Part shown: piece after piece, positions 1 to 64,000 of the stretch
How positions within the stretch are numbered: the stretch's first letter is position 1
How the letters are laid out: every line of letters begins with the position of its first letter
Source: Microvirga alba
GTDB lineage: Bacteria; Pseudomonadota; Alphaproteobacteria; Rhizobiales; Beijerinckiaceae
Length of the DNA: 64,000 nucleotides
Direction of reading: 5' to 3'
Assembly: GCF_015694465.1 (NCBI RefSeq)
Contig: NZ_JADQDO010000010.1
Coordinates: 1 to 64,000 of the forward strand
The notes under the pieces: generated by a model
Told to the model about the DNA's origin: nothing
Database searches by the model: none
What the model saw: the letters and a program-made list of their open reading frames with translations, nothing else
Translations under genes and position numbers: made by a program

Positions 1-509
1 GCGGCGCTGAGCGTGCCGACGGTCACAGGATCCTCGCTCTCGTTGATGGTGGTGTTCGACAGAGCAAGATCCGTCGGAGCATGGTTCACAGGCTCGACCG
101 GATCGTCGGACGGATCGTTGGTGACCGTGATCGTGAACATCTTCGGCTCGCTCACGCCGTCGGGATTGCCGTCCGACGCCTTGACGTAGATCTTGTACGT
201 CTTGACAGCATCGGGGCCGTCAAACTCGAGCGCCTTGCCGGGCGCAAGCTTGATCTGGCCGTTCTCGATGACGAACCAGCCGCCAGCATCGCCGCCGTCC
301 TCGGCGTCGCCGTCGAACGACCACTCGAACTCCGTGTCCCCGTCCTCGTCCCACGCCGTCAGATCGCCAACGATCGTCTCGCCTTCAACGACCGAGATCC
401 CATCGGTTTCACCGCCAAGCTTCAGGTCGGTCGGCGCATGGTTGTCTGCAAACGCAAGTACGCTCTCTTCAATCGGAAAAGTCGTGGTTGTTGAATTCGA
501 TGCCGTCAC
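1..509 (-). CDS. Cadherin-like repeat surface/secreted protein, N-terminal part only
   Basis: The reverse strand is open from a GTG at 509 to the window edge, about 169 codons, and the gene continues off the left side. The translation is acidic and Asp/Gly-rich. It contains the phrase NHAPTDL twice (about residues 28-34 and again near residue 144), which is the inter-domain signature of bacterial cadherin-like/VCBS-type repeats that bind calcium. No classical signal peptide is visible, which fits type I (RTX-type) secretion, where the signal is C-terminal. The start is supported by an AGGGG element 7 nt upstream of the GTG and an in-frame stop just before it. Function is probably adhesion or extracellular matrix; the substrate cannot be told from this fragment. 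The forward-strand ORFs here are shadows. Confidence 0.7.
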   Translation of the reverse strand, partial: MTASNSTTTTFPIEESVLAFADNHAPTDLKLGGETDGISVVEGETIVGDLTAWDEDGDTEFEWSFDGDAEDGGDAGGWFVIENGQIKLAPGKALEFDGPDAVKTYKIYVKASDGNPDGVSEPKMFTITVTNDPSDDPVEPVNHAPTDLALSNTTINESEDPVTVGTLSA

Positions 510-1131
510 GGCGATGCCCCTATATTAAGAATCTTTATTTCCTTTGAAAGGATGAGCCTATATAGCGTTGCATATATGCCATATCAATAACTTTATTTCA
601 TGCTCATCCCGATGCGCAATCCGCTGAAAGAAAATGCGTTTTTGTCCGCGCAGTGATCGTTCAGTAACAACGACCGATTTGCGTTAAAATTACTCGCTTC
701 ACAACAAGTCAACGCACGTTTATTCTTTTAAAATCGCAACAAAGTGATATTTCTTACCATTTTGCCAATCAAATAAAGTATTATTTAAAAGAAACCACCC
801 CGACAAATATACCCGGAGCAGGGAAGCCCGGAAAAAGAAAAACACGGATATTCCTCCGGAGATTGCGAAGCCGAACGACGGATGAAGGCTTGCTAATCTT
901 GCCGGCAACGCGAAACGCGTCGAGCCAGTCCCTCGCCGACTGAGGCCCGTTGCCTCCGCGAGCCGCCCAATGGCCTCGCTCTTCTCGACATGACGAGGAA
1001 TTGATCGCGATTGGGGCCTTCGACGGCCTCCTCCCTGCGCCGTGCCCATTTGACGGCTGGTCATAGGGACGAGCCATGCTACCTTCAATCGGGGAACGAA
1101 GACGGAGGACTTGTGCGCGGGAGATGATGGC
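510..1131. other. Intergenic region, AT-rich, divergent promoters expected
   Basis: About 620 bases between the leftward repeat protein and the rightward DUF4175 gene. The part from about 520 to 830 is clearly more AT-rich than the surrounding genome, as expected for upstream control of a surface protein. Reverse ORFs across 720-1409 are antisense to the neighbour and show no recognisable domain. I see no RNA gene and no convincing terminator here. Confidence 0.5.
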
Positions 1132-3693
1132 ATGAGCGACGGCCCCAACCACTTTCCGGCGCGAAGTTCGCTCGGCACCCGGTTCGAGCGCTTTGTCGCG
1201 CGGGCACGTCGATCCCTGTGGTGGGAGCGATCCTGGCCTCTGCTATGGCTGCCGATTGCAGTTGTGCTTCTGTTCCTGACCGCGTCCTGGCTTGGCCTAT
1301 GGCTCGATCTGCCGCCCGTCTGGCGTATGGCGGGCCTCGGCCTCTTCGCCCTGGCGCTCGCCGGGTCTTTCTGGCCATTCCTCCGCTTGCGGGCGCCGAC
1401 CCGTGCCAATGCCCTCGATCGCCTCGACAGGGATACGGGTTTGACCGGTGCACCGGCGCGCGCGCTGGATGATACCCTGGCCCTCGGCTCGAACGACGCC
1501 GGAACGCGGGCGCTCTGGGCGCTTCACCAGAGGCGTGCGGAAGACGCAATCGCCCGGATGCGAGTCTCCCCGCCCCGCCCCGACATGCCCAGACGCGACC
1601 GCTACGCCTTTCGTGCAGCCGGTCTGGTCGCTGCGGTGGCCAGCGCTTTCGTGGCGGGCCCCGAAATCGGTTCGCGCCTCGGCGCGGCTTTCGACTGGCG
1701 AGCGCCCAAGGCCGCGCCGCCAACCTTTCGCATCGATGGCTGGATCGACCCCCCGCGCTACACGCGCGTACCGCCTATCATGATCGACCTCGCCAAGGAG
1801 CAGCGTCTGCGTGCGCCGGTTCATTCAACCGTGGTCGTCCGCGCTGCCGGTGAGGGAAGCGCCGAAATCACCGCGACGCAGGGATTGACCGCGCTGCCCG
1901 CCAGCGGCAACCCGCGACCGGGGCTACAGGAGCAGCGGTTCACGCTCGATGGCAGCGCCGAACTGACGGTCGGCACCGGACGCTCCCAAAGCGCTAGGCT
2001 GGCCATCGACGCCATTCCGGACAACCCGCCTGAAATCACCTTCACAGGCCCCCCCGAGGTGAATGCCCGCGGCACCTTCACCCTCACCTACAAGGGCAAG
2101 GACGATTACGGCATCGTGTCCCTCGAAGGCGTGGTCGAAAGAGCCGAGGGCGGCAAAGGGCGCTCTCTCGTCACCGCGCCCCATCTCGACCTGCCGCTTC
2201 CCAGCCATGACGAGAAGGCCCCGGAAACGCGTTCTCCCGTCGATCTCACGGGTCATCCCTGGGCCGGCGCCAAGGTCACGATCACGCTTCGGGCCAAGGA
2301 CGATGCCGGCCAAGAGGGCGTGAGCGAGGCAATCACCTTCACCTTGCCCCAGCGTCCCTTTACCAATCCGCTCGCCAAGGCCCTGGTCGAACAGCGGCGC
2401 AAACTGGTGCTGGTCCCCGATGACCGCAAACGGGTCCAGACCGCCCTCGATGCGTTGCTGATCGCACCCGACAGCTTTACGCCGCAATGGGGCGTGTTCA
2501 TGGGCCTGCGCGTAGGTGCCAGCCGCCTGCGCCGCGCGCGGACCGACCAGGATCTGCTCGACGTGGCCGACTGGCTTTGGAACATGGCGCTCCAGATCGA
2601 GGACGGCGGCCTCTCGGACGCCGAGCGCGAACTGCGCGCCGCCCAGGATCGCCTCAAGGAGGCCATGGATCGCGGCGCGCCGAACGAAGAGATCAAGCGC
2701 CTGACCGATGAGCTGCGGCAGGCAATGGACAAATTCCTGCGCGAATTTGCCCAACGGATGCAGCAAAATCCGCAATCGCGCGACCCCAATCAACGCGGCC
2801 CCGAGCGCGTGATCTCGCAGGATGATCTCAATCGCATGCTGCGTCAGATGGAAGACGCCATGCGCCGCGGCGACATGGCTGAGGCGCAGCGGCTCCTGGA
2901 TCAATTGCGCAATATCCTGGAAAATCTTCAAACCGCACAACCGAACAGCCGCATGACCGATCCGCTCGGGCGCGAAATGAACCAGGCTATGCGGGATCTG
3001 GAAAACATGGCGCGCGACCAGCAAAACCTGCGCGACGACACGTTCCGGCAAGGCCAGAACAAGCGCATGCAGCAGGGCGACCGGAACCGCATGCGGCAGG
3101 GTCAAAGGCCGGGGCAACGCCAGCCTGGCCAGCGCGGCCGTGAGGGTGACGAGCAGGATCAGAATCAGGCCGATAACGGCCAGGATGGCCAGCAGGATCA
3201 GGACGGCCGCGCGTTGAATCAACGGCAGCAGGCTCTCCGCGAAGCCTTGGAGGATCTGCAACGGCGGATGCAGGGTCTCGGAATGCAGGGCGAACAGGGC
3301 CTCAACGACGCCGAGCAAGCCATGAAGGAAGCCGAGGGCGCCCTCGGGGAAGGCCAGGACGGCCCCGCCGTCGATGCGCAGGGCCGCGCCTTGGAAGCCT
3401 TACGCCGCGGCATGCAGGGAATGGCCCAGCAGATGCAGCAAATGCAGCAGGGCCAGGGCGACGATCAGCCTGGCGGCTCTCAAGGAAACGAGCAGGCGAC
3501 ACAGCGGGACTACGACCCGCTCGGACGGCCACCGCGCGAGAGGGGAATGTCCGATGGCTCCGCCGTCGTCCCGGGCCCTGACGCTGCGGCACGAGCCCGG
3601 CAGATCTTGGACGAATTGCGTCGCAAACTGGGCGATCCGACGCGGCCGCAGGAGGAACTCGATTATTTCGATCGGCTGTTGCGCAAGAATTGA
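1132..3693 (+). CDS. TIGR02302/DUF4175 family membrane protein
   Basis: An 853-residue protein of the alphaproteobacterial DUF4175 (TIGR02302) family, of unknown biochemical role. Two hydrophobic segments near the N-terminus (about residues 35-57 and 63-85) anchor it in the inner membrane, and a third weak segment follows near residue 165. The middle is a beta-rich periplasmic-type region. The last 300 residues are an extreme Gln/Arg/Asp/Met-rich coiled-coil tract (RMQQG, GQDGQQDQDG and similar repeats). I chose ATG 1132 because GGGAG lies 8 nt upstream; an ORF start at 1111 would add seven residues of no family character. It is followed by a small membrane protein gene. The family assignment is firm, the function unknown. 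Confidence 0.8.
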   Translation: MSDGPNHFPARSSLGTRFERFVARARRSLWWERSWPLLWLPIAVVLLFLTASWLGLWLDLPPVWRMAGLGLFALALAGSFWPFLRLRAPTRANALDRLDRDTGLTGAPARALDDTLALGSNDAGTRALWALHQRRAEDAIARMRVSPPRPDMPRRDRYAFRAAGLVAAVASAFVAGPEIGSRLGAAFDWRAPKAAPPTFRIDGWIDPPRYTRVPPIMIDLAKEQRLRAPVHSTVVVRAAGEGSAEITATQGLTALPASGNPRPGLQEQRFTLDGSAELTVGTGRSQSARLAIDAIPDNPPEITFTGPPEVNARGTFTLTYKGKDDYGIVSLEGVVERAEGGKGRSLVTAPHLDLPLPSHDEKAPETRSPVDLTGHPWAGAKVTITLRAKDDAGQEGVSEAITFTLPQRPFTNPLAKALVEQRRKLVLVPDDRKRVQTALDALLIAPDSFTPQWGVFMGLRVGASRLRRARTDQDLLDVADWLWNMALQIEDGGLSDAERELRAAQDRLKEAMDRGAPNEEIKRLTDELRQAMDKFLREFAQRMQQNPQSRDPNQRGPERVISQDDLNRMLRQMEDAMRRGDMAEAQRLLDQLRNILENLQTAQPNSRMTDPLGREMNQAMRDLENMARDQQNLRDDTFRQGQNKRMQQGDRNRMRQGQRPGQRQPGQRGREGDEQDQNQADNGQDGQQDQDGRALNQRQQALREALEDLQRRMQGLGMQGEQGLNDAEQAMKEAEGALGEGQDGPAVDAQGRALEALRRGMQGMAQQMQQMQQGQGDDQPGGSQGNEQATQRDYDPLGRPPRERGMSDGSAVVPGPDAAARARQILDELRRKLGDPTRPQEELDYFDRLLRKN

Positions 3694-3769
3694 TTCGGCG
3701 CGAACCAAATCCCTTGCGTCGTCGTCCGGATCGCGCCACGGTCCGCCAAAATATTCCGATGGAATCAAG

Positions 3770-3961
3770 ATGACCAGTTTTGTCGATCTACTTGTGCCTG
3801 TGGCCGTCATGGCGGTCGCTTTTGTTCTCCTTCTCGGCCTTATCAACATGTTACGTGGCGGGAGCGCCAACCGGTCGCAGCAGCTCATGCGCCTTCGCAT
3901 TTTGCTCCAATTTCTGGCAATTATCATCATCATGGGCGTAATCTGGTGGAGAGCGGCCTAG
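3770..3961 (+). CDS. Twin transmembrane helix small protein (HIG1-type)
   Basis: A 63-residue protein with two hydrophobic helices (about residues 6-26 and 41-60) joined by a short basic loop (RGGSANRSQQLMRLR). This matches the small HIG1-domain 'twin transmembrane helix' proteins of Rhizobiales, which are relatives of respiratory-supercomplex factors. An oxygen- or respiration-related role is known for the eukaryotic family and is only inferred here. In Rhizobiales this gene commonly sits next to the cobalamin adenosyltransferase gene, as it nearly does here. The ATG at 3770 has only a weak upstream purine stretch. The longer open frame from 3374 reads out of frame through the preceding gene and is not coding. 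Confidence 0.7.
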   Translation: MTSFVDLLVPVAVMAVAFVLLLGLINMLRGGSANRSQQLMRLRILLQFLAIIIIMGVIWWRAA

Positions 3962-4055
3962 CTGCACCTTATTGACACATTCTCGCCATCGTTCTCTATA
4001 AGAGACTATTAGGTATATTCGGCGACCCAATCTTAACCAGGTGATGGAACTCTTG

Positions 4056-4652
4056 ATGCGTGTCGGCACAGTTATAGGCATGAGCCTTCTGGTCGCCTCC
4101 ATGGGAGCAACGGGGGTTGCCAACGCATCCGAGGTCAAGCGGCAACCCGGCTCGACTGCCTCGGCGCAGCCCAGCCTGCTTTCTGAGTTTCGATTCGGGT
4201 TCTCCGCGCAGGATCCCTGGGGCGCTGAAGGGCGCGACGGCTCCGCCAACCTGACCGGCGAAATCCTTTTCGCGAAGCCCTTTACGCCATCCGACCTCTT
4301 CACCAGCTATTTCGTCCCGCGGCCTCATATCGGAGGCAGCCTGAACTTCGACGGCCGAACCAGCTTCGCCTATGCCGGCCTTTCCTGGACCATCGATGTA
4401 ACGCCCAGCCTCTTCGTCGAAGGCAGCATCGGCGGCGCGATCCACAACGGCAACCGGAACCCCGTCTATACGCCTCCCGATCTTCAGGCGTTGGGCTGTT
4501 CGCCCCTGTTTCGTGAATCCGGCTCGGTGGGCGTGCGCCTCGCGGCCAATTGGAGCGTGGTGGCCACCGTCGAGCATCTCTCAAACGCCGGCGCCTGCGC
4601 GGAAAATCGGGGCTTGACGAACATCGGCGCGCGGGTCGGGTATTCGTTCTAG
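4056..4652 (+). CDS. Acyloxyacyl hydrolase, PagL-type lipid A 3-O-deacylase
   Basis: A protein of about 198 residues with an N-terminal signal peptide (MRVGTVIGMSLLVASMGATG, cleavage near VANA|SEV) and an outer-membrane beta-barrel pattern ending in the aromatic C-terminus GYSF. The C-terminal HLSNAG motif carries the His-Ser pair of PagL-family lipid A 3-O-deacylases, which remove the 3-hydroxyacyl chain from lipid A in the outer membrane. Alternative starts at 4041 (GTG) and 4044 (ATG) would add four or five residues; 4056 gives the cleaner signal peptide and has GGA about 7 nt upstream. Several Rhizobiales carry such a gene beside the small twin-helix protein. The enzymatic role is by family. 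Confidence 0.75.
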   Translation: MRVGTVIGMSLLVASMGATGVANASEVKRQPGSTASAQPSLLSEFRFGFSAQDPWGAEGRDGSANLTGEILFAKPFTPSDLFTSYFVPRPHIGGSLNFDGRTSFAYAGLSWTIDVTPSLFVEGSIGGAIHNGNRNPVYTPPDLQALGCSPLFRESGSVGVRLAANWSVVATVEHLSNAGACAENRGLTNIGARVGYSF

Positions 4653-4678
4653 TCGAACTCCAACCGCTTGGGCCATCA

Positions 4679-5254
4679 ATGGTCGTCCTCAATCGCATCT
4701 ACACCCGCACGGGCGACAAGGGCACGACAGCCCTCGCCGCAGGGGGGCGGCGTCCCAAACACGATCTGCGCATCGAAGCCTTCGGGACGGTGGACGAAAC
4801 CAACGCCTGTCTTGGCATGGTCCGGCTCCACACCGCGGGGCATGAGATCGACCCGATGTTGGGCCGCATCCAGAACGACCTGTTCGATCTGGGCTCTGAT
4901 CTGGCCACCGTCGAGACCGGAAAACCCCTCCCCTATGAACCGCTGCGCATCACCCAGGCCCAGGTGGAGCGCATCGAGCATGAGATCGACCAGCTGAACG
5001 CGCATCTCGCGCCGCTCCGCTCGTTCGTTCTGCCCGGCGGAACACCCGCCGCCGCTGTGCTTCATCTCGCACGGACCGTTTGCCGCCGCGCTGAGCGTTG
5101 CGTCGTTGAATTGATGCAAAAGCCCGACGAGAAGGTTTCACCGGAAGCGCTGAAATACCTGAACCGGTTATCGGATTTTCTCTTCGTCGCCTCGCGTTAC
5201 ATCAACGACAAGGGCGCTCTCGACGTTCTTTGGGTGCCGGGGCAGAACCGCTAG
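4679..5254 (+). CDS. Cob(I)alamin adenosyltransferase (PduO type)
   Basis: A 191-residue protein of the PduO/EutT-type ATP:cob(I)alamin adenosyltransferase family, which transfers the 5'-deoxyadenosyl group of ATP to cob(I)alamin to make coenzyme B12. The N-terminal TRTGDKGTTAL motif binds ATP, FGTVDETNACLG follows, and the conserved core residues are FVLPGGTPAAAVLHLARTVCRRAER and LNRLSDFLFVASRY. Length is normal for the family. ATG 4679 is chosen because the conserved N-terminus (VVLNRIYTRTGDKG) starts right after it; the open frame upstream overlaps the previous gene. The stop lies 6 bases before the rhomboid gene, so the two are probably co-transcribed. Confidence 0.9.
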   Translation: MVVLNRIYTRTGDKGTTALAAGGRRPKHDLRIEAFGTVDETNACLGMVRLHTAGHEIDPMLGRIQNDLFDLGSDLATVETGKPLPYEPLRITQAQVERIEHEIDQLNAHLAPLRSFVLPGGTPAAAVLHLARTVCRRAERCVVELMQKPDEKVSPEALKYLNRLSDFLFVASRYINDKGALDVLWVPGQNR

Positions 5255-5260
5255 GAACCG

Positions 5261-5968
5261 ATGTTTCTTCCGCTTCATGACGGCATCCCGCTACGGAACA
5301 TGAAGACGCCGATCATGACGCGGTCGCTGCTCGTGGTCTGCACCGTCGTTTATCTCTTCACGTTCTACGGACCTCTCGGGCCGGATGCGATGGTGGCCGG
5401 CTTCGGCCTGATCCCATCCGTCTTATTCGGGACAGAAATTCTTCCCGAAGGCTACCCGTTCGGGCCCGCGCCGCTGACACTCGCGACCAACATCTTCCTG
5501 CACATGTCGCTCATTCACCTTCTCGGCAACATGCTGTTTCTCTGGGTCTTCGGCGACAATGTGGAAGATGCCATGGGGCATCTCCGTTTTCTCTTGTTTT
5601 TCCTGATATGCGGAAGTGTCGCCAGCCTGGCCCATGCTCTCGCCCTACCTGCCTCGGATCGCCCGTTGATCGGGGCATCGGGCGGTGTAGCCGGAGTCGT
5701 GGCGGCGTATCTCATTCTCTACCCCCGTGTGCGCATCTGGGGCCTTTTCTTGCAAGGGATTCCTTTGCGCGTGCCAGCCTATGGAGCCATCGGTTTCTGG
5801 TTTGCCTTGCAATTCATCGCCGCGTTTTTCGGCGGCGATGAGGGCGTGGGTTGGTTCGCGCATCTGGGAGGCTTCGTTGCAGGCGCTCTTCTCATCCCCA
5901 TCATGCGCCGGCATGCCGATCCCGTGCAGGCGCGCGTTGACGCGCAAGAACTGCAAGCGCCGCGTTGA
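5261..5968 (+). CDS. Rhomboid family intramembrane serine protease
   Basis: A 235-residue polytopic inner-membrane protein with six hydrophobic segments. The rhomboid catalytic serine lies in LIGASGGVAGV (about residue 134) and the catalytic histidine in FAHLGGFVAG (about residue 208). The HLLGNMLFLWVFG motif on the second helix is also typical. Rhomboids cleave transmembrane substrates; the substrate here is unknown. The gene follows the cobalamin adenosyltransferase by 6 bases and precedes etfB by about 100 bases, so it may be read with the former. Confidence in the family is high because both catalytic residues and their glycine-rich surroundings are present. Confidence 0.9.
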   Translation: MFLPLHDGIPLRNMKTPIMTRSLLVVCTVVYLFTFYGPLGPDAMVAGFGLIPSVLFGTEILPEGYPFGPAPLTLATNIFLHMSLIHLLGNMLFLWVFGDNVEDAMGHLRFLLFFLICGSVASLAHALALPASDRPLIGASGGVAGVVAAYLILYPRVRIWGLFLQGIPLRVPAYGAIGFWFALQFIAAFFGGDEGVGWFAHLGGFVAGALLIPIMRRHADPVQARVDAQELQAPR

Positions 5969-6070
5969 CAATCAAGAAGCTCTCGCTAGGGTCCGTTCCA
6001 TCTTATTCCTACCCGTCCGGATAGCGCCACCGGCTGCGTCCGGATCTGACTTTTCGATAGGGACAGTCGT

Positions 6071-6820
6071 ATGAAGCTCCTGGTGCCTGTGAAGCGTGTC
6101 GTTGACTATAACGTCAAGATCCGGGTGAAGCCTGACGGATCGGGCGTTGAGCTGGCAAACGTGAAGATGTCGATGAACCCCTTCGATGAGATCGCCATCG
6201 AGGAAGCGGTTCGGCTGAAGGAGCAGGGCAAGGCGACCGAGATCGTCGCCGTTTCCATTGGGCCGGCCCAGGCCGCGGAGACGATCCGCACGGCACTTGC
6301 GATGGGCGCGGACCGCGGCATCCTGGTGAAGACCGATGCGACGGTCGAGCCGCTCGCCGTGGCAAAGATCCTGAAGAAGCTGGTCGAGCAGGAGAGCCCG
6401 CAGCTCGTCATCATGGGCAAGCAGGCGATCGACGACGACGCCAACCAGACCGGACAGATGCTGGCCGCATTGTTGGGCTGGCCACAGGGCACCTTCGCCT
6501 TCAAGGTCGCGCTGGACACGAACACCATCGACGTGACCCGCGAGGTCGATGGCGGCCTGCAGACGGTGAGCCTGACGCTTCCGGCCATTGTCACCACGGA
6601 CCTGCGCCTGAACGAACCACGCTATGCGTCGCTTCCCAACATCATGAAGGCGAAGAAGAAGCCGCTCGACGAGACGACCCCGGAGACGCTCGGCGTCGAT
6701 GTGGCACCGCGCCTGAAGGTGGTGAAGACGGCCGAGCCCGGCGGCCGCAAGGCAGGCGTGAAGGTCGGCTCGGTGGCCGAACTGGTGAACAAGCTCAAGA
6801 CCGAAGCCGGCGTGCTTTGA
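6071..6820 (+). CDS. etfB: Electron transfer flavoprotein subunit beta
   Basis: A 249-residue EtfB, the AMP-binding beta subunit of the soluble flavoprotein that passes electrons from acyl-CoA dehydrogenases to ETF-ubiquinone oxidoreductase. It starts [20 protein letters not shown], and the family signature region [30 protein letters not shown] lies at about residues 113-143. The C-terminus ([14 protein letters not shown]) is typical of alphaproteobacterial EtfB. Length is normal. It is followed by etfA after 76 bases in the same direction; the two subunits form a heterodimer. Confidence 0.96.
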
Positions 6821-6896
6821 TTTCGAATTCTCGCATTTTCGAACGGCGACCGGTTCCCACCTCGCCTGAAAATGCTTCCTGCGGGAGAACAGAACA

Positions 6897-7841
6897 ATGA
6901 CCACATTGCTGATCGCCGAGCACGACAACGCTCATTTGAAGGACGCGACCCACAAGGCGCTTTCCGCCGCCGCTGCCCTTGGCGGCTCGGTCCATGTGCT
7001 GGTGGCAGGCAACAATGCCAAGGCTGCCGCGGACGCCGCATCGAGGCTTGCCGGCGTCGAGAAGGTGCTTCTTGCGGACAATGTCGCTTACGAGCACCAG
7101 CTCGCCGAGCCGCTCGCCGCGCTGATCGTATCGCTTGCCGGGCCGTATGACGCCATCCTCGCGCCGGCGACCACTACGGGCAAGAACGTGCTGCCGCGGG
7201 TGGCCGCTCTGCTCGACGTGATGCAGGTCTCCGACATCACCAAGGTCGTCTCGCCCGACACGTTCGAGCGGCCGATCTATGCCGGCAACGCAATCCAGAC
7301 CGTGCAGGCGACCGACCCGAAGAAGGTCATCACCGTGCGCACCGCCGCGTTCCCGGCAGCCAGCGAGGGCGGCTCCGCCCCCATCGAGACCGTGAACCCG
7401 GCCGCCGATCCGCAAGTGTCGCGTTTCAAGGGCGAAGAGATCGCCCACACCGACCGCCCGGAGTTGACCTCGGCGAAGATCATCATCTCGGGCGGCCGCT
7501 CGCTCGGCTCGGCGGAGAACTTCACCAAGTATATCGAGCCGATCGCCGACAAGCTCGGCGCGGCCATGGGCGCGTCGCGCGCGGCGGTCGACGCGGGCTA
7601 CGCGCCGAACGACTGGCAGGTCGGCCAGACCGGCAAGGTCGTGGCCCCGGACCTCTACATCGCTGTCGGCATCTCCGGCGCGATCCAGCACCTCGCCGGC
7701 ATGAAGGATTCCAAGGTCATCGTCGCCATCAACAAGGATGAGGAAGCCCCGATCTTCCAGGTCGCGGATTACGGCCTCGTCGGTGATCTGTTCACAATCC
7801 TGCCCGAGCTGCAGGAGGAGTTGACCAAAGCCGGTCATTAG
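6897..7841 (+). CDS. etfA: Electron transfer flavoprotein subunit alpha
   Basis: A 314-residue EtfA, the FAD-binding alpha subunit partner of EtfB. The C-terminal FAD domain contains [11 protein letters not shown], then [45 protein letters not shown], the family signature with the conserved arginine and histidine that contact FAD. DGLVGDLF-type residues ([18 protein letters not shown]) close the protein. Transcription probably ends at the strong hairpin just downstream (7856-7889), although the hbd gene that follows works in the same pathway. Confidence 0.96.
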
Positions 7842-7855
7842 GGTCAGGAATAATC

Positions 7856-7889
7856 AAGAGCGGGACGGGCCTCCTGCCCCGCTCTTTAG
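7856..7889 (+). terminator. Rho-independent terminator after etfA
   Basis: Perfect 9-bp inverted repeat AAGAGCGGG / CCCGCTCTT (7856-7864 and 7878-7886), GC-rich in the stem and followed by a short T tract. It sits 14 bases after the etfA stop and 30 bases before the hbd start, so it separates or attenuates the two transcription units. Confidence 0.75.
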
Positions 7890-7919
7890 ATGGCAAGGAG
7901 GTCCGGGGCAGCACGCGAG

Positions 7920-8801
7920 ATGAGTATCGAGATCAAAACCGTTGGCGTTATCGGCGCTGGTCAGATGGGCAGCGGCATCGCTCATGTGTGCTCGCTTGCC
8001 GGCTTTGACGTCCGTCTCCACGACCTGTCGGAGGAGAGGATCAAGGCCGGGCTCGCCACCATCAACGGCAACATGTCTCGCCAGGTCGCCAAAGAGGCGA
8101 TCAGGGACACCGATCGTCAGGCGGCCCTCGCCCGCATCGTTCCGGCGCTGTCCTATGACGACCTGAGGCCATGCGACATCGTCATCGAAGCCGCGACCGA
8201 GAACGAGGAGGTGAAGCGCAAGATCTTCACCGCCCTGAGCCCGTCGCTTCGCCCCGAAACGATGATCGCGACCAATACGTCCTCAATCTCCATTACGCGC
8301 CTCGCCGCGGCCACGGATCGGCCGGAGCGCTTCATCGGCATTCACTTCATGAATCCCGTGCCCGTGATGCAGCTTGTCGAGCTGATCCGCGGCATCGCCA
8401 CAGAGGACTCGACTTACGAATCCTCGAAAGAATTCATCGGCAAGCTCGGCAAGACCGCGACGGTCTCCGAGGATTTCCCGGCATTCATCGTCAACCGCAT
8501 CCTGCTGCCGATGATCAACGAGGCGATCTACACCCTCTATGAGGGCGTGGGCTCGGTCGATGCCATCGACACCGCCATGCGCCTTGGCGCGAACCACCCC
8601 ATGGGACCGCTCCAGCTCGCGGACTTCATCGGGCTCGATACCTGCCTGTCCATCATGCAGGTGCTTCACGAGGGCCTGGCGGATTCGAAATACCGCCCCT
8701 GCCCGCTGCTCGTGAAATACGTGGAAGCCGGCTGGCTCGGACGGAAAGCCAAGCGCGGCTTCTACGATTATCGGGGCGAGAAGCCGGTTCCGACCCGCTA
8801 A
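7920..8801 (+). CDS. 3-hydroxybutyryl-CoA dehydrogenase
   Basis: A 293-residue NAD-dependent 3-hydroxyacyl-CoA dehydrogenase of the short Hbd/PaaH/FadB2 type, oxidising (S)-3-hydroxybutyryl-CoA to acetoacetyl-CoA in beta-oxidation or polyhydroxybutyrate/butyrate metabolism. The Rossmann motif is VGVIGAGQMGSGIAHV at the N-terminus. The catalytic region TNTSSISITRLA, FIGIHFMNPVPVMQLVELI and the C-terminal domain GANHPMGPLQLADFIGLD are all intact. I chose ATG 7920 because the earlier ATG (7890) lies directly against the etfA terminator and would add ten residues (MARRSGAARE) not found in the family. The neighbouring ETF genes can accept electrons from the acyl-CoA dehydrogenase step of the same pathway. 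Confidence 0.92.
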   Translation: MSIEIKTVGVIGAGQMGSGIAHVCSLAGFDVRLHDLSEERIKAGLATINGNMSRQVAKEAIRDTDRQAALARIVPALSYDDLRPCDIVIEAATENEEVKRKIFTALSPSLRPETMIATNTSSISITRLAAATDRPERFIGIHFMNPVPVMQLVELIRGIATEDSTYESSKEFIGKLGKTATVSEDFPAFIVNRILLPMINEAIYTLYEGVGSVDAIDTAMRLGANHPMGPLQLADFIGLDTCLSIMQVLHEGLADSKYRPCPLLVKYVEAGWLGRKAKRGFYDYRGEKPVPTR

Positions 8802-8908
8802 CCTGCGGACGAAATGTCCTGAGCCAACGTCAAGCGTTAGCTTATGCCCCGCCGCATGCGCTTGTGCTCGCGCTGTCGCGCGTAGGGTCGCCCGCGGCGG
8901 ACGATGCT

Positions 8909-9427
8909 CTAGACAAACCGCCGGAACACGTCGGTGAAGAAATAGGGGCCGAAGCTCCAAAGCCCTGCCCATAGGGCTGCGCCGAGGGCGTTCGCGGACA
9001 CGAAACGCAACCACGGCATCCCAACCGATCCGGCGATAAGGCCATTGAGCTGCCGGAGCAGGACCACGAACCTCGCGATCATCACCATGAAGAACCCCTT
9101 GTCGCGCGCCATGACCTCAAGGCGGGTCAAGCGTTCGGGCGTCAGTTTCACCAGCGCTCCATAGCGTTGCAGCAGGCGGCGTCCGCCGTAACGGCCAATG
9201 ACATAGCCCGTGCTGTCGCCCAGTACCGCGCCGAACCACGCCGCCAGGAAGACATGCTCGATAGCGAGATCGCCCCGCGAGGCCAGCAGGGCGGCTCCGA
9301 TGAGGGCGCTCTCGCCGGGCAACGGCGCGCCAAAAGCCTCGAAATAGACGATGAAGAAAAGAGCGACGGCGCCGTAGGCCGCGATGGCGGCGTCGATCGA
9401 AGCCAGGCTCTGCTGCAGGGTGCTCAT
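8909..9427 (-). CDS. DedA family membrane protein
   Basis: A 172-residue integral membrane protein of the DedA/SNARE-associated (VTT domain) family. It contains EAFGAPLPGESALIGAALLA near the N-terminus, then GDSTGYVIGRYGGRRLLQRYG, and the family-typical FVVLLRQLNGLIAGSVGMPWLRF with the conserved arginine. DedA proteins are thought to act as lipid flippases or in membrane potential and envelope homeostasis. ATG 9427 has GGAGG 5 nt upstream; the longer frame to 9448 adds MQRAGGR without a ribosome site. It is convergent with hbd and divergent from the HNH gene. Confidence 0.88.
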   Translation of the reverse strand: MSTLQQSLASIDAAIAAYGAVALFFIVYFEAFGAPLPGESALIGAALLASRGDLAIEHVFLAAWFGAVLGDSTGYVIGRYGGRRLLQRYGALVKLTPERLTRLEVMARDKGFFMVMIARFVVLLRQLNGLIAGSVGMPWLRFVSANALGAALWAGLWSFGPYFFTDVFRRFV

Positions 9428-9630
9428 ACGTCCTCCAGCTCTCTGCATCGACGTTCGTCTAAGGACGTCGCTGAGTATTCACCCTCGCATGCCGACCGTC
9501 ATCTTGAGATTTTCCCCATGATTTCTGCGTGGTGCGTCATAAACGACCCGCGGCTGAGCTTCACAACAGCGTCACAGTTTCATAGTCTTATACAAACGGG
9601 ATGAAGACTTTCTCTCTTCGAGGAGGTGAG

Positions 9631-10200
9631 GTGACGATACACGTCCAGCCTGTTGTGCGACCGGAGGCCTGCCCGGCCCTCGTCCTCAATGCCGATTATC
9701 GGCCTTTGAGTTACTATCCCTTGTCGATCTGGTGTTGGCAGGATGCGATCAAGGCGGTGTTTCTAGACCGGGTCAACATTGTCTCCGAATACGACAAAGT
9801 CGTTCGAAGTCCGACTTCTGAAATCCGTCTTCCTTCGGTCATTTCGCTCAAGACCTACGTCAAGCCCACACGGCATCCGGCTTTCACCCGCTTCAACGTC
9901 TTCCTTCGCGACCGTTTCACCTGCCAATATTGCGGCACACACGAGGATTTGACCTTCGACCACGTCATTCCCCGCTCCAAGGGCGGGCAAACGACCTGGG
10001 AGAACGTGGTTGCCGCCTGCGCGCCCTGCAACCTCCGCAAAGGCGACCGCATGCCCCGGGATGTTGAAATGTGGCCGCGACAGAGCCCCTTCGCTCCGAC
10101 CCTCAACGATCTCCATTCCAACGGACGTCTGTTTCCGCCCAACTATCTGCACGAGAGCTGGCTCGATTATCTCTATTGGGACAGCGAACTCGAGCCGTAG
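9631..10200 (+). CDS. HNH endonuclease family protein
   Basis: A protein of about 189 residues of the alphaproteobacterial conserved HNH family (PALVLNADYRPLSYYPLS...WCWQDAIKAVFLDRVNIV). The nuclease domain has a CQYC...CAPCN zinc pair and the HNH core FDHVIPRSKGGQTTWENVVAACAPCNLRKGD. Its role is unknown; these genes are core-genome rather than mobile in the Rhizobiales. GTG 9631 is preferred because AGGAGG (9621-9626) lies 4 nt upstream; ATG 9601 is the alternative and would add ten residues but has no ribosome site. It converges with dsbB. Confidence 0.85.
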   Translation: MTIHVQPVVRPEACPALVLNADYRPLSYYPLSIWCWQDAIKAVFLDRVNIVSEYDKVVRSPTSEIRLPSVISLKTYVKPTRHPAFTRFNVFLRDRFTCQYCGTHEDLTFDHVIPRSKGGQTTWENVVAACAPCNLRKGDRMPRDVEMWPRQSPFAPTLNDLHSNGRLFPPNYLHESWLDYLYWDSELEP

Positions 10201-10213
10201 CGCCTCGACGGCC

Positions 10214-10708
10214 TCAGCCCCGGCTCTTGCGGGCGGCGAACACCGCCAGAGCGGCGAGCGCCAGCGAAATCAGCACATTCCAACCGGCGAGCGACAGGCC
10301 GAGGAAGCGCCATGCGGCTTGCGTGCAGCTGACGACCCGGGTCTTTTCGAGTTGATTGAGAAAATCGCCTACATTGCCAGCGCCTGCGCCCGAGGGGCCG
10401 CCGCAATCGCTCGGGCCCAGCCAGAGGCCCCATTCGACGCCCGCGTGATACGCGCCCATGCCGGCGCTGACGATAAAGACCAGAGCCAGAAGCCAGAGTC
10501 CGATCCGCCCCCACCGCGCCGGAAGAAGGGCCGTTACGAGAGCAAGGGGAATGCCGAGATAGTAAGGGTCGCGCTGCATAAGGCAGAGCTTGCAGGGCTG
10601 GTAGCCCCAGACATGCTGGAACACGAGAGCGCCGCCGATGGTCGCCGCCGCCCCGAGCGCGATAGCGAGCGCCGCCTGCCGAACGTCAAGTTTCAACCGC
10701 ATCGACAT
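10214..10708 (-). CDS. Disulfide bond formation protein B
   Basis: A 164-residue DsbB-family inner-membrane quinone reductase that re-oxidises DsbA-type oxidases. Four hydrophobic helices are visible. The first periplasmic loop has the CKLC redox pair in QPCKLCLMQRDPYY (the C-x-x-C pair and the conserved Arg that contacts quinone). The second cysteine pair is in PSDCGGPSG and VVSCTQAAW. Length is normal. The start MSMRL is preceded by GAGAGAG. It lies 5 bases downstream of the yqaA-type gene and is probably co-transcribed with it. Confidence 0.9.
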   Translation of the reverse strand: MSMRLKLDVRQAALAIALGAAATIGGALVFQHVWGYQPCKLCLMQRDPYYLGIPLALVTALLPARWGRIGLWLLALVFIVSAGMGAYHAGVEWGLWLGPSDCGGPSGAGAGNVGDFLNQLEKTRVVSCTQAAWRFLGLSLAGWNVLISLALAALAVFAARKSRG

Positions 10709-10713
10709 CTCTC

Positions 10714-11295
10714 TCAGACAAGGTACCGGAAGGCCACGAACCCGCCGATGAACACGATCACGCAGATCGCCGCGACGAGGTTGAAATGACGGTCGATGAG
10801 GCCCTTGATCGCCGGCCCGAACTTGCTCATCAGCAACCCGACCATGAAGAAACGCGCGCCGCGCGTCACGATCGACAGCAGGATGAACCAGCCGAGGCTG
10901 TAACCCGCAAACCCGGACGTGATGGTGACGAGCTTATACGGGATCGGGGTCAGGCCCTTGAGCAGAATGATCCAGTGGCCGTATTCGGCGTAGGAATGCC
11001 GGAACGCCTCCGCGCCCTGGGTGAGGCCGTAGAACTGAAACAGCCAGGCCCCGACCGAATCATAAAGCAGCAGGCCGATCATGTAGCCGAGCACGCCGCC
11101 CACCACGGAGGAGATCGTGCAGATGAGCGCGTAGGTCCAGGCCTTGTCGGGCCGGGCCAGCATCATCGGAACGAGCATCACATCCGGCGGAACCGGGAAG
11201 AACGAGCTTTCCGCAAAAGACACCGCAGCCAGCGCGTAGGGAGCCGAGGGCCGGCCCGCGAGGGAAAGGGTCCAGTCGTAGAGGCGTCTCAGCAT
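10714..11295 (-). CDS. YqaA family membrane protein (DedA-like)
   Basis: A 193-residue polytopic membrane protein of the YqaA/VTT (SNARE-associated) family. It has FAESSFFPVPPDVMLVPMMLARP near the N-terminus, GYMIGLLLYDSVG in the middle, and LLKGLTPIPYKLVTITSGFAGY followed by SIVTRGARFF, the conserved arginine-containing stretch of the superfamily. Start at ATG 11295 (MLRRLYDWTLSLAGRPSAPY); the frame continues to 11376, but the extra residues are Arg/Ser-rich and not family-like. It is the first gene of a two-gene unit with dsbB. Confidence 0.85.
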   Translation of the reverse strand: MLRRLYDWTLSLAGRPSAPYALAAVSFAESSFFPVPPDVMLVPMMLARPDKAWTYALICTISSVVGGVLGYMIGLLLYDSVGAWLFQFYGLTQGAEAFRHSYAEYGHWIILLKGLTPIPYKLVTITSGFAGYSLGWFILLSIVTRGARFFMVGLLMSKFGPAIKGLIDRHFNLVAAICVIVFIGGFVAFRYLV

Positions 11296-11446
11296 GGAAA
11301 CCCGAAGGATCGAGAAGGATTGAAGCCGTCCGGCCCGCCCTTTTGAGCACAAGCGGCCGCCGCTGGCGAGAGGCACGCATGCCGCGCCCGTTCACATCTC
11401 CTCCATTGACCGAACTTCCCGGTGCGTGGTACTCGGCACCCGCGTT

Positions 11447-11531
11447 GCCCCTGTGGCGGAATTGGTAGACGCGCTCGACTCAAAATCGAGTTCCGCAAGG
11501 AGTGCTGGTTCGATCCCGGCCAGGGGCACCA
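11447..11531 (+). tRNA. tRNA-Leu (anticodon CAA)
   Basis: The 85-base gene folds as a class II tRNA: acceptor GCCCCTG pairs with CAGGGGC, discriminator A, genomic CCA at 11529-11531. The anticodon stem CTCGA/TCGAG encloses the loop CTCAAAA with anticodon CAA. The variable arm and TTCGATCC T-loop are present. Confidence 0.95.
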
Positions 11532-11688
11532 TCGTCCATCGGTGACGTAGAAGTCGCAAATCCCTTTTGTGTCGTTTTTCACCGGACGGCTGCGGCCCTT
11601 TCGGCGTGCTGGATGCAGCAACTCGACCGGAAGAAAAGACCTCACATAAAATGCCGGGATCAAATATCGAGATGCTGGCTTGCCGACC

Positions 11689-12225
11689 CTATCCTGGGTG
11701 CGGAGCCAACCCACGAAAAGCTGCGACCACGTTCTCGTAAACGGGGCGCTTGAAGGGAATGATCAGCTCCGGAAGGCGATGCATCTCTTCCCAGCGCCAT
11801 TCGTCGAATTCCGGCCTGTGGTGTCCGCCGCCGGGTTGGAGGATGTTGATTTCGCTTTCCTCGCCCTCGAACCGGAAGGCGAACCATTTCTGGATCTGGC
11901 CGCGATAACGCCCGCGCCAGGCTCGGCCCGCGACCATGGAGGGCAGGTCGTAGGCATACCAATCGGGCGCTTCGGCGAGCAGGTGGATCGAGCTGACGCT
12001 CGTCTCTTCATACAATTCGCGAATCGCCGCCTGATACGGGTCTTCGCCCGGATCGATACCACCCTGCGGCATCTGCCAGGCGTAGCCGTCCGCCACATGC
12101 TCCGCGCCGGCCTCGGAGCGGCGGCGACCGACGAACACCAGCCCGTCCCTGTTGAGGAGCATCACGCCGACGCAGGAGCGATAGGGCATATCCTTTTGGT
12201 TCGGCACTCCCTTGGCGCTCCTCAT
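11689..12225 (-). CDS. rppH: RNA pyrophosphohydrolase (Nudix)
   Basis: A 178-residue Nudix hydrolase of the RppH/NudH family, which removes pyrophosphate from the 5' end of transcripts and so triggers RNase E-dependent decay; it also hydrolyses dinucleoside polyphosphates. The protein begins (after a short lead) [21 protein letters not shown]. The Nudix box [22 protein letters not shown] contains the REx2EE metal-binding glutamates. QKWFAFRF and the WRWEEM...[14 protein letters not shown] tail are typical of RppH. ATG 12225 chosen over the ORF limit at 12354, whose extra residues are not conserved. In alphaproteobacteria it typically sits just downstream of ctpA, as here. Confidence 0.93.
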
Positions 12226-12379
12226 CCGACATAGACCTCTCTGGTGCGGGACCTCAATTTTTTTGACAATTCGTCCCGGGCATTGCCGGCGCGATGGCTC
12301 CGACGCACTCACAAGAGTGCAGCTTCGCCCGGTCTGAGACAAGCCTTTCCGCACGGTTTGCGGGCGCTTGAATCAAAAT

Positions 12380-12407
12380 GGCCTGACGGCAGGGAAGCCG
12401 TCAGGCC
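12380..12407 (-). terminator. Terminator downstream of ctpA
   Basis: Perfect 11-bp inverted repeat GGCCTGACGGC / GCCGTCAGGCC with a 6-nt loop. On the reverse strand it is followed by a T-rich stretch (CATTTTGATT), and the AAAATT on the other side makes it partly bidirectional. It lies 43 bases beyond the ctpA stop and would end the obgE-to-ctpA side of the leftward block. Confidence 0.8.
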
Positions 12408-12449
12408 AAAATTCTCAAGATCGCCCGTCAAGGCTGTCCGGCAACCGCC

Positions 12450-13765
<1,316 letters not shown>

Positions 13766-13766
<1 letters not shown>

Positions 13767-15109
13767 TACCCGCGAACCTTTTCGCCTTGCGATTTCGCCC
13801 ACCATGGACTCGGATCGATCGAACCGCCGTCTTTCCTGAACTCTACATAGAGGACGGGATTGTTCTTTTCTATGGCACCGCCCGCCAGCGACATGAGGGG
13901 CGTCTCCCCCATGAGTGCGACAGGTTCGCCAGCGAGCACGAATTGCCCGACATCGACATTGATTTGGTCCATACCGGCCAGAAGAACATAATACCCCCCG
14001 CCGGCATTGATGATCAAGAGTCGACCGTACGATCGGAAGGGGCCCGCGAAGGCCACCCAGCCATCCGCAGGTGATACGACAGATGCCTTCGGACGGGTCG
14101 TGATAGAAATGCCGCGCGTCGTTCCGCCATAGCCGTCGGGAACGCCGAAAGTGAGGGCAGTTTCACCACTGACAGGCTTCGGAAGCAGGCCCCGCGCCTC
14201 GGAAAATGGGATTTTGGGGGCCAGCCGCGCCGGGTCGCGGAAGGCGGCCTGGGCGAACTTTTCCTTGGCGTCCCGCTCTTGGGCCTCGGCCGCCTTGCGG
14301 GCCTCTTCGGCGGCCCGCTGCGCGGCCGCGCTTTCCTTCTCCATGCGGTCGATCAACTCTTTGAGAGTACCGGCCTGACGGGCAAGTTCGGCGGCTTTTT
14401 CCCGCTCCACCCCCATGTTGCGCTCAACCTCGACGATGCGGCTTTGGCGCGCGCTCATGAGGGCCGTGAGTCGGTCCTGTTCGGAGGTCAACGCCGATAG
14501 CTCCGTGCCGAGGGTCGAGCGGTCCGTGGCGATGGCGTCCTTGAGGCGGACCAATTCGGCAAGGTCCGACGCCAGCGTCTCAGCCTCCGCCCGCAGTTCC
14601 GGCAGCACCGCGCCCAGCAGGATCGAGGCCCGCACCGCCTCGAGCATATCCTCCGGTCGCACCAGCACGGCGGGCGGCGGACGGCGACCCATGCGCTGAA
14701 GGGCGGCAAAAACCTCAATAATGATTCCGCGCCGGCCTTCCAGGGATCGGCGGATCGCCGCTTCGCTCGCGGTCAGGGTTTGCAGCCGCTGCTCCAGGTT
14801 GCGAATCCGGTCTTCGGTCCCGCGCGTCCGCTCCGCCGTCTCGATCAGAGCTGCGTTGAGCTTGGCACGGTCGGTCCTGATGTCGGCGATTTCAGCCTCA
14901 AGCCGCTTGCGCGCCTCGGCACTGCCCGCCATCGCCTCCTCGAGAACCTTAAGATCGTTCTCCCTCTGGGCTTTCTGCTCGGCGGTCTCAGCCATCGGCT
15001 GCGTCGCGGGCGCAAGGATCTGCTGGGCCTGTGCCGGGCCCAGGGCGAGAGCGGCCACCCATGTGGCAAGTCCGAGAACCTTGCGGGTCATTGAGAAGTC
15101 GAGGGCCAT
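13766..15109 (-). CDS. Murein hydrolase activator, EnvC/LytM family
   Basis: A 447-residue secreted coiled-coil protein with a signal peptide (VLGLATWVAALALGPAQA|QQ), two long coiled-coil blocks (about residues 40-125 and 190-290) and a C-terminal LytM/M23 domain. In the LytM domain the metal-binding histidines are missing: the equivalent strand reads IINAGGGYYVLLAGM instead of the H-G-...-Y-x-H-L pattern of active enzymes. This matches EnvC-type proteins, which do not cut peptidoglycan but activate amidases during cell separation. The start at 15109 gives MALDFSMTRK; ATG 15091 is an alternative. Coupled by one-base overlap to ctpA downstream. Confidence 0.88.
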
Positions 15110-15113
15110 CGGG

Positions 15114-15608
15114 TCACGAATCGCCGTGTCCGGCGCGATGATAAGGGTGACCGGCGATCATTGTCAGGGCCCTGTAGAGCTGCTCGGCCACGAGCGCCCG
15201 AACGATTTGATGCGGCATGGTGAGCGCACCGAAGGAGACCACCAGTTCCGCCCCGTGGCGAATCTTCGGATCGAGCCCATCCGGCCCGCCGATGATGCAA
15301 GCCATGCCAGCGCGGCCCTCATCGCGCCATTGCCGCACCCGATCCGCGAAAGCCTCGCTGGTCGGGCTTTTGCCGCGCTCGTCGAAAACGATGAGCACCG
15401 ACGATCCGGCTTTCTCGAGAAGAGCGGCCGCCTCCTCCGCCCGGCGATCTTCCTCCCGGCGCGCCCGGCTCTCGGGCAGTTCAACGATGTCGAGCCCGGC
15501 AAAGCCAAGGCTCCGGCCCATGCCCTCGATCCGCTGCCTGTAGCGTTCGACCAGCTCCCGCTCGGGGCCGCTCTTGAGACGGCCCACGGCCAGCAAGCTC
15601 AGTCGCAA
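15114..15608 (-). CDS. rlmH: 23S rRNA pseudouridine-1915 N3-methyltransferase
   Basis: A 164-residue SPOUT methyltransferase RlmH that methylates pseudouridine 1915 in helix 69 of 23S rRNA using S-adenosylmethionine. The trefoil-knot cofactor site is IIGGPDGLDP, and the conserved C-terminal MPHQIVRALVAEQLYRALTMIAGHPYHR is complete, including the final YH pair needed for activity. Length is normal. It is followed by envC-like after 4 bases and preceded by rsfS by 12 bases, the common rsfS-rlmH arrangement. Confidence 0.95.
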   Translation of the reverse strand: MRLSLLAVGRLKSGPERELVERYRQRIEGMGRSLGFAGLDIVELPESRARREEDRRAEEAAALLEKAGSSVLIVFDERGKSPTSEAFADRVRQWRDEGRAGMACIIGGPDGLDPKIRHGAELVVSFGALTMPHQIVRALVAEQLYRALTMIAGHPYHRAGHGDS

Positions 15609-15620
15609 TGCAATCAGCCC

Positions 15621-15938
15621 TTACTGGCTCGCTTTATCGTGCGGACGATCGGCGCCCCACATCTTCTCGAGGTTGTAGAAGCCGCGCACCTCAGGCCGGA
15701 AGACGTGAACCAGCACGTCGCCGGCATCGATCAGCACCCAGTCGCACGCCGGCAGGCCCTCGACGCGCGCATTTCCGAACCCCTTATCCTTAAGGTCCTG
15801 AATGACGCGGTCGGCAATGGCGCCCACATGGCGGTTGGAACGGCCCGATGTGACGATCATGGTGTCGGCGAGAGAGGTTTTTCCGGCCAGGTCAATCACG
15901 ACCGTGTTCTCGGCCTTCATGTCCTCGATGCAAGCCAT
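15621..15938 (-). CDS. rsfS: Ribosome silencing factor
   Basis: RsfS binds ribosomal protein L14 and blocks 30S-50S joining when nutrients are scarce. The visible 105 residues contain ENTVVIDLAGKTSLADTMIVTSGRSNRHVGAIADRV, ACDWVLIDAGDVLVHVFRPEVRGFYNLEKMW, which are the family core. ATG 15938 would start the protein inside the first helix: the in-frame codons upstream (…APQDEDILAIA) continue the normal RsfS helix back to a stop near 16050, but contain no ATG, GTG or TTG, only CTG. The true start is therefore uncertain. The gene lies between nadD and rlmH, its usual place. Confidence 0.88.
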   Translation of the reverse strand: MACIEDMKAENTVVIDLAGKTSLADTMIVTSGRSNRHVGAIADRVIQDLKDKGFGNARVEGLPACDWVLIDAGDVLVHVFRPEVRGFYNLEKMWGADRPHDKASQ

Positions 15939-16104
15939 GGCAATGGCCAGGATATCCTCGTCCTGCGGAGCGTTCGCTCCGGAGAGAGGGGGAAGCGGAT
16001 TAGCGTCCGCTCCAATCGGAGATAGTCGGTTCAGGTTCAGACCCTTTCATCCAGCGCTGCTGATCGCGCCATGTTTATACAATAATGCCTTACGGCACGT
16101 TATT

Positions 16105-16776
16105 TCAACGCCCTTCCACCGGAGAAGTTCGTCGCGCCCTGCGAAGTTCGGTCGACGACAGGTGCGAGCGCGGCCCGTGCAGGAAGACCCAGGCCGGGGG
16201 TTTCAGCCCCGCCAGCGCGCGTGCCTCGCCCTCGTTGAGGCGGCTCGACGCCAAAGCTGTGGCGCTGCGGGAGCGGGTCGCCTTCAAGGTCCATCCAGGC
16301 CGGTCGATGACGGCCATGGGCATCAGGCGGGCAATGTGACGCCAGCCGCGCCAGCGGTGGAAGCTCGCGAGATTGTCCGCCCCCATGATCCAGACGAATC
16401 GCACGCCCGGATAGCGGCGCTTGAGATAGCTGAGGGTATCGACCGTATAGCGCGCGCCGATGGCCTCCTCGAAGGTGGTGACGTCGATGCAGGGATGGGA
16501 GGCAATTCTCTTTGCCTCCGCGACCCGTGTCGCCGTTGCGGCGAGTTCACCAGGATCCTTCAGGGGATTTCCGGGCGTGATGACCCACCAGATCCGGTCG
16601 AGCCCGAGCCGCTTGAGCGCCATGAGGCTGACATGACGATGGCCGTCATGCGCCGGGTTGAAGGAACCGCCATAGAGGCCGATCCGCATGCCCGGCGCGA
16701 CGCGCGGCAGACGGGCGAGACCCGAGGGTCGCAGACGAAACCGCGACCTTACATGACTTGCGGGAGCAGGACTCAC
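16105..16776 (-). CDS. nadD: Nicotinate-nucleotide adenylyltransferase
   Basis: NadD joins ATP and nicotinate mononucleotide to form deamido-NAD. The nucleotidyltransferase core begins [20 protein letters not shown], with the HxGH motif as [34 protein letters not shown] and the C-terminal HLSSTELRR (ISSTxIR-type) motif follow. A 29-residue basic N-terminal extension is present if translation starts at the GTG at 16776, whose GTGA overlaps the proA stop; ATG 16689 gives the canonical form. The overlap favours coupled translation with proA. Confidence 0.93.
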
Positions 16777-18104
16777 GGGCGCGTCTGACCCGAACCACGA
16801 ATGCGATATTTGAACGAGGTCAGTTGCTCCACGCCCACCGGCCCGCGCGCATGCATCCGCCCCGTGGCGATGCCGATTTCCGCCCCGAAACCGAACTCGC
16901 CGCCATCGGCGAACTGGGTTGAGGCGTTATGCAGCACGATGGCGGAATCGACCTCGGCCATGAACCGCTCGGCGGCGGCCGCATCACCCGTGACGATCGA
17001 ATCGGTGTGGTGGGAGCCGTAGGTCTCGATATGGGCGATGGCCGCATCGAGGCCGTCCACGACCCGAACGGAGATGATGGCATCGAGATATTCGGTGCGC
17101 CAATCCTCCTCCGTCGCAGGCGTCACGTGCGGATCGGCGGCTTGCGCGGCCTCATCGCCCCTGACGGCGCAGCCCGCGTCGAGCAGCATCGCGACAAGCG
17201 GCTTCAGATGCGTGGCGGCGCAGGCTCGGTCAACCAGAAGCGTCTCGGCCGAGCCGCAGACGCCGGTGCGGCGCATCTTGGCGTTCAGCGCAATGCGTTT
17301 GGCCATCTCCAGATCCGCTTTGGCATGAACGAAGACGTGGCAGATGCCCTCCAGATGCGCGAAGACAGGCACCCTCGCCTCATCCTGCACGCGCGCGACA
17401 AGGCTCTTGCCGCCGCGCGGCACAATGACGTCGATATTGCCCTCAAGCCCACTTAGCATGGCGCCCACCGCCGCCCGGTCGCGGGTCGGCACGAGGCGGA
17501 TCGCGTCGGCGGGCAGCCCGGCATCGCTCAGGCCCTGCCCCATCGCTTCTGCGATAGCGAGTGATGTGCGGAAGCTCTCCGAACCTGTCCGCAGGATCGC
17601 CGCGTTGCCGGCCTTCAGGCAAAGCGCGCCCGCATCCGCGGTCACATTTGGGCGGCTCTCGAAAATCACGCCGATGACACCGAGTGGGGTCGCTACGCGC
17701 TCGATGCGCAGGCCGTTCGGACGCTCGAACGTGGCCAGAACCCGCCCGACCGGATCGGGTAAGGCGGCAATACTTTCGACCGCAGCAGCAATGCTCTCCA
17801 CGCGTTCCGGGTTGAGCGTAAGGCGGTCAAGGAAGGCGGACGTCTGCCCCTTGGCCTTCGCCTCGGCCACATCCTCGGCATTGGCGGACAGAATCGCAGC
17901 CGACGCGTCGCGAATGCGCGCGGCCATGGCGCGAAGCGCCTCGTTCTTCTCCTCCGCTGTGGCAATCGCGAGGCGGCGCGCCGCCAAACGTGCCCGGCCG
18001 CCGATATCGCGCATCAGAGCCGGGACATCGGACGGCTCACCCGAAACCGCTTGCGCGACGTTGAATCGGTCGGCGGGAGAGGTCCCGCGATGAGTGTCAT
18101 CCAT
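16773..18104 (-). CDS. proA: Gamma-glutamyl phosphate reductase
   Basis: ProA (about 443 residues) reduces gamma-glutamyl phosphate to glutamate-5-semialdehyde, the second step of proline synthesis. It has the aldehyde-dehydrogenase-like fold: [35 protein letters not shown], then [14 protein letters not shown], and the catalytic cysteine in [16 protein letters not shown]. The C-terminus [33 protein letters not shown] is diagnostic. ATG 18104 is chosen; the ORF limit at 18110 would use TTG. The start lies in a CATG palindrome shared with the divergent DUF72 gene. proB and obgE lie upstream in the same direction, separated by that divergent gene. Confidence 0.95.
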
Positions 18105-18951
18105 GTCCAAGCCTCACGGAGCATCCGCCCCTAAAACAAAAACCATCGCACGAAGGACGGCCCCCGAGCCGCGCCGCACCCTGTCTTTCGACCAGGACAG
18201 ACACGCTCTCACCGCCGCGCTTCGCGTGGGCACATCCGGCTGGCATTACGAGGACTGGAGAGGCCCTTTCTATCCCGCCGATATGTCGCCCAAGGACTTC
18301 CTGTCCTTTTACGTCGAACATTTCAATACGATGGAGATCAACAATTCCTTTTATCATCTTCCGACGGAAAAAGCCGTCAAGGCATGGCACGACACCGCGC
18401 CGGAGGGCTTCGTCTTCGCCTGGAAGGTTTCCCGGTTCATCACCCACATCAAGCGCCTTAAGGACGTGGAGGAGAGCATCGCGCGGGTTTTCGGGCGCAT
18501 GGAGGGTTTGAAACACGCCTTCGGCCCCGCCCTCTTCCAATTGCCGCCGAGCTTTGTCGCCAAGCCCGAGAACAGGGATCGGGTGGTGCAATGCCTTGGT
18601 CTTCTCCCGAAGGACCGCCGCTGTGTGTTCGAATTCCGGCATAAAAGCTGGTTCGAGGACGAGACCTTCAACCTGTTGAGTGACCATAACGTGGCCTTCT
18701 GCATCTCGGACCACGTCGATGCGCCCGCACCGTGGGTGGCGACGGCAGATTTCGTCTATGTCCGGGGACACGGGGCCCAGGGGCGCTATACCGGGCGCTA
18801 TGGCGCGCCGACACTGCGCAAGTGGAGCCATGCCATCGCCGCGTTCCGGCGCGAGGGGCGCGATGTTTATGTCTATTTCGACAACGACGTGAAATGCGCG
18901 GCGCCAAGGGATGCCAAAATCCTGATCGACCTTTGCGCGACCGCCGATTGA
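18103..18951 (+). CDS. DUF72 domain-containing protein
   Basis: A DUF72 (YecE-like, TIM-barrel) protein of up to 282 residues. Conserved elements are [57 protein letters not shown], the FELQLPPSF-type [18 protein letters not shown], and the terminal [20 protein letters not shown]. The biochemical role is unknown. The conserved domain begins about 37 residues in, so the real start could be the GTG near 18228; the first 35 residues are basic and low in conservation. If ATG 18103 is used, its start codon overlaps the proA start on the opposite strand. It stands alone between proA and proB, on the opposite strand. Confidence 0.85.
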
Positions 18952-18971
18952 TCACGCAATGGCCGAACCCG

Positions 18972-21130
<2,159 letters not shown>

Positions 21131-21204
21131 TTACGGGACAAGGCGTGCGGGAGCAACGCGTTGAACAGGAAAGCGCCCCCGAATTTCTCGGGAGCGCTTA
21201 ATAC

Positions 21205-21849
21205 TCAGGAAGCGAGAGACAATTCGGCTGAAGACTCGCCTGAGGCGGGCTCGCGCACGAGCCCGGTGTGCCCCCAGCTCTTCAGGCTGTTCCACGCCCG
21301 CCGATCGAGGCGGAAATGGTCGGCCGGGTAAAACCCGCCACGCTCCCGCAGCTCCACAAGGCCGGAGCCCTGATAGGCGAAGCCGCACTTTTCCAACACG
21401 CGCCGGGAGACCGGATTGATGACCCGGGCGGAAGCCGTCAGCTCATCCTTCTCGCCATAGGCGAAGAACGCATCGATCAGCGCCCGCGCCGCTTCGGTGG
21501 CATAGCCCTGCCCCCAGGAGGGCTGACCCAGCCAATAGCCGAGATGTGGCTGCCCATCCTCAAGGCTGGGGCCGATGCCGACCATCCCGATCAGGCTGTT
21601 CGGCCGGCCCTTGGGGGTGATGGCGAGCTGCAGGCCGTTGCCGTCCGCATTGGACAGCCGGGCCTGGAAGATGAACCGCTCCGCGTCCTCCGGTGGGTAT
21701 GGATGCGGAATGAGAGCCGTCATTTCCGCGACAGCTTTCTCACCGGCAAGGCGTACGATGGCTTGGGCGTCGGCAAGACGGGGCCAACGCAGCCAAAGGC
21801 GGCGCGTTTCCAAGCGGAAAACATCGTCACGGGTGAGGTCGGGAAACAT
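21205..21849 (-). CDS. GNAT family N-acetyltransferase
   Basis: A 214-residue acetyltransferase of the RimJ/RimL-like GNAT group. It has LETRRLWLRWPRLADAQAI near the start, the acetyl-CoA binding region LGYWLGQPSWGQGYATEAARALIDAFF (motif A, Q/R-x-x-G-x-G/A form), and VINPVSRRVLEKCGFAYQG near the end. The substrate cannot be predicted. ATG 21849 is preceded by GGAG 8 nt upstream. It lies between rpmA and obgE, after a strong hairpin, so it probably has its own promoter or depends on read-through. Confidence 0.85.
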   Translation of the reverse strand: MFPDLTRDDVFRLETRRLWLRWPRLADAQAIVRLAGEKAVAEMTALIPHPYPPEDAERFIFQARLSNADGNGLQLAITPKGRPNSLIGMVGIGPSLEDGQPHLGYWLGQPSWGQGYATEAARALIDAFFAYGEKDELTASARVINPVSRRVLEKCGFAYQGSGLVELRERGGFYPADHFRLDRRAWNSLKSWGHTGLVREPASGESSAELSLAS

Positions 21850-21900
21850 GGTCTTGCTCCGATCCAGATTGGGCCATCTTTCAAGGCCCGAAAACGCGAA

Positions 21901-21924
21901 GGGGAGGTGGTGTCCCACCTCCCC
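21901..21924 (-). terminator. Terminator after rplU-rpmA
   Basis: Perfect 10-bp inverted repeat GGGGAGGTGG / CCACCTCCCC with a short loop, very stable. It lies 110 bases downstream of the rpmA stop and 50 bases upstream of the GNAT start. On the reverse strand it is followed by TTCGCGTTTTCG, a weak T tract. Confidence 0.7.
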
Positions 21925-22035
21925 TGGCATCTTTTGGATCTGGAGCTCGGCCGTTTAAGGGCCTGTCAGGAGCTTCTTGGATCCGCCGGGTTCGGTGTGA
22001 CACCGGCGGGAGCTCCTTCGCTTTGCTCTCGCCGT

Positions 22036-22302
22036 TTACTCTGCGGCCTCTTGGGCCGGGACGACCGATACGAAGGCTCGGCCTTGTTTCGTAAGGAATC
22101 GGACGCGTCCATTGGTCGTGGCAAAGAGGGTATGATCCTTGCCCATGCCAACGTTGGCGCCCGCATGCCACTTCGTGCCGCGCTGACGAATGATAATGTT
22201 GCCCGACACGACCTGTTGATCGCCGAACTTCTTGACGCCCAGACGACGGCCGTCGGAATCACGACCGTTGCGAGACGAGCCGCCTGCTTTTTTGTGAGCC
22301 AT
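22036..22302 (-). CDS. rpmA: 50S ribosomal protein L27
   Basis: An 88-residue L27 beginning [20 protein letters not shown], with the classical [20 protein letters not shown] core. L27 reaches the peptidyl-transferase centre with its N-terminus. It follows rplU by 35 bases and ends before a strong hairpin terminator. No N-terminal processing extension of the Firmicutes type is present. Confidence 0.97.
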
Positions 22303-22337
22303 GGGTCTACTCCCGTGTTCCTGTCGTTACCGTTCGC

Positions 22338-22730
22338 TTATTCAGCGGCGGCCGGCGCAGCGTCTTCAGCCGCAGCCTTGGTTGTCTTCTTTGCCGCAGC
22401 CTTCTTGGGCTTCGCGCCAGCGGCCAGGATCTCGGTGATCCGCACGACCGTATAGTCCTGGCGATGCCCGCGCTTGCGACGCGAATTCTGACGGCGGCGC
22501 TTCTTGAAGGCGATAACCTTCTCGCCGCGGGTGTGTTCAACCACCTCACCAGCCACGGTGACGCCCTCGACGAGGGGTGCGCCGACCTGGGTGCCGTTGT
22601 CGTTCGTGACCATGAGAACCTGGTCGAACGTGACGGCGGCGCCCGGCTCTCCTTCGAGCTTGGCGATGGTGATAACGTCTTCGGCGGCGACGCGATATTG
22701 CTTGCCGCCGGTCTTGATCACTGCGAACAT
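22338..22730 (-). CDS. rplU: 50S ribosomal protein L21
   Basis: A 130-residue L21: [20 protein letters not shown] at the start, [24 protein letters not shown] as the rRNA-binding core. It has an Ala/Lys-rich C-terminal extension of about 30 residues ([24 protein letters not shown]), common in Rhizobiales. ATG 22730 is chosen because AGGA lies 5 nt upstream; ATG 22736 would place the ribosome site against the start codon. It heads the rplU-rpmA operon. Confidence 0.96.
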
Positions 22731-23006
22731 CTTCATCCTCGTGTTCAAACCCAACTCTCCGCGGGAAACCCGCAGGGTCGGCTTTTTGGCAGTTTCCGGC
22801 TTCATTTCACGATGGCCGACGGCCACCGCAGCGAAACACGCGGACACAAGAGCCCACGCGTACAGACGGCCTCTCTAGGGAACGCCCCCCATCTTGTCAA
22901 CCAAAAACCCTGCAAAAACATGCACGGGGGTGCTTGAAGAGCCCGAACGTGCGTGATATCCACCCCGCCTCAACCAGCCGAACTTGGCAACAAGACTTGG
23001 CCCTCC

Positions 23007-23096
23007 GGAGAGGTGGCAGAGTGGTTGAATGCACCGCACTCGAAATGCGGCATACGGGCAACCGTATCGGGAGTTCGAATCTCCCCCTCTCCGCCA
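23007..23096 (+). tRNA. tRNA-Ser (anticodon CGA); island integration site
   Basis: The 90-base class II tRNA has acceptor GGAGAGG paired with CCTCTCC, discriminator G and genomic CCA. The anticodon stem CCGCA/TGCGG encloses the loop CTCGAAA, giving CGA. The long variable arm and GTTCGAATC T-arm are typical of serine tRNAs. The last 17 bases (23080-23096) recur at 53198-53214, so the gene is the attachment site of the following island and its 3' end is regenerated by the insertion. Confidence 0.96.
23080..23096 (+). repeat. attL: 17-bp direct repeat in tRNA-Ser 3' end
   Basis: TCTCCCCCTCTCCGCCA is the end of the tRNA-Ser gene including CCA. An identical copy lies at 53198-53214. The bases flanking the match differ on both sides, so the repeat is exactly 17 bp. 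Position next to a tyrosine recombinase gene fits an integrase attachment core. Confidence 0.85.
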
Positions 23097-23184
23097 TGCT
23101 TCCTGAGCCCCTCCGCCAATTTTCAAACGGCGCATTTCCCTGAAAATCCAGCGTTCCGGCCCGGTCCCTGATCGGAATGTACAC

Positions 23185-24839
23185 ATGCTGGTACAGTCGA
23201 AAGTATCGTCGCCGGGCCGCTACCTGATCCGCAGCGGCACCGCCTATTTGTTCCAAATCCGCATCCCGACCGCCCTTGCGCAAAACCGGCGAATCCCCCC
23301 TTTTCGGATAGGCCTCGGGCCGATCTCGAAGCGGGCGGCGCAGCAGCGCGCCGACCAGCTCGCTGTTCTGGCCCGGCAGGCATTCGCGCATGCACAGGCC
23401 AGGATGATGCAGATTGACGGACAGATGCTCGGCGGAATCACGCCGTTGTTCCAGGGTGACAGCCTCGACGAGGTGCTCGCCGAGATGCGGGGCTTCATCA
23501 GGGCCGCCGCTCTTCTGCTCGATGAGCCCGAACCCCTGCCCGGCCCGCGCCGAGTTGCCGACCTCGCCGCGCTGAAGGGCGTCGTCACGCTTGAACGGGA
23601 GCTTCGCAAGGACTCCGCCGCCGCCCCGCTGATCGCCGACAACGCAGACATGCTACGTGCCCGCTACCATCACGACCTCGGCGGTGTTCCGGCTTCCCTG
23701 CCCCGAAGTGCCCCCCTGGCCGTTCCGGCGCAGCCGGTCTCGACCAAGCCGCTGTTCAGTCAGGTCGCCGACGAGTACATCGCCATGCGGATCGGGTCCG
23801 ACGGCGCGGACCACAAGGACATCAAGTACCTGGGGCTGCGCAAGCGCGTCTTCCTCGAAATCGTCGGCGACAAGCCGGTCGACACCTATAAGCAGAGCGA
23901 CCTGCAGAAATTCGTCAACGAGCTCCAGTTCTGGCCGGCGAACGTTACGAAACGCACCGATCTCGGCGAGATGTCGGTCCAGGAAATTTTGGAGAAGAAT
24001 CAGGACCGACATCTCCAGCCCCTGAGCCGGAAGACCGCTGAGGATGGCTATGTCCAGAACATCCGCACCATGTTTCGGCACGGCTGCACCGAGCACGACT
24101 ACCGTTACCCCTTCTCGGACGTGAAGATCCGCTGGCCCCTCGGCTACCGCCCGTCCATCCCCCGCGAGGGCCTCAGCGATCAGATCAAGGGCGAGGCGTT
24201 CGGTTCGGCGTTGCCTCCGGACTCCTCGACGAGGCCCTGTTGCCGCTCCTCGGCCACCTGAGCGGGCGCCGGCTCGGCCTCCTGTGCTATCTTCGCGGCT
24301 CCGATATCCGCGAAAAGCACGGTGTGTTCGTCGCCCAGACCGACGGGATCGTGTTCCGCGACAACGCGTGGACGAGGGTGCCGTACAAGACGCAGGACAG
24401 TATGACCTTCTTCGTCCTGCATGACTTCCTGAACCAAATCGGGTTCATCGAATGGGCCAGGGCCAAGGACGGATTTCTGTTCGACATCGTCCAGGAATAC
24501 TCCGACCCCGAAAAACAGACGTCGGGCAACATGAACGACCTCCTGAGGAAAGCCGGAGCAGCCGGCAAGCAGCGAGAGGTGTTCCATTCCCTGCGTCACG
24601 ACCTGATCGACCATATGCGCAATAAGTAGGTCGATCCGCGGGCGCGCCGCCTCCAAGCCGGGCACGAACTCGGAGATGAGCACGAAGGCTACGGCAGCCG
24701 CGAGATCAGCGCCGAAGAGTGCCGACGCCTCGCCCGCCTGCCGCTATCGAAGGAGATCGACTGGTCCGTGTTCAAGGAGCTGGATTTTGAGGCGCTGGCG
24801 AAGGCGCGGCGCCAGCGCGGGCGCCGGAAGAAGGATTGA
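23185..24839 (+). pseudogene. Tyrosine recombinase/integrase, frameshifted and with an in-frame stop
   Basis: Three reading segments together make one integrase of about 550 residues. The first (23185 to about 24200) has the basic N-terminus and SAM-like core-binding domain (LFSQVADEYIAMRI...DHKDIKYLGLRKRVFLEIVGDKPVDTY). The frame then shifts by one missing base near 24195-24215 and continues as LLPLLGHLSGRRLGLLCYLRGSDI, which carries the first catalytic arginine region, and FHSLRHDLIDHMRN, the HxxR motif. A TAG at 24627-24629 interrupts, after which the same frame continues with LQAGHELGDEHEGYGSR, the GH and catalytic tyrosine region, and ends at 24839. All catalytic motifs survive in pieces, so decay is recent (or base-call errors are present). 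It would have inserted the island at the adjacent tRNA-Ser. Confidence 0.85.
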
Positions 24840-25386
24840 TTCCACTGGGAGAGCAGCGGGCAAACTGCTCCCGTTCCCTCCGCCATTTTCTGACCTGCCG
24901 GCAATCCCAGGTTTTTCAATGCCCGCGGCGCGCGTGTACACGGGATTGTACACCCGCCGGGCCGCCTCACCCGCCCCCCTGCGGGCTTCGTTTTCCAGAC
25001 CAAAATCCCCAAGGCCCTCGACCCGAATCTGTGCGCCGATCCGCGTGAGCCTAGGTCCTGCGATGCGGAGCGGTTGGCGACCCGACTCGCCGGCGCCCGA
25101 CCGCTGCGTACTAGCCACGGGATGAGAAGACTTTCAAACAGGAATTTACTCTCTTAAGATGCGCCTTCGTCCTGTATATCCTTGAAGACGGTACGGTCGT
25201 ACAGACTAAAATCCGGCGCCACAATGAACTGACAATGAACTCCTCTTTGGATTGGAACTCAAAGTCTGGCCTGGCTGCATGGGAGCGCGCACCCAAGGGC
25301 GCAAAGAATCTCATAGTGTTCGCAGCGGAAAGACTTTGATAGTCGAGGCAAGTTCATTGCTTACAATATAACAGCTAAGGGACACC
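24840..25386. other. Non-coding stretch after the integrase
   Basis: No credible gene is seen. A short GC hairpin followed by TTCGTTTT (about 24976-25000) could end integrase transcription. The motif TGTACA occurs twice within 20 bases (about 24935-24957), and TGTACA occurs again near 23174, just before the integrase start; recombination-protein arm sites are one possibility but this is speculative. From about 25120 onward the sequence becomes AT-richer than the flanking genes. Confidence 0.4.
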
Positions 25387-25521
25387 ATGCTAGAAAATTT
25401 TATACTGTGGTACTCGGAATTAAAATTGCTTGATAGACTGGCGATCTCGGCATTCGTCGGACTGGTTTTTACTGTTGCCGTGATGCTGGTGTCAGGAACA
25501 ACAGTCATATCGATGCGATGA
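25387..25521 (+). CDS. Small single-pass membrane protein (44 aa)
   Basis: A 44-codon ORF, MLENFILWYSELKLLDRLAI followed by a strongly hydrophobic stretch (about residues 20-39: SAFVGLVFTVAVMLVSG) and ending SMR. AAGGGA lies 4-5 nt upstream of the ATG, and an AT-rich promoter-like segment (TTGCTT ... ATATAAC, 25356-25372) lies just before. It reads as a one-helix membrane peptide. It sits at the head of the dpd gene cluster in the same direction, but nothing like it is known to me in dpd loci. It could be an independent cargo gene or a toxin-like or regulatory small protein; its being expressed is an inference. Confidence 0.4.
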   Translation: MLENFILWYSELKLLDRLAISAFVGLVFTVAVMLVSGTTVISMR

Positions 25522-25670
25522 TGATATTGGACCAGCAAGAGCGTGCAGTTTGATGAAGCGTAGCTGCCGCCCCGGTTGAGCCATTCGAATCTAGATTTCC
25601 CATTACGTTTTGAGCTGTGTAGCCAGCTAATCAGCCAAGCAGGCAGTCCGCTCCAGACTGATGGAGAACA

Positions 25671-25814
25671 ATGCCACGACCTGGACCAATAGGTTTTCGG
25701 AAAATTCCCCACGGAATCATCAATTCAAATGGACCAGTTTCCGGCCTGCTAAGCGTAAGATATGGATTCGTGGAGAGCCTCTCTTTCAGACTCCGGAGCG
25801 CTCAAAGGATATGA
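25671..25814 (+). CDS. Possible 47-aa ORF directly before dpdE
   Basis: ATG 25671 is preceded by GGAGAA 4 bases upstream, and the ORF (MPRPGPIGFRKIPHG...) ends with TGA at 25812-25814. That stop overlaps an ATG at 25811 in the ATGA fashion used elsewhere in this operon. The product is basic, with no recognised domain. The overlap suggests that the ancestral dpdE start was the ATG at 25811 (see findings), which would make this a small leader gene of the operon. Support is only the ribosome site and the overlap. Confidence 0.3.
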   Translation: MPRPGPIGFRKIPHGIINSNGPVSGLLSVRYGFVESLSFRLRSAQRI

Positions 25815-25910
25815 ATGCCCTTGCTCTCCTAGTGATTCGAGATTGAGCGCCTGGTTATTGCCGAGCACATCGAACTGGCGGGACTCTTTGGAAGAGACAA
25901 CGATCCCAAT

Positions 25911-28900
25911 GTGCTCTTGCGCAGGCCGCACCAGCAGGCGATAGTTGCTCCCAAAATGGGGGATGGGGTGGCCGACGCAGAGTATGCGTTCTTGAGAGAA
26001 GGATGGTTTGTCGAAGTCGATGACGTCCGAAGACTAGGAAAATTCATCGCACGAGATGGCGCCCGGTTGGATGTCGAGTTCTTCCATTCGGCCTCGAACC
26101 GCGAAGTTGTCGGCTTTGAGGCGTCGGTTGTCAGGCGGACCTACTTGGCTCGCGAAACACGGGTTTATTTCAGTCCGTCCGAGAGCGGTCAATGGCTCAT
26201 GGGGCGGATCCGCGGCTACTTCCTCGAAGACGATGGATCGGTCACGTACGAAGTGCGCTGCCCGAACGGCCATGACAGGGATGTTCCCGAAAGCGCTTTG
26301 CGCGCGCGCTGTTTCGCCGTCCTTGGCGACCCCGCTGAGGTATTAGCCATCGGGGCGGGCGAGACGCAGCGCTGGCACGATGCTCGGTGGTCGGCTTTGG
26401 AGTCGCTGATTGCGCTGCGCTCAGCTTCGAACGGACTGACGGGCCTCGCATCTGCATCGGTCGAACTCGTGCCACATCAGGTGGAAGCCATACGGCGGGT
26501 TCTCTGCGATCCACTGCAGCGATACTTGCTTGCCGACGAAGTGGGCTTGGGCAAGACGATCGAGGCTGCAGCAATCATTCGTCAGGTGCTACTGGACGAA
26601 CCCGGCAGGCGGGCAGTCGTAGCCGTAACACAGCCCCTGCTGAAGCAGTGGGAGCGTGAACTGCACGACAAATTTGGCATTGAGGTGGGCGGGGAAGTTC
26701 GGTTGGTGGCGCACGACGAGTTGTCGAACTGCAAGAGCGCGCCGGATCTTCTGGTGATCGACGAGGCGCACCGAATTGTACCCGGATCGCCGACCTTTGA
26801 CGCGCTGTCGCGCCTCAGCCAAAAGTGCCGAAGAACACTGCTCCTCTCGGCCACGCCTTTGATCGGGCACGAAGAAGCATTTCTCGCGCTCCTGCGTTGG
26901 CTCGACCCGGACCGCTGGAAACCCGAAACGCTGGAGGGCTTCAGGCACCACGTCGCGAAAAGCCAGGAGTACGGAAGGCTCCTCCTAGGCCTCAGAGCGG
27001 ACGCCAGCACGTTCTTGCTCAGGCAACGGGCCACTGGAGCAAAGCACGCGTTTCCTGACGACGCGACGGTGCAGGAATTGGCCAACGAACTACTTGAAAA
27101 GCTCGACATTCCCGACCAACGAAGTCGACTTTGCGGGGAACTCAGAGAGCACATAGCCGATACCTACCGCATCCATCATCGCATTGTAAGGTCGCGGCGG
27201 TCTGACCTGGATGGATGGGAATTCCAACCGCGCGGCCCGGCTACCGTGCGCGAGGAAGCCGACGATGATCCGGCGCTCCAGAAAGTGGTTGCTTTGCTTG
27301 AGGACTGGCGCGGTGCGGCACTGCTCGCGCTCGATGCCGATCCGGGCCTAGAGGATGTGCTAGCGCGGCGCTTCGCCTTGCTCGTCGAGACTGCTGGACA
27401 AGGCGTCGGTGCACTCGCCACGCTACCGCAACTTGAGCCCTTGTTCGCCAGCGAGTCTGAGTTCCTCGTCGCGCTCCGTTCCTGTGCTGAGCCAGACGCC
27501 ATCGAGAGGCGCGCAGAGCAAATCGCGCTCATCGCTGAGCGGCATCTGAAGTTTCTCCGCCAGTCTATTACATCACCCAAGCTGGTAGTTTTCGCCACCA
27601 ACGGGTCGTCCGCGGCAGCGATTGCGACCGCATTGCACGCGCGGCTGGCGGCGGAAGCCGTCATTACCTTGGCTCGAGCCAAAGAGGGCGACGATGTGGT
27701 CCGCTTCGAGTGTGACCCGCGCGCCCTCGTTGCGATACTCGATGTACGGGGAGAAGAAGGTCTGAATCTCCACTTTGCGGACGCTGTGCTGCACACCGAT
27801 CTTCCCCTTTCGATCGGCCGACTCGAGCAGCGGATCGGCCGCCTTGATCGCTTTGGGCGATCGAAGGGGCCTCTCAAGCACATCGTCGTCATCCCGGACG
27901 GCGACGAGAACACCCCTTGGAGCGTGTGGCTCGATCTTCTTCGGTCAGGCATCGAGATCTTCGACCGCCCCGTCAGCGACCTACAGTTCGTTATCGAGGG
28001 CGTCGAGCGAGGCATCCGTCGGCATCTGTTGCGAAGCGGCGCCAATAACCTGGACGGGTACATCTCCTCGCTCAAAGAACTGATGGCGACCGAGCGGCAG
28101 CGACTGGACGAACAATACGCGCTCGACCAACTCGCGATGTCCCGAGAACCATCGAGGGCGCTAGTTGCGGCAATGGAAGAGGCCGAGGAGGATGAAAGCG
28201 AACTCGCCGATCGGCTTGAACACCTATTAGGCAACCTTCTCAACTTCCGGATTTCGCGCACCAAGGACGAGTTCAGATTGGCCTGGGCGCACAACACCCT
28301 GCTGCCCGAACGGCCTTGGCGTTCTGTGTTCGAGGCAGCGCTCAAACGCCCTCTGACCTGGAAGCGCCGGGTGGCGCTGGCCAGACCGGATGTCGGACTG
28401 CTGCGCCCGGGCGCGCCACTCGTGGACGCGCTCGAGCGTCTGCTCCTGTGGGACGACCGCGGGAGTGCGTTCGCAACCTGGCGGTTTCACCGGGGTGCCG
28501 GTGGGGTCGGAGATGAGGGGCTCTACTTTCGCCTCTGTTGGGTAGTTTCACCGGGCTATTTCGTGAATGCCGACCTTTTGAAAATGGAAGATGTGGAGGG
28601 CCTCCGTCGGAGAACTGTTAGCTTCTTGCGCCCGTGGACCCTCGTGCAGCATGTAGGCGCCGACCTCACCGAAGTGCGGGCGCCTGAGATTTTGCAAGCA
28701 CTGCAAATGCCCTTCCGGCCCGGAGTGAGCGATGGAGGCCGGGATTTCAACCTGGGGAGCAGACCGGATTGGTTGGCGTCTGTGGTCAGCCCTTCTGAGT
28801 TCGCCGACCTCTGCTCGCGAATACGCAATTTCGGGCGTCAGGTGCTCGAAGAAAGCGAAGAGTTTGCGGCGCGCTGTAAGGCTGCCGCCCTTGCGGCCAA

Positions 28901-29084
28901 GCACGACGCCGAGCGCCGACGCGGGCGTCTGGAATCCCGCGCGGCGCGCGGCGACCAGTCCGCGTGCCGCGAGCGCGAGTTGGACTTGGCCGTGGTTCGA
29001 TCCGTCGAGACGCCAAGTGTGCGTTTAGACTCTGTCGGTGCGTTCATCCTGGCCGGCTATGTTCCGCAGGGAGCGCGCCGTTGA
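25911..29084 (+). CDS. dpdE: DpdE: SNF2/RapA-like helicase of the Dpd system
   Basis: A superfamily 2 ATPase of about 1057 residues, first gene of the dpdE-F-G-H-I-J-K-D operon. Motif I is ADEVGLGKTIEA (about residue 207), motif II is DEAH (about 283), motif III is LLSATP, and the second RecA-like half ends with DVRGEEGLNLHFADAVLHTDLP and RLEQRIGRLDRFGR (motifs V and VI), the RapA/SNF2 pattern. The C-terminal third is unique to the family. In Salmonella Montevideo dpdE is needed for the restriction-like phenotype of the dpd island. The GTG at 25911 is the first usable start, but in-frame protein-like sequence (LVIAEHIELAGLFGRDNDPN) continues upstream to a stop near 25833, so the N-terminus may be broken by a frameshift. 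Confidence 0.85.
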   Translation: MLLRRPHQQAIVAPKMGDGVADAEYAFLREGWFVEVDDVRRLGKFIARDGARLDVEFFHSASNREVVGFEASVVRRTYLARETRVYFSPSESGQWLMGRIRGYFLEDDGSVTYEVRCPNGHDRDVPESALRARCFAVLGDPAEVLAIGAGETQRWHDARWSALESLIALRSASNGLTGLASASVELVPHQVEAIRRVLCDPLQRYLLADEVGLGKTIEAAAIIRQVLLDEPGRRAVVAVTQPLLKQWERELHDKFGIEVGGEVRLVAHDELSNCKSAPDLLVIDEAHRIVPGSPTFDALSRLSQKCRRTLLLSATPLIGHEEAFLALLRWLDPDRWKPETLEGFRHHVAKSQEYGRLLLGLRADASTFLLRQRATGAKHAFPDDATVQELANELLEKLDIPDQRSRLCGELREHIADTYRIHHRIVRSRRSDLDGWEFQPRGPATVREEADDDPALQKVVALLEDWRGAALLALDADPGLEDVLARRFALLVETAGQGVGALATLPQLEPLFASESEFLVALRSCAEPDAIERRAEQIALIAERHLKFLRQSITSPKLVVFATNGSSAAAIATALHARLAAEAVITLARAKEGDDVVRFECDPRALVAILDVRGEEGLNLHFADAVLHTDLPLSIGRLEQRIGRLDRFGRSKGPLKHIVVIPDGDENTPWSVWLDLLRSGIEIFDRPVSDLQFVIEGVERGIRRHLLRSGANNLDGYISSLKELMATERQRLDEQYALDQLAMSREPSRALVAAMEEAEEDESELADRLEHLLGNLLNFRISRTKDEFRLAWAHNTLLPERPWRSVFEAALKRPLTWKRRVALARPDVGLLRPGAPLVDALERLLLWDDRGSAFATWRFHRGAGGVGDEGLYFRLCWVVSPGYFVNADLLKMEDVEGLRRRTVSFLRPWTLVQHVGADLTEVRAPEILQALQMPFRPGVSDGGRDFNLGSRPDWLASVVSPSEFADLCSRIRNFGRQVLEESEEFAARCKAAALAAKHDAERRRGRLESRAARGDQSACRERELDLAVVRSVETPSVRLDSVGAFILAGYVPQGARR

Positions 29085-31591
29085 GTCTGCACGGCGTTGA
29101 AGCATTTCGCGCGGTTTCGGCGGTCATGGCCGGCCGAGTCGCGCCCGACAGCGTGGTTATCGCCGATGTCGGGCTGGAGAGACTGCGGCGCGCGCTCGCA
29201 GATGGAACGGCATCGCCGCTCGACGTCGCGGTGCTCGTGCGTCACGTTCTCCTCGGCGAGGAGCGGCGTCGAGGCGGCGGTCCGAAACCACGATTACCGG
29301 CGCCGGCCGGATTGGCGGCGTGCGCGGCTATTGCGGGTTTGCAGGTCGAAGACGGTCAATTGCGTGCGCTGCCCTGGCTTCCCGGGTGGGCCAACCAGGT
29401 GGTCCATGACCCTGCCCTCGTTGCAGCCGCAGCCGAACGGGTGCGATTCGGCTCCGAGGACGTTGGTCCGAGCGCCGACCCGTGCATGGAGCGTCTCGGC
29501 CGCACCCGCTATCGTTCGGTGGGACAGCGGGCGGCGATTCGCTCCGCCTTGCTCACACCCCCCGGGGCCACCACCGCGATCGATCTGCCGACCGGTGAAG
29601 GGAAGAGCCTGGTCTTCCAGGCGATCGACGAAGTCGGTTTCGCGTCAGACTCGCCACTGGCCGCGGCCGAGGGGGTCACGCTTGTCGTTGTCCCAACGGT
29701 GGCGCTCGCCTACGATCACGAGAATGCCTGCCGAGAGACCGACGGCGAGCCGTTGGCTTACGTCGGCGGATCCGACGAAGAATGCAGGGCGGAGATCCGC
29801 GCCCGTGTCGGAAAAGAAAATCGGGGGTTGGTATTCGCCGCTCCCGAGGCTGCATGCCGCAGCTTGCGCCCTGCACTCATCGACGCCGCCCGGGCCGGAC
29901 GTCTCAAAGCTATCGTGGTTGACGAAGCCCACCTCGTCGATGCGTGGGGAACCGGGTTCCGGACGGATTTCCAAAGTCTGAGCGGGTTACGTCGCGAACT
30001 TCTCGAGGCAGCTCCCCATGACCGGGGGCCGCGGACGATACTGCTCTCCGCGACCCTCACTCCCGAGACGCTAGACACCTTGCGGGTGCTCTTTTCGAAT
30101 CCGGGCGAGTTCCGCTTGCTATCCGCAGGGCAAGTCAGACCTGAACCCGAGTACTGGACGGCCTCGCCGTCGACGGCCGACGAGCGCACTGCGCGCGTGG
30201 TGGAGGCGTTGTGCCGCCTGCCGCGCCCCGCGATCCTGTATGTTACCGAGGTCGCCGAGGCGAAAGCGTGGGGCAAGCGCCTGCTTGATCTCGGCTTCCG
30301 TCGTTTGGCGACGTTCCACGGCCAGACGCCCGATGCACTGCGGAAGCGAACGCTTGATCGTTGGCGGGACGGCGACCTCGACCTCGTCGTCGCTACCTCG
30401 GCGTTCGGGCTTGGCATCGACTACCCTCACGTCCGAACCGTGGTCCACGCGTGCGTGCCTGAGACGTTCGACCGATTCTACCAGGAAGTGGGAAGGGGTG
30501 GGCGCGACGGGTGCGCGTCGGTGTCGATGGTCATCCCGTCGCACCGAGACTTCGAGGTTGCGCGCCGTCTCAATCAAGAGACGGTGATTTCGGTGGAGCG
30601 CGGTCTCACCCGATGGAAGGCGATGTTCGAGCACCCTGACGCTACTCATCTCGGGGGGATGATGTTCCGACTGAGGCTCGACGTCGCACCGGGTCATTCG
30701 ACGGAGGACATCGATCTCGTGGGGGAGCAGAGCCTCCAATGGAACGCCCGCGTGCTCACGCTGCTCGCTAGAGTCGGCATCCTTCGCCTAGTAGGCGCGC
30801 AGAACGGCGTCGCCGAAACCGCACGTCCGGAGGACCAGGAGGAGGACCACGCGACCGGCGTGTTCGAAACGGTGGAGATCCTCGAGACCGGCCACCTCCT
30901 CGAGGACGTGTGGCGCAGGCGCGTCGAACCGGTGCGCCAGAGCATTTGGGCAGGCCGGCAGCGCAACCTTGGTCTGATGCTCGAGCACCTACGCAGCCGG
31001 CGGTGTCCAACCAGCCTATTGGTGGACTTGTACGGTCGAACGTCTCTGGAGCCGATCTGCACCGCATGCGGCCTCTGCCGGTCTGATGCGTCCGTCAAGA
31101 AGCCTTCTGTTCTCCGGCGCGAACCCGCTCCCTGCTGGAGTGCGCCGATACTGCGAGGCGCCTTGGGTGCGATGACCTCTGGTGGCGGTGACGTCGTCCT
31201 CACCTATCGCAACTCCGACAACGGCTTGGCCGCTCGCCGTCGGTGGGCCAACGCCTTCACCTCTTTCTGGCGCGGCGGGCTGCGGGCTCTGGTTTTGGTT
31301 GGGGACCCACCGGATATATTCGAGCGGGCCATGGAAGGGCTGCGCAAAGTGCCCGTGTTCGTCGCCGCATCGAACGGGGCGGTTCCACCGCGCCTGCCGA
31401 CCGGTCCGCGCGTCGTCTTGGTGGCGCCCGGGCGGACCGTTTTGTTATCGAGTAACGCGCCGGGCTCCGCCACCCGGTTGTTAATTGTCCCTGACAACAT
31501 GCAAGATATGGAACGGCCGGGAGAGTTCGCCCTCGAGCGATTCTCCGGACTCGTGTTGGATCTGGACAGCTTCTTGGCGAGGCTACATTGA
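29081..31591 (+). CDS. dpdF: DpdF: RecQ-like helicase of the Dpd system
   Basis: An 836-residue superfamily 2 helicase. Walker A is DLPTGEGKSLVFQ (about residue 169), motif II VDEAHLVDAWG (about 280), motif III LLSATL, and motifs V-VI ATSAFGLGIDYPHVRTVVH...FYQEVGRGGRDG, which is the RecQ signature. A later four-cysteine-like segment (ICTACGLC) resembles a zinc-binding element. I choose TTG 29081: its TTGA overlaps the dpdE stop, and GGGAG lies about 8 nt upstream; the open frame before it lies inside dpdE. It probably acts on modified or unmodified DNA together with DpdE and DpdJ. A dpdF-type gene is part of the 11-gene Salmonella cluster. Confidence 0.85.
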   Translation: MSLHGVEAFRAVSAVMAGRVAPDSVVIADVGLERLRRALADGTASPLDVAVLVRHVLLGEERRRGGGPKPRLPAPAGLAACAAIAGLQVEDGQLRALPWLPGWANQVVHDPALVAAAAERVRFGSEDVGPSADPCMERLGRTRYRSVGQRAAIRSALLTPPGATTAIDLPTGEGKSLVFQAIDEVGFASDSPLAAAEGVTLVVVPTVALAYDHENACRETDGEPLAYVGGSDEECRAEIRARVGKENRGLVFAAPEAACRSLRPALIDAARAGRLKAIVVDEAHLVDAWGTGFRTDFQSLSGLRRELLEAAPHDRGPRTILLSATLTPETLDTLRVLFSNPGEFRLLSAGQVRPEPEYWTASPSTADERTARVVEALCRLPRPAILYVTEVAEAKAWGKRLLDLGFRRLATFHGQTPDALRKRTLDRWRDGDLDLVVATSAFGLGIDYPHVRTVVHACVPETFDRFYQEVGRGGRDGCASVSMVIPSHRDFEVARRLNQETVISVERGLTRWKAMFEHPDATHLGGMMFRLRLDVAPGHSTEDIDLVGEQSLQWNARVLTLLARVGILRLVGAQNGVAETARPEDQEEDHATGVFETVEILETGHLLEDVWRRRVEPVRQSIWAGRQRNLGLMLEHLRSRRCPTSLLVDLYGRTSLEPICTACGLCRSDASVKKPSVLRREPAPCWSAPILRGALGAMTSGGGDVVLTYRNSDNGLAARRRWANAFTSFWRGGLRALVLVGDPPDIFERAMEGLRKVPVFVAASNGAVPPRLPTGPRVVLVAPGRTVLLSSNAPGSATRLLIVPDNMQDMERPGEFALERFSGLVLDLDSFLARLH

Positions 31592-32457
31592 TACGAGCAA
31601 TTACTTTGGTCGGTGCAACTCCGAACCGGCTGTCGGCACTCTACTGCCATCTCGCCGAGGAAGGAGAGGAAGGCCAAGAGCGCACCCGCCTAACTTCTCT
31701 CGTCGGCCCCACTAGCCTCGCAAGGAGCGAAGAGGCGGGCGAGGACAATGCGTTCACCGACTGCTTGGCCGTGGGGAGCGATCTTGGCCTTTTCGTCGTC
31801 GACGGAGACATCATCCGGCTGATGTCCCCACCGATGGGCGACAAAGGTGACGCGTTTCGGGCAGAGCTTGCCGCTCGACTCGTCGACCACGTCGCGTCGG
31901 CCACAACCCCGGAAGGTGCGGTCGCTGGCGCGATCGCCTGGATGCTATGCCAGGATCCTCGTGCGCCGCTGAAGTGGACTGGGTCGGCTTCGGTGATGCT
32001 TCGAAAGCAACAGTTTCGGCCGGAAGTCACCGCTGATTTCGGTATGACGAACGACAGCCGGTTTCAGCAGGCGGTCTACTGGGCTCGTGCGCTCGGCTTC
32101 GTGACGCGGACCAACCTTGGGGAGGAGTTGGTCATTCCGGATCCCACCTGTGCTATCGAACACCGTCTCGACAAGCTGCTGCCGCATGGGACCGAGAAGC
32201 TCCTGTCGTCGTTCCTCGCCGAACTCGCCGACTGCTGTCCGGTGTTCGAGGGCGGGAGCGTTCGGACACAGGTCGAAGATCTGTTGCGTCCCGAACTGCG
32301 GCGTGAGTCGGGCAACGTGTCTGCCTCGACTACGCTAGCGCTCCACCGGCTCAAGCAACGCGGTGTCATTGACCTGCGGCGCCTCGACGATGGCCGTGTG
32401 CTCTTCGTCGAAGGTTTGCTCGACGACGGCCGCGTATCTCATATCCGCCGGGGCTAA
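31588..32457 (+). CDS. dpdG: DpdG: conserved protein of the Dpd system
   Basis: A 289-residue protein without a catalytic motif I recognise. The size and its position between the RecQ-like helicase and the large ATPase match DpdG. The C-terminal part (about residues 230-289: TLALHRLKQRGVIDLRRLDDG RVLF) looks like a winged-helix DNA-binding unit. Translation appears to start at TTG 31588, overlapping the dpdF stop as TTGA, the same arrangement as at the dpdE/dpdF junction. In Salmonella dpdG is required for the restriction-like phenotype. The assignment rests on context and size more than on motifs. Confidence 0.75.
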   Translation: MIRAITLVGATPNRLSALYCHLAEEGEEGQERTRLTSLVGPTSLARSEEAGEDNAFTDCLAVGSDLGLFVVDGDIIRLMSPPMGDKGDAFRAELAARLVDHVASATTPEGAVAGAIAWMLCQDPRAPLKWTGSASVMLRKQQFRPEVTADFGMTNDSRFQQAVYWARALGFVTRTNLGEELVIPDPTCAIEHRLDKLLPHGTEKLLSSFLAELADCCPVFEGGSVRTQVEDLLRPELRRESGNVSASTTLALHRLKQRGVIDLRRLDDGRVLFVEGLLDDGRVSHIRRG

Positions 32458-32466
32458 GGGTTCGAC

Positions 32467-35444
32467 ATGAAGGAACTTTGCTGGAAGCCAGAGCGCGTTC
32501 ACGATGTGATCAACATCGACGCCGACTTCGTACCCGACTCCGTGTTCTGGGCCGTGGACAACGAGGCGCCCTTGACATTCAAGGAGGGCGAGGGGGAGGC
32601 AGCTCGGAGCGTCTCCACCAATGAACTCGTCGAGCGCTTGCTCGACCCAACCCGAGGCCACTATCAGTTGGCTGTGCTCGGACCGGCGGGCACGGGCAAG
32701 TCGCACCTCATCCACCGCATCCGTCAGCGCGTTCAGGGGCGGCCCGGGTTTGAGATCCTGGCAGTGCGCCGCCTCGAGACGAACCTTCGCGCCATCCTCG
32801 AAAAGCTGATCGACCGACTGCCTGCGGACCGGCGCGATCGCTACCACACCGAACTTAAGAAGGCCGGGCCCGCGCTGTCGACGCCCGAGGTTCAAAGGGG
32901 AACGCTGCTCGACAGCCTGGCGCAAGCGATCGAAGAGGACGTCCGGCGACCTGACTCGGGCATCGATCCTGAACTCGAGGACGCGCTCCTGGCCGCTCTG
33001 CCCAATATGTTCCGCGACCCGTACCTCCGGAAGGAGAAATTCCTGAAGCTAGGCGAGGTAGTTCCGGAGCTGGTGGATCGCCTCTTCTCCAGTCGCGAGG
33101 GGAAGCGCCTCGAGGAGCGGGTGCTGTTCGAGCGCTCCAACCTGCCGCTGGACGGCATCGCGCTGCTCAACTGCTCGATGCAGGCCCGTGAGGCGATCGA
33201 AATCTTCCTCTACGACTCCGATCGTTACATCCCGGCAACCCTGGACGTTATCAATCGTAGCCTGGACAGGGCCATCGCGCGTGCACTCAACTTCAGTGGA
33301 GACCAGCTCGGCAACCTGATGGGCGAGATCCGGTCTTACCTGAAGACGCGGGACAAGGAACTCGTCATCCTGTTCGAGGAGTTCGCTCGTCTCCAGGGTT
33401 ATGACGCGTCGATGCTGGCTGCTCTGCTCGTCCAGGGCGGCGACACCCTCTGCAACGTGCGATGGGCACTCGCATGCACCACGGGCCGTTTCCGCGAACT
33501 TCCCGACACCGTGCGCACCCGCATGGACGGCATCATCGACATGGAAGGAGCTCCGCCCAAGTCAAGGCCTTCGCGGGGCGTTACTTGAACGCGGCGCGCA
33601 TCGGCCGCGAGCGCCTGGAGCAGGCGTTCGTCGACACCGGGGAGGCGGGTGTACCCAACGCATGCGGCACATGCCCTGCGCGGGGACCCTGCGCTGACGC
33701 ATTCGGGGCCACCGAAGAGGGATACTCCTTATATCCGTTCACCGAGAGCGCCCTGAACACCATGGCGCTGCGGACGAATCCCGAGGCGGCCACCCGCTTC
33801 AACCCGCGCACATTCCAGAAGTACGTCCTTCGTCCAGTGCTCGTCGACGAGGCATCAGCACTCGCGGCCGGCGAGTTCCCTACGGCAGCGCTCTTGAACC
33901 GCATGGGCGGCTCCAACTTCCGCCCTGACGAGCGGGCGCGACTGATGGATAAGGCTGGGCCTCGCTTCGATCGATACCTATCGCTGTTCCAGCTCTGGTC
34001 GGACGGTCGGCTCGAGAATCCCCCCGAAGGCGTGATGCCTGCCTTCGGACTTGAGCCGCTCGCCGGCCTCGATGTGCGCCCCCCGCCGCCACCTCCGGGG
34101 CCCGATCCCTTGCCGCCGCAACCCACCCCTAGAGACCCGGTGTCGGTTCAACTCGCAGTGTGGGTTGAGGGAGGGGACATGGATCAGTCGCTTGCCCAGA
34201 GGCTCCGGCAGGCGCTCTTTCCGATTATCGAGCGCGCCATCGATTGGGATACTCTGGGTCTGGTCCCGACGTCGTTCGCCGGTGCCACGGCCACCACGGC
34301 GCGCCCTTTCCGCAACGCCAGCATCGCTTTCGCTCGGCAGGTGACTACGGGCGGTGCAGTACCGCCTATCCGTCTCGAATTGCCGTTCCAACAAGACGAT
34401 CAGGGCTTCACTAAGGCGGCATTTGCGCTTGAGACCCTCCTGAAGATCGAGAAATCGGGTTGGAGTGCGGGAGGCGGCATTGCTGGGCTCGCAGCACTTT
34501 CGGAACTCGTGGAGGTTTGCGCCGCGGACGTCGTACGACAAGTGCAGGGACTGCGGGGGAATACCAAGAAGTGGGACCCCATCGCCGGCGTAGTCGAGTT
34601 GCTGCTCGTCGGATCCGCGCTCGGTGGGGCGCTCATCCCCACCCAGGCTCAGACCGACGAGGGATTGTTGGAGTCACTGTTTAAGGACGTTCCCCAAGAG
34701 AGTCCGTCGACAACGACCGAGTTGAGGAGCGTCTACGCCTCACTTCGCCAGAAGCGCAGTGCACTCCAAGACCTGCTGCGCGCCCACATCTCGGTCACAA
34801 AGGGGGGCCGGGCGGGACGGTTCATCAACCCAGTGGTCCCGCTGGCAGCCGCTCGCCTTCTTCGACGCCGGAATTGGAAGCTCGATCGCCACCCGGAAGC
34901 GCTGCCCGATCCTTACAAGGTCGTCGGCGACCTCTACGAGGCCGTGCAGGGCAAGCTGCACGCTGCCTTGCTAATGGAGCGCGACGAGCGGACCCGCTGG
35001 TTGGACGAGGTCGAACAGGGCCTCGGCTTCGAACCCACTCGGCAAAGCGTCCTCGAAGGCGTTCGACGCGCCCTAGATGCGGCAGCGCTCGGTGGATTGC
35101 CGGGCCCCCGCGCACCCCTCGAAGCGGCCCGCGACGAGTTCGCGAACGTGCACTTTGTCGCCGCATTGGAGGCGGCACGCCGCATCCGTGACGCCGACCC
35201 TCCTGAAGGCGAGTTGCCCAGCTTCGCCAGAGCGCATCGCAATGCGATCGAGGCGACTCAGAACCTCATTCGACGCTGGGCCGACTTTTTGGCAATGGCC
35301 GAAGCCGAGGTCCGGGCGCGCCGCGCGGATAGCGCAAGCGTTGAAGTGGAACGGGAAACGACGAGGCTGAACGCAGTCCTTGGAGCACTGGTCCAGGACC
35401 TTTCTGAACTCGAGCCAGGAGGGACCTCCCGTGACGCTGCTTGA
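32467..35444 (+). pseudogene. dpdH: DpdH ATPase, split by a -1 frameshift
   Basis: Two overlapping frames together give one protein of about 990 residues, the size of DpdH. The N-terminal part (32467 to about 33550) has a P-loop GPAGTGKSHLIHRIRQ (about residue 72) and reads on to RTRMDGIIDMEGA. The frame then needs one extra base: the other frame continues QVKAFAGRYLNAARIGRERLEQ and runs to 35444. Without correction the first frame ends 37 bases later at 33588. The C-terminal part has a cysteine cluster CGTCPARGPC, a Pro-rich linker (PPPPPPGPDPLPP) and a helical end. No classical slippery heptamer is at the junction, so a lost base or a sequencing error is more likely than programmed frameshifting. 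dpdH was not in the set of Salmonella genes clearly needed for restriction, so loss may be tolerated. Confidence 0.8.
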
Positions 35445-36144
35445 GCGCTCTGAGCAACTCTCGGTGGAGGTCGGTGAGATCAACGCCCTCGGTGCCATCG
35501 CCCACCAGGCGGAGGCGATCCGCTCTCGCGCGACGCAGTTCGAGAATGTCCTCGCAGAGCTCAGGTTATGCGCGGGAAGCGCGCGGCAACTGCGTGATCG
35601 TGGGATAGAAATTGAGGCCGAGGTCCAAGCCGTGGCCGGCGTCCGGCACTTCCTGAGCCAATTGCTCGATGCGGTCACCGCCGATCCAGCCGCAATTTTA
35701 GGGGCGAAGGACATTCAGCCGAAGATGTTGGTGCCCCTGGGAAAGATCGCCTCAAGCCTCCAGGAGGCCGCCAATCAAGCCTGGGGCAGATACGTCCGGC
35801 AGCGGTTGCCAGCGGTGAGCAGCGACTTGCTCGACGCATTGAACCGCGTGCCTGCCCTCCGGCCGAAGGTCGAACACTTCCGCGGGCTGAGGGATCGGGC
35901 CTTGGCGAGCGCCGCGCGCACACCTTCAAAGGCCGCCGAATTCGATGTCATGGAAGTCCTCACTACGCAATGCAACGAGGCTTGGCGTGATCTCGACGCC
36001 AGGGACATACCGCAAGATGTGCTTGTCCTGTTCCGCGAAGCAGCTACCCCGCGTGGCGCGGGTCTATCGAAACTCACGCCAAGCGTGCTCACCTGGCTGG
36101 AGGAGCACAGACTCGCGGAAGCGTTCGGGATACGCATCAGATGA
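35431..36144 (+). CDS. dpdI: DpdI: conserved helical protein of the Dpd system
   Basis: A 237-residue, largely alpha-helical protein with coiled-coil character in its first half (ERSEQLSVEVGEINALGAIA, HQAEAIRSRATQFENVLAEL). No enzymatic motif is seen. Position and size match DpdI, which in Salmonella contributes to the restriction-like phenotype. GTG 35431 is chosen because AGGAGGG lies about 7 nt upstream; it overlaps the end of dpdH by 14 bases. The stop overlaps the dpdJ start (ATGA), so translation is coupled. Confidence 0.75.
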   Translation: MTLLERSEQLSVEVGEINALGAIAHQAEAIRSRATQFENVLAELRLCAGSARQLRDRGIEIEAEVQAVAGVRHFLSQLLDAVTADPAAILGAKDIQPKMLVPLGKIASSLQEAANQAWGRYVRQRLPAVSSDLLDALNRVPALRPKVEHFRGLRDRALASAARTPSKAAEFDVMEVLTTQCNEAWRDLDARDIPQDVLVLFREAATPRGAGLSKLTPSVLTWLEEHRLAEAFGIRIR

Positions 36145-39100
36145 CAATTGAAAGCGCACATGATGCCGTCCTCAACGCCGTTGAGGACGTCGAACTCTTG
36201 TCCCTCAGGTGGGGTGACGTCGACGGTTCGCTGAGCCGTGAAGAGTTGATCGCCATCGCTGGGCGGGTCGCCGATGGGCGAAAGGCCGAGGCGATAATCG
36301 AGGACCTTATTGAGGCCGTGCTGCTCTACGCCTTCGAGGTCCCCGGGTGCGGCGAGCGGTACCGCTCGAGGTTCGCTGAAACGATGCGCCTGTTGGTCCG
36401 GACGCGGCAGATCTTTCGGAACGAGGCCTGGCGGGGCGCGCCCCCCCTCGTGGCAGACTTCCGCATCGACCTCCGCCCGCGGCGATATCCCAAACGCGAC
36501 CGGGACTCCGCAGCCGTTGCTGCCGCACAGGTAGGGCTCACCCCGACGCAGCGTGAGGTCTGGCGGGCCATAGTCCCCTCGCAGATCGCGCGCTTCCAAG
36601 AAGAAGCTGTTGGTCGCCTCCTCGCCTCCCTTGAGCAAGACGAAGGCGTGATCGTTACCGCGGGAACTGGATCGGGAAAGACGCTGGCCTTTTATCTGCC
36701 AGTGCTAGTGAGATTGGCCGAACTGGCGAAACCAGGCGAGTTTTGGACCAAGGCAATCACCATCTACCCGCGTAACGAACTCCTGAAGGACCAACTAACC
36801 GAAGCTTATCGGAATGTCCGCCGGGCGAAGCCGGCTCTGAACAGACCAGGGCGCCGGCCGCTGCGAGTCGGCGCCTATTTCGGCGACACGCCGATGAAGG
36901 CGGCGGTCGACAAGCTTCCAAAATCTTGGAGGCAGGAGCCTTCGACCGGGACGCCAAGGGCCTTCGTGTGCCCCTTCATCCGGTGCGATTGTGACGGCGA
37001 GATGCACTGGTTGGTGCAGGACATCCAGCGAGGACGCGAGCGGCTCGTCTGCTCGAGCCAATGTGGTGCCACTTTCGACGAGCAGAGCCTCCCCCTCACG
37101 CGCGACAGCATTCGTGACAACCCACCGGACATCCTCTTCACGACGACCGAGATGCTCAACCGAACGCTGTCGGACCAACGAGGCCGACACTTGTTCGGGG
37201 TGAGGGCCTCCTCCACGCGGCGACCGGAATTCCTACTCCTGGACGAAGCTCACACATACAGCGGCGTGTCGGGCGCCCAGGCCGCCCTGACGCTGCGCCG
37301 GTGGCGCTCGCTCGTCGGGGGGCCGGTTCGTTGGGTCGGCCTCTCCGCCACACTTGAGCAAGCGCAGAACTTCTTCGCCGACTTGACCGGCCTTCCGGCG
37401 CATCGGGTCAATGAGGTGACGCCAGCCGAAGACGACATGACCTACGAGGGGCGGGAGTACCAGATCGCGCTCCGGGGAGATCCCGCATCGCGGGCAGCGC
37501 TTCTCTCCACCTCTATTCAGGCATCCATGCTCCTCGCGCGGGTGCTGGACCCGCCCGATGGGCTGTCGGACGGACGTTTCGGCAGGAAGCTTTTCGTATT
37601 CACCGACGACCTCGATGTCACCCACCGCTTGTTCGACAACCTTCGGGATGCGGAAGGATACAACGCCTTCGGACGGTTCGATCCAACAGAAGGAACGCTT
37701 GCCGCCCTTCGCGACGGCGAACGACAGGACGGCGATCCGCGCGCGCGCGACAGCGCCGGTCAATGCTGGCGCCTGCCCGAAGATATCGGCCACCCACTCG
37801 CCGAACCGCTCGTCGTCGCGAGAACGACGGGGCGCGATCCTGGGGTGAATCGCGAAGCAAACGTGATCGTCGCCACATCGGCGCTCGAGGTCGGCTTCAA
37901 CGACCCCGCCGTCGGCGCCGTGCTGCAGCACAAGGCGCCGCGGAGCTTCGCATCCTTCCTCCAGCGCCGCGGCCGCGCGGGGCGCGATCGACGCATGCGG
38001 CCGCTGACCGTGACAGTCCTTTCGGACTATGGCCGCGATCGCCAACTCTTCCAGGCATTCGAGCATCTGTTCGATCCGTTGCTTACGACGCAGTCGCTTC
38101 CAATCCAGAACCAGTACGTGCTGCGAATGCAGGCTGCGTTCGCTCTGCTCGACTGGATCGCAGATCGTCCTAGACCAAACGGTGTGTGGCAGGGATACGT
38201 ATGGAGGACTGCGTCGGTCCCCTCGGATCTCAGGTATGACGACAGCAAGTGGCGCAAGCACTTGCAGGAGCAAGTGGCGTCGCTCGTTCGTGGAGACGAA
38301 GAGGCTCTTGCGAGCTTCCGTGCCCACCTGAAATCCGCCTTGAACGTGGACGAGCAGACCGTCGAACGCTTGCTTTGGGAACCGCCCCGCTCGATCCTGA
38401 TGGAGGTCGCCCCGACGTTGCTGCGGCGGATCTATCGCGACTGGCAACTCGCCTGGCCCTCGGAAGGGCGGACACATGATCGATATGTCTTCGATCATCC
38501 GCTGCCCGAAGCCGCGCCAAGGACGCTCTTCTCGGATCTGAATCTCCCCGAGGTGGAAGCCGTGTTACCGGCGGCCACTCGTCGAGACCAAGAGACTCGC
38601 GAGAGCCTGCCGATCCAGCAGGCGCTCGCCCAGCTAGCCCCCGGGCGCGTTACCCGGCGCTTCGGCGACGCGTACGGCGGACTCGCGCATTGGTTCCCAG
38701 TTCCCACCGGCGTGACCGAGTATGTCCTGCCCATCAGCGCCTACGCTGAGAGCCACGAGTACGTCGGGCAGTTCGAGGGTGGCGCGGAGGCGGGCTGGGT
38801 GAACTTGCCTGTCTATCGTCCGTGGCGGGTGAGGCTCGAGAAGGCCAACCCAGGGACCATCGGCCCCACATCGAATGCATCCCTGCAGTGGGCCAGCGGC
38901 TTTGCCGAGCACGGCGAACCGGTGTCGATCCAACCGCCAGCGCGAACCGCTTGGCGCGGCCTCGTGCGCGACCTGCGGCTGTTTCTGCACCAGTTTCGCG
39001 CGAGCGTGAGCGTCCGGCGTTTTGCAACAGGCGCGCGGGCGCAGCTCAAACGAGCGCGCGGTGTCGAGCAGATCGTGGACGTGACCTTTGTGGGCGTGTC

Positions 39101-40667
39101 TGGCGACCCTGCCGCCGTCGGATACGAGTTCGAAACCGACGGACTCGCCCTCAGGGTGAGCTTTAAGCCCGAGCATGAGTTGGCGGACCTCGCGTTCGAG
39201 CCTGGGCTACAGCGAGCACTACGTGCGCTGTTCTACAAGCGTCTCGTCGAAGATCATGCCGATTTGCCTCGTGACATGAATGTCTTCCAGCGCTCGTGGG
39301 TGCGCCAGATTTTCCTCCTGAGTGCCGTCAGGCTCGCCACGGCATCCGGGCAGAGCCTCGAGGACTCGGCCGATGCGCTCACCGCCGGATTACATGCTGC
39401 CCAGTTCGAAGAGGTTATGGATGCGCTGCTGGGGGTTCATCATCTGCAAGCAGATCGCGAGGGCGACGGCGACTCCGATGGGCAAGACGGCGACCATCAA
39501 AACGGGAACCTGCGGAATCGCCTCGAGCGGCTGAAGGCCGCGCTTCGGGCACGCCTCGCGGATCCCGCCGTGCGAGCCTGCCTTTCAGCGTCATTGAAGA
39601 CTTCTCTTTCGAACCAGGGGAGCGAGCGCGGAACGTTCTTGCGCCGGACTCTGGAAGCGACGCTTGCGGACGCCCTGATTGCGGCGGCAACCGCCAGCGC
39701 GCCTCGCCACATGGCAACCGAGGCTTTGGTTGCTGATATTTCGCGCCATCCCAATGCTCTCGACGAGGCGACGCTGTGGATTACGGAGTCGACCGTGGGC
39801 GGCGCAGGCGTCCTCCAAGCCCTGTCGGAGCAGTACGCGCGCGAACCGCGCTCGCTGTTCCGGGCGCTGGAAGCCGCGCTCGAGCCCAGCGACCTGGAGT
39901 CCGCATCAGCGGCGCTGCGCCAAACCTACGAGTTGATGCTGTCAGACGCCGAAGTTGCCCGCAGCGTGGAAGCGGTGAGGGATGAGGTCAGCCACGAAAG
40001 CCGAGCACGCAAGCGCGAGGCACTGCTGGACCTCCTGGACGCGCGCGGAGTCGAGGTCACCCGGACATTCGTGGTCTCGCTCAACGCTCGAGTATTCGCC
40101 CCCGGTGCTGGGCGAGTGCATGACGACACGGTCAGGGCATTGCTCGGGCTGTGGGAGGCGACCGAAGCGTCGCTGGGCATTGAATTGGACATACGGGAGG
40201 TTGCGGTGCTCTCTGCGTTCGAGGATGACATCGCGCGGCTCGGCGTGGCCGCTGGTCTTTTTGAGCTATCGGCTGGCCGGAACGATCGCACGGCGGTGCT
40301 AGCAGGGTTGCTATGGCCGAACGCCGATTCTCTTCGCCGTGATGCGCTCGCAGGCTGGAGCCCGTTTAGAAAGCCTATGATGCCGGTCCCCCAACTCGCC
40401 CGAGCCGTCCTGCTGGACCAACACGGCGCCGCGATCGCGGTGGAGCAAGCCGACTGGAAGGAAGTATTCAGTCGCGAACTATCCGAGAGCGGCGCAGCCC
40501 GACTCTATGCTCCTCTTATGAAGCGCAATCTCTTAAGGAGCGCTATCGTCGAGCTACAGGCAACTCCGGTCCACGTCGGCCATCTCCAACTTTACCCGGT
40601 TCTTGAGCGCGTTTCGAAAGAAGCCGAACGGCTGACGGCTCACGTCGTGCTTAGGGAGCAAGTTTGA
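36141..40667 (+). CDS. dpdJ: DpdJ: large DEAD/DEAH helicase of the Dpd system
   Basis: A 1508-residue superfamily 2 helicase. Walker A is VTAGTGSGKTLAFYLP (about residue 173), motif II LLLDEAHTYSG (about 367), motif III LSATL, and motifs V-VI VATSALEVGFNDPAVGAVLQHKAP, FLQRRGRAGRDRRM. Between motifs I and II there is a cysteine-rich insertion (CPFIRCDCDGEMHW and CSSQCG, about residues 277-310) that probably binds zinc. The long C-terminal region has no recognised domain. The architecture is close to the Lhr/DrmA group of defence helicases. It overlaps dpdI upstream and dpdK downstream by ATGA junctions. In Salmonella dpdJ is possibly involved in restriction. Confidence 0.88.
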   Translation: MTIESAHDAVLNAVEDVELLSLRWGDVDGSLSREELIAIAGRVADGRKAEAIIEDLIEAVLLYAFEVPGCGERYRSRFAETMRLLVRTRQIFRNEAWRGAPPLVADFRIDLRPRRYPKRDRDSAAVAAAQVGLTPTQREVWRAIVPSQIARFQEEAVGRLLASLEQDEGVIVTAGTGSGKTLAFYLPVLVRLAELAKPGEFWTKAITIYPRNELLKDQLTEAYRNVRRAKPALNRPGRRPLRVGAYFGDTPMKAAVDKLPKSWRQEPSTGTPRAFVCPFIRCDCDGEMHWLVQDIQRGRERLVCSSQCGATFDEQSLPLTRDSIRDNPPDILFTTTEMLNRTLSDQRGRHLFGVRASSTRRPEFLLLDEAHTYSGVSGAQAALTLRRWRSLVGGPVRWVGLSATLEQAQNFFADLTGLPAHRVNEVTPAEDDMTYEGREYQIALRGDPASRAALLSTSIQASMLLARVLDPPDGLSDGRFGRKLFVFTDDLDVTHRLFDNLRDAEGYNAFGRFDPTEGTLAALRDGERQDGDPRARDSAGQCWRLPEDIGHPLAEPLVVARTTGRDPGVNREANVIVATSALEVGFNDPAVGAVLQHKAPRSFASFLQRRGRAGRDRRMRPLTVTVLSDYGRDRQLFQAFEHLFDPLLTTQSLPIQNQYVLRMQAAFALLDWIADRPRPNGVWQGYVWRTASVPSDLRYDDSKWRKHLQEQVASLVRGDEEALASFRAHLKSALNVDEQTVERLLWEPPRSILMEVAPTLLRRIYRDWQLAWPSEGRTHDRYVFDHPLPEAAPRTLFSDLNLPEVEAVLPAATRRDQETRESLPIQQALAQLAPGRVTRRFGDAYGGLAHWFPVPTGVTEYVLPISAYAESHEYVGQFEGGAEAGWVNLPVYRPWRVRLEKANPGTIGPTSNASLQWASGFAEHGEPVSIQPPARTAWRGLVRDLRLFLHQFRASVSVRRFATGARAQLKRARGVEQIVDVTFVGVSGDPAAVGYEFETDGLALRVSFKPEHELADLAFEPGLQRALRALFYKRLVEDHADLPRDMNVFQRSWVRQIFLLSAVRLATASGQSLEDSADALTAGLHAAQFEEVMDALLGVHHLQADREGDGDSDGQDGDHQNGNLRNRLERLKAALRARLADPAVRACLSASLKTSLSNQGSERGTFLRRTLEATLADALIAAATASAPRHMATEALVADISRHPNALDEATLWITESTVGGAGVLQALSEQYAREPRSLFRALEAALEPSDLESASAALRQTYELMLSDAEVARSVEAVRDEVSHESRARKREALLDLLDARGVEVTRTFVVSLNARVFAPGAGRVHDDTVRALLGLWEATEASLGIELDIREVAVLSAFEDDIARLGVAAGLFELSAGRNDRTAVLAGLLWPNADSLRRDALAGWSPFRKPMMPVPQLARAVLLDQHGAAIAVEQADWKEVFSRELSESGAARLYAPLMKRNLLRSAIVELQATPVHVGHLQLYPVLERVSKEAERLTAHVVLREQV

Positions 40668-41197
40668 TGACCTTGAGCCGCGACCTCTCGGTCCCCTGGC
40701 AGAGTCGCCCGATGCAGGACGTCCTGCAGTCGCTGTTTTTGGCCGAACTGGTAAGCCCCGGCTCCCAACTGTGGCTGCTGTCGGCATGGGTCAGCGACAT
40801 CGAGGTGGTGGACAATCGCGCTCGAGCGTTCGCCGGCGTCCGCCCCGACTGGCCGTCGGCTAAGATCCGATTGTCCGGAGTGATTGAGGCGCTTGTTACC
40901 CGCGGCGCGCGTGTGGCCATCGTGATGCGGGACGTGGACCACAATAACCCGTTTCTAAAGCGGTTAGAGGAGATCCAGCGCTCCGCGCGCGGACACCTCG
41001 GGATCGCGCTTGGCGAGGCCGCTCACGAAAAGACTATCGTCGGTGATGATTACGTGTTCGGCGGTTCCATGAACCTGACGCACTATGGTCTCACGTCGAA
41101 TGACGAGCACATGCTCTTGCGAGTCGATCCGGCCGCAGCCGCCCGCCGCCGCCTTGCGATCGACCAACGGTGGAAAGGGGCTCTCAGATGGCAGTAG
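40664..41197 (+). CDS. dpdK: DpdK: phospholipase D-like nuclease of the Dpd system
   Basis: A 177-residue protein with one HKD half-site near the C-terminus: AHEKTIVGDDYVFGGSMNLT (about residues 118-137), that is H-x-K, then D and G-S-x-N in the normal spacing. A single HKD motif means it must dimerise to form an active site, as Nuc-type nucleases do. This is the only obvious nuclease in the operon and so the best candidate for the DNA-cutting component that acts on DNA lacking the modification; that role is inferred from the family and from the Salmonella dpdK phenotype. ATGA overlap with dpdJ; the dpdD start lies inside its last ten bases. Confidence 0.88.
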   Translation: MMTLSRDLSVPWQSRPMQDVLQSLFLAELVSPGSQLWLLSAWVSDIEVVDNRARAFAGVRPDWPSAKIRLSGVIEALVTRGARVAIVMRDVDHNNPFLKRLEEIQRSARGHLGIALGEAAHEKTIVGDDYVFGGSMNLTHYGLTSNDEHMLLRVDPAAAARRRLAIDQRWKGALRWQ

Positions 41198-43263
41198 CTC
41201 TGGATACCTCGACACTCGCGCGCCTGGCGCGGTGGGCGGAGCTGAACTCAGCGGCGCTGAAGCTCGCCCACACGCTCGAGGACGAGCGTTTTCCAGGTGC
41301 GATCGTGCCAGCTGTGCGTGCCGATGGGACGGTGGCGTTCTACGCACTCGCTGATAGCGCCGCGGCCTGGCGCCGGCTTCAGCCGCTGCTGGTCGCGTTC
41401 GCCGGTGCGACCTTCACCGACTTCGAGGGAGTTCCCAGCGGTCTCGATACAAACGATCCCCTTGAGCGATTTATTTCCGATGCCTACCTTCATGCGGTGG
41501 CGTTGCTGAGGCCCGGGAACTTTCGCCGTGCGACGGGGGTAGTGAAGGCACTCCTGTCCTTGCAAGACGCGATTTCGCGTGCGCCGGACCTCGTTACGGC
41601 GCGGCCCGAACCTACGTCCGTTTTGCTGGCGCGCTTGCAGGATGCCCTCAATGCAGGCGACTTGGATGCGGCGTGGGCGGTAAATGGCACGCTCCGCGAC
41701 GAACTTCGGCTCGACGCGCAGAACCTTCTGCAACTCGAGTTCCAAATCCGTGCAGCATCTGGCGACTGGAGCGGGATCCACACTCACCCCGATTTCGAGC
41801 TTCTGTGTGCGAGCGGGCCTTCACCAGCGACTGCGGAACTGCTGCTGGAAGCGCTATACTGGACTCACTTCGCTAGCCGCACGGCTGAAGGCGGCGAAGC
41901 GCTGGACGAGGGCGTGGAGTCACTTGGCCGCTCGTTGCTTAAATTCGTCGGACGAACCCCGTCGCCATCCGTCGAGAAGATGATGGTCTTACTGGCGCCC
42001 TACGACGCGCCAGAGAAGGTGGATGCCGATGACGTCGCCCAAGCCTCTAAAGGGCGAGAAGAGGCCGGGAGCCGTTCGACAGACCGCAGCGGCCACTTGG
42101 ACGCCTTAGCTCGCGCCCGAACGGCGCTGTTCGCCGTCGCAGCCGGCGAAGGAAACGTGAACATACAGATTGATGCGGAGGCCGTGACCGCTATTGGGCT
42201 GTTAAGCGAGGCCAAAAGGCAAGAACTGATGTCTCGGCCTATATTTCGAGCCGTGTGGTCCGAGATCGAAGGACGCCTCGGGCCGAAGCGTCCACCAGAG
42301 GATTGGCTGGGCTGGTTGAGCCGCCTCGATGATCTAGATTTCGACGCGGCATCCTACGCCCGCCGGGCTGCCTCTGAGTGGCGCCTGCTGAATCTCGATA
42401 TTGACCCCTATATGTTCACGACCCTCGCACGAAATATCGACGAGGTCCCTGACGGGTTGGCTGGCGATCGCCTCAATCAGTCGCTCCCTTATCTTGTCGA
42501 GTGGGCAGCAGCTGATCCATGGTGGCCTCGGACGGGTCTCTGCCCGGTATATCTGTCGCTGCTGATGCGGATCGCACTCAGCACTCGCCGTGGGGAAACG
42601 ACGATCAAGTCCGCAGTCGTTCTCCTGGAGAGCGCTCTACGCTGTGGGGTGAGTCCCGCGGAGTACCGCGACGCGATGGAGGCTGTTGCGGTGATCGCGG
42701 CGGAAGCGCTCAACCGGAATACCGCCTACGACGTGTTCGAGTTGGCCGATGTCGCCAATAGCTTCACGCCGGTAGACGCGGCCGCTCTTACCGACGCGAC
42801 AGCCGCCGTGGTAACGGCCGCCCTCGGCCTCATGGATAGGCTGAGTGCCGGCCAGCAGTTGGCGTGCTCGCGACTCGCCTCGCTGATTGGTTGGAAACCG
42901 GATGCTCCCGCCGTCGCTCCAAAGGCTACCGCACCGATTGCCGAAAAGCTCTCCAATCTAACAATCGGTGTCTACACATTGACCGAAACTGCGGGTCGTA
43001 ACGCTCAATCGGTACTCGCATCCATCGAACCCGACATCAAGGTTGAACTCAACCACGACCATGACGCAACTGCGGCGCTGGCCGCTCTGGTCGCTCGCGC
43101 CGACCTCTTCGTTATTGCGTGGGCTTCCGCCAAGCATGCCGCTACGAACTTCATCAAAGCACGGCGAGGCTCGAAGCCGTTAGTGTATGCGCCCGGAAAG
43201 GGGGCGAGCAGTCTCATTCGAGCCATCGAAGACTATGTGTTGAACCCGAATCCGCTACCCTGA
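41188..43263 (+). CDS. dpdD: DpdD: conserved protein of the Dpd system
   Basis: A 691-residue protein closing the rightward operon. Most of it is helical without a known motif. The last 90 residues (ADLFVIAWASAKHAATNFIK, then KPLVYAPGKGASSLIRAIEDY) resemble the small DUF2325-like alpha/beta domain, with a conserved HDHDATAAL segment before it. DpdD is required for the restriction-like phenotype in Salmonella. ATG 41188 overlaps the dpdK stop by 10 bases; the frame extends to 41170, but the extra codons lie in dpdK. Naming rests on gene order (E-F-G-H-I-J-K-D) and size. Confidence 0.8.
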   Translation: MAVALDTSTLARLARWAELNSAALKLAHTLEDERFPGAIVPAVRADGTVAFYALADSAAAWRRLQPLLVAFAGATFTDFEGVPSGLDTNDPLERFISDAYLHAVALLRPGNFRRATGVVKALLSLQDAISRAPDLVTARPEPTSVLLARLQDALNAGDLDAAWAVNGTLRDELRLDAQNLLQLEFQIRAASGDWSGIHTHPDFELLCASGPSPATAELLLEALYWTHFASRTAEGGEALDEGVESLGRSLLKFVGRTPSPSVEKMMVLLAPYDAPEKVDADDVAQASKGREEAGSRSTDRSGHLDALARARTALFAVAAGEGNVNIQIDAEAVTAIGLLSEAKRQELMSRPIFRAVWSEIEGRLGPKRPPEDWLGWLSRLDDLDFDAASYARRAASEWRLLNLDIDPYMFTTLARNIDEVPDGLAGDRLNQSLPYLVEWAAADPWWPRTGLCPVYLSLLMRIALSTRRGETTIKSAVVLLESALRCGVSPAEYRDAMEAVAVIAAEALNRNTAYDVFELADVANSFTPVDAAALTDATAAVVTAALGLMDRLSAGQQLACSRLASLIGWKPDAPAVAPKATAPIAEKLSNLTIGVYTLTETAGRNAQSVLASIEPDIKVELNHDHDATAALAALVARADLFVIAWASAKHAATNFIKARRGSKPLVYAPGKGASSLIRAIEDYVLNPNPLP

Positions 43264-43669
43264 AGGCGTCCATTTCTCACCTCTCTTCCCGGTCCTTACA
43301 TCGGATCCTGAGCCGGTCAGGTAACCTGCCCGATGAAACACCTCTTGCAATTGTTTGCACTGGTGATCGCGCTGGAGGCGGGTAGCAGCCTCGGGCTCAT
43401 GCGGCACACCCACGCTCCACCAGCGATGCACGACGGACGAAATTTTTCCGGTCGAGACACTCTGGCACGTGCTGCGCAGCGAGCACGCGAGGCGGTCAAC
43501 CCTCTCCCGAACATCAGTTCTGTCTGGGCGGCTCCCCTCGGCGGATTTTGAAGTTACCGGGGCATCATCATCCTGGAAACCGAAGGCAGAACAGAAAGTG
43601 GGCTGAAGAGCCGTGTCAGTTAGGTGGCCTGCAGATGGAACTTGTCTCGGCCGACTACTAAATGGAGAC
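43264..43669. other. Convergent intergenic region between the two dpd operons
   Basis: About 400 bases where the rightward dpdE-D operon and the leftward modification operon meet. ORFs are present on both strands (43255-43689 reverse, 43333-43551 forward), but none has a ribosome site or recognisable domain. It may hold decayed sequence from a lost gene. I see no strong terminator hairpin. Confidence 0.45.
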
Positions 43670-44233
43670 TCAAGCAGGCTGAAGGCCAATTCGGGCGTCC
43701 CGCTCGCGGAGCAGCCAAATCACCGGCAAAGCGAGAAGCACCATCCAACTCTTGCCGAGAACCTGACCGATCAAGAAAGACAGGTTGCCGAAGGCTAGCC
43801 ACAGGAACAGGATACTGTCGACCACAAGGCCCATTGCACTGCTAGCGACCACCGCCAACACCAGGCCCCGGCGCTGCAGTGGCGTATATACGGCAAAGTC
43901 CGCGAACTCTGAGACCAAGAACGCAAGGCCGGAGGCGACGACGAGGGCTGGCGGAGCCAGCAGCGCCGAAAGTACTGCACCGACTAACACTGCTCCCAAG
44001 GCCCACGCCTTCCCAAGCCGGCGCTGCACGAGGTCCCTCAGCACCAAAGCAAGTCCGACCATCAGAACGCCGCTTGGTGCCAAAATTCCTGGGGCGACCG
44101 GCAACAGGCACGGACTATTCGGAGGACACACCGTCCCGACGTGGCCAATGAACCAATTCGCTGCCGGAATGCACGCAGCGAATGCCAACAAAAACGCATA
44201 GCCTTCAACTCTTTGCCGAGTTTCCAAATTCAT
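43670..44233 (-). CDS. VUT family transporter (YhhQ-like, preQ0/preQ1 uptake)
   Basis: A 187-residue membrane protein with about six hydrophobic segments and the VUT/PF02592 family pattern: [49 protein letters not shown], and [23 protein letters not shown]. coli YhhQ of this family imports the queuosine precursors preQ0 and preQ1. Its start codon overlaps the queC stop (ATGA), so it is translated with queC in the modification operon. The natural role is to supply 7-deazaguanine base to DpdA. This is the last gene of the leftward operon. Confidence 0.85.
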
Positions 44234-44949
44234 CGGGACACTCCTTCATGGGAAGATGCTGCGCTCCATTGCTCGTAACCTGCTGCGCGCAATTCACAGG
44301 CTGGACATTCACCACATCCGTAACCCCAGTCATGCAGGTTGCCCCGTTCACCGCGGTAACAAGTGTGTGTCTCGGTTCGCACGATTTCGACCAAAGCGTC
44401 GCCCCCGAGTTCTCGTGCGAGATCCCAGGTCTCGGCCTTGTTAATCCACATGAGAGGCGTATTCAGGACGAAGCGGCGATCCATCCCGAGGTTGAGCGTC
44501 AACTGCATCGCTTTGATGGTGTCATCCCGACAATCGGGATAGCCGGAGTAATCCGTTTCGCACATGCCGCAGACAATGTGCTTCAAGCCACGGCGATATG
44601 CGAGGGCTGCCGCGAATGTGAGAAAAATAAGGTTCCGCCCTGGCACAAAGGTATTGGGCAGGCCATCATTCCCCATGGCGATCTCAACATCTCGGGTCAG
44701 GCTCGTGTTTGAGATCTCGTTGAGAGCATCAATCCGAATCGTGTGGTCGTCACCGAGTCGCCTTGCCCATTGGGGAAACTCACGGGCGAGGCACTGGCGG
44801 ATTGTTTCGCGGCACTCAAGTTCGACAATGTGCCGCTGACCGTAATCGAAACCTACTGTCTCGACAGACTCGAACCTATCCAGGGCCCAGGCTAAGCACG
44901 TCGTCGAGTCTTGCCCGCCCGAAAACAAGACGAGAGCGCCGTTTGTCAT
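44230..44949 (-). CDS. queC: 7-cyano-7-deazaguanine (preQ0) synthase
   Basis: A 239-residue QueC, which converts 7-carboxy-7-deazaguanine to preQ0 with ATP and ammonia. The PP-loop [14 protein letters not shown] is at residues 9-22, the substrate region [20 protein letters not shown] follows, then [19 protein letters not shown] and the C-terminal zinc site with cysteines in THTCYRG and [13 protein letters not shown]. All catalytic elements are intact. ATG 44949 is supported by GGAGAA 7 nt upstream and lies in an ATGA overlap with a queE remnant. QueC gives the dpd operon its own last step of preQ0 synthesis; queD and folE are not in the window and must come from elsewhere. Confidence 0.94.
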
Positions 44950-45062
44950 AGCCGGTTCTCCGCTTTGGATGGGCCGAAAAAGCTGCACTCGCTGCGCGCT
45001 CTACCAGCCTGTGCGCCCTCGCCCTGTGACCTCTTGAAGATCTCTTTGACGCTGTAAGCCAT
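44946..45062 (-). pseudogene. queE: queE remnant: N-terminus of 7-carboxy-7-deazaguanine synthase
   Basis: A 38-codon ORF whose first 22 residues, MAYSVKEIFKRSQGEGAQAG, match the start of QueE (YSVKEIF...QGEGAQAGR is the family's N-terminal signature). The following residues do not match QueE, and the radical-SAM cysteine motif that should come next is absent. More than 80 percent of the gene is missing, apparently by one internal deletion joining codon 22 or so to the sequence just before queC. The remaining ORF still ends in an ATGA overlap with queC and lies directly after dpdB. It is too short for activity. It shows that the operon once encoded queE as well as queC. Confidence 0.75.
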
Positions 45063-45068
45063 CGATTG

Positions 45069-46172
45069 TTACCCAGTCATGGCTTCAAGCAAGGGAGCTG
45101 GATCAGAACCTTTCGATCGGCGCGCCCTTATATCTGCACGGACGATTCTCAATAGATACTGTGCAAGGGTGGTGACATCGCGGCTGACATTCTGAATGGC
45201 TTTCCAGTGGCGCACGTCACCTCCACCGAAGTCCCAGTGACCGCGGGTCCAAGCCGTACGCCCTTGCAGACACTCCATGCCCTTGGCAAATTGCCGCCAT
45301 GTCCGTGCGCCGTCTAATGCCGCAAGGACTTCCATAACATACCCGAGAGATCCGATTCCGGCTCCATGAACCAGGCGGGATGTTCTTGGAGTGTGATCCC
45401 ACCAGTCCTCAGGGAAGGTAGCTTTCACGGCTTCATAGAACTCGCTGATGATCTTCAAACCTGCATCACGCCCCCCTTCCACTCTCAAGAGGTCACGCAG
45501 GATGCCGTCGTTCAAAGAGTTCATGATTACTTTTTGAATAGCCGTATCGCTGATGAAACCTGATGGATTGGTGTGCTGATGAATTTTGCCTTTTAGAGAG
45601 TAGGATCCATGATTGAGCCGGTCGGTGAGCTCCGCCGCAATGGAACGTCCCTCGAGGCGGGTAGGCAAATTCTCCACCCCTGGGAGAAGTTCATAGATCA
45701 GGGATTTGGGCAGCGGGCGGGTGTTGTTGATCAAGACGAACTGCCGACGAAGCTCCGCTTCATCCCGGCAGATCACAATTGAAACAAACACCTTGAAATC
45801 TTTATTCTCAAGTTGAGACAAGGCAGTCAGGCGCTGCTGTCCGTCGACGACGAGGCCAAGCGGCCCCTCTGACAGATCGATCTTAATTCGACATGTTGCC
45901 CCGTTGACATCAGTCACCTTCACTCCTTTCGTGAAGGCGACAACGATAGGGTTTGGCAAGATGGCGTCGGGCTTTTCTAAATAATCCCGTATCTCGCGAA
46001 TATGAGTGGCAATCTGCGGACGCTGAAAGCCACTAAGGTTACCTTCTTCATCTCGGCCGATACGCTCGATTGCTGCAAAAGTGAGAATATCCTTTGCGGT
46101 CGCGGCAATCGATACCACAGTATGCGTTTTGCTCTGATCCGCCCGGATCGCATTAAAAGTAAGATGGCGCAT
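45069..46172 (-). CDS. dpdB: DpdB: DGQHR/DndB-like partner of DpdA (copy 1)
   Basis: A 367-residue protein of the ParB/DndB-like DGQHR family. The nucleotide-binding signature is VVDGQQRLTALSQLENK (about residues 108-124), preceded by LPNPIVVAF and followed by FVLINNTRPLPKSLIYELLPG. In the Dpd system DpdB acts with the transglycosylase DpdA to put preQ0 into DNA. Its ATG follows the dpdA stop with no spacer (TGAATG), so translation is coupled. A second, divergent copy lies on the other side of dpdA. Which of the two is the true functional equivalent of Salmonella DpdB cannot be told by reading. Confidence 0.85.
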   Translation of the reverse strand: MRHLTFNAIRADQSKTHTVVSIAATAKDILTFAAIERIGRDEEGNLSGFQRPQIATHIREIRDYLEKPDAILPNPIVVAFTKGVKVTDVNGATCRIKIDLSEGPLGLVVDGQQRLTALSQLENKDFKVFVSIVICRDEAELRRQFVLINNTRPLPKSLIYELLPGVENLPTRLEGRSIAAELTDRLNHGSYSLKGKIHQHTNPSGFISDTAIQKVIMNSLNDGILRDLLRVEGGRDAGLKIISEFYEAVKATFPEDWWDHTPRTSRLVHGAGIGSLGYVMEVLAALDGARTWRQFAKGMECLQGRTAWTRGHWDFGGGDVRHWKAIQNVSRDVTTLAQYLLRIVRADIRARRSKGSDPAPLLEAMTG

Positions 46173-47459
46173 TCAGACGGCCTCTTTGATATCGAGATTG
46201 TCGATAAGATGTTTGTAGACGCCCAGGTTGTGGATCCCACGGCGTTTGTTCCGATTGCTGGCGCGAAAGAGCATCACCTCGATGGAGGCGCTCTGACAAA
46301 TGGCACAGGAACAGTGGCGCCAAGCGCGGTCGGAAAGCGTCATACGGTACCTGTCCGCGAGGGCCTTTACCTTCGGCAAGTCAGCCACGTCCGCGTAGGG
46401 GCGTTCAGTCAGCAAGATCGCGTTGTAGGCCATGACGGCTTGCGTGGTCTCCTCGACGTCGCATTCATGGCGGTCAAAAGCCCGTAACGCCGACAGGGAT
46501 GTCTTCTCCAACTGCGTCAAGTCCTCCGCACGAAAAGCTCCTCGTTTGACGAGACGCTGGAGGCGCGTGTTCTCAATCGACTGCGGCACCCGAATGGCAG
46601 TGTAATACTTGAGCCGCCCCTTGTCTGCAGGCAGGTAGTAGTTCTGCCGGTCGTCCTTGAACGCCCTGATCAGGGGAGATGTCGTATCGAAGCTCGTGAT
46701 GTTGAACTCAAGGAATGACTCAATATCGTCGGCCTTTGCAAAGCCGAGGACATGAATTCTCGTATCCGACGGAATAGCAGCGCGGATCGCCCGCAGGCAG
46801 TTTTGGATTTGGTTGGATTTCAGGGGCACCATGCCGCCAATGGCGAGATAGGTATAGCCCAAGCGGACCAACCGCTCTGCAGCGACGGCCATGCTGCCGG
46901 GAGACCAGCCTTGCACCACACCAAGAGGCGTGAACCGGTTGTTGATGCGATGCGCCAAGGAAAAGAACTTGCTCGCATTGTCGAGCGTAATCTCGAACCG
47001 CCGTTGTCTCTCGGGGGTCTGACCATCCAGGCCCTGCAGGCCGTCCACATAGTCGAAGATAATGTGATCGACCGAACACCCGTGCGTGAAGCCACCGTGG
47101 TCGTAGAAGTCGATCATTTCCTCAGGGCTGTACGGAGGAACTTCCTCGTTCACATAGGTGAAAGCCCCGCAGTCGCCGTAAATGGCAAGATGTCGATACC
47201 GTTCACTGTCAAGACGGAGAAATTTGCGAGCCCCTTCGATTTGGAACCGCATCGCCTGCGAGGCGCTGTATTTTCCGGCAACCCTGTGGTCGCCAACGAT
47301 CCCGCGCGACACGAGGATGCCGTCATAGGGAGCATACCCGAGGATCTCGTGCGGGTAGAGGTCATCCCAGTACGGTTTTCGGGTAGGCGCGTGGCGATCG
47401 GCCAGCATGTCGTAGTGTGGATCGACCATGTCGAGAGAGTCGGCAAAGATAAACTTCAT
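46173..47459 (-). CDS. dpdA: DpdA: DNA 7-deazaguanine transglycosylase (TGT-like)
   Basis: A 428-residue homologue of tRNA-guanine transglycosylase that exchanges guanine for preQ0 in DNA. The TIM-barrel core contains IYGDCGAFTYVNEE (about residues 91-104; the aspartate is the likely catalytic or base-binding residue), CSVDHIIFDYVDG, VVQGWSPGSM, YLAIGGMVPL, and FNITSFDTTSPLIRAF with the second aspartate. A C-terminal zinc-binding pattern CSCAIC...RGIH (C-x-C-x2-C-x21-H) matches TGT-type enzymes. Its ATG overlaps the stop of the upstream dpdB-like gene by 4 bases, and its stop abuts the next dpdB. It is the defining enzyme of the island. Confidence 0.92.
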   Translation of the reverse strand: MKFIFADSLDMVDPHYDMLADRHAPTRKPYWDDLYPHEILGYAPYDGILVSRGIVGDHRVAGKYSASQAMRFQIEGARKFLRLDSERYRHLAIYGDCGAFTYVNEEVPPYSPEEMIDFYDHGGFTHGCSVDHIIFDYVDGLQGLDGQTPERQRRFEITLDNASKFFSLAHRINNRFTPLGVVQGWSPGSMAVAAERLVRLGYTYLAIGGMVPLKSNQIQNCLRAIRAAIPSDTRIHVLGFAKADDIESFLEFNITSFDTTSPLIRAFKDDRQNYYLPADKGRLKYYTAIRVPQSIENTRLQRLVKRGAFRAEDLTQLEKTSLSALRAFDRHECDVEETTQAVMAYNAILLTERPYADVADLPKVKALADRYRMTLSDRAWRHCSCAICQSASIEVMLFRASNRNKRRGIHNLGVYKHLIDNLDIKEAV

Positions 47460-48580
47460 CGGTGGGGCCTTGCGAGATCACGGTCGAGGCGAACGAGGTA
47501 ATCAGACAGCCTCGAAATATGTGGTGTGGTGCTCTGAATCTCGTTCCAGCGCCAACCAAGCTCCTCCCAGCTTCCTTCGGTCCAATGACAGTATGGGGCA
47601 ATCCGACTCAGCGAACGACGCACCTCCTCCTCAACGGTCGTCGAGGTTTCAGCTCGTAGCATGATGGGATCCATAAGTGCCCCCATGGCGCGAATACCGG
47701 CCGAATGCATCAGGCGACTCTCGGTTGGTTTCCGTCCCCAGGCATGTGGGAATGTGTCTCGGACGGCTGCCCAATACATGACCAGGCTGCGGTACATGCC
47801 ATCCGTGTCAGCGCTACGCGAACCACTAAACTGGCTCAGAGCCCCAAGCGGGGGGCGCAGATTCCGTTTGATCGCCTCCACGAGCGCCGTATCGATGACA
47901 ACGGCCTTATCGCGCTCGCTGTCCGACTCCCGGCGGATCAGATGATAGAACGGCGATGACGGGTCCCGGTTGAGCAGATTACACAACTCGGACGGCTGTC
48001 GCCGAGGAGCCAAGTCCCGCGGCAGGACACTACCAATCTCGGGGAGGAGTTCGTTAATCAACCGGGTCGGCAACGGCTTAGCCTTGTTGACCAGGATGAA
48101 CTGCTCGCGCTGCGTGCCAATATCGGGGGAGACGAATCCGACGACCGGAACCGGAAATCTCGAATTTTTGGCTTTAGCCAGAGCTAATGAGCGCTGCTGC
48201 CCGTCAACAATCCATGCGGCGCGCTGGCCCTCCGGGTGAACGGGGATCGTCAGGGTGCCGCTCTGCGCTGCCTCAATCAGCCCTCCAGGGGCAGGCCCCC
48301 GCGATTGCCGGAACTCAATTTCCTGCGAAAGGGCCAGAATGATCGCATTGGGGAACAACACAGGACCGCTGTTGAGGAACTCGAGAATCGAGTTCACATG
48401 CTCCCGGATTTCCTTACGCTGAAACCCACGCAGCCCCTCCGCATCATCCCTAGCAATGCGACTGATGTCCGCCACCTTTGTGATGTCAGATCCGTGCAGA
48501 AAGAACGAGTAAACCGGCACCCCATCCCCTTGGACGGCACGGAGCGCCCGAACGACGACAGGGCTTATAGAGGGAGGCAT
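47456..48580 (-). CDS. Second DpdB-like DGQHR-domain protein
   Basis: A 374-residue paralogue of the DpdB protein on the other side of dpdA. Shared features in the same order: GFQRKEIREHVNSILEFL, LFPNAIILAL, IVDGQQRSLALAKAKNSRFP (about residues 124-143), FILVNKAKPLPTRLINELLPE, then ESRLMHSAGIRAMG near the C-terminus. The two proteins align over their full length but are clearly diverged. Its stop overlaps the dpdA start by 4 bases. dpd loci usually carry one dpdB; two copies may form a heteromer or recognise different sites. Naming it dpdB2 would be premature. Confidence 0.8.
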   Translation of the reverse strand: MPPSISPVVVRALRAVQGDGVPVYSFFLHGSDITKVADISRIARDDAEGLRGFQRKEIREHVNSILEFLNSGPVLFPNAIILALSQEIEFRQSRGPAPGGLIEAAQSGTLTIPVHPEGQRAAWIVDGQQRSLALAKAKNSRFPVPVVGFVSPDIGTQREQFILVNKAKPLPTRLINELLPEIGSVLPRDLAPRRQPSELCNLLNRDPSSPFYHLIRRESDSERDKAVVIDTALVEAIKRNLRPPLGALSQFSGSRSADTDGMYRSLVMYWAAVRDTFPHAWGRKPTESRLMHSAGIRAMGALMDPIMLRAETSTTVEEEVRRSLSRIAPYCHWTEGSWEELGWRWNEIQSTTPHISRLSDYLVRLDRDLARPHR

Positions 48581-49485
48581 CCCATACCCTCCCCTCTCTG
48601 CCTCTGCACAACACCCTTGAACAGATCACGAAAGCGAGACTGCTCACAGGCGAGCCCAAGCTCATTCCGCAATTTCCGCAGCATCTGCGAGCTTTGGCCA
48701 CCAACAGCTTCAAAGTGAGCAGCAATGGCAGCCATAATTTCCTCATCAGTTGCCTTGCGACCAATCCGCTTCGGAGGGGCCGTGAGTGGACTGAGGCGCG
48801 ACAGAACCAATCCGGTGTGCTCCTTGAGATCTCCCGCAGGTGCGCAGGGCAAAACATGCTCTGCGAAGTGCGCCATGGCTCGCTGCGCAAAGTCAGCAAT
48901 AGTCCCAGGCCGCCCATCGCTGGCATCCAAGCGATCGTCATAGGGCATCACAGCCGACCTCAGCGAGGCGGGAAGCGCCCGGATATCTGCGCGGGTGAAC
49001 AAACGCAGACGATCGACTGAAAGCCCGCGCAGATCCTGCTCAATCATCTTCAAATACGGCCCCGAGGCTGCGATCAATAACAGCTGAGCGCCTGTCGGCC
49101 ACTTGAACTGCTGGCAGCTTTTCAGCGCCGCCCACCAACGCTCCGACGTCACGTTGAGATGGGAGGAAATTGTATCTAGAGATCCGGGCGCAACCGTAGC
49201 CTCGTAGGCCGGCACATGCGCCTCGCTATCGACCAATCCGAGTCCAGCGGAGATAATCTTCAGCGGCGCGTTCAACACCTCCGCGGCCCGCCGCGCTTCG
49301 GCAAACCCGCGACCGCTGTATAGCTTATCTGCTCGGGCCGTGCACATTATGCCTGCAAGCCGGTTAAGCCAGTGCCGGGCCGCCGCATCGACGTTACTCC
49401 GGGGCACATGCCGAAAGTGCGCCTCCCCACTTGGCCGAAAACGCTTACGGCCTGTGCAGGTGGTTATCAGAACGACGTGGTTCAT
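48565..49485 (-). CDS. dpdC: DpdC-like protein, candidate preQ0-to-amide converting enzyme
   Basis: A 306-residue protein, first gene of the leftward modification operon. The N-terminal 150 residues (VVLITTCTGRKRF, ADKLYSGRGFAEARRAAEVL, IISAGLGLVDSEAHVPAYEATV) show the YaaA/DUF6884-like pattern: a C-x-G-x-K/R start, LY-G, and S-A-x-x-GLV. The C-terminal part (about residues 225-306) is a separate helical domain. In Salmonella DpdC hydrolyses the nitrile of dPreQ0 in DNA to the amide dADG, and position beside dpdA and dpdB supports the same role here. I assign it by context and by this domain resemblance; a sequence search is needed to confirm. Its last 16 bases overlap the next gene. Confidence 0.6.
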   Translation of the reverse strand: MNHVVLITTCTGRKRFRPSGEAHFRHVPRSNVDAAARHWLNRLAGIMCTARADKLYSGRGFAEARRAAEVLNAPLKIISAGLGLVDSEAHVPAYEATVAPGSLDTISSHLNVTSERWWAALKSCQQFKWPTGAQLLLIAASGPYLKMIEQDLRGLSVDRLRLFTRADIRALPASLRSAVMPYDDRLDASDGRPGTIADFAQRAMAHFAEHVLPCAPAGDLKEHTGLVLSRLSPLTAPPKRIGRKATDEEIMAAIAAHFEAVGGQSSQMLRKLRNELGLACEQSRFRDLFKGVVQRQRGEGMGCLPL

Positions 49486-50035
49486 ATGGACCCAAAATTG
49501 TGCCGCTTACCGCTGTCAAACCTAGGGAAACTGCAGAAAAAAGACTACCGAAAATCGGAATAACTGCAGTCAAACCCGAAACCATTCACAGAATTTCTGC
49601 GAGGCTGACCGTAGCCAAGGTCATGAGCTTAGCCGCACCTAGGATTTGCGCGACTTTGGACGATACGGGCAGTTAATACATTCCCTGCCTCTAATCGGCC
49701 GATCGCGCCCTCACGTTATTACGCTATGAAATCGGCAACTAGGTAAATATTGATCAACTTTGCTGGAATCGCCGCGGTTGAGCTGAGTGGCGGCATAATT
49801 TCCTCTCCGTCCTTCGTGCGGAGGATCGCACAGCCATGAATCCATTCTGCTATGCGGCCCATCGGATTCCACCGGCCGAGTTGGAGAATGAGCCGTACTT
49901 CGATCACATTGCTCGAGATTTTCGCCGGCAACGAGACAATTGTCGCTCACGACTATGCTACGGGTACACACACTGGAAGTGAGGGTACGAGCGCCCGGCG
50001 CGTCACCGACCCGCATGGAATCGCGCTCTCAAGCC
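49486..50035. other. Intergenic region upstream of dpdC
   Basis: This stretch must hold the promoter of the leftward dpdC-to-transporter operon. A reverse-strand ORF at 49719-49931 (70 codons, TTG start, about half hydrophobic residues) and a longer one in another frame (49711-50016) are the only candidates; neither has a ribosome site or a known domain, so I do not call a gene. The region ends at the first copy of a direct repeat (50036). Confidence 0.45.
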
Positions 50036-50412
50036 TTTCCGGAGTCACTTCAACCACGTGGCGGGAAAACGGCATGCAGAGGCGCCAAAAACCCTGAATG
50101 AAACGGCGGATCTAGCAACCGACTGGTTCGGGCCGTTTCAAACGGTCTTTGCTTATCCTGATTAATAGATATGCGTCGCAAACGCACCAGAAGGCACCCT
50201 ACAGCCCCTGAGCGTCTGAGACGAAGGATCATCCACGGATGGTCAAATTGGCGTCTTGAGCGAGACGGACGCATGTTGCGGAATTTCAATGTCTGATAAG
50301 TTATCGTTATCGGACATATTCGCCGCCCTATGTCTTGGCATTCCTTGGTTCATTCCCAGTTGAAGCACGTTCTACCTTGCTAGCTTAAAGGGTACTTTAC
50401 CGTTTGCAACGG
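50036..50412 (+). repeat. Imperfect direct repeat, copy 1
   Basis: Starts TTTCCGGAGTCAC and runs through GGCGGGAAAAC, CTGAATGAAACGGC, AGAAGGCACCC, CAGCCCCTGAGCGTCTGAGACGA, CAAATTGGCGTCTTGAGCGAGAC and GTTGCGGAATTTCAATGT to a recombinase-like core (50289-50317). The motif CCGTTTGCAACGG follows 83 bases later. A second copy lies at 51020-51409. Identity is roughly 80-85 percent by eye over the first 290 bases, with copy 1 a little shorter. No protein is encoded. The repeats flank a small coiled-coil gene. Confidence 0.8.
50289..50317. repeat. Recombinase-core-like inverted repeat, copy 1 (11-7-11)
   Basis: Left arm ATGTCTGATAA (50289-50299), spacer GTTATCG, right arm TTATCGGACAT (50307-50317). 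The arms are inverted with one mismatch and the layout (11-bp arms, 7-bp centre) is that of a tyrosine recombinase crossover site. The second copy has the same arms and a different spacer. Confidence 0.6.
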
Positions 50413-50428
50413 CAAGAGGATTCGTCTC

Positions 50429-50794
50429 ATGGGGAAAGGCAAGGACAGCACCAGCACGGAGCGCGGCCGCCGCTTCCGGGAGGGGCAGAAGGCGCGTATT
50501 GCGGCATTGGCAGATCAAGCTGAATTGTTGACCATCAAGGTCGCAACTTTGACGAGCCAGAACGTTAGCCTTCGCGCCCACAGAGACGCACTACTCGCCG
50601 AGCTCGACAAGCAGGACGTTGAGATAGCCGAACTGAAGGAGAGCGTAGAGATCGCTTACCAATTGTATCAGAAGCAGACACAGGCTTTAGAAGAGGCGCT
50701 CCACGGTACTGGTGTGATCACTCCCGAAATCGAGAGGAAGTGGGAGAAAATGTATGGCCCCAAAAAAAAAGGCAAGCACAAAGCGCGGAGATAG
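50429..50794 (+). CDS. Small coiled-coil protein of unknown function
   Basis: A 121-residue hydrophilic protein. Residues about 24-85 form a continuous heptad pattern (IAALADQAELLTIKVATLTS, LRAHRDALLAELDKQDVEIA, ELKESVEIAYQLYQKQTQAL), and both ends are basic (MGKGKDSTSTERGRRFREGQ; KKKGKHKARR). AAGAGGA lies 9 bases upstream of the ATG. The gene sits alone between two direct repeats, each with a recombinase-like core, so gene plus one repeat forms a unit of about 1 kb. I do not recognise the family; DNA or RNA binding through the basic tails is a guess. Confidence 0.6.
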   Translation: MGKGKDSTSTERGRRFREGQKARIAALADQAELLTIKVATLTSQNVSLRAHRDALLAELDKQDVEIAELKESVEIAYQLYQKQTQALEEALHGTGVITPEIERKWEKMYGPKKKGKHKARR

Positions 50795-51019
50795 CGACAC
50801 TCCAGGTTCATTCGCGAAATATCGCCGGAGCCGGATAGCGGCCAATTCTTGATTGATGGAAGCGAGGTGGAAAGGTCAGAACGCCCCCAAAGTTTCTAGC
50901 TCGAAACTTCACCGAGGCGGACCGGTTGAGCCCTATTGGCGGTGAAATCTTCACCAGTCGTACGTGAGGCGAAAACCTCCCACGGACTAGGGGTGGATGC
51001 CTCACCCGACAGAATAGTC

Positions 51020-51409
51020 TTTCCGGAGTCACACCAATCCAGGTGGCGGGAAAACGTCATACAGGGGCGCCGAGAATCCTGAATGAAACGGCAGGATCTA
51101 TCGGCCGACTGATCCAGAAGCATCTGTTTCAGACCGTTGCAAACGGTCTTTACTGATCCTGCTTAACAGAAATGCCTCGGAAACGCGCCAGAAGGCACCC
51201 CACAGCCCCTGAGCGTCTGAGACGATGGATCACCCGCGGATAGTCAAATTGGCGTCTTGAGCGAGACCGACGGATGTTGCGGAATTTCAATGTCCGATAA
51301 GTTTTAGTTATCGGACATATCCCGCTCCGTATCTTGCAATTCCTCGCCTTTCCGCTGACGTGGATGCGTTATTCCCTGCCAGTGTCTGACTACGTTACCG
51401 TTTGCAACG
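51020..51409 (+). repeat. Imperfect direct repeat, copy 2
   Basis: Same order of blocks as copy 1, beginning TTTCCGGAGTCAC at 51020. Unlike copy 1 it keeps a full palindrome AGACCGT-TGCAA-ACGGTCT (about 51131-51149), which contains CCGTTTGCAACGG on the reverse strand; in copy 1 the equivalent place reads CCGTTTCAAACGG. The core is at 51290-51318 and CCGTTTGCAACG at 51398-51409. The copies differ enough that duplication is not recent. Confidence 0.8.
51290..51318. repeat. Recombinase-core-like inverted repeat, copy 2 (11-7-11)
   Basis: Left arm ATGTCCGATAA (51290-51300), spacer GTTTTAG, right arm TTATCGGACAT (51308-51318). Here the arms are perfectly inverted. Spacing and arm length equal those of the first copy, while the spacer differs, as expected if the arms are protein-binding sites. 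Confidence 0.6.
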
Positions 51410-51471
51410 TCCTGAGGGGCTTAGGTTGGCGTGTGTCCTGACAAGCGTTCGGTTGGCCATCGACATATCGG

Positions 51472-52110
51472 TCAATTGAAGTTTGATCCTGCATTGTGGT
51501 CGTCAGCGTCAGCATCAGCAGACTCGCGCTCAACCTGACGCAGCTTCGTTTTCATCCAAGAATCCGTGTTCATGTAAACGGTAGAAATATCTTCGTTCCA
51601 TCGCCTGGCGATATAAACCAACATGGATCCATGCGGATCTTCGGTGGACTTTTCGAACCAGTCCCAGAGAGCGTGCCAAGCAGGGTCCTGTCCCATAGGC
51701 CCCTTGGGCTCAATCTCAGCCGGCGGCCCTCGATAACAAGACAGATCGGCCGCACGATCAACATCGCTATATTCCATGACAGGCACAGGGAGTGCAGCAT
51801 ACACTGGGTCCCGCCGACCGAGTCTGATTAACAGCCCCTGAGTTCTGCCCCAGCCACAATTGACATCGACGTAGTAGAGGGGCGAACTGCAGTAGTCTGG
51901 GGCAGTGCCAAGCCTTGGGTGCCCAAAGATATACCGAGCCCGGATGCAAGGCTGACCGGTTCCGGGATAGGTTCCAGGGCGCCACATTTCGGCTATCGGA
52001 GCCAGTCGCAGTTCATCCTGGGTAGGCTGCCCCCCTGTGGCGTAAAAATCCAAATCCTGATGGAGCGACAGGAAGCGCTCTCGGATCATCCTTCGCATCA
52101 TCATCTGCAT
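51472..52110 (-). CDS. Hypothetical protein (212 aa)
   Basis: A 212-residue acidic, Trp/Tyr-rich protein starting MQMMMRRMIRERFLSLHQDL. No catalytic motif is recognised. It may relate to the DUF6634-type small proteins often found in Rhizobiales islands, but I cannot confirm this by reading. Its start overlaps the end of the next upstream gene by 10 bases, so the two form an operon driven from about 52700. Codon use looks like the rest of the genome. Confidence 0.6.
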   Translation of the reverse strand: MQMMMRRMIRERFLSLHQDLDFYATGGQPTQDELRLAPIAEMWRPGTYPGTGQPCIRARYIFGHPRLGTAPDYCSSPLYYVDVNCGWGRTQGLLIRLGRRDPVYAALPVPVMEYSDVDRAADLSCYRGPPAEIEPKGPMGQDPAWHALWDWFEKSTEDPHGSMLVYIARRWNEDISTVYMNTDSWMKTKLRQVERESADADADDHNAGSNFN

Positions 52111-52517
52111 ACCCGATCTAAACGCCTCTGAAGGGCCGCGGCCAATTCAGCCACCTCGCGCTCATCGGCGGCTGACGCCTCCGCGTATTTCTGCTTTGCA
52201 ATGGCTATGAACCCCCGGGGGATTTGCCTGGCCCGGGTCGGAGGCCAGATCACGTCTCGCGCCTGGGAATAGAAGACATTTGCAAGAGCGGTGGCCGATC
52301 GGCGTGAACCGTGTTTCGTTCGTCCGCATGAAGCGAGCACATCATTCGCGATGGTCTCCCGCATCTTTTCGAGATCCTGACCGTCAACAACCCGACCTGG
52401 GGGATAAAGCTCGGATGCGATCCGGCCAGCTATCGCCTGCATCCTGGAGCGCAGCGTTTCAATCGGCTCCCCCAGACATAAAGCGAGGCACTCAAGATCT
52501 GTTGGACCAGAGGGCAT
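52101..52517 (-). CDS. Hypothetical helical protein (138 aa)
   Basis: A 138-residue, mostly alpha-helical protein (MPSGPTDLECLALCLGEPIE ... LAAALQRRLDRVCR). No domain is recognised. It is first in a two-gene leftward unit with the 212-residue protein, and is divergent from the XRE regulator gene. The arrangement of a regulator with a divergent pair of small genes suggests the regulator controls them. Either an addiction-type or a mobile-element maintenance function is possible, without direct evidence. Confidence 0.55.
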   Translation of the reverse strand: MPSGPTDLECLALCLGEPIETLRSRMQAIAGRIASELYPPGRVVDGQDLEKMRETIANDVLASCGRTKHGSRRSATALANVFYSQARDVIWPPTRARQIPRGFIAIAKQKYAEASAADEREVAELAAALQRRLDRVCR

Positions 52518-52716
52518 TCTGAAATCTCCTGGCGGATTCGCGGCTAGCCCTGTAGCGAGCCGTGGTCTCCTAAATGAACTACTGGGACGAATGACTAGTT
52601 CGGTGAGTAAGGTGTGCCTTTTGACTGCTTGCCACGATTAGCCCGTTGGGTTGGAAAGCGGGCCAGGAGAACAGTCACGGTCCCAACAACATGTGATTTA
52701 TGGATTAAACTCCATA

Positions 52717-52729
52717 TGTCAATTTGACA
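52717..52729. promoter_or_regulatory. 13-bp palindrome with divergent -35 boxes upstream of xre
   Basis: TGTCAA-T-TTGACA is a perfect palindrome. Each half read outward is a consensus -35 hexamer TTGACA. Leftward, TAAATC lies 16 bases beyond as a fair -10 for the two unknown genes. Rightward, the xre start is only 20 bases away, so that transcript would be leaderless if this -35 is used. An operator for the XRE protein is likely. Confidence 0.5.
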
Positions 52730-52749
52730 ACCTCGGCTTCGGTCTGCGG

Positions 52750-52977
52750 ATGGAAATCCAGCAGATCGTTGGCGCAAACGTCAGAAAATACCGGCAAGCT
52801 GCAAAGCTATCGCAGTGGGACTTGGTGGCCCGACTGGAGGCGATGACGGACGACCTCGGGGTCGACCAAGCGTATATCAGCCACCTTGAGAATGGCAGGA
52901 AGAACCCGACCCTGAATGTCCTATGGCATATTGCTCAGGCGCTCGGCGTTTCGCTTGCGCAATTGGTTGAGGAATAG
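52750..52977 (+). CDS. XRE family transcriptional regulator
   Basis: A 75-residue helix-turn-helix protein: VGANVRKYRQAAKLSQWDLV, then DLGVDQAYISHLENGRKNPT and LNVLWHIAQALGVSLAQLVEE, the complete five-helix Xre/SinR fold. The start ATG 52750 (MEIQQIVG) is chosen because the HTH begins there; the open frame to 52651 adds 33 residues without character. No Shine-Dalgarno is visible, consistent with a leaderless message from the palindrome 20 bases upstream. It probably represses itself and the divergent pair 52517-51472. It is the last intact gene inside the island. Confidence 0.82.
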   Translation: MEIQQIVGANVRKYRQAAKLSQWDLVARLEAMTDDLGVDQAYISHLENGRKNPTLNVLWHIAQALGVSLAQLVEE

Positions 52978-53197
52978 CCGAACGCGGGAAACCCATCGCA
53001 AAGAAAAGGTTGGACGAGCTTCGGCTGAAGTCGAACCCGGCGCCCGAACGGCGACGGTTGTCTTCCTGCCGACATCCTCTTGCCGGCCATGTAGAGCCTC
53101 GGGTACATTGAAAAGTATCGTAAATGTATCGCGACCAACCGGTTGGTTTTGCTGGACCTCCGGGGAATAAAGGGCTTTCCAAGCAATTGGGGGAGGG

Positions 53198-53214
53198 TCT
53201 CCCCCTCTCCGCCA
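53198..53214 (+). repeat. attR: 17-bp copy of the tRNA-Ser 3' end
   Basis: Identical to 23080-23096. It is preceded by GGGAGG rather than the tRNA T-arm, so it is a bare copy without a tRNA gene. It marks the right end of the island, giving a total island length of about 30.1 kb. Confidence 0.82.
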
Positions 53215-53448
53215 ATTAACCCTTTGATCCACAAGGATCGCTGAGGTTTAGGCTGAGGACCGCCTTAGCGTCCTGAACAGCCATACAAATCAGTCCACCA
53301 CACTGGTGCCACCACGACGAACAACGACTATGGCGAGTATCGCAAGCGCGGCTCGTCTGGCAGGTTCAAGTACGCCGCCAAGGTTTTTCCTCTAAGCCCC
53401 GAGCCGTCCTGAATTGGAACACCGCTGGCCGGAAAGTTGGGTCGTCAC

Positions 53449-53577
53449 AAACCTTCGCAATGTCGAAGAGATGATGGCCGAACAGGTATCGGCTTCGACC
53501 ACGCGACGATTCATCGTGGGTCGTTCGCTCTTCACCTGAACGGCTTCATCAGCTCAATCCGGAGCGGTCAGTCATAA
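53449..53577 (+). pseudogene. IS6-family transposase relic
   Basis: In one frame the sequence reads NLRNVEEMMAEQ, and after a shift it continues IGFDHATIHRGSFALHLNGF before a stop at 53577. RDVEEMMAERG...VDHSTIYRW is the N-terminal helix-turn-helix signature of IS6/IS26-type transposases. Only about 40 codons of the N-terminal region are left, frameshifted, with no DDE residues. It lies just outside attR. It may mark an older insertion near the tRNA hot spot. Confidence 0.5.
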
Positions 53578-53587
53578 GACGCGCCGG

Positions 53588-55966
53588 TCACTCGCCATAG
53601 GGAATCCAGACGTTTTTCACCTCGGTCGAGCGACGCAACCAGACGTCCTCACGAGCTCCCTCCACCTGCCAGTCGACGGCAAGCCCGGCATTGGTCCACA
53701 CGCGCTTGACGTTGCCGGCCGATTCCGCCTCGACGGCTCGGCAGACCTCGCTGTCGGCGACGCACCAGAGGCCGTCGACGTCGTCGTGACGGGCCAGGAC
53801 CAGGGCGAGCTCGGCACTCCGTCCGGTAACGATGTTGATCGATCCGGCCGGGAGATCCGATATGTCGAGGACCTGGAACAGATCGGTGGCGACCAGCGGA
53901 TACCGGGCAGAAGGAACCGCTATCACGCGATTGCCCATGGCAAGCGCGGGCGCGATCATCGAAACGAGGCCCAACAGCGGGGTGTCGTCCGGTGCGACGA
54001 TCCCGATCGTGCCGACCGGCTCGTTCATGGCAATCGCCACGCCGCGCATGGGCGGAGAGTGGACGCGGCCTTCGAACTTGTCCGCCCATCCCGCATAAGC
54101 GAAGATGCATCGGATCGAGAGCTCGACTTCATTCTTCGCGGCCTCGGCCCCCATTCCCGTCAGCTGTTGCAGGCGATTGGCGAATTCCGACGCGCGCGCC
54201 GACAGGTTCTCCGCCAGGAAGTAGAGCACCTGCGAACGGTTATAGGCGGTCGTCTCGGCCCAGCTGTGGCAGGCCCGCGCGGCTGAAACCGCATCGCGGA
54301 TGTCCTTGCGGTTTCCGAGGCCGGCCTCCCCCGCGAGCCGTCCCCCGCTGTCGGCAACGCGCATCGAATAATTGCCGTCCGGCCGAACCTGCTTTCCGCC
54401 AATGTACAGCTTATGGGTGCGGTCGATGATGCCAAGGTTTTCGCCCTCGTCGCCCTCCACGGCCTCAAGCTCCGGCAGCGGACGATACAGCGGTGTGGGG
54501 GACGATTGAGGGACGAGATATTCCTGCAATCCCTCGCGGCCACCTTCGCGGCCAAATCCGCTCTCGCGATATCCGCCGAAGCCGCAGCTTGCGTCGAACA
54601 TGTTGGTGCCGTTGAGCCAGACCACGCCCGCTTTCAACTGCGGCGCGACGTGGAGCGCCGCGTTCATGTTCTCGCTCCACACGGACGCAGCGAGACCATA
54701 GCGGCTGTTGTTGGCAAGCTCGATTGCCTCGTCGATGCTGCGGAAAGTCATCGCGACGAGTACAGGGCCAAAGATTTCCTCTTGCACGAGGATGTTGGCC
54801 GGCGAAACGTTGGTGACGAGCGTCGGCGGGTAGAAGAGACCGGAGGACGGGAGCGCGCAATCCGGCTGCCAGCACACCGCTCCTTGCTTCTCCCCTTCCG
54901 CGACCAGCTCACGGATGCGCTCAATCTGCACAGGCGCGACGATCGCACCGATGTCGGTGTTTTTGTCGAGCGGACTGCCGACGCGCATCTGCGCCATGCG
55001 CGCCTTCGTCTTCGCGATGAACTTCGCCGCGATGCTCTCATGCATCAGAAGCCGGGATCCGGCGCAGCACACCTGTCCCTGGTTGAACCATATGCCATCG
55101 ACAAGGCCCTCGACGGCACTGTCGAGATCCGCATCTTCAAGAACGATGAATGGCGATTTTCCGCCGAGCTCCAATGACAACTTTTTGCCGGACCCTGCGG
55201 TCTCTTTCCGGATCAGCTTGCCGACCTCGGACGATCCCGTGAAGGCAATCTTTGCGACATCCGGATGCCGGACAATCGCAGCGCCCGCCTCCGGGCCCCC
55301 GGGCAGAATGTTCACGACGCCCTTCGGCACGCCGCAGCGCTCGCACATTTCAGCAAACAGAATGGCCGTCAGCGGCGTAAATTCTGCCGGCTTCAGAACG
55401 ACCGTGCAACCGGCAGCCAGAGCTGGCGCGATCTTCCAGGCCAGCATCAGCAGAGGGAAGTTCCAGGGAATGATCTGCCCGACGACGCCTACGGGCTTGT
55501 AGCCGGGAAACTCCCGATCCATCGTCTGGGCCCAGCCCGCGTGGTACAGGAAATGCCGCACCGCGAGGGGAACATCGATGTCGCGGCTTTCGCGGATCGG
55601 CTTGCCGTTGTTGATCGATTCCAAAACGGAGAAGAGGCGCGCGTTGCGCTGAAGCATGCGCCCCAGTGCATACAACACGCGGGCCCGCTCGAAGCCCGAT
55701 GTGGCACCCCAGGCCGCCTGCGCTCGTTGCGCGGCCGCGACGGCAGCGGCGACGTCATCTGCACCGGCGCAGGCGATGCTGGCGATCATGCGGCCCGTGG
55801 CAGGCTCGATGATCTCAAATTTCTCGCCCGATGCGGGCGCCCGCCAGGAACCGTCGATGAAAAGCGCTTCGTCAAAGTTTCGTTGCGCCAGCCAAGCATC
55901 GGCCTCGTTGCGGGCCTCTGGGGACGGTCCATATTCCATGGTGGCGTACTTCTCCAGAATATTCAC
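53588..55966 (-). CDS. Tandem aldehyde dehydrogenase family protein (two ALDH domains)
   Basis: A 792-residue protein with two aldehyde-dehydrogenase domains. The first (about residues 35-500) is complete: VGQIIPWNFPLLMLAWKIAPALAAG, FTGSSEVGKLI, LELGGKSPF with the general-base glutamate, and WFNQGQVCCAGSR with the catalytic cysteine. The second (about 515-792) has the NAD-fold residues (EPVGTIGIVAPDDTPLLGLV, SMIAPALAMGNRVIAVPSA) but is shorter and lacks the catalytic cysteine motif, so it is probably structural. GTG 55966 has GGGGA 5 nt upstream. It lies 17 bases after deoC and probably oxidises the acetaldehyde that DeoC makes. Such deoC-ALDH pairs are common in alphaproteobacteria. Confidence 0.88.
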   Translation of the reverse strand: MNILEKYATMEYGPSPEARNEADAWLAQRNFDEALFIDGSWRAPASGEKFEIIEPATGRMIASIACAGADDVAAAVAAAQRAQAAWGATSGFERARVLYALGRMLQRNARLFSVLESINNGKPIRESRDIDVPLAVRHFLYHAGWAQTMDREFPGYKPVGVVGQIIPWNFPLLMLAWKIAPALAAGCTVVLKPAEFTPLTAILFAEMCERCGVPKGVVNILPGGPEAGAAIVRHPDVAKIAFTGSSEVGKLIRKETAGSGKKLSLELGGKSPFIVLEDADLDSAVEGLVDGIWFNQGQVCCAGSRLLMHESIAAKFIAKTKARMAQMRVGSPLDKNTDIGAIVAPVQIERIRELVAEGEKQGAVCWQPDCALPSSGLFYPPTLVTNVSPANILVQEEIFGPVLVAMTFRSIDEAIELANNSRYGLAASVWSENMNAALHVAPQLKAGVVWLNGTNMFDASCGFGGYRESGFGREGGREGLQEYLVPQSSPTPLYRPLPELEAVEGDEGENLGIIDRTHKLYIGGKQVRPDGNYSMRVADSGGRLAGEAGLGNRKDIRDAVSAARACHSWAETTAYNRSQVLYFLAENLSARASEFANRLQQLTGMGAEAAKNEVELSIRCIFAYAGWADKFEGRVHSPPMRGVAIAMNEPVGTIGIVAPDDTPLLGLVSMIAPALAMGNRVIAVPSARYPLVATDLFQVLDISDLPAGSINIVTGRSAELALVLARHDDVDGLWCVADSEVCRAVEAESAGNVKRVWTNAGLAVDWQVEGAREDVWLRRSTEVKNVWIPYGE

Positions 55967-55983
55967 GGTATTCCCCGTCGTTA

Positions 55984-56961
55984 TTATGCGATTGCGTGGC
56001 GGTGGTTGGCCGAATATCGGCCAGTCAGATAATGATCGAGCTGCCGCTCAATATCGGTGAGAAGACTGCTTGCGCCGAACCGGAACAGCGTCGGATCGAG
56101 CCAGGTCAATCCGAGTTCCTCGCGCATGAGAGAAAGCCAGTCGAGGGACTGCTTGGCGGAGGAAATTCCGCCCGCGGGCTTGAACCCGACGAGCCAGCCT
56201 GTGCGCTCGTGATACGTGCGAATGGCCCGAGTCATCGCGAGGCCGACGGGAAGCGTCGCGTTGACGGTCTCTTTGCCGGTCGAGGTTTTCACGAAGTCGG
56301 CACCTGCCATCATGGAGACGAGGGAGGCGCGCATCACGTTACGCAAGGTGGACAATTCACCGGTCCCGAGGATGACCTTGAGGTGAGCCTCGCCGCAGGC
56401 GGCCCGAAACGCTTTGACCTCATCGTACAGAGCCGACCATTGCCCGCTCAGGACATGGCCTCGGGTGATGACGACGTCGATCTCGGTTGCCCCATCGGCA
56501 ACAGATTCCTTGATCTCCTGCAAACGCGTCGCGAAGGGCGCGAGTCCATGCGGGAATGCCGTCGAAACAGCGGCGACTTGAATGCCGGTGCCTTGAAGGG
56601 CCTCGACCGCCGTCGCGACAAAAGGATGATAAACGCATACGGCCGCGGGACGGATGACGGTATCGCCAAGCCCGAGCTGAGCGACCATATCGGGCCGTAG
56701 CGGCTGCTTTGCCTTGGCGCAGAGGCGTCGCACGCGTTCATCCGTGTCATGGCTCGACAGCGTCGTCAGGTCCATGCACGCGATGGAGCGCAACAGCCAG
56801 GCAGCCTGATATTCGCCCTTGATGCTGCGCCGACGCGCGAGCGTTTGCGCGCGCCTTTCGAGGGCGCTCCGATTGACGTAACGCATGTCGTCGAGCCAGC
56901 TCAGATCAAGGTCAATTCCAGGATTTCTGGGGTGACCGCTATGATTGACAGACGACGTCAT
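55984..56961 (-). CDS. deoC: Deoxyribose-phosphate aldolase
   Basis: A 325-residue DeoC that cleaves 2-deoxyribose-5-phosphate into acetaldehyde and glyceraldehyde-3-phosphate. The TIM-barrel has the Schiff-base lysine in ADFVKTSTGK (about residue 227), the second lysine in VGFKPAGGI, and EIDVVITRGHVLSG. It is about 70 residues longer than E. coli DeoC at the N-terminus, as in the long-form alphaproteobacterial enzymes. ATG 56961 has GGAG 8 nt upstream. The gene is divergent from the GntR regulator and co-directional with the aldehyde dehydrogenase. Confidence 0.93.
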   Translation of the reverse strand: MTSSVNHSGHPRNPGIDLDLSWLDDMRYVNRSALERRAQTLARRRSIKGEYQAAWLLRSIACMDLTTLSSHDTDERVRRLCAKAKQPLRPDMVAQLGLGDTVIRPAAVCVYHPFVATAVEALQGTGIQVAAVSTAFPHGLAPFATRLQEIKESVADGATEIDVVITRGHVLSGQWSALYDEVKAFRAACGEAHLKVILGTGELSTLRNVMRASLVSMMAGADFVKTSTGKETVNATLPVGLAMTRAIRTYHERTGWLVGFKPAGGISSAKQSLDWLSLMREELGLTWLDPTLFRFGASSLLTDIERQLDHYLTGRYSANHRHAIA

Positions 56962-57018
56962 CGGCAAACTCCGCATTGAAGACACTCACCGGGCGTTTCA
57001 AGGAATAATAACATATCT

Positions 57019-57045
57019 TTGCCTCCAGTTGACCGCCAGAGGCAA
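57019..57045. promoter_or_regulatory. Inverted repeat in the deoC-gntR intergenic region
   Basis: TTGCCTC (57019-57025) and GAGGCAA (57039-57045) form a perfect 7-bp inverted repeat with 13 bases between, about 58 bases upstream of deoC. It may be a second operator or part of the promoter. No copy was found upstream of the transport operon. Confidence 0.35.
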
Positions 57046-57068
57046 TTTCGCATACTGAAGAGAGAGTC

Positions 57069-57078
57069 CTGTATGCAG
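57069..57078. promoter_or_regulatory. Candidate GntR operator CTGTATGCAG
   Basis: Decamer 29 bases before the gntR start and about 110 before deoC. It differs by one base from the perfect palindrome CTGTATACAG at 63515-63524 upstream of the ABC transporter operon. Occurrence in both control regions of the locus suggests binding by the encoded GntR protein. Confidence 0.45.
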
Positions 57079-57106
57079 CATCGCATGTTTCGGCGGAAAT
57101 CAATTC

Positions 57107-57796
57107 ATGTCAAGAATGAAGCAAAAGCCGGAATCCACGACTGAAGCAAGCCCTCCTGGTCCGGCCAGCAGCCGTATCAAGAAGGACCTTGAGGATAAGA
57201 TTCTGACAGGAGACCTTAAAGCCGGCGCGCGTTTGGACGAGAACGCCCTCGCGACCCTTTATGGCGTGTCGCGGACACCCGTTCGCGAAGCGCTGCGCGA
57301 ACTGGCGAGCGCCGGGCTGGTCTCGATACGCGCGCGCCGCGTTGCGACGGTGGCGCAACTCACGACCTCCGAACTCATCGAGTTCTTTGAAGCGATGGCC
57401 GAACTCGAAGCTTCCTGCGCTTATCTTGCCGCCACGCGTCTGACGGCTACCGACGGCCAGAATCTGACCGCCGCGCACGCGGCCTGCATCGAAGCGGCCT
57501 CCTCCAACGATCCCGATCGCTTCTATGCCGCCAACGGTGACTTCCACGAGGCTCTCTACAAGGCGGCCAGGAACCGTTTCATCGGTGAGCAGGCCTCGCT
57601 TTTCCGACGTCGTCTGGAGCCATACCGACGGATCGTCACCTATCATCCCGGTCGCATCGCGGTCTCGATCAAGGAACACCAGCTCATTGTCGATGCCATC
57701 CTTGCGATGGAGCCGGAAGCAGCGGCGGCAGCGTCGCGGGCGCATCTCGATTTCCTGCGGCGCGATATCGCCATCATCCTGGACTCGCTGAGATAG
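57107..57796 (+). CDS. GntR family transcriptional regulator (FCD type)
   Basis: A 229-residue FadR-subfamily regulator. The winged helix is at about residues 22-88 (IKKDLEDKILTGDLKAGARL, ENALATLYGVSRTPVREALRELASAGLV), followed by an all-helical FCD ligand-binding domain with the metal-type residues in ANGDFHEALY and IKEHQLIVDAI. It is divergent from deoC and convergent with the nucleoside phosphorylase gene (8-base gap). It most likely represses both flanking units until an inducer such as a deoxyribose derivative is present. Confidence 0.9.
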   Translation: MSRMKQKPESTTEASPPGPASSRIKKDLEDKILTGDLKAGARLDENALATLYGVSRTPVREALRELASAGLVSIRARRVATVAQLTTSELIEFFEAMAELEASCAYLAATRLTATDGQNLTAAHAACIEAASSNDPDRFYAANGDFHEALYKAARNRFIGEQASLFRRRLEPYRRIVTYHPGRIAVSIKEHQLIVDAILAMEPEAAAAASRAHLDFLRRDIAIILDSLR

Positions 57797-57804
57797 TGGG
57801 ATCG

Positions 57805-58614
57805 TTACAGACCCGGATACCAACGCGCTTTCCCTAGCGCTACAGCGCGCGCGTCGCGGGCAGCAAGGAGCTCGATCGCTCGGGACGCCACGCGGCAGGC
57901 AAGCCTGATCGCCTCTTCCGAGGGCTCGCGCTTGCGCGTGATCCGGTTCGATCCAACCGCGCAGATGCAGCCGGTCCGCAGGGCGAACAGCGAGCCGAGC
58001 ACGAAGAGAGTGGCCGCTTCCATCTCGATATTGGCGACGCGTTGCTGACGGAGGTCATCAACGATGTGCGTGATATGCGATGGGCGATAGGCTTGGGGCG
58101 TGGGATTGTCCTGACCTGCGAAGAAGGAATCGACGCTGGCCGTCACACCCAATGTGTAGGTCGCTCCAAGTTCTTCCGCCGCTTCGATCAGCGCGTAGGT
58201 GACGGCAATGTCGGCAGCGGCCGGATACTCTCGTCCGACATAGGCGTCAGCCGCGCCGGACAGGCGAACGGCAGCACTCGATATGACGAGCGTCCCGCAG
58301 GCAATGTCCTCCTGCAAGGCCGCGCAGGTGCCGACACGAATGAACGTGTCGACGCCGCACGCCGATAGCTCCTGAACCGCAATATCGGTGGAGGGACCAC
58401 CGATGCCGGTCGAACAGGCGGCAAGCTGCGTGGTGCCGACCGTACCGCGAGCGACGCGGAACTCGCGGTTGAACGAGATCTCTTCGTAGCTTGCCCAGTC
58501 TTCGCCGATCAGTGGAACGCGGCCGGGATCTCCGGGAATGATCGCATAGCGCGGAACGTCGCCGGGCGCGACTTTCACATGCATCTTCCGCTGGGGCGTT
58601 GTGGCGTCAGACAT
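57805..58614 (-). CDS. Nucleoside phosphorylase (uridine phosphorylase-like, NP-I)
   Basis: A 269-residue NP-I family phosphorylase: AIIPGDPGRVPLIGE binds phosphate, ACSTGIGGPSTDIAVQEL and FIRVGTCAALQEDI form the active site, and VANIEMEAATLFVLGSLF is the UdP-type signature that contacts ribose. It splits a nucleoside with phosphate to a base and (deoxy)ribose-1-phosphate. The sequence is uridine-phosphorylase-like but the substrate is not fixed by motifs I can read. It is last in the leftward transport operon; with deoC across the regulator it makes a (deoxy)nucleoside degradation route plausible. Confidence 0.85.
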   Translation of the reverse strand: MSDATTPQRKMHVKVAPGDVPRYAIIPGDPGRVPLIGEDWASYEEISFNREFRVARGTVGTTQLAACSTGIGGPSTDIAVQELSACGVDTFIRVGTCAALQEDIACGTLVISSAAVRLSGAADAYVGREYPAAADIAVTYALIEAAEELGATYTLGVTASVDSFFAGQDNPTPQAYRPSHITHIVDDLRQQRVANIEMEAATLFVLGSLFALRTGCICAVGSNRITRKREPSEEAIRLACRVASRAIELLAARDARAVALGKARWYPGL

Positions 58615-58669
58615 GGTGTTTCCTTTTCGCTCGATTGTAGGTCGGGATCACGCCACTTCCAACTTGATC

Positions 58670-59452
58670 TCAGATGACCGAGCGGCGCGACGCGATCCCA
58701 CCATCGACGGTGAAAATGGCGCCGGAGGTATACCCGGACCGATAGGACGCCAGAAAAACGATCAGGTCCGTTATCTCATGGATATGGGCAGGCCGTTTAA
58801 GTGGGTAACGCTCGAGAAGGTCCGTGTATTTTCCTTCGTCGCCGTACCAGGTCTTCGCGCGCTTCTTCAACATATTGTAGATACGGTCGGTGTCGACCGG
58901 ACCGGGATTGACGCCGACGACCCTGATGTTGTCGTCGAGGCTGTGTCCGCCGAGCGCTCGCGTGAAGGCCATCAGACTCGCATTGCCTGTCGTCCCGGCG
59001 ATGTAGTTGGGATCAAAGACTTCGCCGCCATTGCCGATATTGTTGATGATGACACCGCCGCCGCGGGCTTTCATGTTTGGATAGATGGCGCGTGTCAGGT
59101 TGATGTAGCCGAACACCTTGAGTTCCCAACCCTGGCGCCACTTGTCCTCATCGACATCCCACAGATCGCCGCTGGGAATAACGCCGGCATTGTTCACCAG
59201 CACATCCACCGGTCCTGCCTCGGCCACCACACGCTCGATGGCGTCGGGCTCGCAAAGATCCAGCGCCTGCACGGTGATCTTGACGGGGCAAGAGGCTGCC
59301 AGCTCCGCCTTGATGGCTTCGAGCTTGTCGGACGAGCGCGCGACGATATGCACGTCGCAACCTTCGTCGGCGAAGGCATTCACAAGCCCCTCCCCGATTC
59401 CCTGCGATGCTCCCGTGATCAAAACCTTCTTTCCGGCAAGACCGAGATCCAT
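58670..59452 (-). CDS. SDR family oxidoreductase with atypical active site
   Basis: A 260-residue short-chain dehydrogenase with the cofactor motif TGASQGIGEG and NNAGV. The usual catalytic YxxxK reads YIAGT (PNYIAGTTGNASLMAFTRAL), so the lysine is replaced, and the catalytic serine strand reads IINNIGNGG without a serine at the usual place. This pattern is seen in a subgroup of SDRs whose reaction is not known to me. C-terminus SGAIFTVDGGIASRR is normal. It lies between aminotransferase and phosphorylase genes and probably acts on the same substrate. Confidence 0.85.
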   Translation of the reverse strand: MDLGLAGKKVLITGASQGIGEGLVNAFADEGCDVHIVARSSDKLEAIKAELAASCPVKITVQALDLCEPDAIERVVAEAGPVDVLVNNAGVIPSGDLWDVDEDKWRQGWELKVFGYINLTRAIYPNMKARGGGVIINNIGNGGEVFDPNYIAGTTGNASLMAFTRALGGHSLDDNIRVVGVNPGPVDTDRIYNMLKKRAKTWYGDEGKYTDLLERYPLKRPAHIHEITDLIVFLASYRSGYTSGAIFTVDGGIASRRSVI

Positions 59453-59491
59453 TGGACATTCTCCTGTGTGAACGCAACGCTGTGGCGTCGT

Positions 59492-60625
59492 TCAAAAAAG
59501 CTTTGTGGTTTCGTTAAGACCGCGTGCGCTCTCCACCATCTCCGGGAGGAGCGCCGTAAATTCCTCGATCCATTCGGTCGGGACACTCGTGCTGACCTTC
59601 ACGAAGCGATCCCCGAAGGTGGGCGTGTGATAGGCGCCCTGTCGGATCATGATTTTTCGCTTCTGATACCCGGCCACGAGAGCCTCCGGTGTGATACCGG
59701 CCCCATGGGTCTCAAGGACGACGAAATTTCCGTTCGACGGGTATACCGGTAACGCGAGGCCAGGAATTCCGCTGATCGCTTCCTTGATGAGCCGTTGATT
59801 CAGGCGCTGCTGCGCAAGAACGCCTGGGAACCATTCATTCTTGATGCCGAGACCCGCGATTGCGGCTCGCTGGGAGAGAATGCTCGATCCCAAATTGTTT
59901 GGTGGAGCGGCTGTCAACTGCTCGATGATGTCGGGATTGGCCACGATTGCACCGACCCGCAGACCGGCAAGACCCAACCACTTCGAGAAGCTGTAGATGG
60001 TCAGCGTCCGCTCAGGGTATCGGGTCGCGGCGAGCGTATGATCATAGGCGAAGTGGCGATAGGTGCAGTCGTGAATGAGATAAGCGCCGGCTGCGCGGAC
60101 AACTTCGACAATAGCGTCGATTTCCGAGGCGGTGCAGGCTGTCCCCAAAGGATTGTTGGGATCGACAAGATAGACGACCTTCGTCTTAGGGGTAATCGCA
60201 GCCGCAAGCCGCTCAGGAGCGAGCCGGTAGGAATGCTCTTCCCCGTAGATCGGAATCTGCTTCACAGAAGCGCCGACAGAGCGAGCGAAGGCCATCGGCC
60301 AGTTCCAGGTCGGATCGGTGGTGATGAACTCGTCGCCTGGACCGAGCAGGGTGTGGCAAGCGTGGTAAAGCGAAGCCACGGCCCCGTCGGAAACCAGCGC
60401 CGAGAATCCCTCAAGGCCCAGATCTGCGATAATCCCAGCCCGGAGTTCCTCGAACCCGGCGGGCGGGGCATAGATATGAAACTCCTCATCGCGAATGCTG
60501 TGCAGCATTGCTTCGATAACGGCGGGGTGCGGGCGGGCGTGATTGGTGTTCTGACCCAACCAGCGCAGATCAGGCGTGTTCACCAGCCGATCGAAGTGGG
60601 CGTTTCGAAGCTCGAAGGACTTCAC
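59492..60625 (-). CDS. PLP-dependent aminotransferase, class I/II
   Basis: A 377-residue fold-type I aminotransferase. NTNHARPHPAV near the start, the aspartate/asparagine region VYLVDPNNPLGTACT, LIHDCTYRHF, the PLP lysine in YSFSKWLGLAGLRVG (about residue 231), and the substrate-carboxylate arginine in FGDRFVKVS-type C-terminus (GDRFVKVSTSVP). The substrate is not apparent. Position within the operon implies that an amino compound is made or consumed during the pathway. ABC genes lie upstream in the same direction. Confidence 0.88.
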   Translation of the reverse strand: MKSFELRNAHFDRLVNTPDLRWLGQNTNHARPHPAVIEAMLHSIRDEEFHIYAPPAGFEELRAGIIADLGLEGFSALVSDGAVASLYHACHTLLGPGDEFITTDPTWNWPMAFARSVGASVKQIPIYGEEHSYRLAPERLAAAITPKTKVVYLVDPNNPLGTACTASEIDAIVEVVRAAGAYLIHDCTYRHFAYDHTLAATRYPERTLTIYSFSKWLGLAGLRVGAIVANPDIIEQLTAAPPNNLGSSILSQRAAIAGLGIKNEWFPGVLAQQRLNQRLIKEAISGIPGLALPVYPSNGNFVVLETHGAGITPEALVAGYQKRKIMIRQGAYHTPTFGDRFVKVSTSVPTEWIEEFTALLPEMVESARGLNETTKLF

Positions 60626-60774
60626 GGTGTAGGTCCTGTTTCCGGATTGTTGGAGGGCAGCCGAAAGGGATGCCTCAAGGTCTCGCCCCGGGGCATGAGT
60701 GGCCGGATCTGGCGGGCGCTTTCCGATCCGGTTGAACCGGAAAGCGCTGTTGAAGCTCTTATGCAGAAAAGGCT

Positions 60775-61770
60775 TTAGGGCGCCGGCACGAAGCTCGTGT
60801 TGATCATGGCGTCGACATCGACCTGGCCGGTGAGCCCACCGAACTCACGCAGAACGTCGACCGTGCTGGCGACATCCTGTCGATCGAAGCTGCACAGACC
60901 CTGCTTGGCCGCCCGTTCCGTGAAGATGAGACCGGCCTGCAGATCGAGCTGGCGGCGCTGCTGCTCGGCCGCGAGCTGAGGATTGTTTGCAAGAACAATC
61001 TTCAGCGTTTCCTCACGGTTGCTATAGGCATATTTGTAGCCCTTGACCGTGGCTTCCACGAAACGCCGAACCACATCCGGTTTCTCCGCAATCATCTTCT
61101 TGTTCGTGAAGATGACCTCGGCCGCTGCCGAAATGCCGTAGTCGGAAGCAGGCATGGCGGTGGTTTTCATACCGGCCAGCTCGATCGCAACCGGACCGTT
61201 GATCACGAACCCTGAGCGTGCGTCGACGGTGCCTTTCATCAGCACTTCGTTGCCGCTTGCATTGACGGTGTTGATCTGGTCGAGCTTCACGCCAGACTTG
61301 GACAGCATCGCCTTGATCAGCGTCCACGGGCCACCCTCGTCGTAAGCAAGGCGCTTCCCGATCAGATCTTTCGGTGCCTTGATGCCGCTGGATTCAAGCA
61401 TGTAAAGGCCGCCCGGATGCTTCTGCCAACAAGCGGCCACTGCGACGAGCGGCATCCCGCGGCTGACGCCCGTGATGATGTTCGGCGAGTCGTTCGCGCC
61501 GAAATGCTCGTCTCCGGACGCCACCAGCTGGTTCGGGTTGACCTGCACGCTGCCTGGGCGGATTTCGACATCAAGCCCCGCATCGCGATAGAAGCCCTTC
61601 TCGAAAGCGATGATGTAGGCCGCCGCCTGCACGTTCGCGATCCATGGAAGGCGCATGACGACTTTGTCGTTGGCAAGCGCCGGCGTCGCGAACGCGAGAG
61701 CCAGAGCCAATGCCGAGGCGACAGTGCTTCCGATTTTCTTCGTGTATTTGACAGTAGCGATGTTACGCAT
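60775..61770 (-). CDS. ABC transporter substrate-binding protein (NMT1/THI5-like)
   Basis: A 331-residue periplasmic protein with a signal peptide (STVASALALALAFATPALA|ND). The NMT1/THI5-like fold is shown by WIANVQAAAYIIAFEKGFYRDAGLDVEIRPG, DEHFGANDSPNIITG, and PKDLIGKRLAYDEGGPW. Members carry nitrate, sulfonates, taurine, pyrimidine precursors and other small heterocycles, so the ligand is open. ATG 61770 has GAGGGG upstream; the open frame to 62175 crosses the permease gene and is not coding. It is third in the ATPase-permease-binding protein set. Confidence 0.9.
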   Translation of the reverse strand: MRNIATVKYTKKIGSTVASALALALAFATPALANDKVVMRLPWIANVQAAAYIIAFEKGFYRDAGLDVEIRPGSVQVNPNQLVASGDEHFGANDSPNIITGVSRGMPLVAVAACWQKHPGGLYMLESSGIKAPKDLIGKRLAYDEGGPWTLIKAMLSKSGVKLDQINTVNASGNEVLMKGTVDARSGFVINGPVAIELAGMKTTAMPASDYGISAAAEVIFTNKKMIAEKPDVVRRFVEATVKGYKYAYSNREETLKIVLANNPQLAAEQQRRQLDLQAGLIFTERAAKQGLCSFDRQDVASTVDVLREFGGLTGQVDVDAMINTSFVPAP

Positions 61771-61799
61771 TTCTTTTCCCCTCTTTTGGTTCCCGATGT

Positions 61800-62603
61800 T
61801 CAGCCCATGCGTGCTTCGGGCCAGTACAAACAGAGCTTCTCCGCGGCGACGACGACGTAGTAGAACAACACTGAGGCGATGCAGGACACGATGATCCCGG
61901 CGAACAACATGACGGCGTCCTGCTGATACCCTGCCGTCACGATGAGCGTGCCGATCCCGAGATTGGCGCCGGTGAATTCGGCGACAATCGCGCCCACGAC
62001 GGCAAGGCCGGAACTGATCTTGAGCGCCGCGAAGGTGAAGGGCATGGCCGCGAAGATGCGGACGTGAATCAACCCTTGCACCCGGCTCGCATTCACGAGC
62101 GAGAGAAGCTCGCCAATCTCGCGGCTGATCGACCCGAGGCCACGATAGAAGTTGATGAGGATGGGGAAGAAGCATGCCAGCGCGGCGACCGCGATCTTAG
62201 GCGCAATGCCGAAGCCGAGCCATATGGTCATCAAGGGTGCGATGGCCAATATCGGGATCGTTCTGATGATGATCGTCCACGGCATCAACGCGCGTGCTGC
62301 CGTTCTGGAGAAGACGAAGAGGGTGCCAAGCCCGACCGCGATCAGGAAGCCGAGGAAGAACCCTGCGATCGCTGCGATCATCGTGATCGAGAGATTGCTC
62401 CAGAGCAGCCATCTCTCTTTCCAGATGCGCAGAAAAATCTCGGACGGCGTCGGCAACAGATATTGCGGGATCTGCAGAAAGGCGACCGCATATTGCCATA
62501 TGAGCAACCCGAGTGCGAACAGCGCGATTGATGGCCAGTTTTCCTGGAGGGATAAGGCTGCCCGCGTGAGGAATCGGTTGTGAAGATGCGAAGGAGTGTT
62601 CAC
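61800..62603 (-). CDS. ABC transporter permease (SsuC/TauC-like)
   Basis: A 267-residue permease with six hydrophobic segments and the EAA loop (NASRVQGLIHVRIFAAMPF). LPTPSEIFLRIW near the first helix is common to the SsuC/TauC/ThiX group. GTG 62603 is chosen so that the gene starts 7 bases after the ATPase stop; the ORF limit 62651 overlaps it and has no better signal. It works with the adjacent ATPase and NMT1-type binding protein. Confidence 0.9.
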   Translation of the reverse strand: MNTPSHLHNRFLTRAALSLQENWPSIALFALGLLIWQYAVAFLQIPQYLLPTPSEIFLRIWKERWLLWSNLSITMIAAIAGFFLGFLIAVGLGTLFVFSRTAARALMPWTIIIRTIPILAIAPLMTIWLGFGIAPKIAVAALACFFPILINFYRGLGSISREIGELLSLVNASRVQGLIHVRIFAAMPFTFAALKISSGLAVVGAIVAEFTGANLGIGTLIVTAGYQQDAVMLFAGIIVSCIASVLFYYVVVAAEKLCLYWPEARMG

Positions 62604-62610
62604 GGCTGCC

Positions 62611-63453
62611 TCAAGACTTTTGCTGATCTGGATCCCGAAGCATTGCCTCAAGACGCATGAGCTGTTCGACGAAGTTCGGCTTGAGCCGCAATGAAGGTTC
62701 GCGGGGCCGCGGCAGATCCGCCACGACAGAACCGGTGATACGCCCAGGGCGCGCCTGCATCACCGCCACCTCGTCGGAGAGAAACAAAGCTTCCGAGAGG
62801 GAGTGCGTGACGAAAATCGTCGTTATGCCCGTCTCAGCCCAGATTCGCAGAAGCTCTTCCTGCATATCCTGACGCGTGATCTCGTCGAGAGCGCCAAAGG
62901 GCTCGTCCATCAGCAGGATCGCCGGAGAATCGGCCAATGCGCGCGCGATCGAAACCCGCTGCCGCATGCCGCCTGACAGTTGAGCCGGATAGGACTTGCG
63001 AAACTCATGCAGACGCACGAGCTCCAGATAGGCTTCCGCTCGTTCGAGCCGCTCCTTGCGCGTGTAAACACCCAAGATTTCCATGGGGAACAACACGTTC
63101 CCCAAGACTGTGCGCCAAGGCAGCAGCGTCGCATCCTGAAACACGAAGCCCATGCGATTTTTGCTGCGGAATTGCTCAGGGCTTTGACCGAAGACGTTGA
63201 CCGTTCCGGAGGTCGGCGACAGGAGCCCGCTGATCAGACGCAGCATTGTCGACTTGCCGCAGCCACTGGGCCCGACGAGCGACAGGAATTTGCCGCGCTC
63301 AACCTGCAGGTCAATTCCTTGAAGGGCGGTCCAGTTGCCCCCGGCAGGGAGGGAGAAGGTCTTGGACAGGCCGCGTATGTCGATCGCAAGCTCGCGTTCG
63401 GGCAAAAGCTTTACCCCTGTTGCGGCAACAAACTGGTGCGCGGCTCCCATCAT
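62611..63453 (-). CDS. ABC transporter ATP-binding protein (SsuB/TauB-like)
   Basis: A 280-residue ATPase: Walker A VGPSGCGKSTMLRLISG, Q-loop VFQDATLLPWRTV, signature YPAQLSGGMRQRVSIARAL, Walker B ILLMDEPFGALDEITRQ, H-loop FVTHSLSEA. All motifs are intact, and the group is the nitrate/sulfonate/taurine type, consistent with the NMT1-type binding protein. It is the first gene of the leftward operon, 62 bases downstream of the CTGTATACAG palindrome. Confidence 0.93.
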   Translation of the reverse strand: MMGAAHQFVAATGVKLLPERELAIDIRGLSKTFSLPAGGNWTALQGIDLQVERGKFLSLVGPSGCGKSTMLRLISGLLSPTSGTVNVFGQSPEQFRSKNRMGFVFQDATLLPWRTVLGNVLFPMEILGVYTRKERLERAEAYLELVRLHEFRKSYPAQLSGGMRQRVSIARALADSPAILLMDEPFGALDEITRQDMQEELLRIWAETGITTIFVTHSLSEALFLSDEVAVMQARPGRITGSVVADLPRPREPSLRLKPNFVEQLMRLEAMLRDPDQQKS

Positions 63454-63514
63454 CAGTTTACCTTTGTCGCTGACTTTACGTTTGTTTGACGGAGGCTAGC
63501 TGCGATTCCCTGTG

Positions 63515-63524
63515 CTGTATACAG
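63515..63524. promoter_or_regulatory. Candidate GntR operator CTGTATACAG
   Basis: Perfect 10-bp palindrome about 62 bases before the first gene of the ABC operon. A one-base variant lies in the deoC-gntR control region (57069-57078). Confidence 0.45.
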
Positions 63525-64000
63525 GAAAAATGTTTTGGTGCGCAAAAATCTAATTCTTGTGCTTATTGGTGTTCCAGGAGATGTTCAAAGCGAGGCCAGA
63601 AACTGGAACGGGCGGACTGCGCGACCTCCACGACGGACGCATCCAGATATGGAACGAGCCGAGACCGACGCATTAGCGAAAGTCGCTGATGCCCTGAGCG
63701 TTTCTGCCTGACATCGAGGGCGAGGGCCATAACGCGCAGGGTCCGATTGAATCGAGACCAGGGCGCAATTCAGCCGGAAGAACTCGCGGTTCACATATGC
63801 AGATGTCGACTTGATGCATACAGAAACATATGTATTGTATATCTACCATCGATCGAATTTCGACGACATCCGGTCGGCCGGGAGGTTTCCGGGACAACAT
63901 CCGTGAGCCCGTCATGGCGAAGGCCGGAGGTTCAAAGGTGTTCGGCGAAAACAGCTTGACGTGGGGCACCCTGCGTCTTGGCACCCCGCATCTTGGCATG
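63525..64000. other. Right-end region without a confident gene
   Basis: Several short ORFs occur on both strands. The forward frame ending at 63712 (MERAETDALAKVADALSVSA and stop) looks like a protein C-terminus but is too short to identify. CGTCTTGGCACC and CGCATCTTGGCA at 63971-63998 are a short tandem-like repetition. I call no gene here. Confidence 0.4.

What the first reader, a model, noticed from the sequence alone, without database searches (positions are those of the whole stretch)
23080..53214. Complete Dpd (7-deazaguanine-in-DNA) island inserted in tRNA-Ser(CGA)
The sequence shows a TGT-like DpdA, DGQQR-motif DpdB proteins, a DpdC candidate, QueC, and an eight-gene overlapping operon whose sizes and motifs match DpdE-F-G-H-I-J-K-D. 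The whole block lies between exact 17-bp repeats at a tRNA gene. In Salmonella Montevideo dpdA and dpdB make dPreQ0 in DNA, dpdC converts it to dADG, and dpdE, G, I, K, D (and perhaps J) give restriction. This organism's DNA is therefore predicted to carry dPreQ0 or dADG and to restrict unmodified incoming DNA. The split into two convergent operons, modification with precursor supply versus restriction, is unusually clean.
Basis: partly seen in the sequence, partly recalled or inferred. Interest (0 to 1): 0.85.

Follow-up and report, generated by a model that had tools for sequence, protein, structure and literature searches.

The report
DNA-marking island with swapped restriction genes
A soil bacterium carries a known type of gene island that is predicted to mark its own DNA with a modified base and attack unmarked DNA; comparison with relatives suggests that the marking genes and the attacking genes are separate parts that swap partners.

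Summary
Window 23097-53214 is a Dpd (7-deazaguanine-in-DNA) island in the tRNA-Ser(CGA) gene of a Microvirga-like genome. DpdA, B (twice), D, E, F, G, J and K pass curated cut-offs; DpdC is matched by PADLOC, H by two half-matches, I only weakly. Two congeners show the empty site.

Corrections: (1) dpdH is split by a frame change near 33525-33567; 11 of 11 compared loci have one frame. (2) The integrase has a frameshift and an in-frame stop. (3) Island queE is a stub and queD is gone; the host has its own queC-D-E and folE. (4) The convergent layout is common (6 of 11 loci).

Beyond the finding: the modification cassette is near that of M. aerophila (DpdA 94%), but the restriction proteins are only 23-38% identical, and a DpdJ tree rejects the pairing. 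In E. coli one cassette occurs in 159 of 5426 genomes, and three different dpdJ types in 58, 47 and 54, without overlap. The DNA mark looks constant while the restriction machine is exchanged. I found no report of this in the library searched; the founding Dpd papers are not held there.

The parts
23007..23096 (+). tRNA-Ser(CGA), integration site; its 3' 17 bp (23080-23096) is the left attachment repeat
23185..24839 (+). integrase gene, broken: frameshift within about 24162-24225 and in-frame TAG at 24627-24629; aligns along its length with an open 618-621 aa relative in congener G007, which matches the PHROGs integrase family
25911..29084 (+). dpdE, SNF2-like helicase
   Evidence: NCBIfam NF041062, 1015 bits
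28964..31591 (+). dpdF, RecQ-like helicase; the family match begins at residue 63, so the true start is probably near 29081
   Evidence: NF041063, 791 bits
31588..32457 (+). dpdG
   Evidence: NF041064, 123 bits
32467..33588 (+). dpdH 5' part (AAA ATPase domain)
   Evidence: NF041065 positions 2-362 of 1014; AAA_16
33462..35444 (+). dpdH 3' part in another frame; homology starts at about 33525-33567; a TTG at 33585 overlaps the upstream stop (TTGA)
   Evidence: NF041065 positions 379-1011
35380..36144 (+). dpdI, assigned by position and a weak match
   Evidence: NF041066, 53 bits, below cut-off 150
36141..40667 (+). dpdJ, YprA-family helicase (family name from PMC12458937)
   Evidence: NF041067, 1708 bits
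40664..41197 (+). dpdK, phospholipase D-like protein with an HxKx4D motif (motif recalled)
   Evidence: NF041068, 181 bits; PF13091; letters
41170..43263 (+). dpdD
   Evidence: NF041061, 535 bits
43670..44233 (-). YhhQ/VUT-like queuosine-precursor transporter
   Evidence: PF02592, 44 bits, cut-off 27; TIGR00697 37 bits, below cut-off 51
44230..44988 (-). queC
   Evidence: TIGR00364, 213 bits, cut-off 150
44997..45062 (-). 5' stub of queE; rest of queE and all of queD missing relative to M. aerophila
45069..46172 (-). dpdB2
   Evidence: NF041060, 378 bits
46173..47459 (-). dpdA, DNA-guanine transglycosylase
   Evidence: NF041059, 546 bits; PDB 7UI4 E 1.2e-92; motifs conserved
47456..48580 (-). 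dpdB1
   Evidence: NF041060, 456 bits
48565..49485 (-). dpdC (weak DUF6884 match), predicted dPreQ0-to-dADG enzyme
   Evidence: PADLOC PDLC02815, E 9.6e-84
53198..53214 (+). right attachment repeat, identical to 23080-23096
   Evidence: empty-site junction

Best explanation
This is a Dpd island that entered tRNA-Ser(CGA), probably by integrase-mediated recombination (repeats and empty sites shown), and whose integrase is now broken (shown). DpdA, with DpdB1 and DpdB2, replaces guanine in DNA with preQ0, and DpdC converts that to dADG (inferred from the families). PreQ0 comes mainly from the host's own FolE-QueD-QueE-QueC route and perhaps from uptake by the YhhQ-like protein (genes shown, flux inferred). 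The DpdE-to-K and DpdD machine attacks DNA that lacks the mark (inferred). The modification cassette and the restriction operon are separable modules: near-identical cassettes are found with quite different restriction operons (shown). The common currency is therefore probably the mark itself, not a co-evolved contact between the two halves (inferred).
For: Family hits. DpdA matches S. Montevideo DpdA 7UI4 over residues 1-418 of 428, with GDCGAFTY, SFDTTSP and CxCxxC...H motifs kept. Empty sites in G028 and G005. Host queC-D-E on contig C18, two folE-family genes, one TGT. Exchange: DpdA window to G017 94%, but DpdJ 38%, E 32%, F 36%, G 29%, K 31%, D 23%, while G017's restriction proteins are 59-79% identical to those of A. 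vitis and Shinella. The DpdA tree joins window and G017 with 100/100; the DpdJ tree rejects that pair (log-likelihood 84.7 lower, p-AU 1.8e-51). E. coli: dpdA-dpdB in 159 of 5426 genomes; three dpdJ types in 58, 47 and 54 genomes; the three accession lists do not overlap (union 159), and 30 of 30 cassette genomes printed are each in exactly one list. Between types DpdA and DpdB are 96-98% identical, the eight restriction proteins 20-50%.
Against: No chemistry or phenotype was measured. The split dpdH may disable restriction in this strain. DpdC (67%) and DpdB2 (82%) are less conserved between window and G017 than DpdA and DpdB1 (94%), so the cassette itself may be mosaic. In E. coli the three loci viewed have one dpdB and queD only, queD is 92-93% identical, and in elppa6 the dpdC position holds two short ORFs, so it is a parallel case with its own decay. 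The DpdJ tree has long branches; the program warns that the place of the window row is unsure.
Confidence: 0.85

Rival explanations
1. The island is half-active: modification still works, but restriction is dead because dpdH is broken.
For: dpdH is split while 11 of 11 compared loci have one open frame. The integrase is broken and queE and queD are lost, so the island has been decaying.
Against: The other restriction genes are open; all but dpdI pass their cut-offs. Downstream of the frame change 660 codons stay open and the GC-rich third position moves to the new frame. The break lies after the AAA domain, and a TTGA stop-start overlap at 33585-33588, like the one at dpdF-dpdG, could let the second piece be translated (inference). 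As I recall the abstract of Yuan et al. 2018 (not held), dpdH was not among the genes needed for restriction in S. Montevideo.
Confidence: 0.35
2. The dpdH frame change is a sequencing or assembly error and the gene is whole.
For: One small indel is the only lesion seen in a gene of about 1,000 codons.
Against: The assembly has 25 contigs and 99.98% completeness, and no other dpd ORF is visibly interrupted. Reads were not available.
Confidence: 0.3
3. Window and M. aerophila descend from one island; the restriction genes simply evolve much faster than the modification genes.
For: Restriction proteins are less conserved than DpdA in several pairs.
Against: A. vitis and Shinella show the reverse (DpdA 76%, DpdJ 93%), and G017's DpdJ is 73% identical to theirs but 38% to the window's. 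In E. coli, DpdA at 96-98% goes with DpdJ at 39-50% between types. Tree test.
Confidence: 0.05
4. An ancestral island carried two restriction operons and different ones were lost (differential loss, not exchange).
For: No donor locus was identified for the window's restriction operon; the best DpdJ identity to any compared locus was 39%.
Against: I saw no second restriction operon in the annotated stretches of A. vitis, Enterobacter and three E. coli strains, and each of the 159 E. coli genomes holds one dpdJ type. A double locus was not searched for systematically.
Confidence: 0.1

Closest known systems
Dpd island of Salmonella enterica Montevideo (dpdA-K; recalled, and described in passages of PMC11888242 and PMC6884629)
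   Same: Same gene families for modification and restriction; DpdA matches PDB 7UI4 over nearly its full length; Salmonella islands are also reported at a tRNA locus, leuX.
   Different: Two dpdB genes, queC and a YhhQ-like gene in the cassette; split dpdH; DpdA has Q where 7UI4 has H (GVVQGW versus GVAHGW), as do 14 of 17 rows.
Dpd locus of Microvirga aerophila DSM 21344 (G017, NZ_QOIO01000003.1)
   Same: Cassette order C-B1-A-B2-(queE-queD)-queC-yhhQ; DpdA and DpdB1 94% identical.
   Different: queE and queD present; restriction operon on the same strand as the cassette and its proteins only 23-38% identical.
Dpd islands on plasmids of Agrobacterium vitis CG957 and Shinella zoogloeoides Teo12
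   Same: Convergent modification and restriction operons; queE-queD-queC-VUT in A. vitis.
   Different: Restriction proteins 25-39% identical to the window's; plasmid-borne; dpdH in one frame.
Three Dpd island types of E. coli
   Same: Constant cassette with different restriction operons.
   Different: In the three loci viewed: one dpdB, queD only; two of the three lie beside tRNA-Leu.

Membership tests
Dpd system | DpdA, TGT-like DNA transglycosylase | tested here: met
   NF041059 546 bits, cut-off 200; 7UI4 E 1.2e-92; catalytic and zinc motifs aligned (residue roles recalled)
Dpd system | DpdB, DGQHR-family partner | tested here: met
   Two copies, 456 and 378 bits, cut-off 300; both have DGQQR
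Dpd system | DpdC | tested here: met
   PADLOC E 9.6e-84; no NCBIfam match
Dpd system | Restriction genes dpdD, E, F, G, J, K | tested here: met
   All over curated cut-offs
Dpd system | dpdH as one gene | tested here: not met
   Two half-matches in two frames, 246 and 276 bits, each below the cut-off of 450; 11 of 11 compared loci have one frame
Dpd system | dpdI | tested here: inconclusive
   53 bits, below cut-off 150; expected position between H and J
Dpd system | dPreQ0 or dADG in genomic DNA | not testable with these tools
   Needs LC-MS/MS
Dpd system | Restriction of unmodified DNA | not testable with these tools
   Needs transformation or phage assay
Integrative genomic island | Flanking repeats at a tRNA and an empty site in relatives | tested here: met
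   (empty site in 2 of 7 congener loci)
Integrative genomic island | Intact integrase | tested here: not met
   relative in G007 matches PHROGs integrase, E 1.9e-12, Pfam Phage_integrase only weakly

The most novel reading that the evidence does not exclude
Dpd islands keep one DNA-marking cassette constant and exchange whole restriction operons around it, the reverse of Type I restriction systems, where specificity is shuffled (recalled). In E. coli one cassette is shared by three restriction types that do not co-occur, at similar frequencies (58, 47 and 54 of 159 genomes). This suggests selection for diversity in the attacking machine while the self mark stays a shared password.
Probability: 0.7. 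Interest if true: 0.6.

Novelty: new member of a known kind. Interest (0 to 1): 0.48.

Why it matters
The island itself is a further member of a well-described system. The partner exchange matters because it makes a mechanistic question testable: what does the large Dpd restriction complex recognise? If quite different operons accept the same cassette, they should read the chemical mark, or its absence at the same sites, rather than contact the modification enzymes. It also predicts that DNA marked by one Dpd type is safe in cells with another type, and that different operons may differ in which phages they stop.

Tried and rejected
Faster evolution of the restriction genes as the sole cause of the mismatch was rejected by the reversed A. 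vitis-Shinella pair and by the E. coli set. Programmed frameshifting in dpdH: I read the overlap by eye and saw no classical slippery heptamer, so I prefer a plain indel; this is judgement, not a test. A second integrase remnant near 24966-25028 matched only at E 0.031 and is kept as a lead. The search for related loci with the dpdH 3' part found no relative; with DpdA it found only M. aerophila.

Rows not counted or dropped: DpdA matches at 25-27% identity in 5 of the 8 matching genomes look like ordinary TGT and were not counted as Dpd. The samples (385 genomes of the class; 398 of the phylum) gave 1 (the window's own) and 3 matches. Acetobacter has dpdA and a dpdC match but no dpdB or restriction match in the stretch searched, and is not. 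Sinorhizobium, Rhizobium and Bradyrhizobium gave no restriction-gene match in the stretch searched. The trees hold 11 rows; they leave out five loci with a long DpdJ-like protein (G147, Methylobacterium, Caulobacter, Azospirillum, Skermanella) and the loci without DpdJ. In one search the G659 DpdE and DpdF frames are short (441 and 724 aa), so their identities are unreliable. In one search alignments starting before position 17000 were filtered out, so that table misses the GE3-MLI107 cassette match. (whole operon) shows 48 places in 47 genomes, 46 of them covering at least 80%; the dpdJ query gives 47. Of the 17 plasmid records I opened 12 (H1-H10, H12, H15); H11, H13, H14, H16 and H17 were not opened. 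No structure prediction or fold search was run.
Full report
What is there. The window comes from a genome of 4,424,757 bases in 25 contigs. So the host is a Microvirga-like bacterium; its species name is not known. A tRNA-Ser(CGA) gene ends at 23096. Its last 17 bases recur exactly at 53198-53214. In congener G028 the sequence that follows the tRNA matches the sequence right of the second repeat in the window: the left-flank match ends at position 1583 and the right-flank match starts at 1585 (175 aligned bases, 77%). In G005 the two flanks are collinear as well. The other 5 of 7 congener loci gave no right-flank match. The island is therefore 23097-53214.

Genes. The plus strand carries dpdE, F, G, H (in two pieces), I, J, K and D. 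The minus strand carries dpdC, dpdB1, dpdA, dpdB2, a queE stub, queC and a YhhQ/VUT-like gene. Of the dpd genes, all except dpdH and dpdI exceed an NCBIfam cut-off, save dpdC, which had no NCBIfam match and rests on PADLOC (E 9.6e-84). dpdI rests on 53 bits (cut-off 150) and on position. DpdA matches the solved S. Montevideo enzyme 7UI4 over residues 1-418 (E 1.2e-92) and keeps the GDCGAFTY, SFDTTSP and CxCxxC...H motifs. It has Q where 7UI4 has H (GVVQGW versus GVAHGW); of 17 rows, 14 have Q and 3 (7UI4, G726, Enterobacter) have H.

Damage. dpdH is read in one frame to about 33525 and matches again in another frame from about 33525-33567; the two pieces match positions 2-362 and 379-1011 of the 1,014-position model. 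All 11 loci in which I could place DpdH have one frame, 1033-1115 aa from match start to stop. The lesion lies after the AAA domain. A TTG at 33585 overlaps the upstream stop as TTGA, the same arrangement as at dpdF-dpdG, so a two-piece DpdH may still be made; this is inference. The integrase at 23185-24839 aligns with an open 618-621 aa relative of G007 but has a frameshift near 24162-24225 and a TAG at 24627-24629. That relative matches the PHROGs integrase family (E 1.9e-12) and Pfam Phage_integrase only weakly. Between dpdB2 and queC a short piece matches the start of queE (37 residues at 59%; 72 bp at 83%; sequence). In M. aerophila a full queE and a queD-like gene lie there.

Precursor supply. 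The host has queC, queD and queE together on contig C18 (its QueD scores just under the NCBIfam cut-off, 88.8 against 89.25, but over Pfam's), two folE-family genes and one TGT. Congeners G004 and G005 gave no QueC or QueE match and one PTPS-family match each. preQ0 for the island can therefore come from the host genes, with the YhhQ-like protein as a possible importer. The library's survey of Dpd islands (PMC11888242; passages read) reports YhhQ in about 9% of islands, QueC in over 20%, and 801 extra dpdB copies, so these features are known variations.

Partner exchange. I searched 16 other loci with the window's proteins and put 15 of them into identity tables. Window and M. aerophila share the cassette (DpdA and DpdB1 94%, DpdB2 82%, DpdC 67%), but their restriction proteins are 23-38% identical and the operons face opposite ways relative to the cassette. 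M. aerophila's restriction proteins are instead 59-79% identical to those of A. vitis and Shinella, whose DpdA is 60-62% identical to its own. A. vitis and Shinella differ more in DpdA (76%) than in DpdJ (93%), so a simple rate difference does not explain the pattern. With 11 rows, the DpdA tree joins window and M. aerophila at 100/100; the DpdJ tree rejects that pair (log-likelihood 84.7 lower, p-AU 1.8e-51), with a warning about long branches. A different, longer DpdJ-like protein (about 2,125-2,281 aa as open frame) goes with five other loci (G147, Methylobacterium, Caulobacter, Azospirillum, Skermanella), two of which (Azospirillum, Skermanella) have DpdA 61-64% identical to the window's.

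E. coli as a test. The dpdA-dpdB pair of an Enterobacter plasmid occurs in 159 of 5426 complete E. coli genomes at 90-99% DNA identity. Three restriction operons found beside it were used as queries: 58 genomes (whole operon; dpdJ), 46 covering at least 80% of the whole operon and 47 by dpdJ, and 54. The three dpdJ accession lists do not overlap and their union is 159; all 30 cassette genomes printed are each in exactly one list, 10 per type. The other 129 cassette genomes were not printed, so that they are the same genomes rests on the equal total. Between the three types DpdA is 96-98% identical, DpdB 97%, queD 92-93%, but the restriction proteins 20-50%. In the elppa6 and Enterobacter type the restriction operon is inverted between dpdB and the far end.

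How it most likely works. From the families: DpdA with DpdB inserts preQ0, DpdC converts it to the amide, and the DpdD-K machine attacks unmarked DNA. These steps follow published work on S. Montevideo; the primary papers (Thiaville 2016, Yuan 2018, Gedara 2023) are not held and are recalled, while PMC11888242, PMC12839542 and PMC6884629 were read in passages. My addition is that the two halves behave as separable modules, which implies that the mark is the shared signal.

Known or new. The island is a new member of the Dpd kind. I found no statement of restriction-operon exchange in the listings or in the passages read; this does not cover the unheld primary papers. The YprA preprint (PMC12458937, passages) describes Dpd-like diversity of the DpdJ helicase family, and PMC11888242 describes variable gene content (146 gene compositions), but the passages do not report constant cassettes with exchanged operons.

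Noticed in passing
50032-50419 and 51016-51417: A block of about 390 bp is present twice at about 85-87% identity. Each copy holds a palindrome TGTCYGATAA-N7-TTATCGGACA, resembling serine-resolvase crossover sites as I recall them. The exact pattern occurs at only these two places in the whole genome.
   Followed up: partly
52750-52979: Small XRE-type helix-turn-helix gene (HTH_3, E 1e-12) near the right end of the island, possibly a regulator.
   Followed up: partly
51472-52110 and 52101-52517: Two overlapping minus-strand ORFs of unknown function; the first has a weak DUF6634 match, neither has a PHROGs match.
   Followed up: partly
24868-24885 and 24966-25028: A degenerate copy of the tRNA-Ser end seen by eye, followed by a weak match to an integrase N-terminus (E 0.031); may be a second, older integration event.
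   Followed up: partly
L041, L042/L063, L068: A HAD-family hydrolase and a neighbouring hypothetical gene follow the preQ0 genes in the Sinorhizobium, A. vitis and Bradyrhizobium cassettes; function unknown.
   Followed up: no
L067, L069, L045: Dpd cassettes paired with a protein of about 2,100-2,200 aa. In L067 its middle resembles the DpdJ N-terminus and its N-terminal part an IGHMBP2-family helicase; the other two were not scanned.
   Followed up: partly
L080: 18970-19470 and 19481-19927: In E. coli elppa6 the place of dpdC holds two short annotated ORFs, where the E. coli GE3 and MLI107 loci have one of 852 bp; dpdC may be interrupted there.
   Followed up: no
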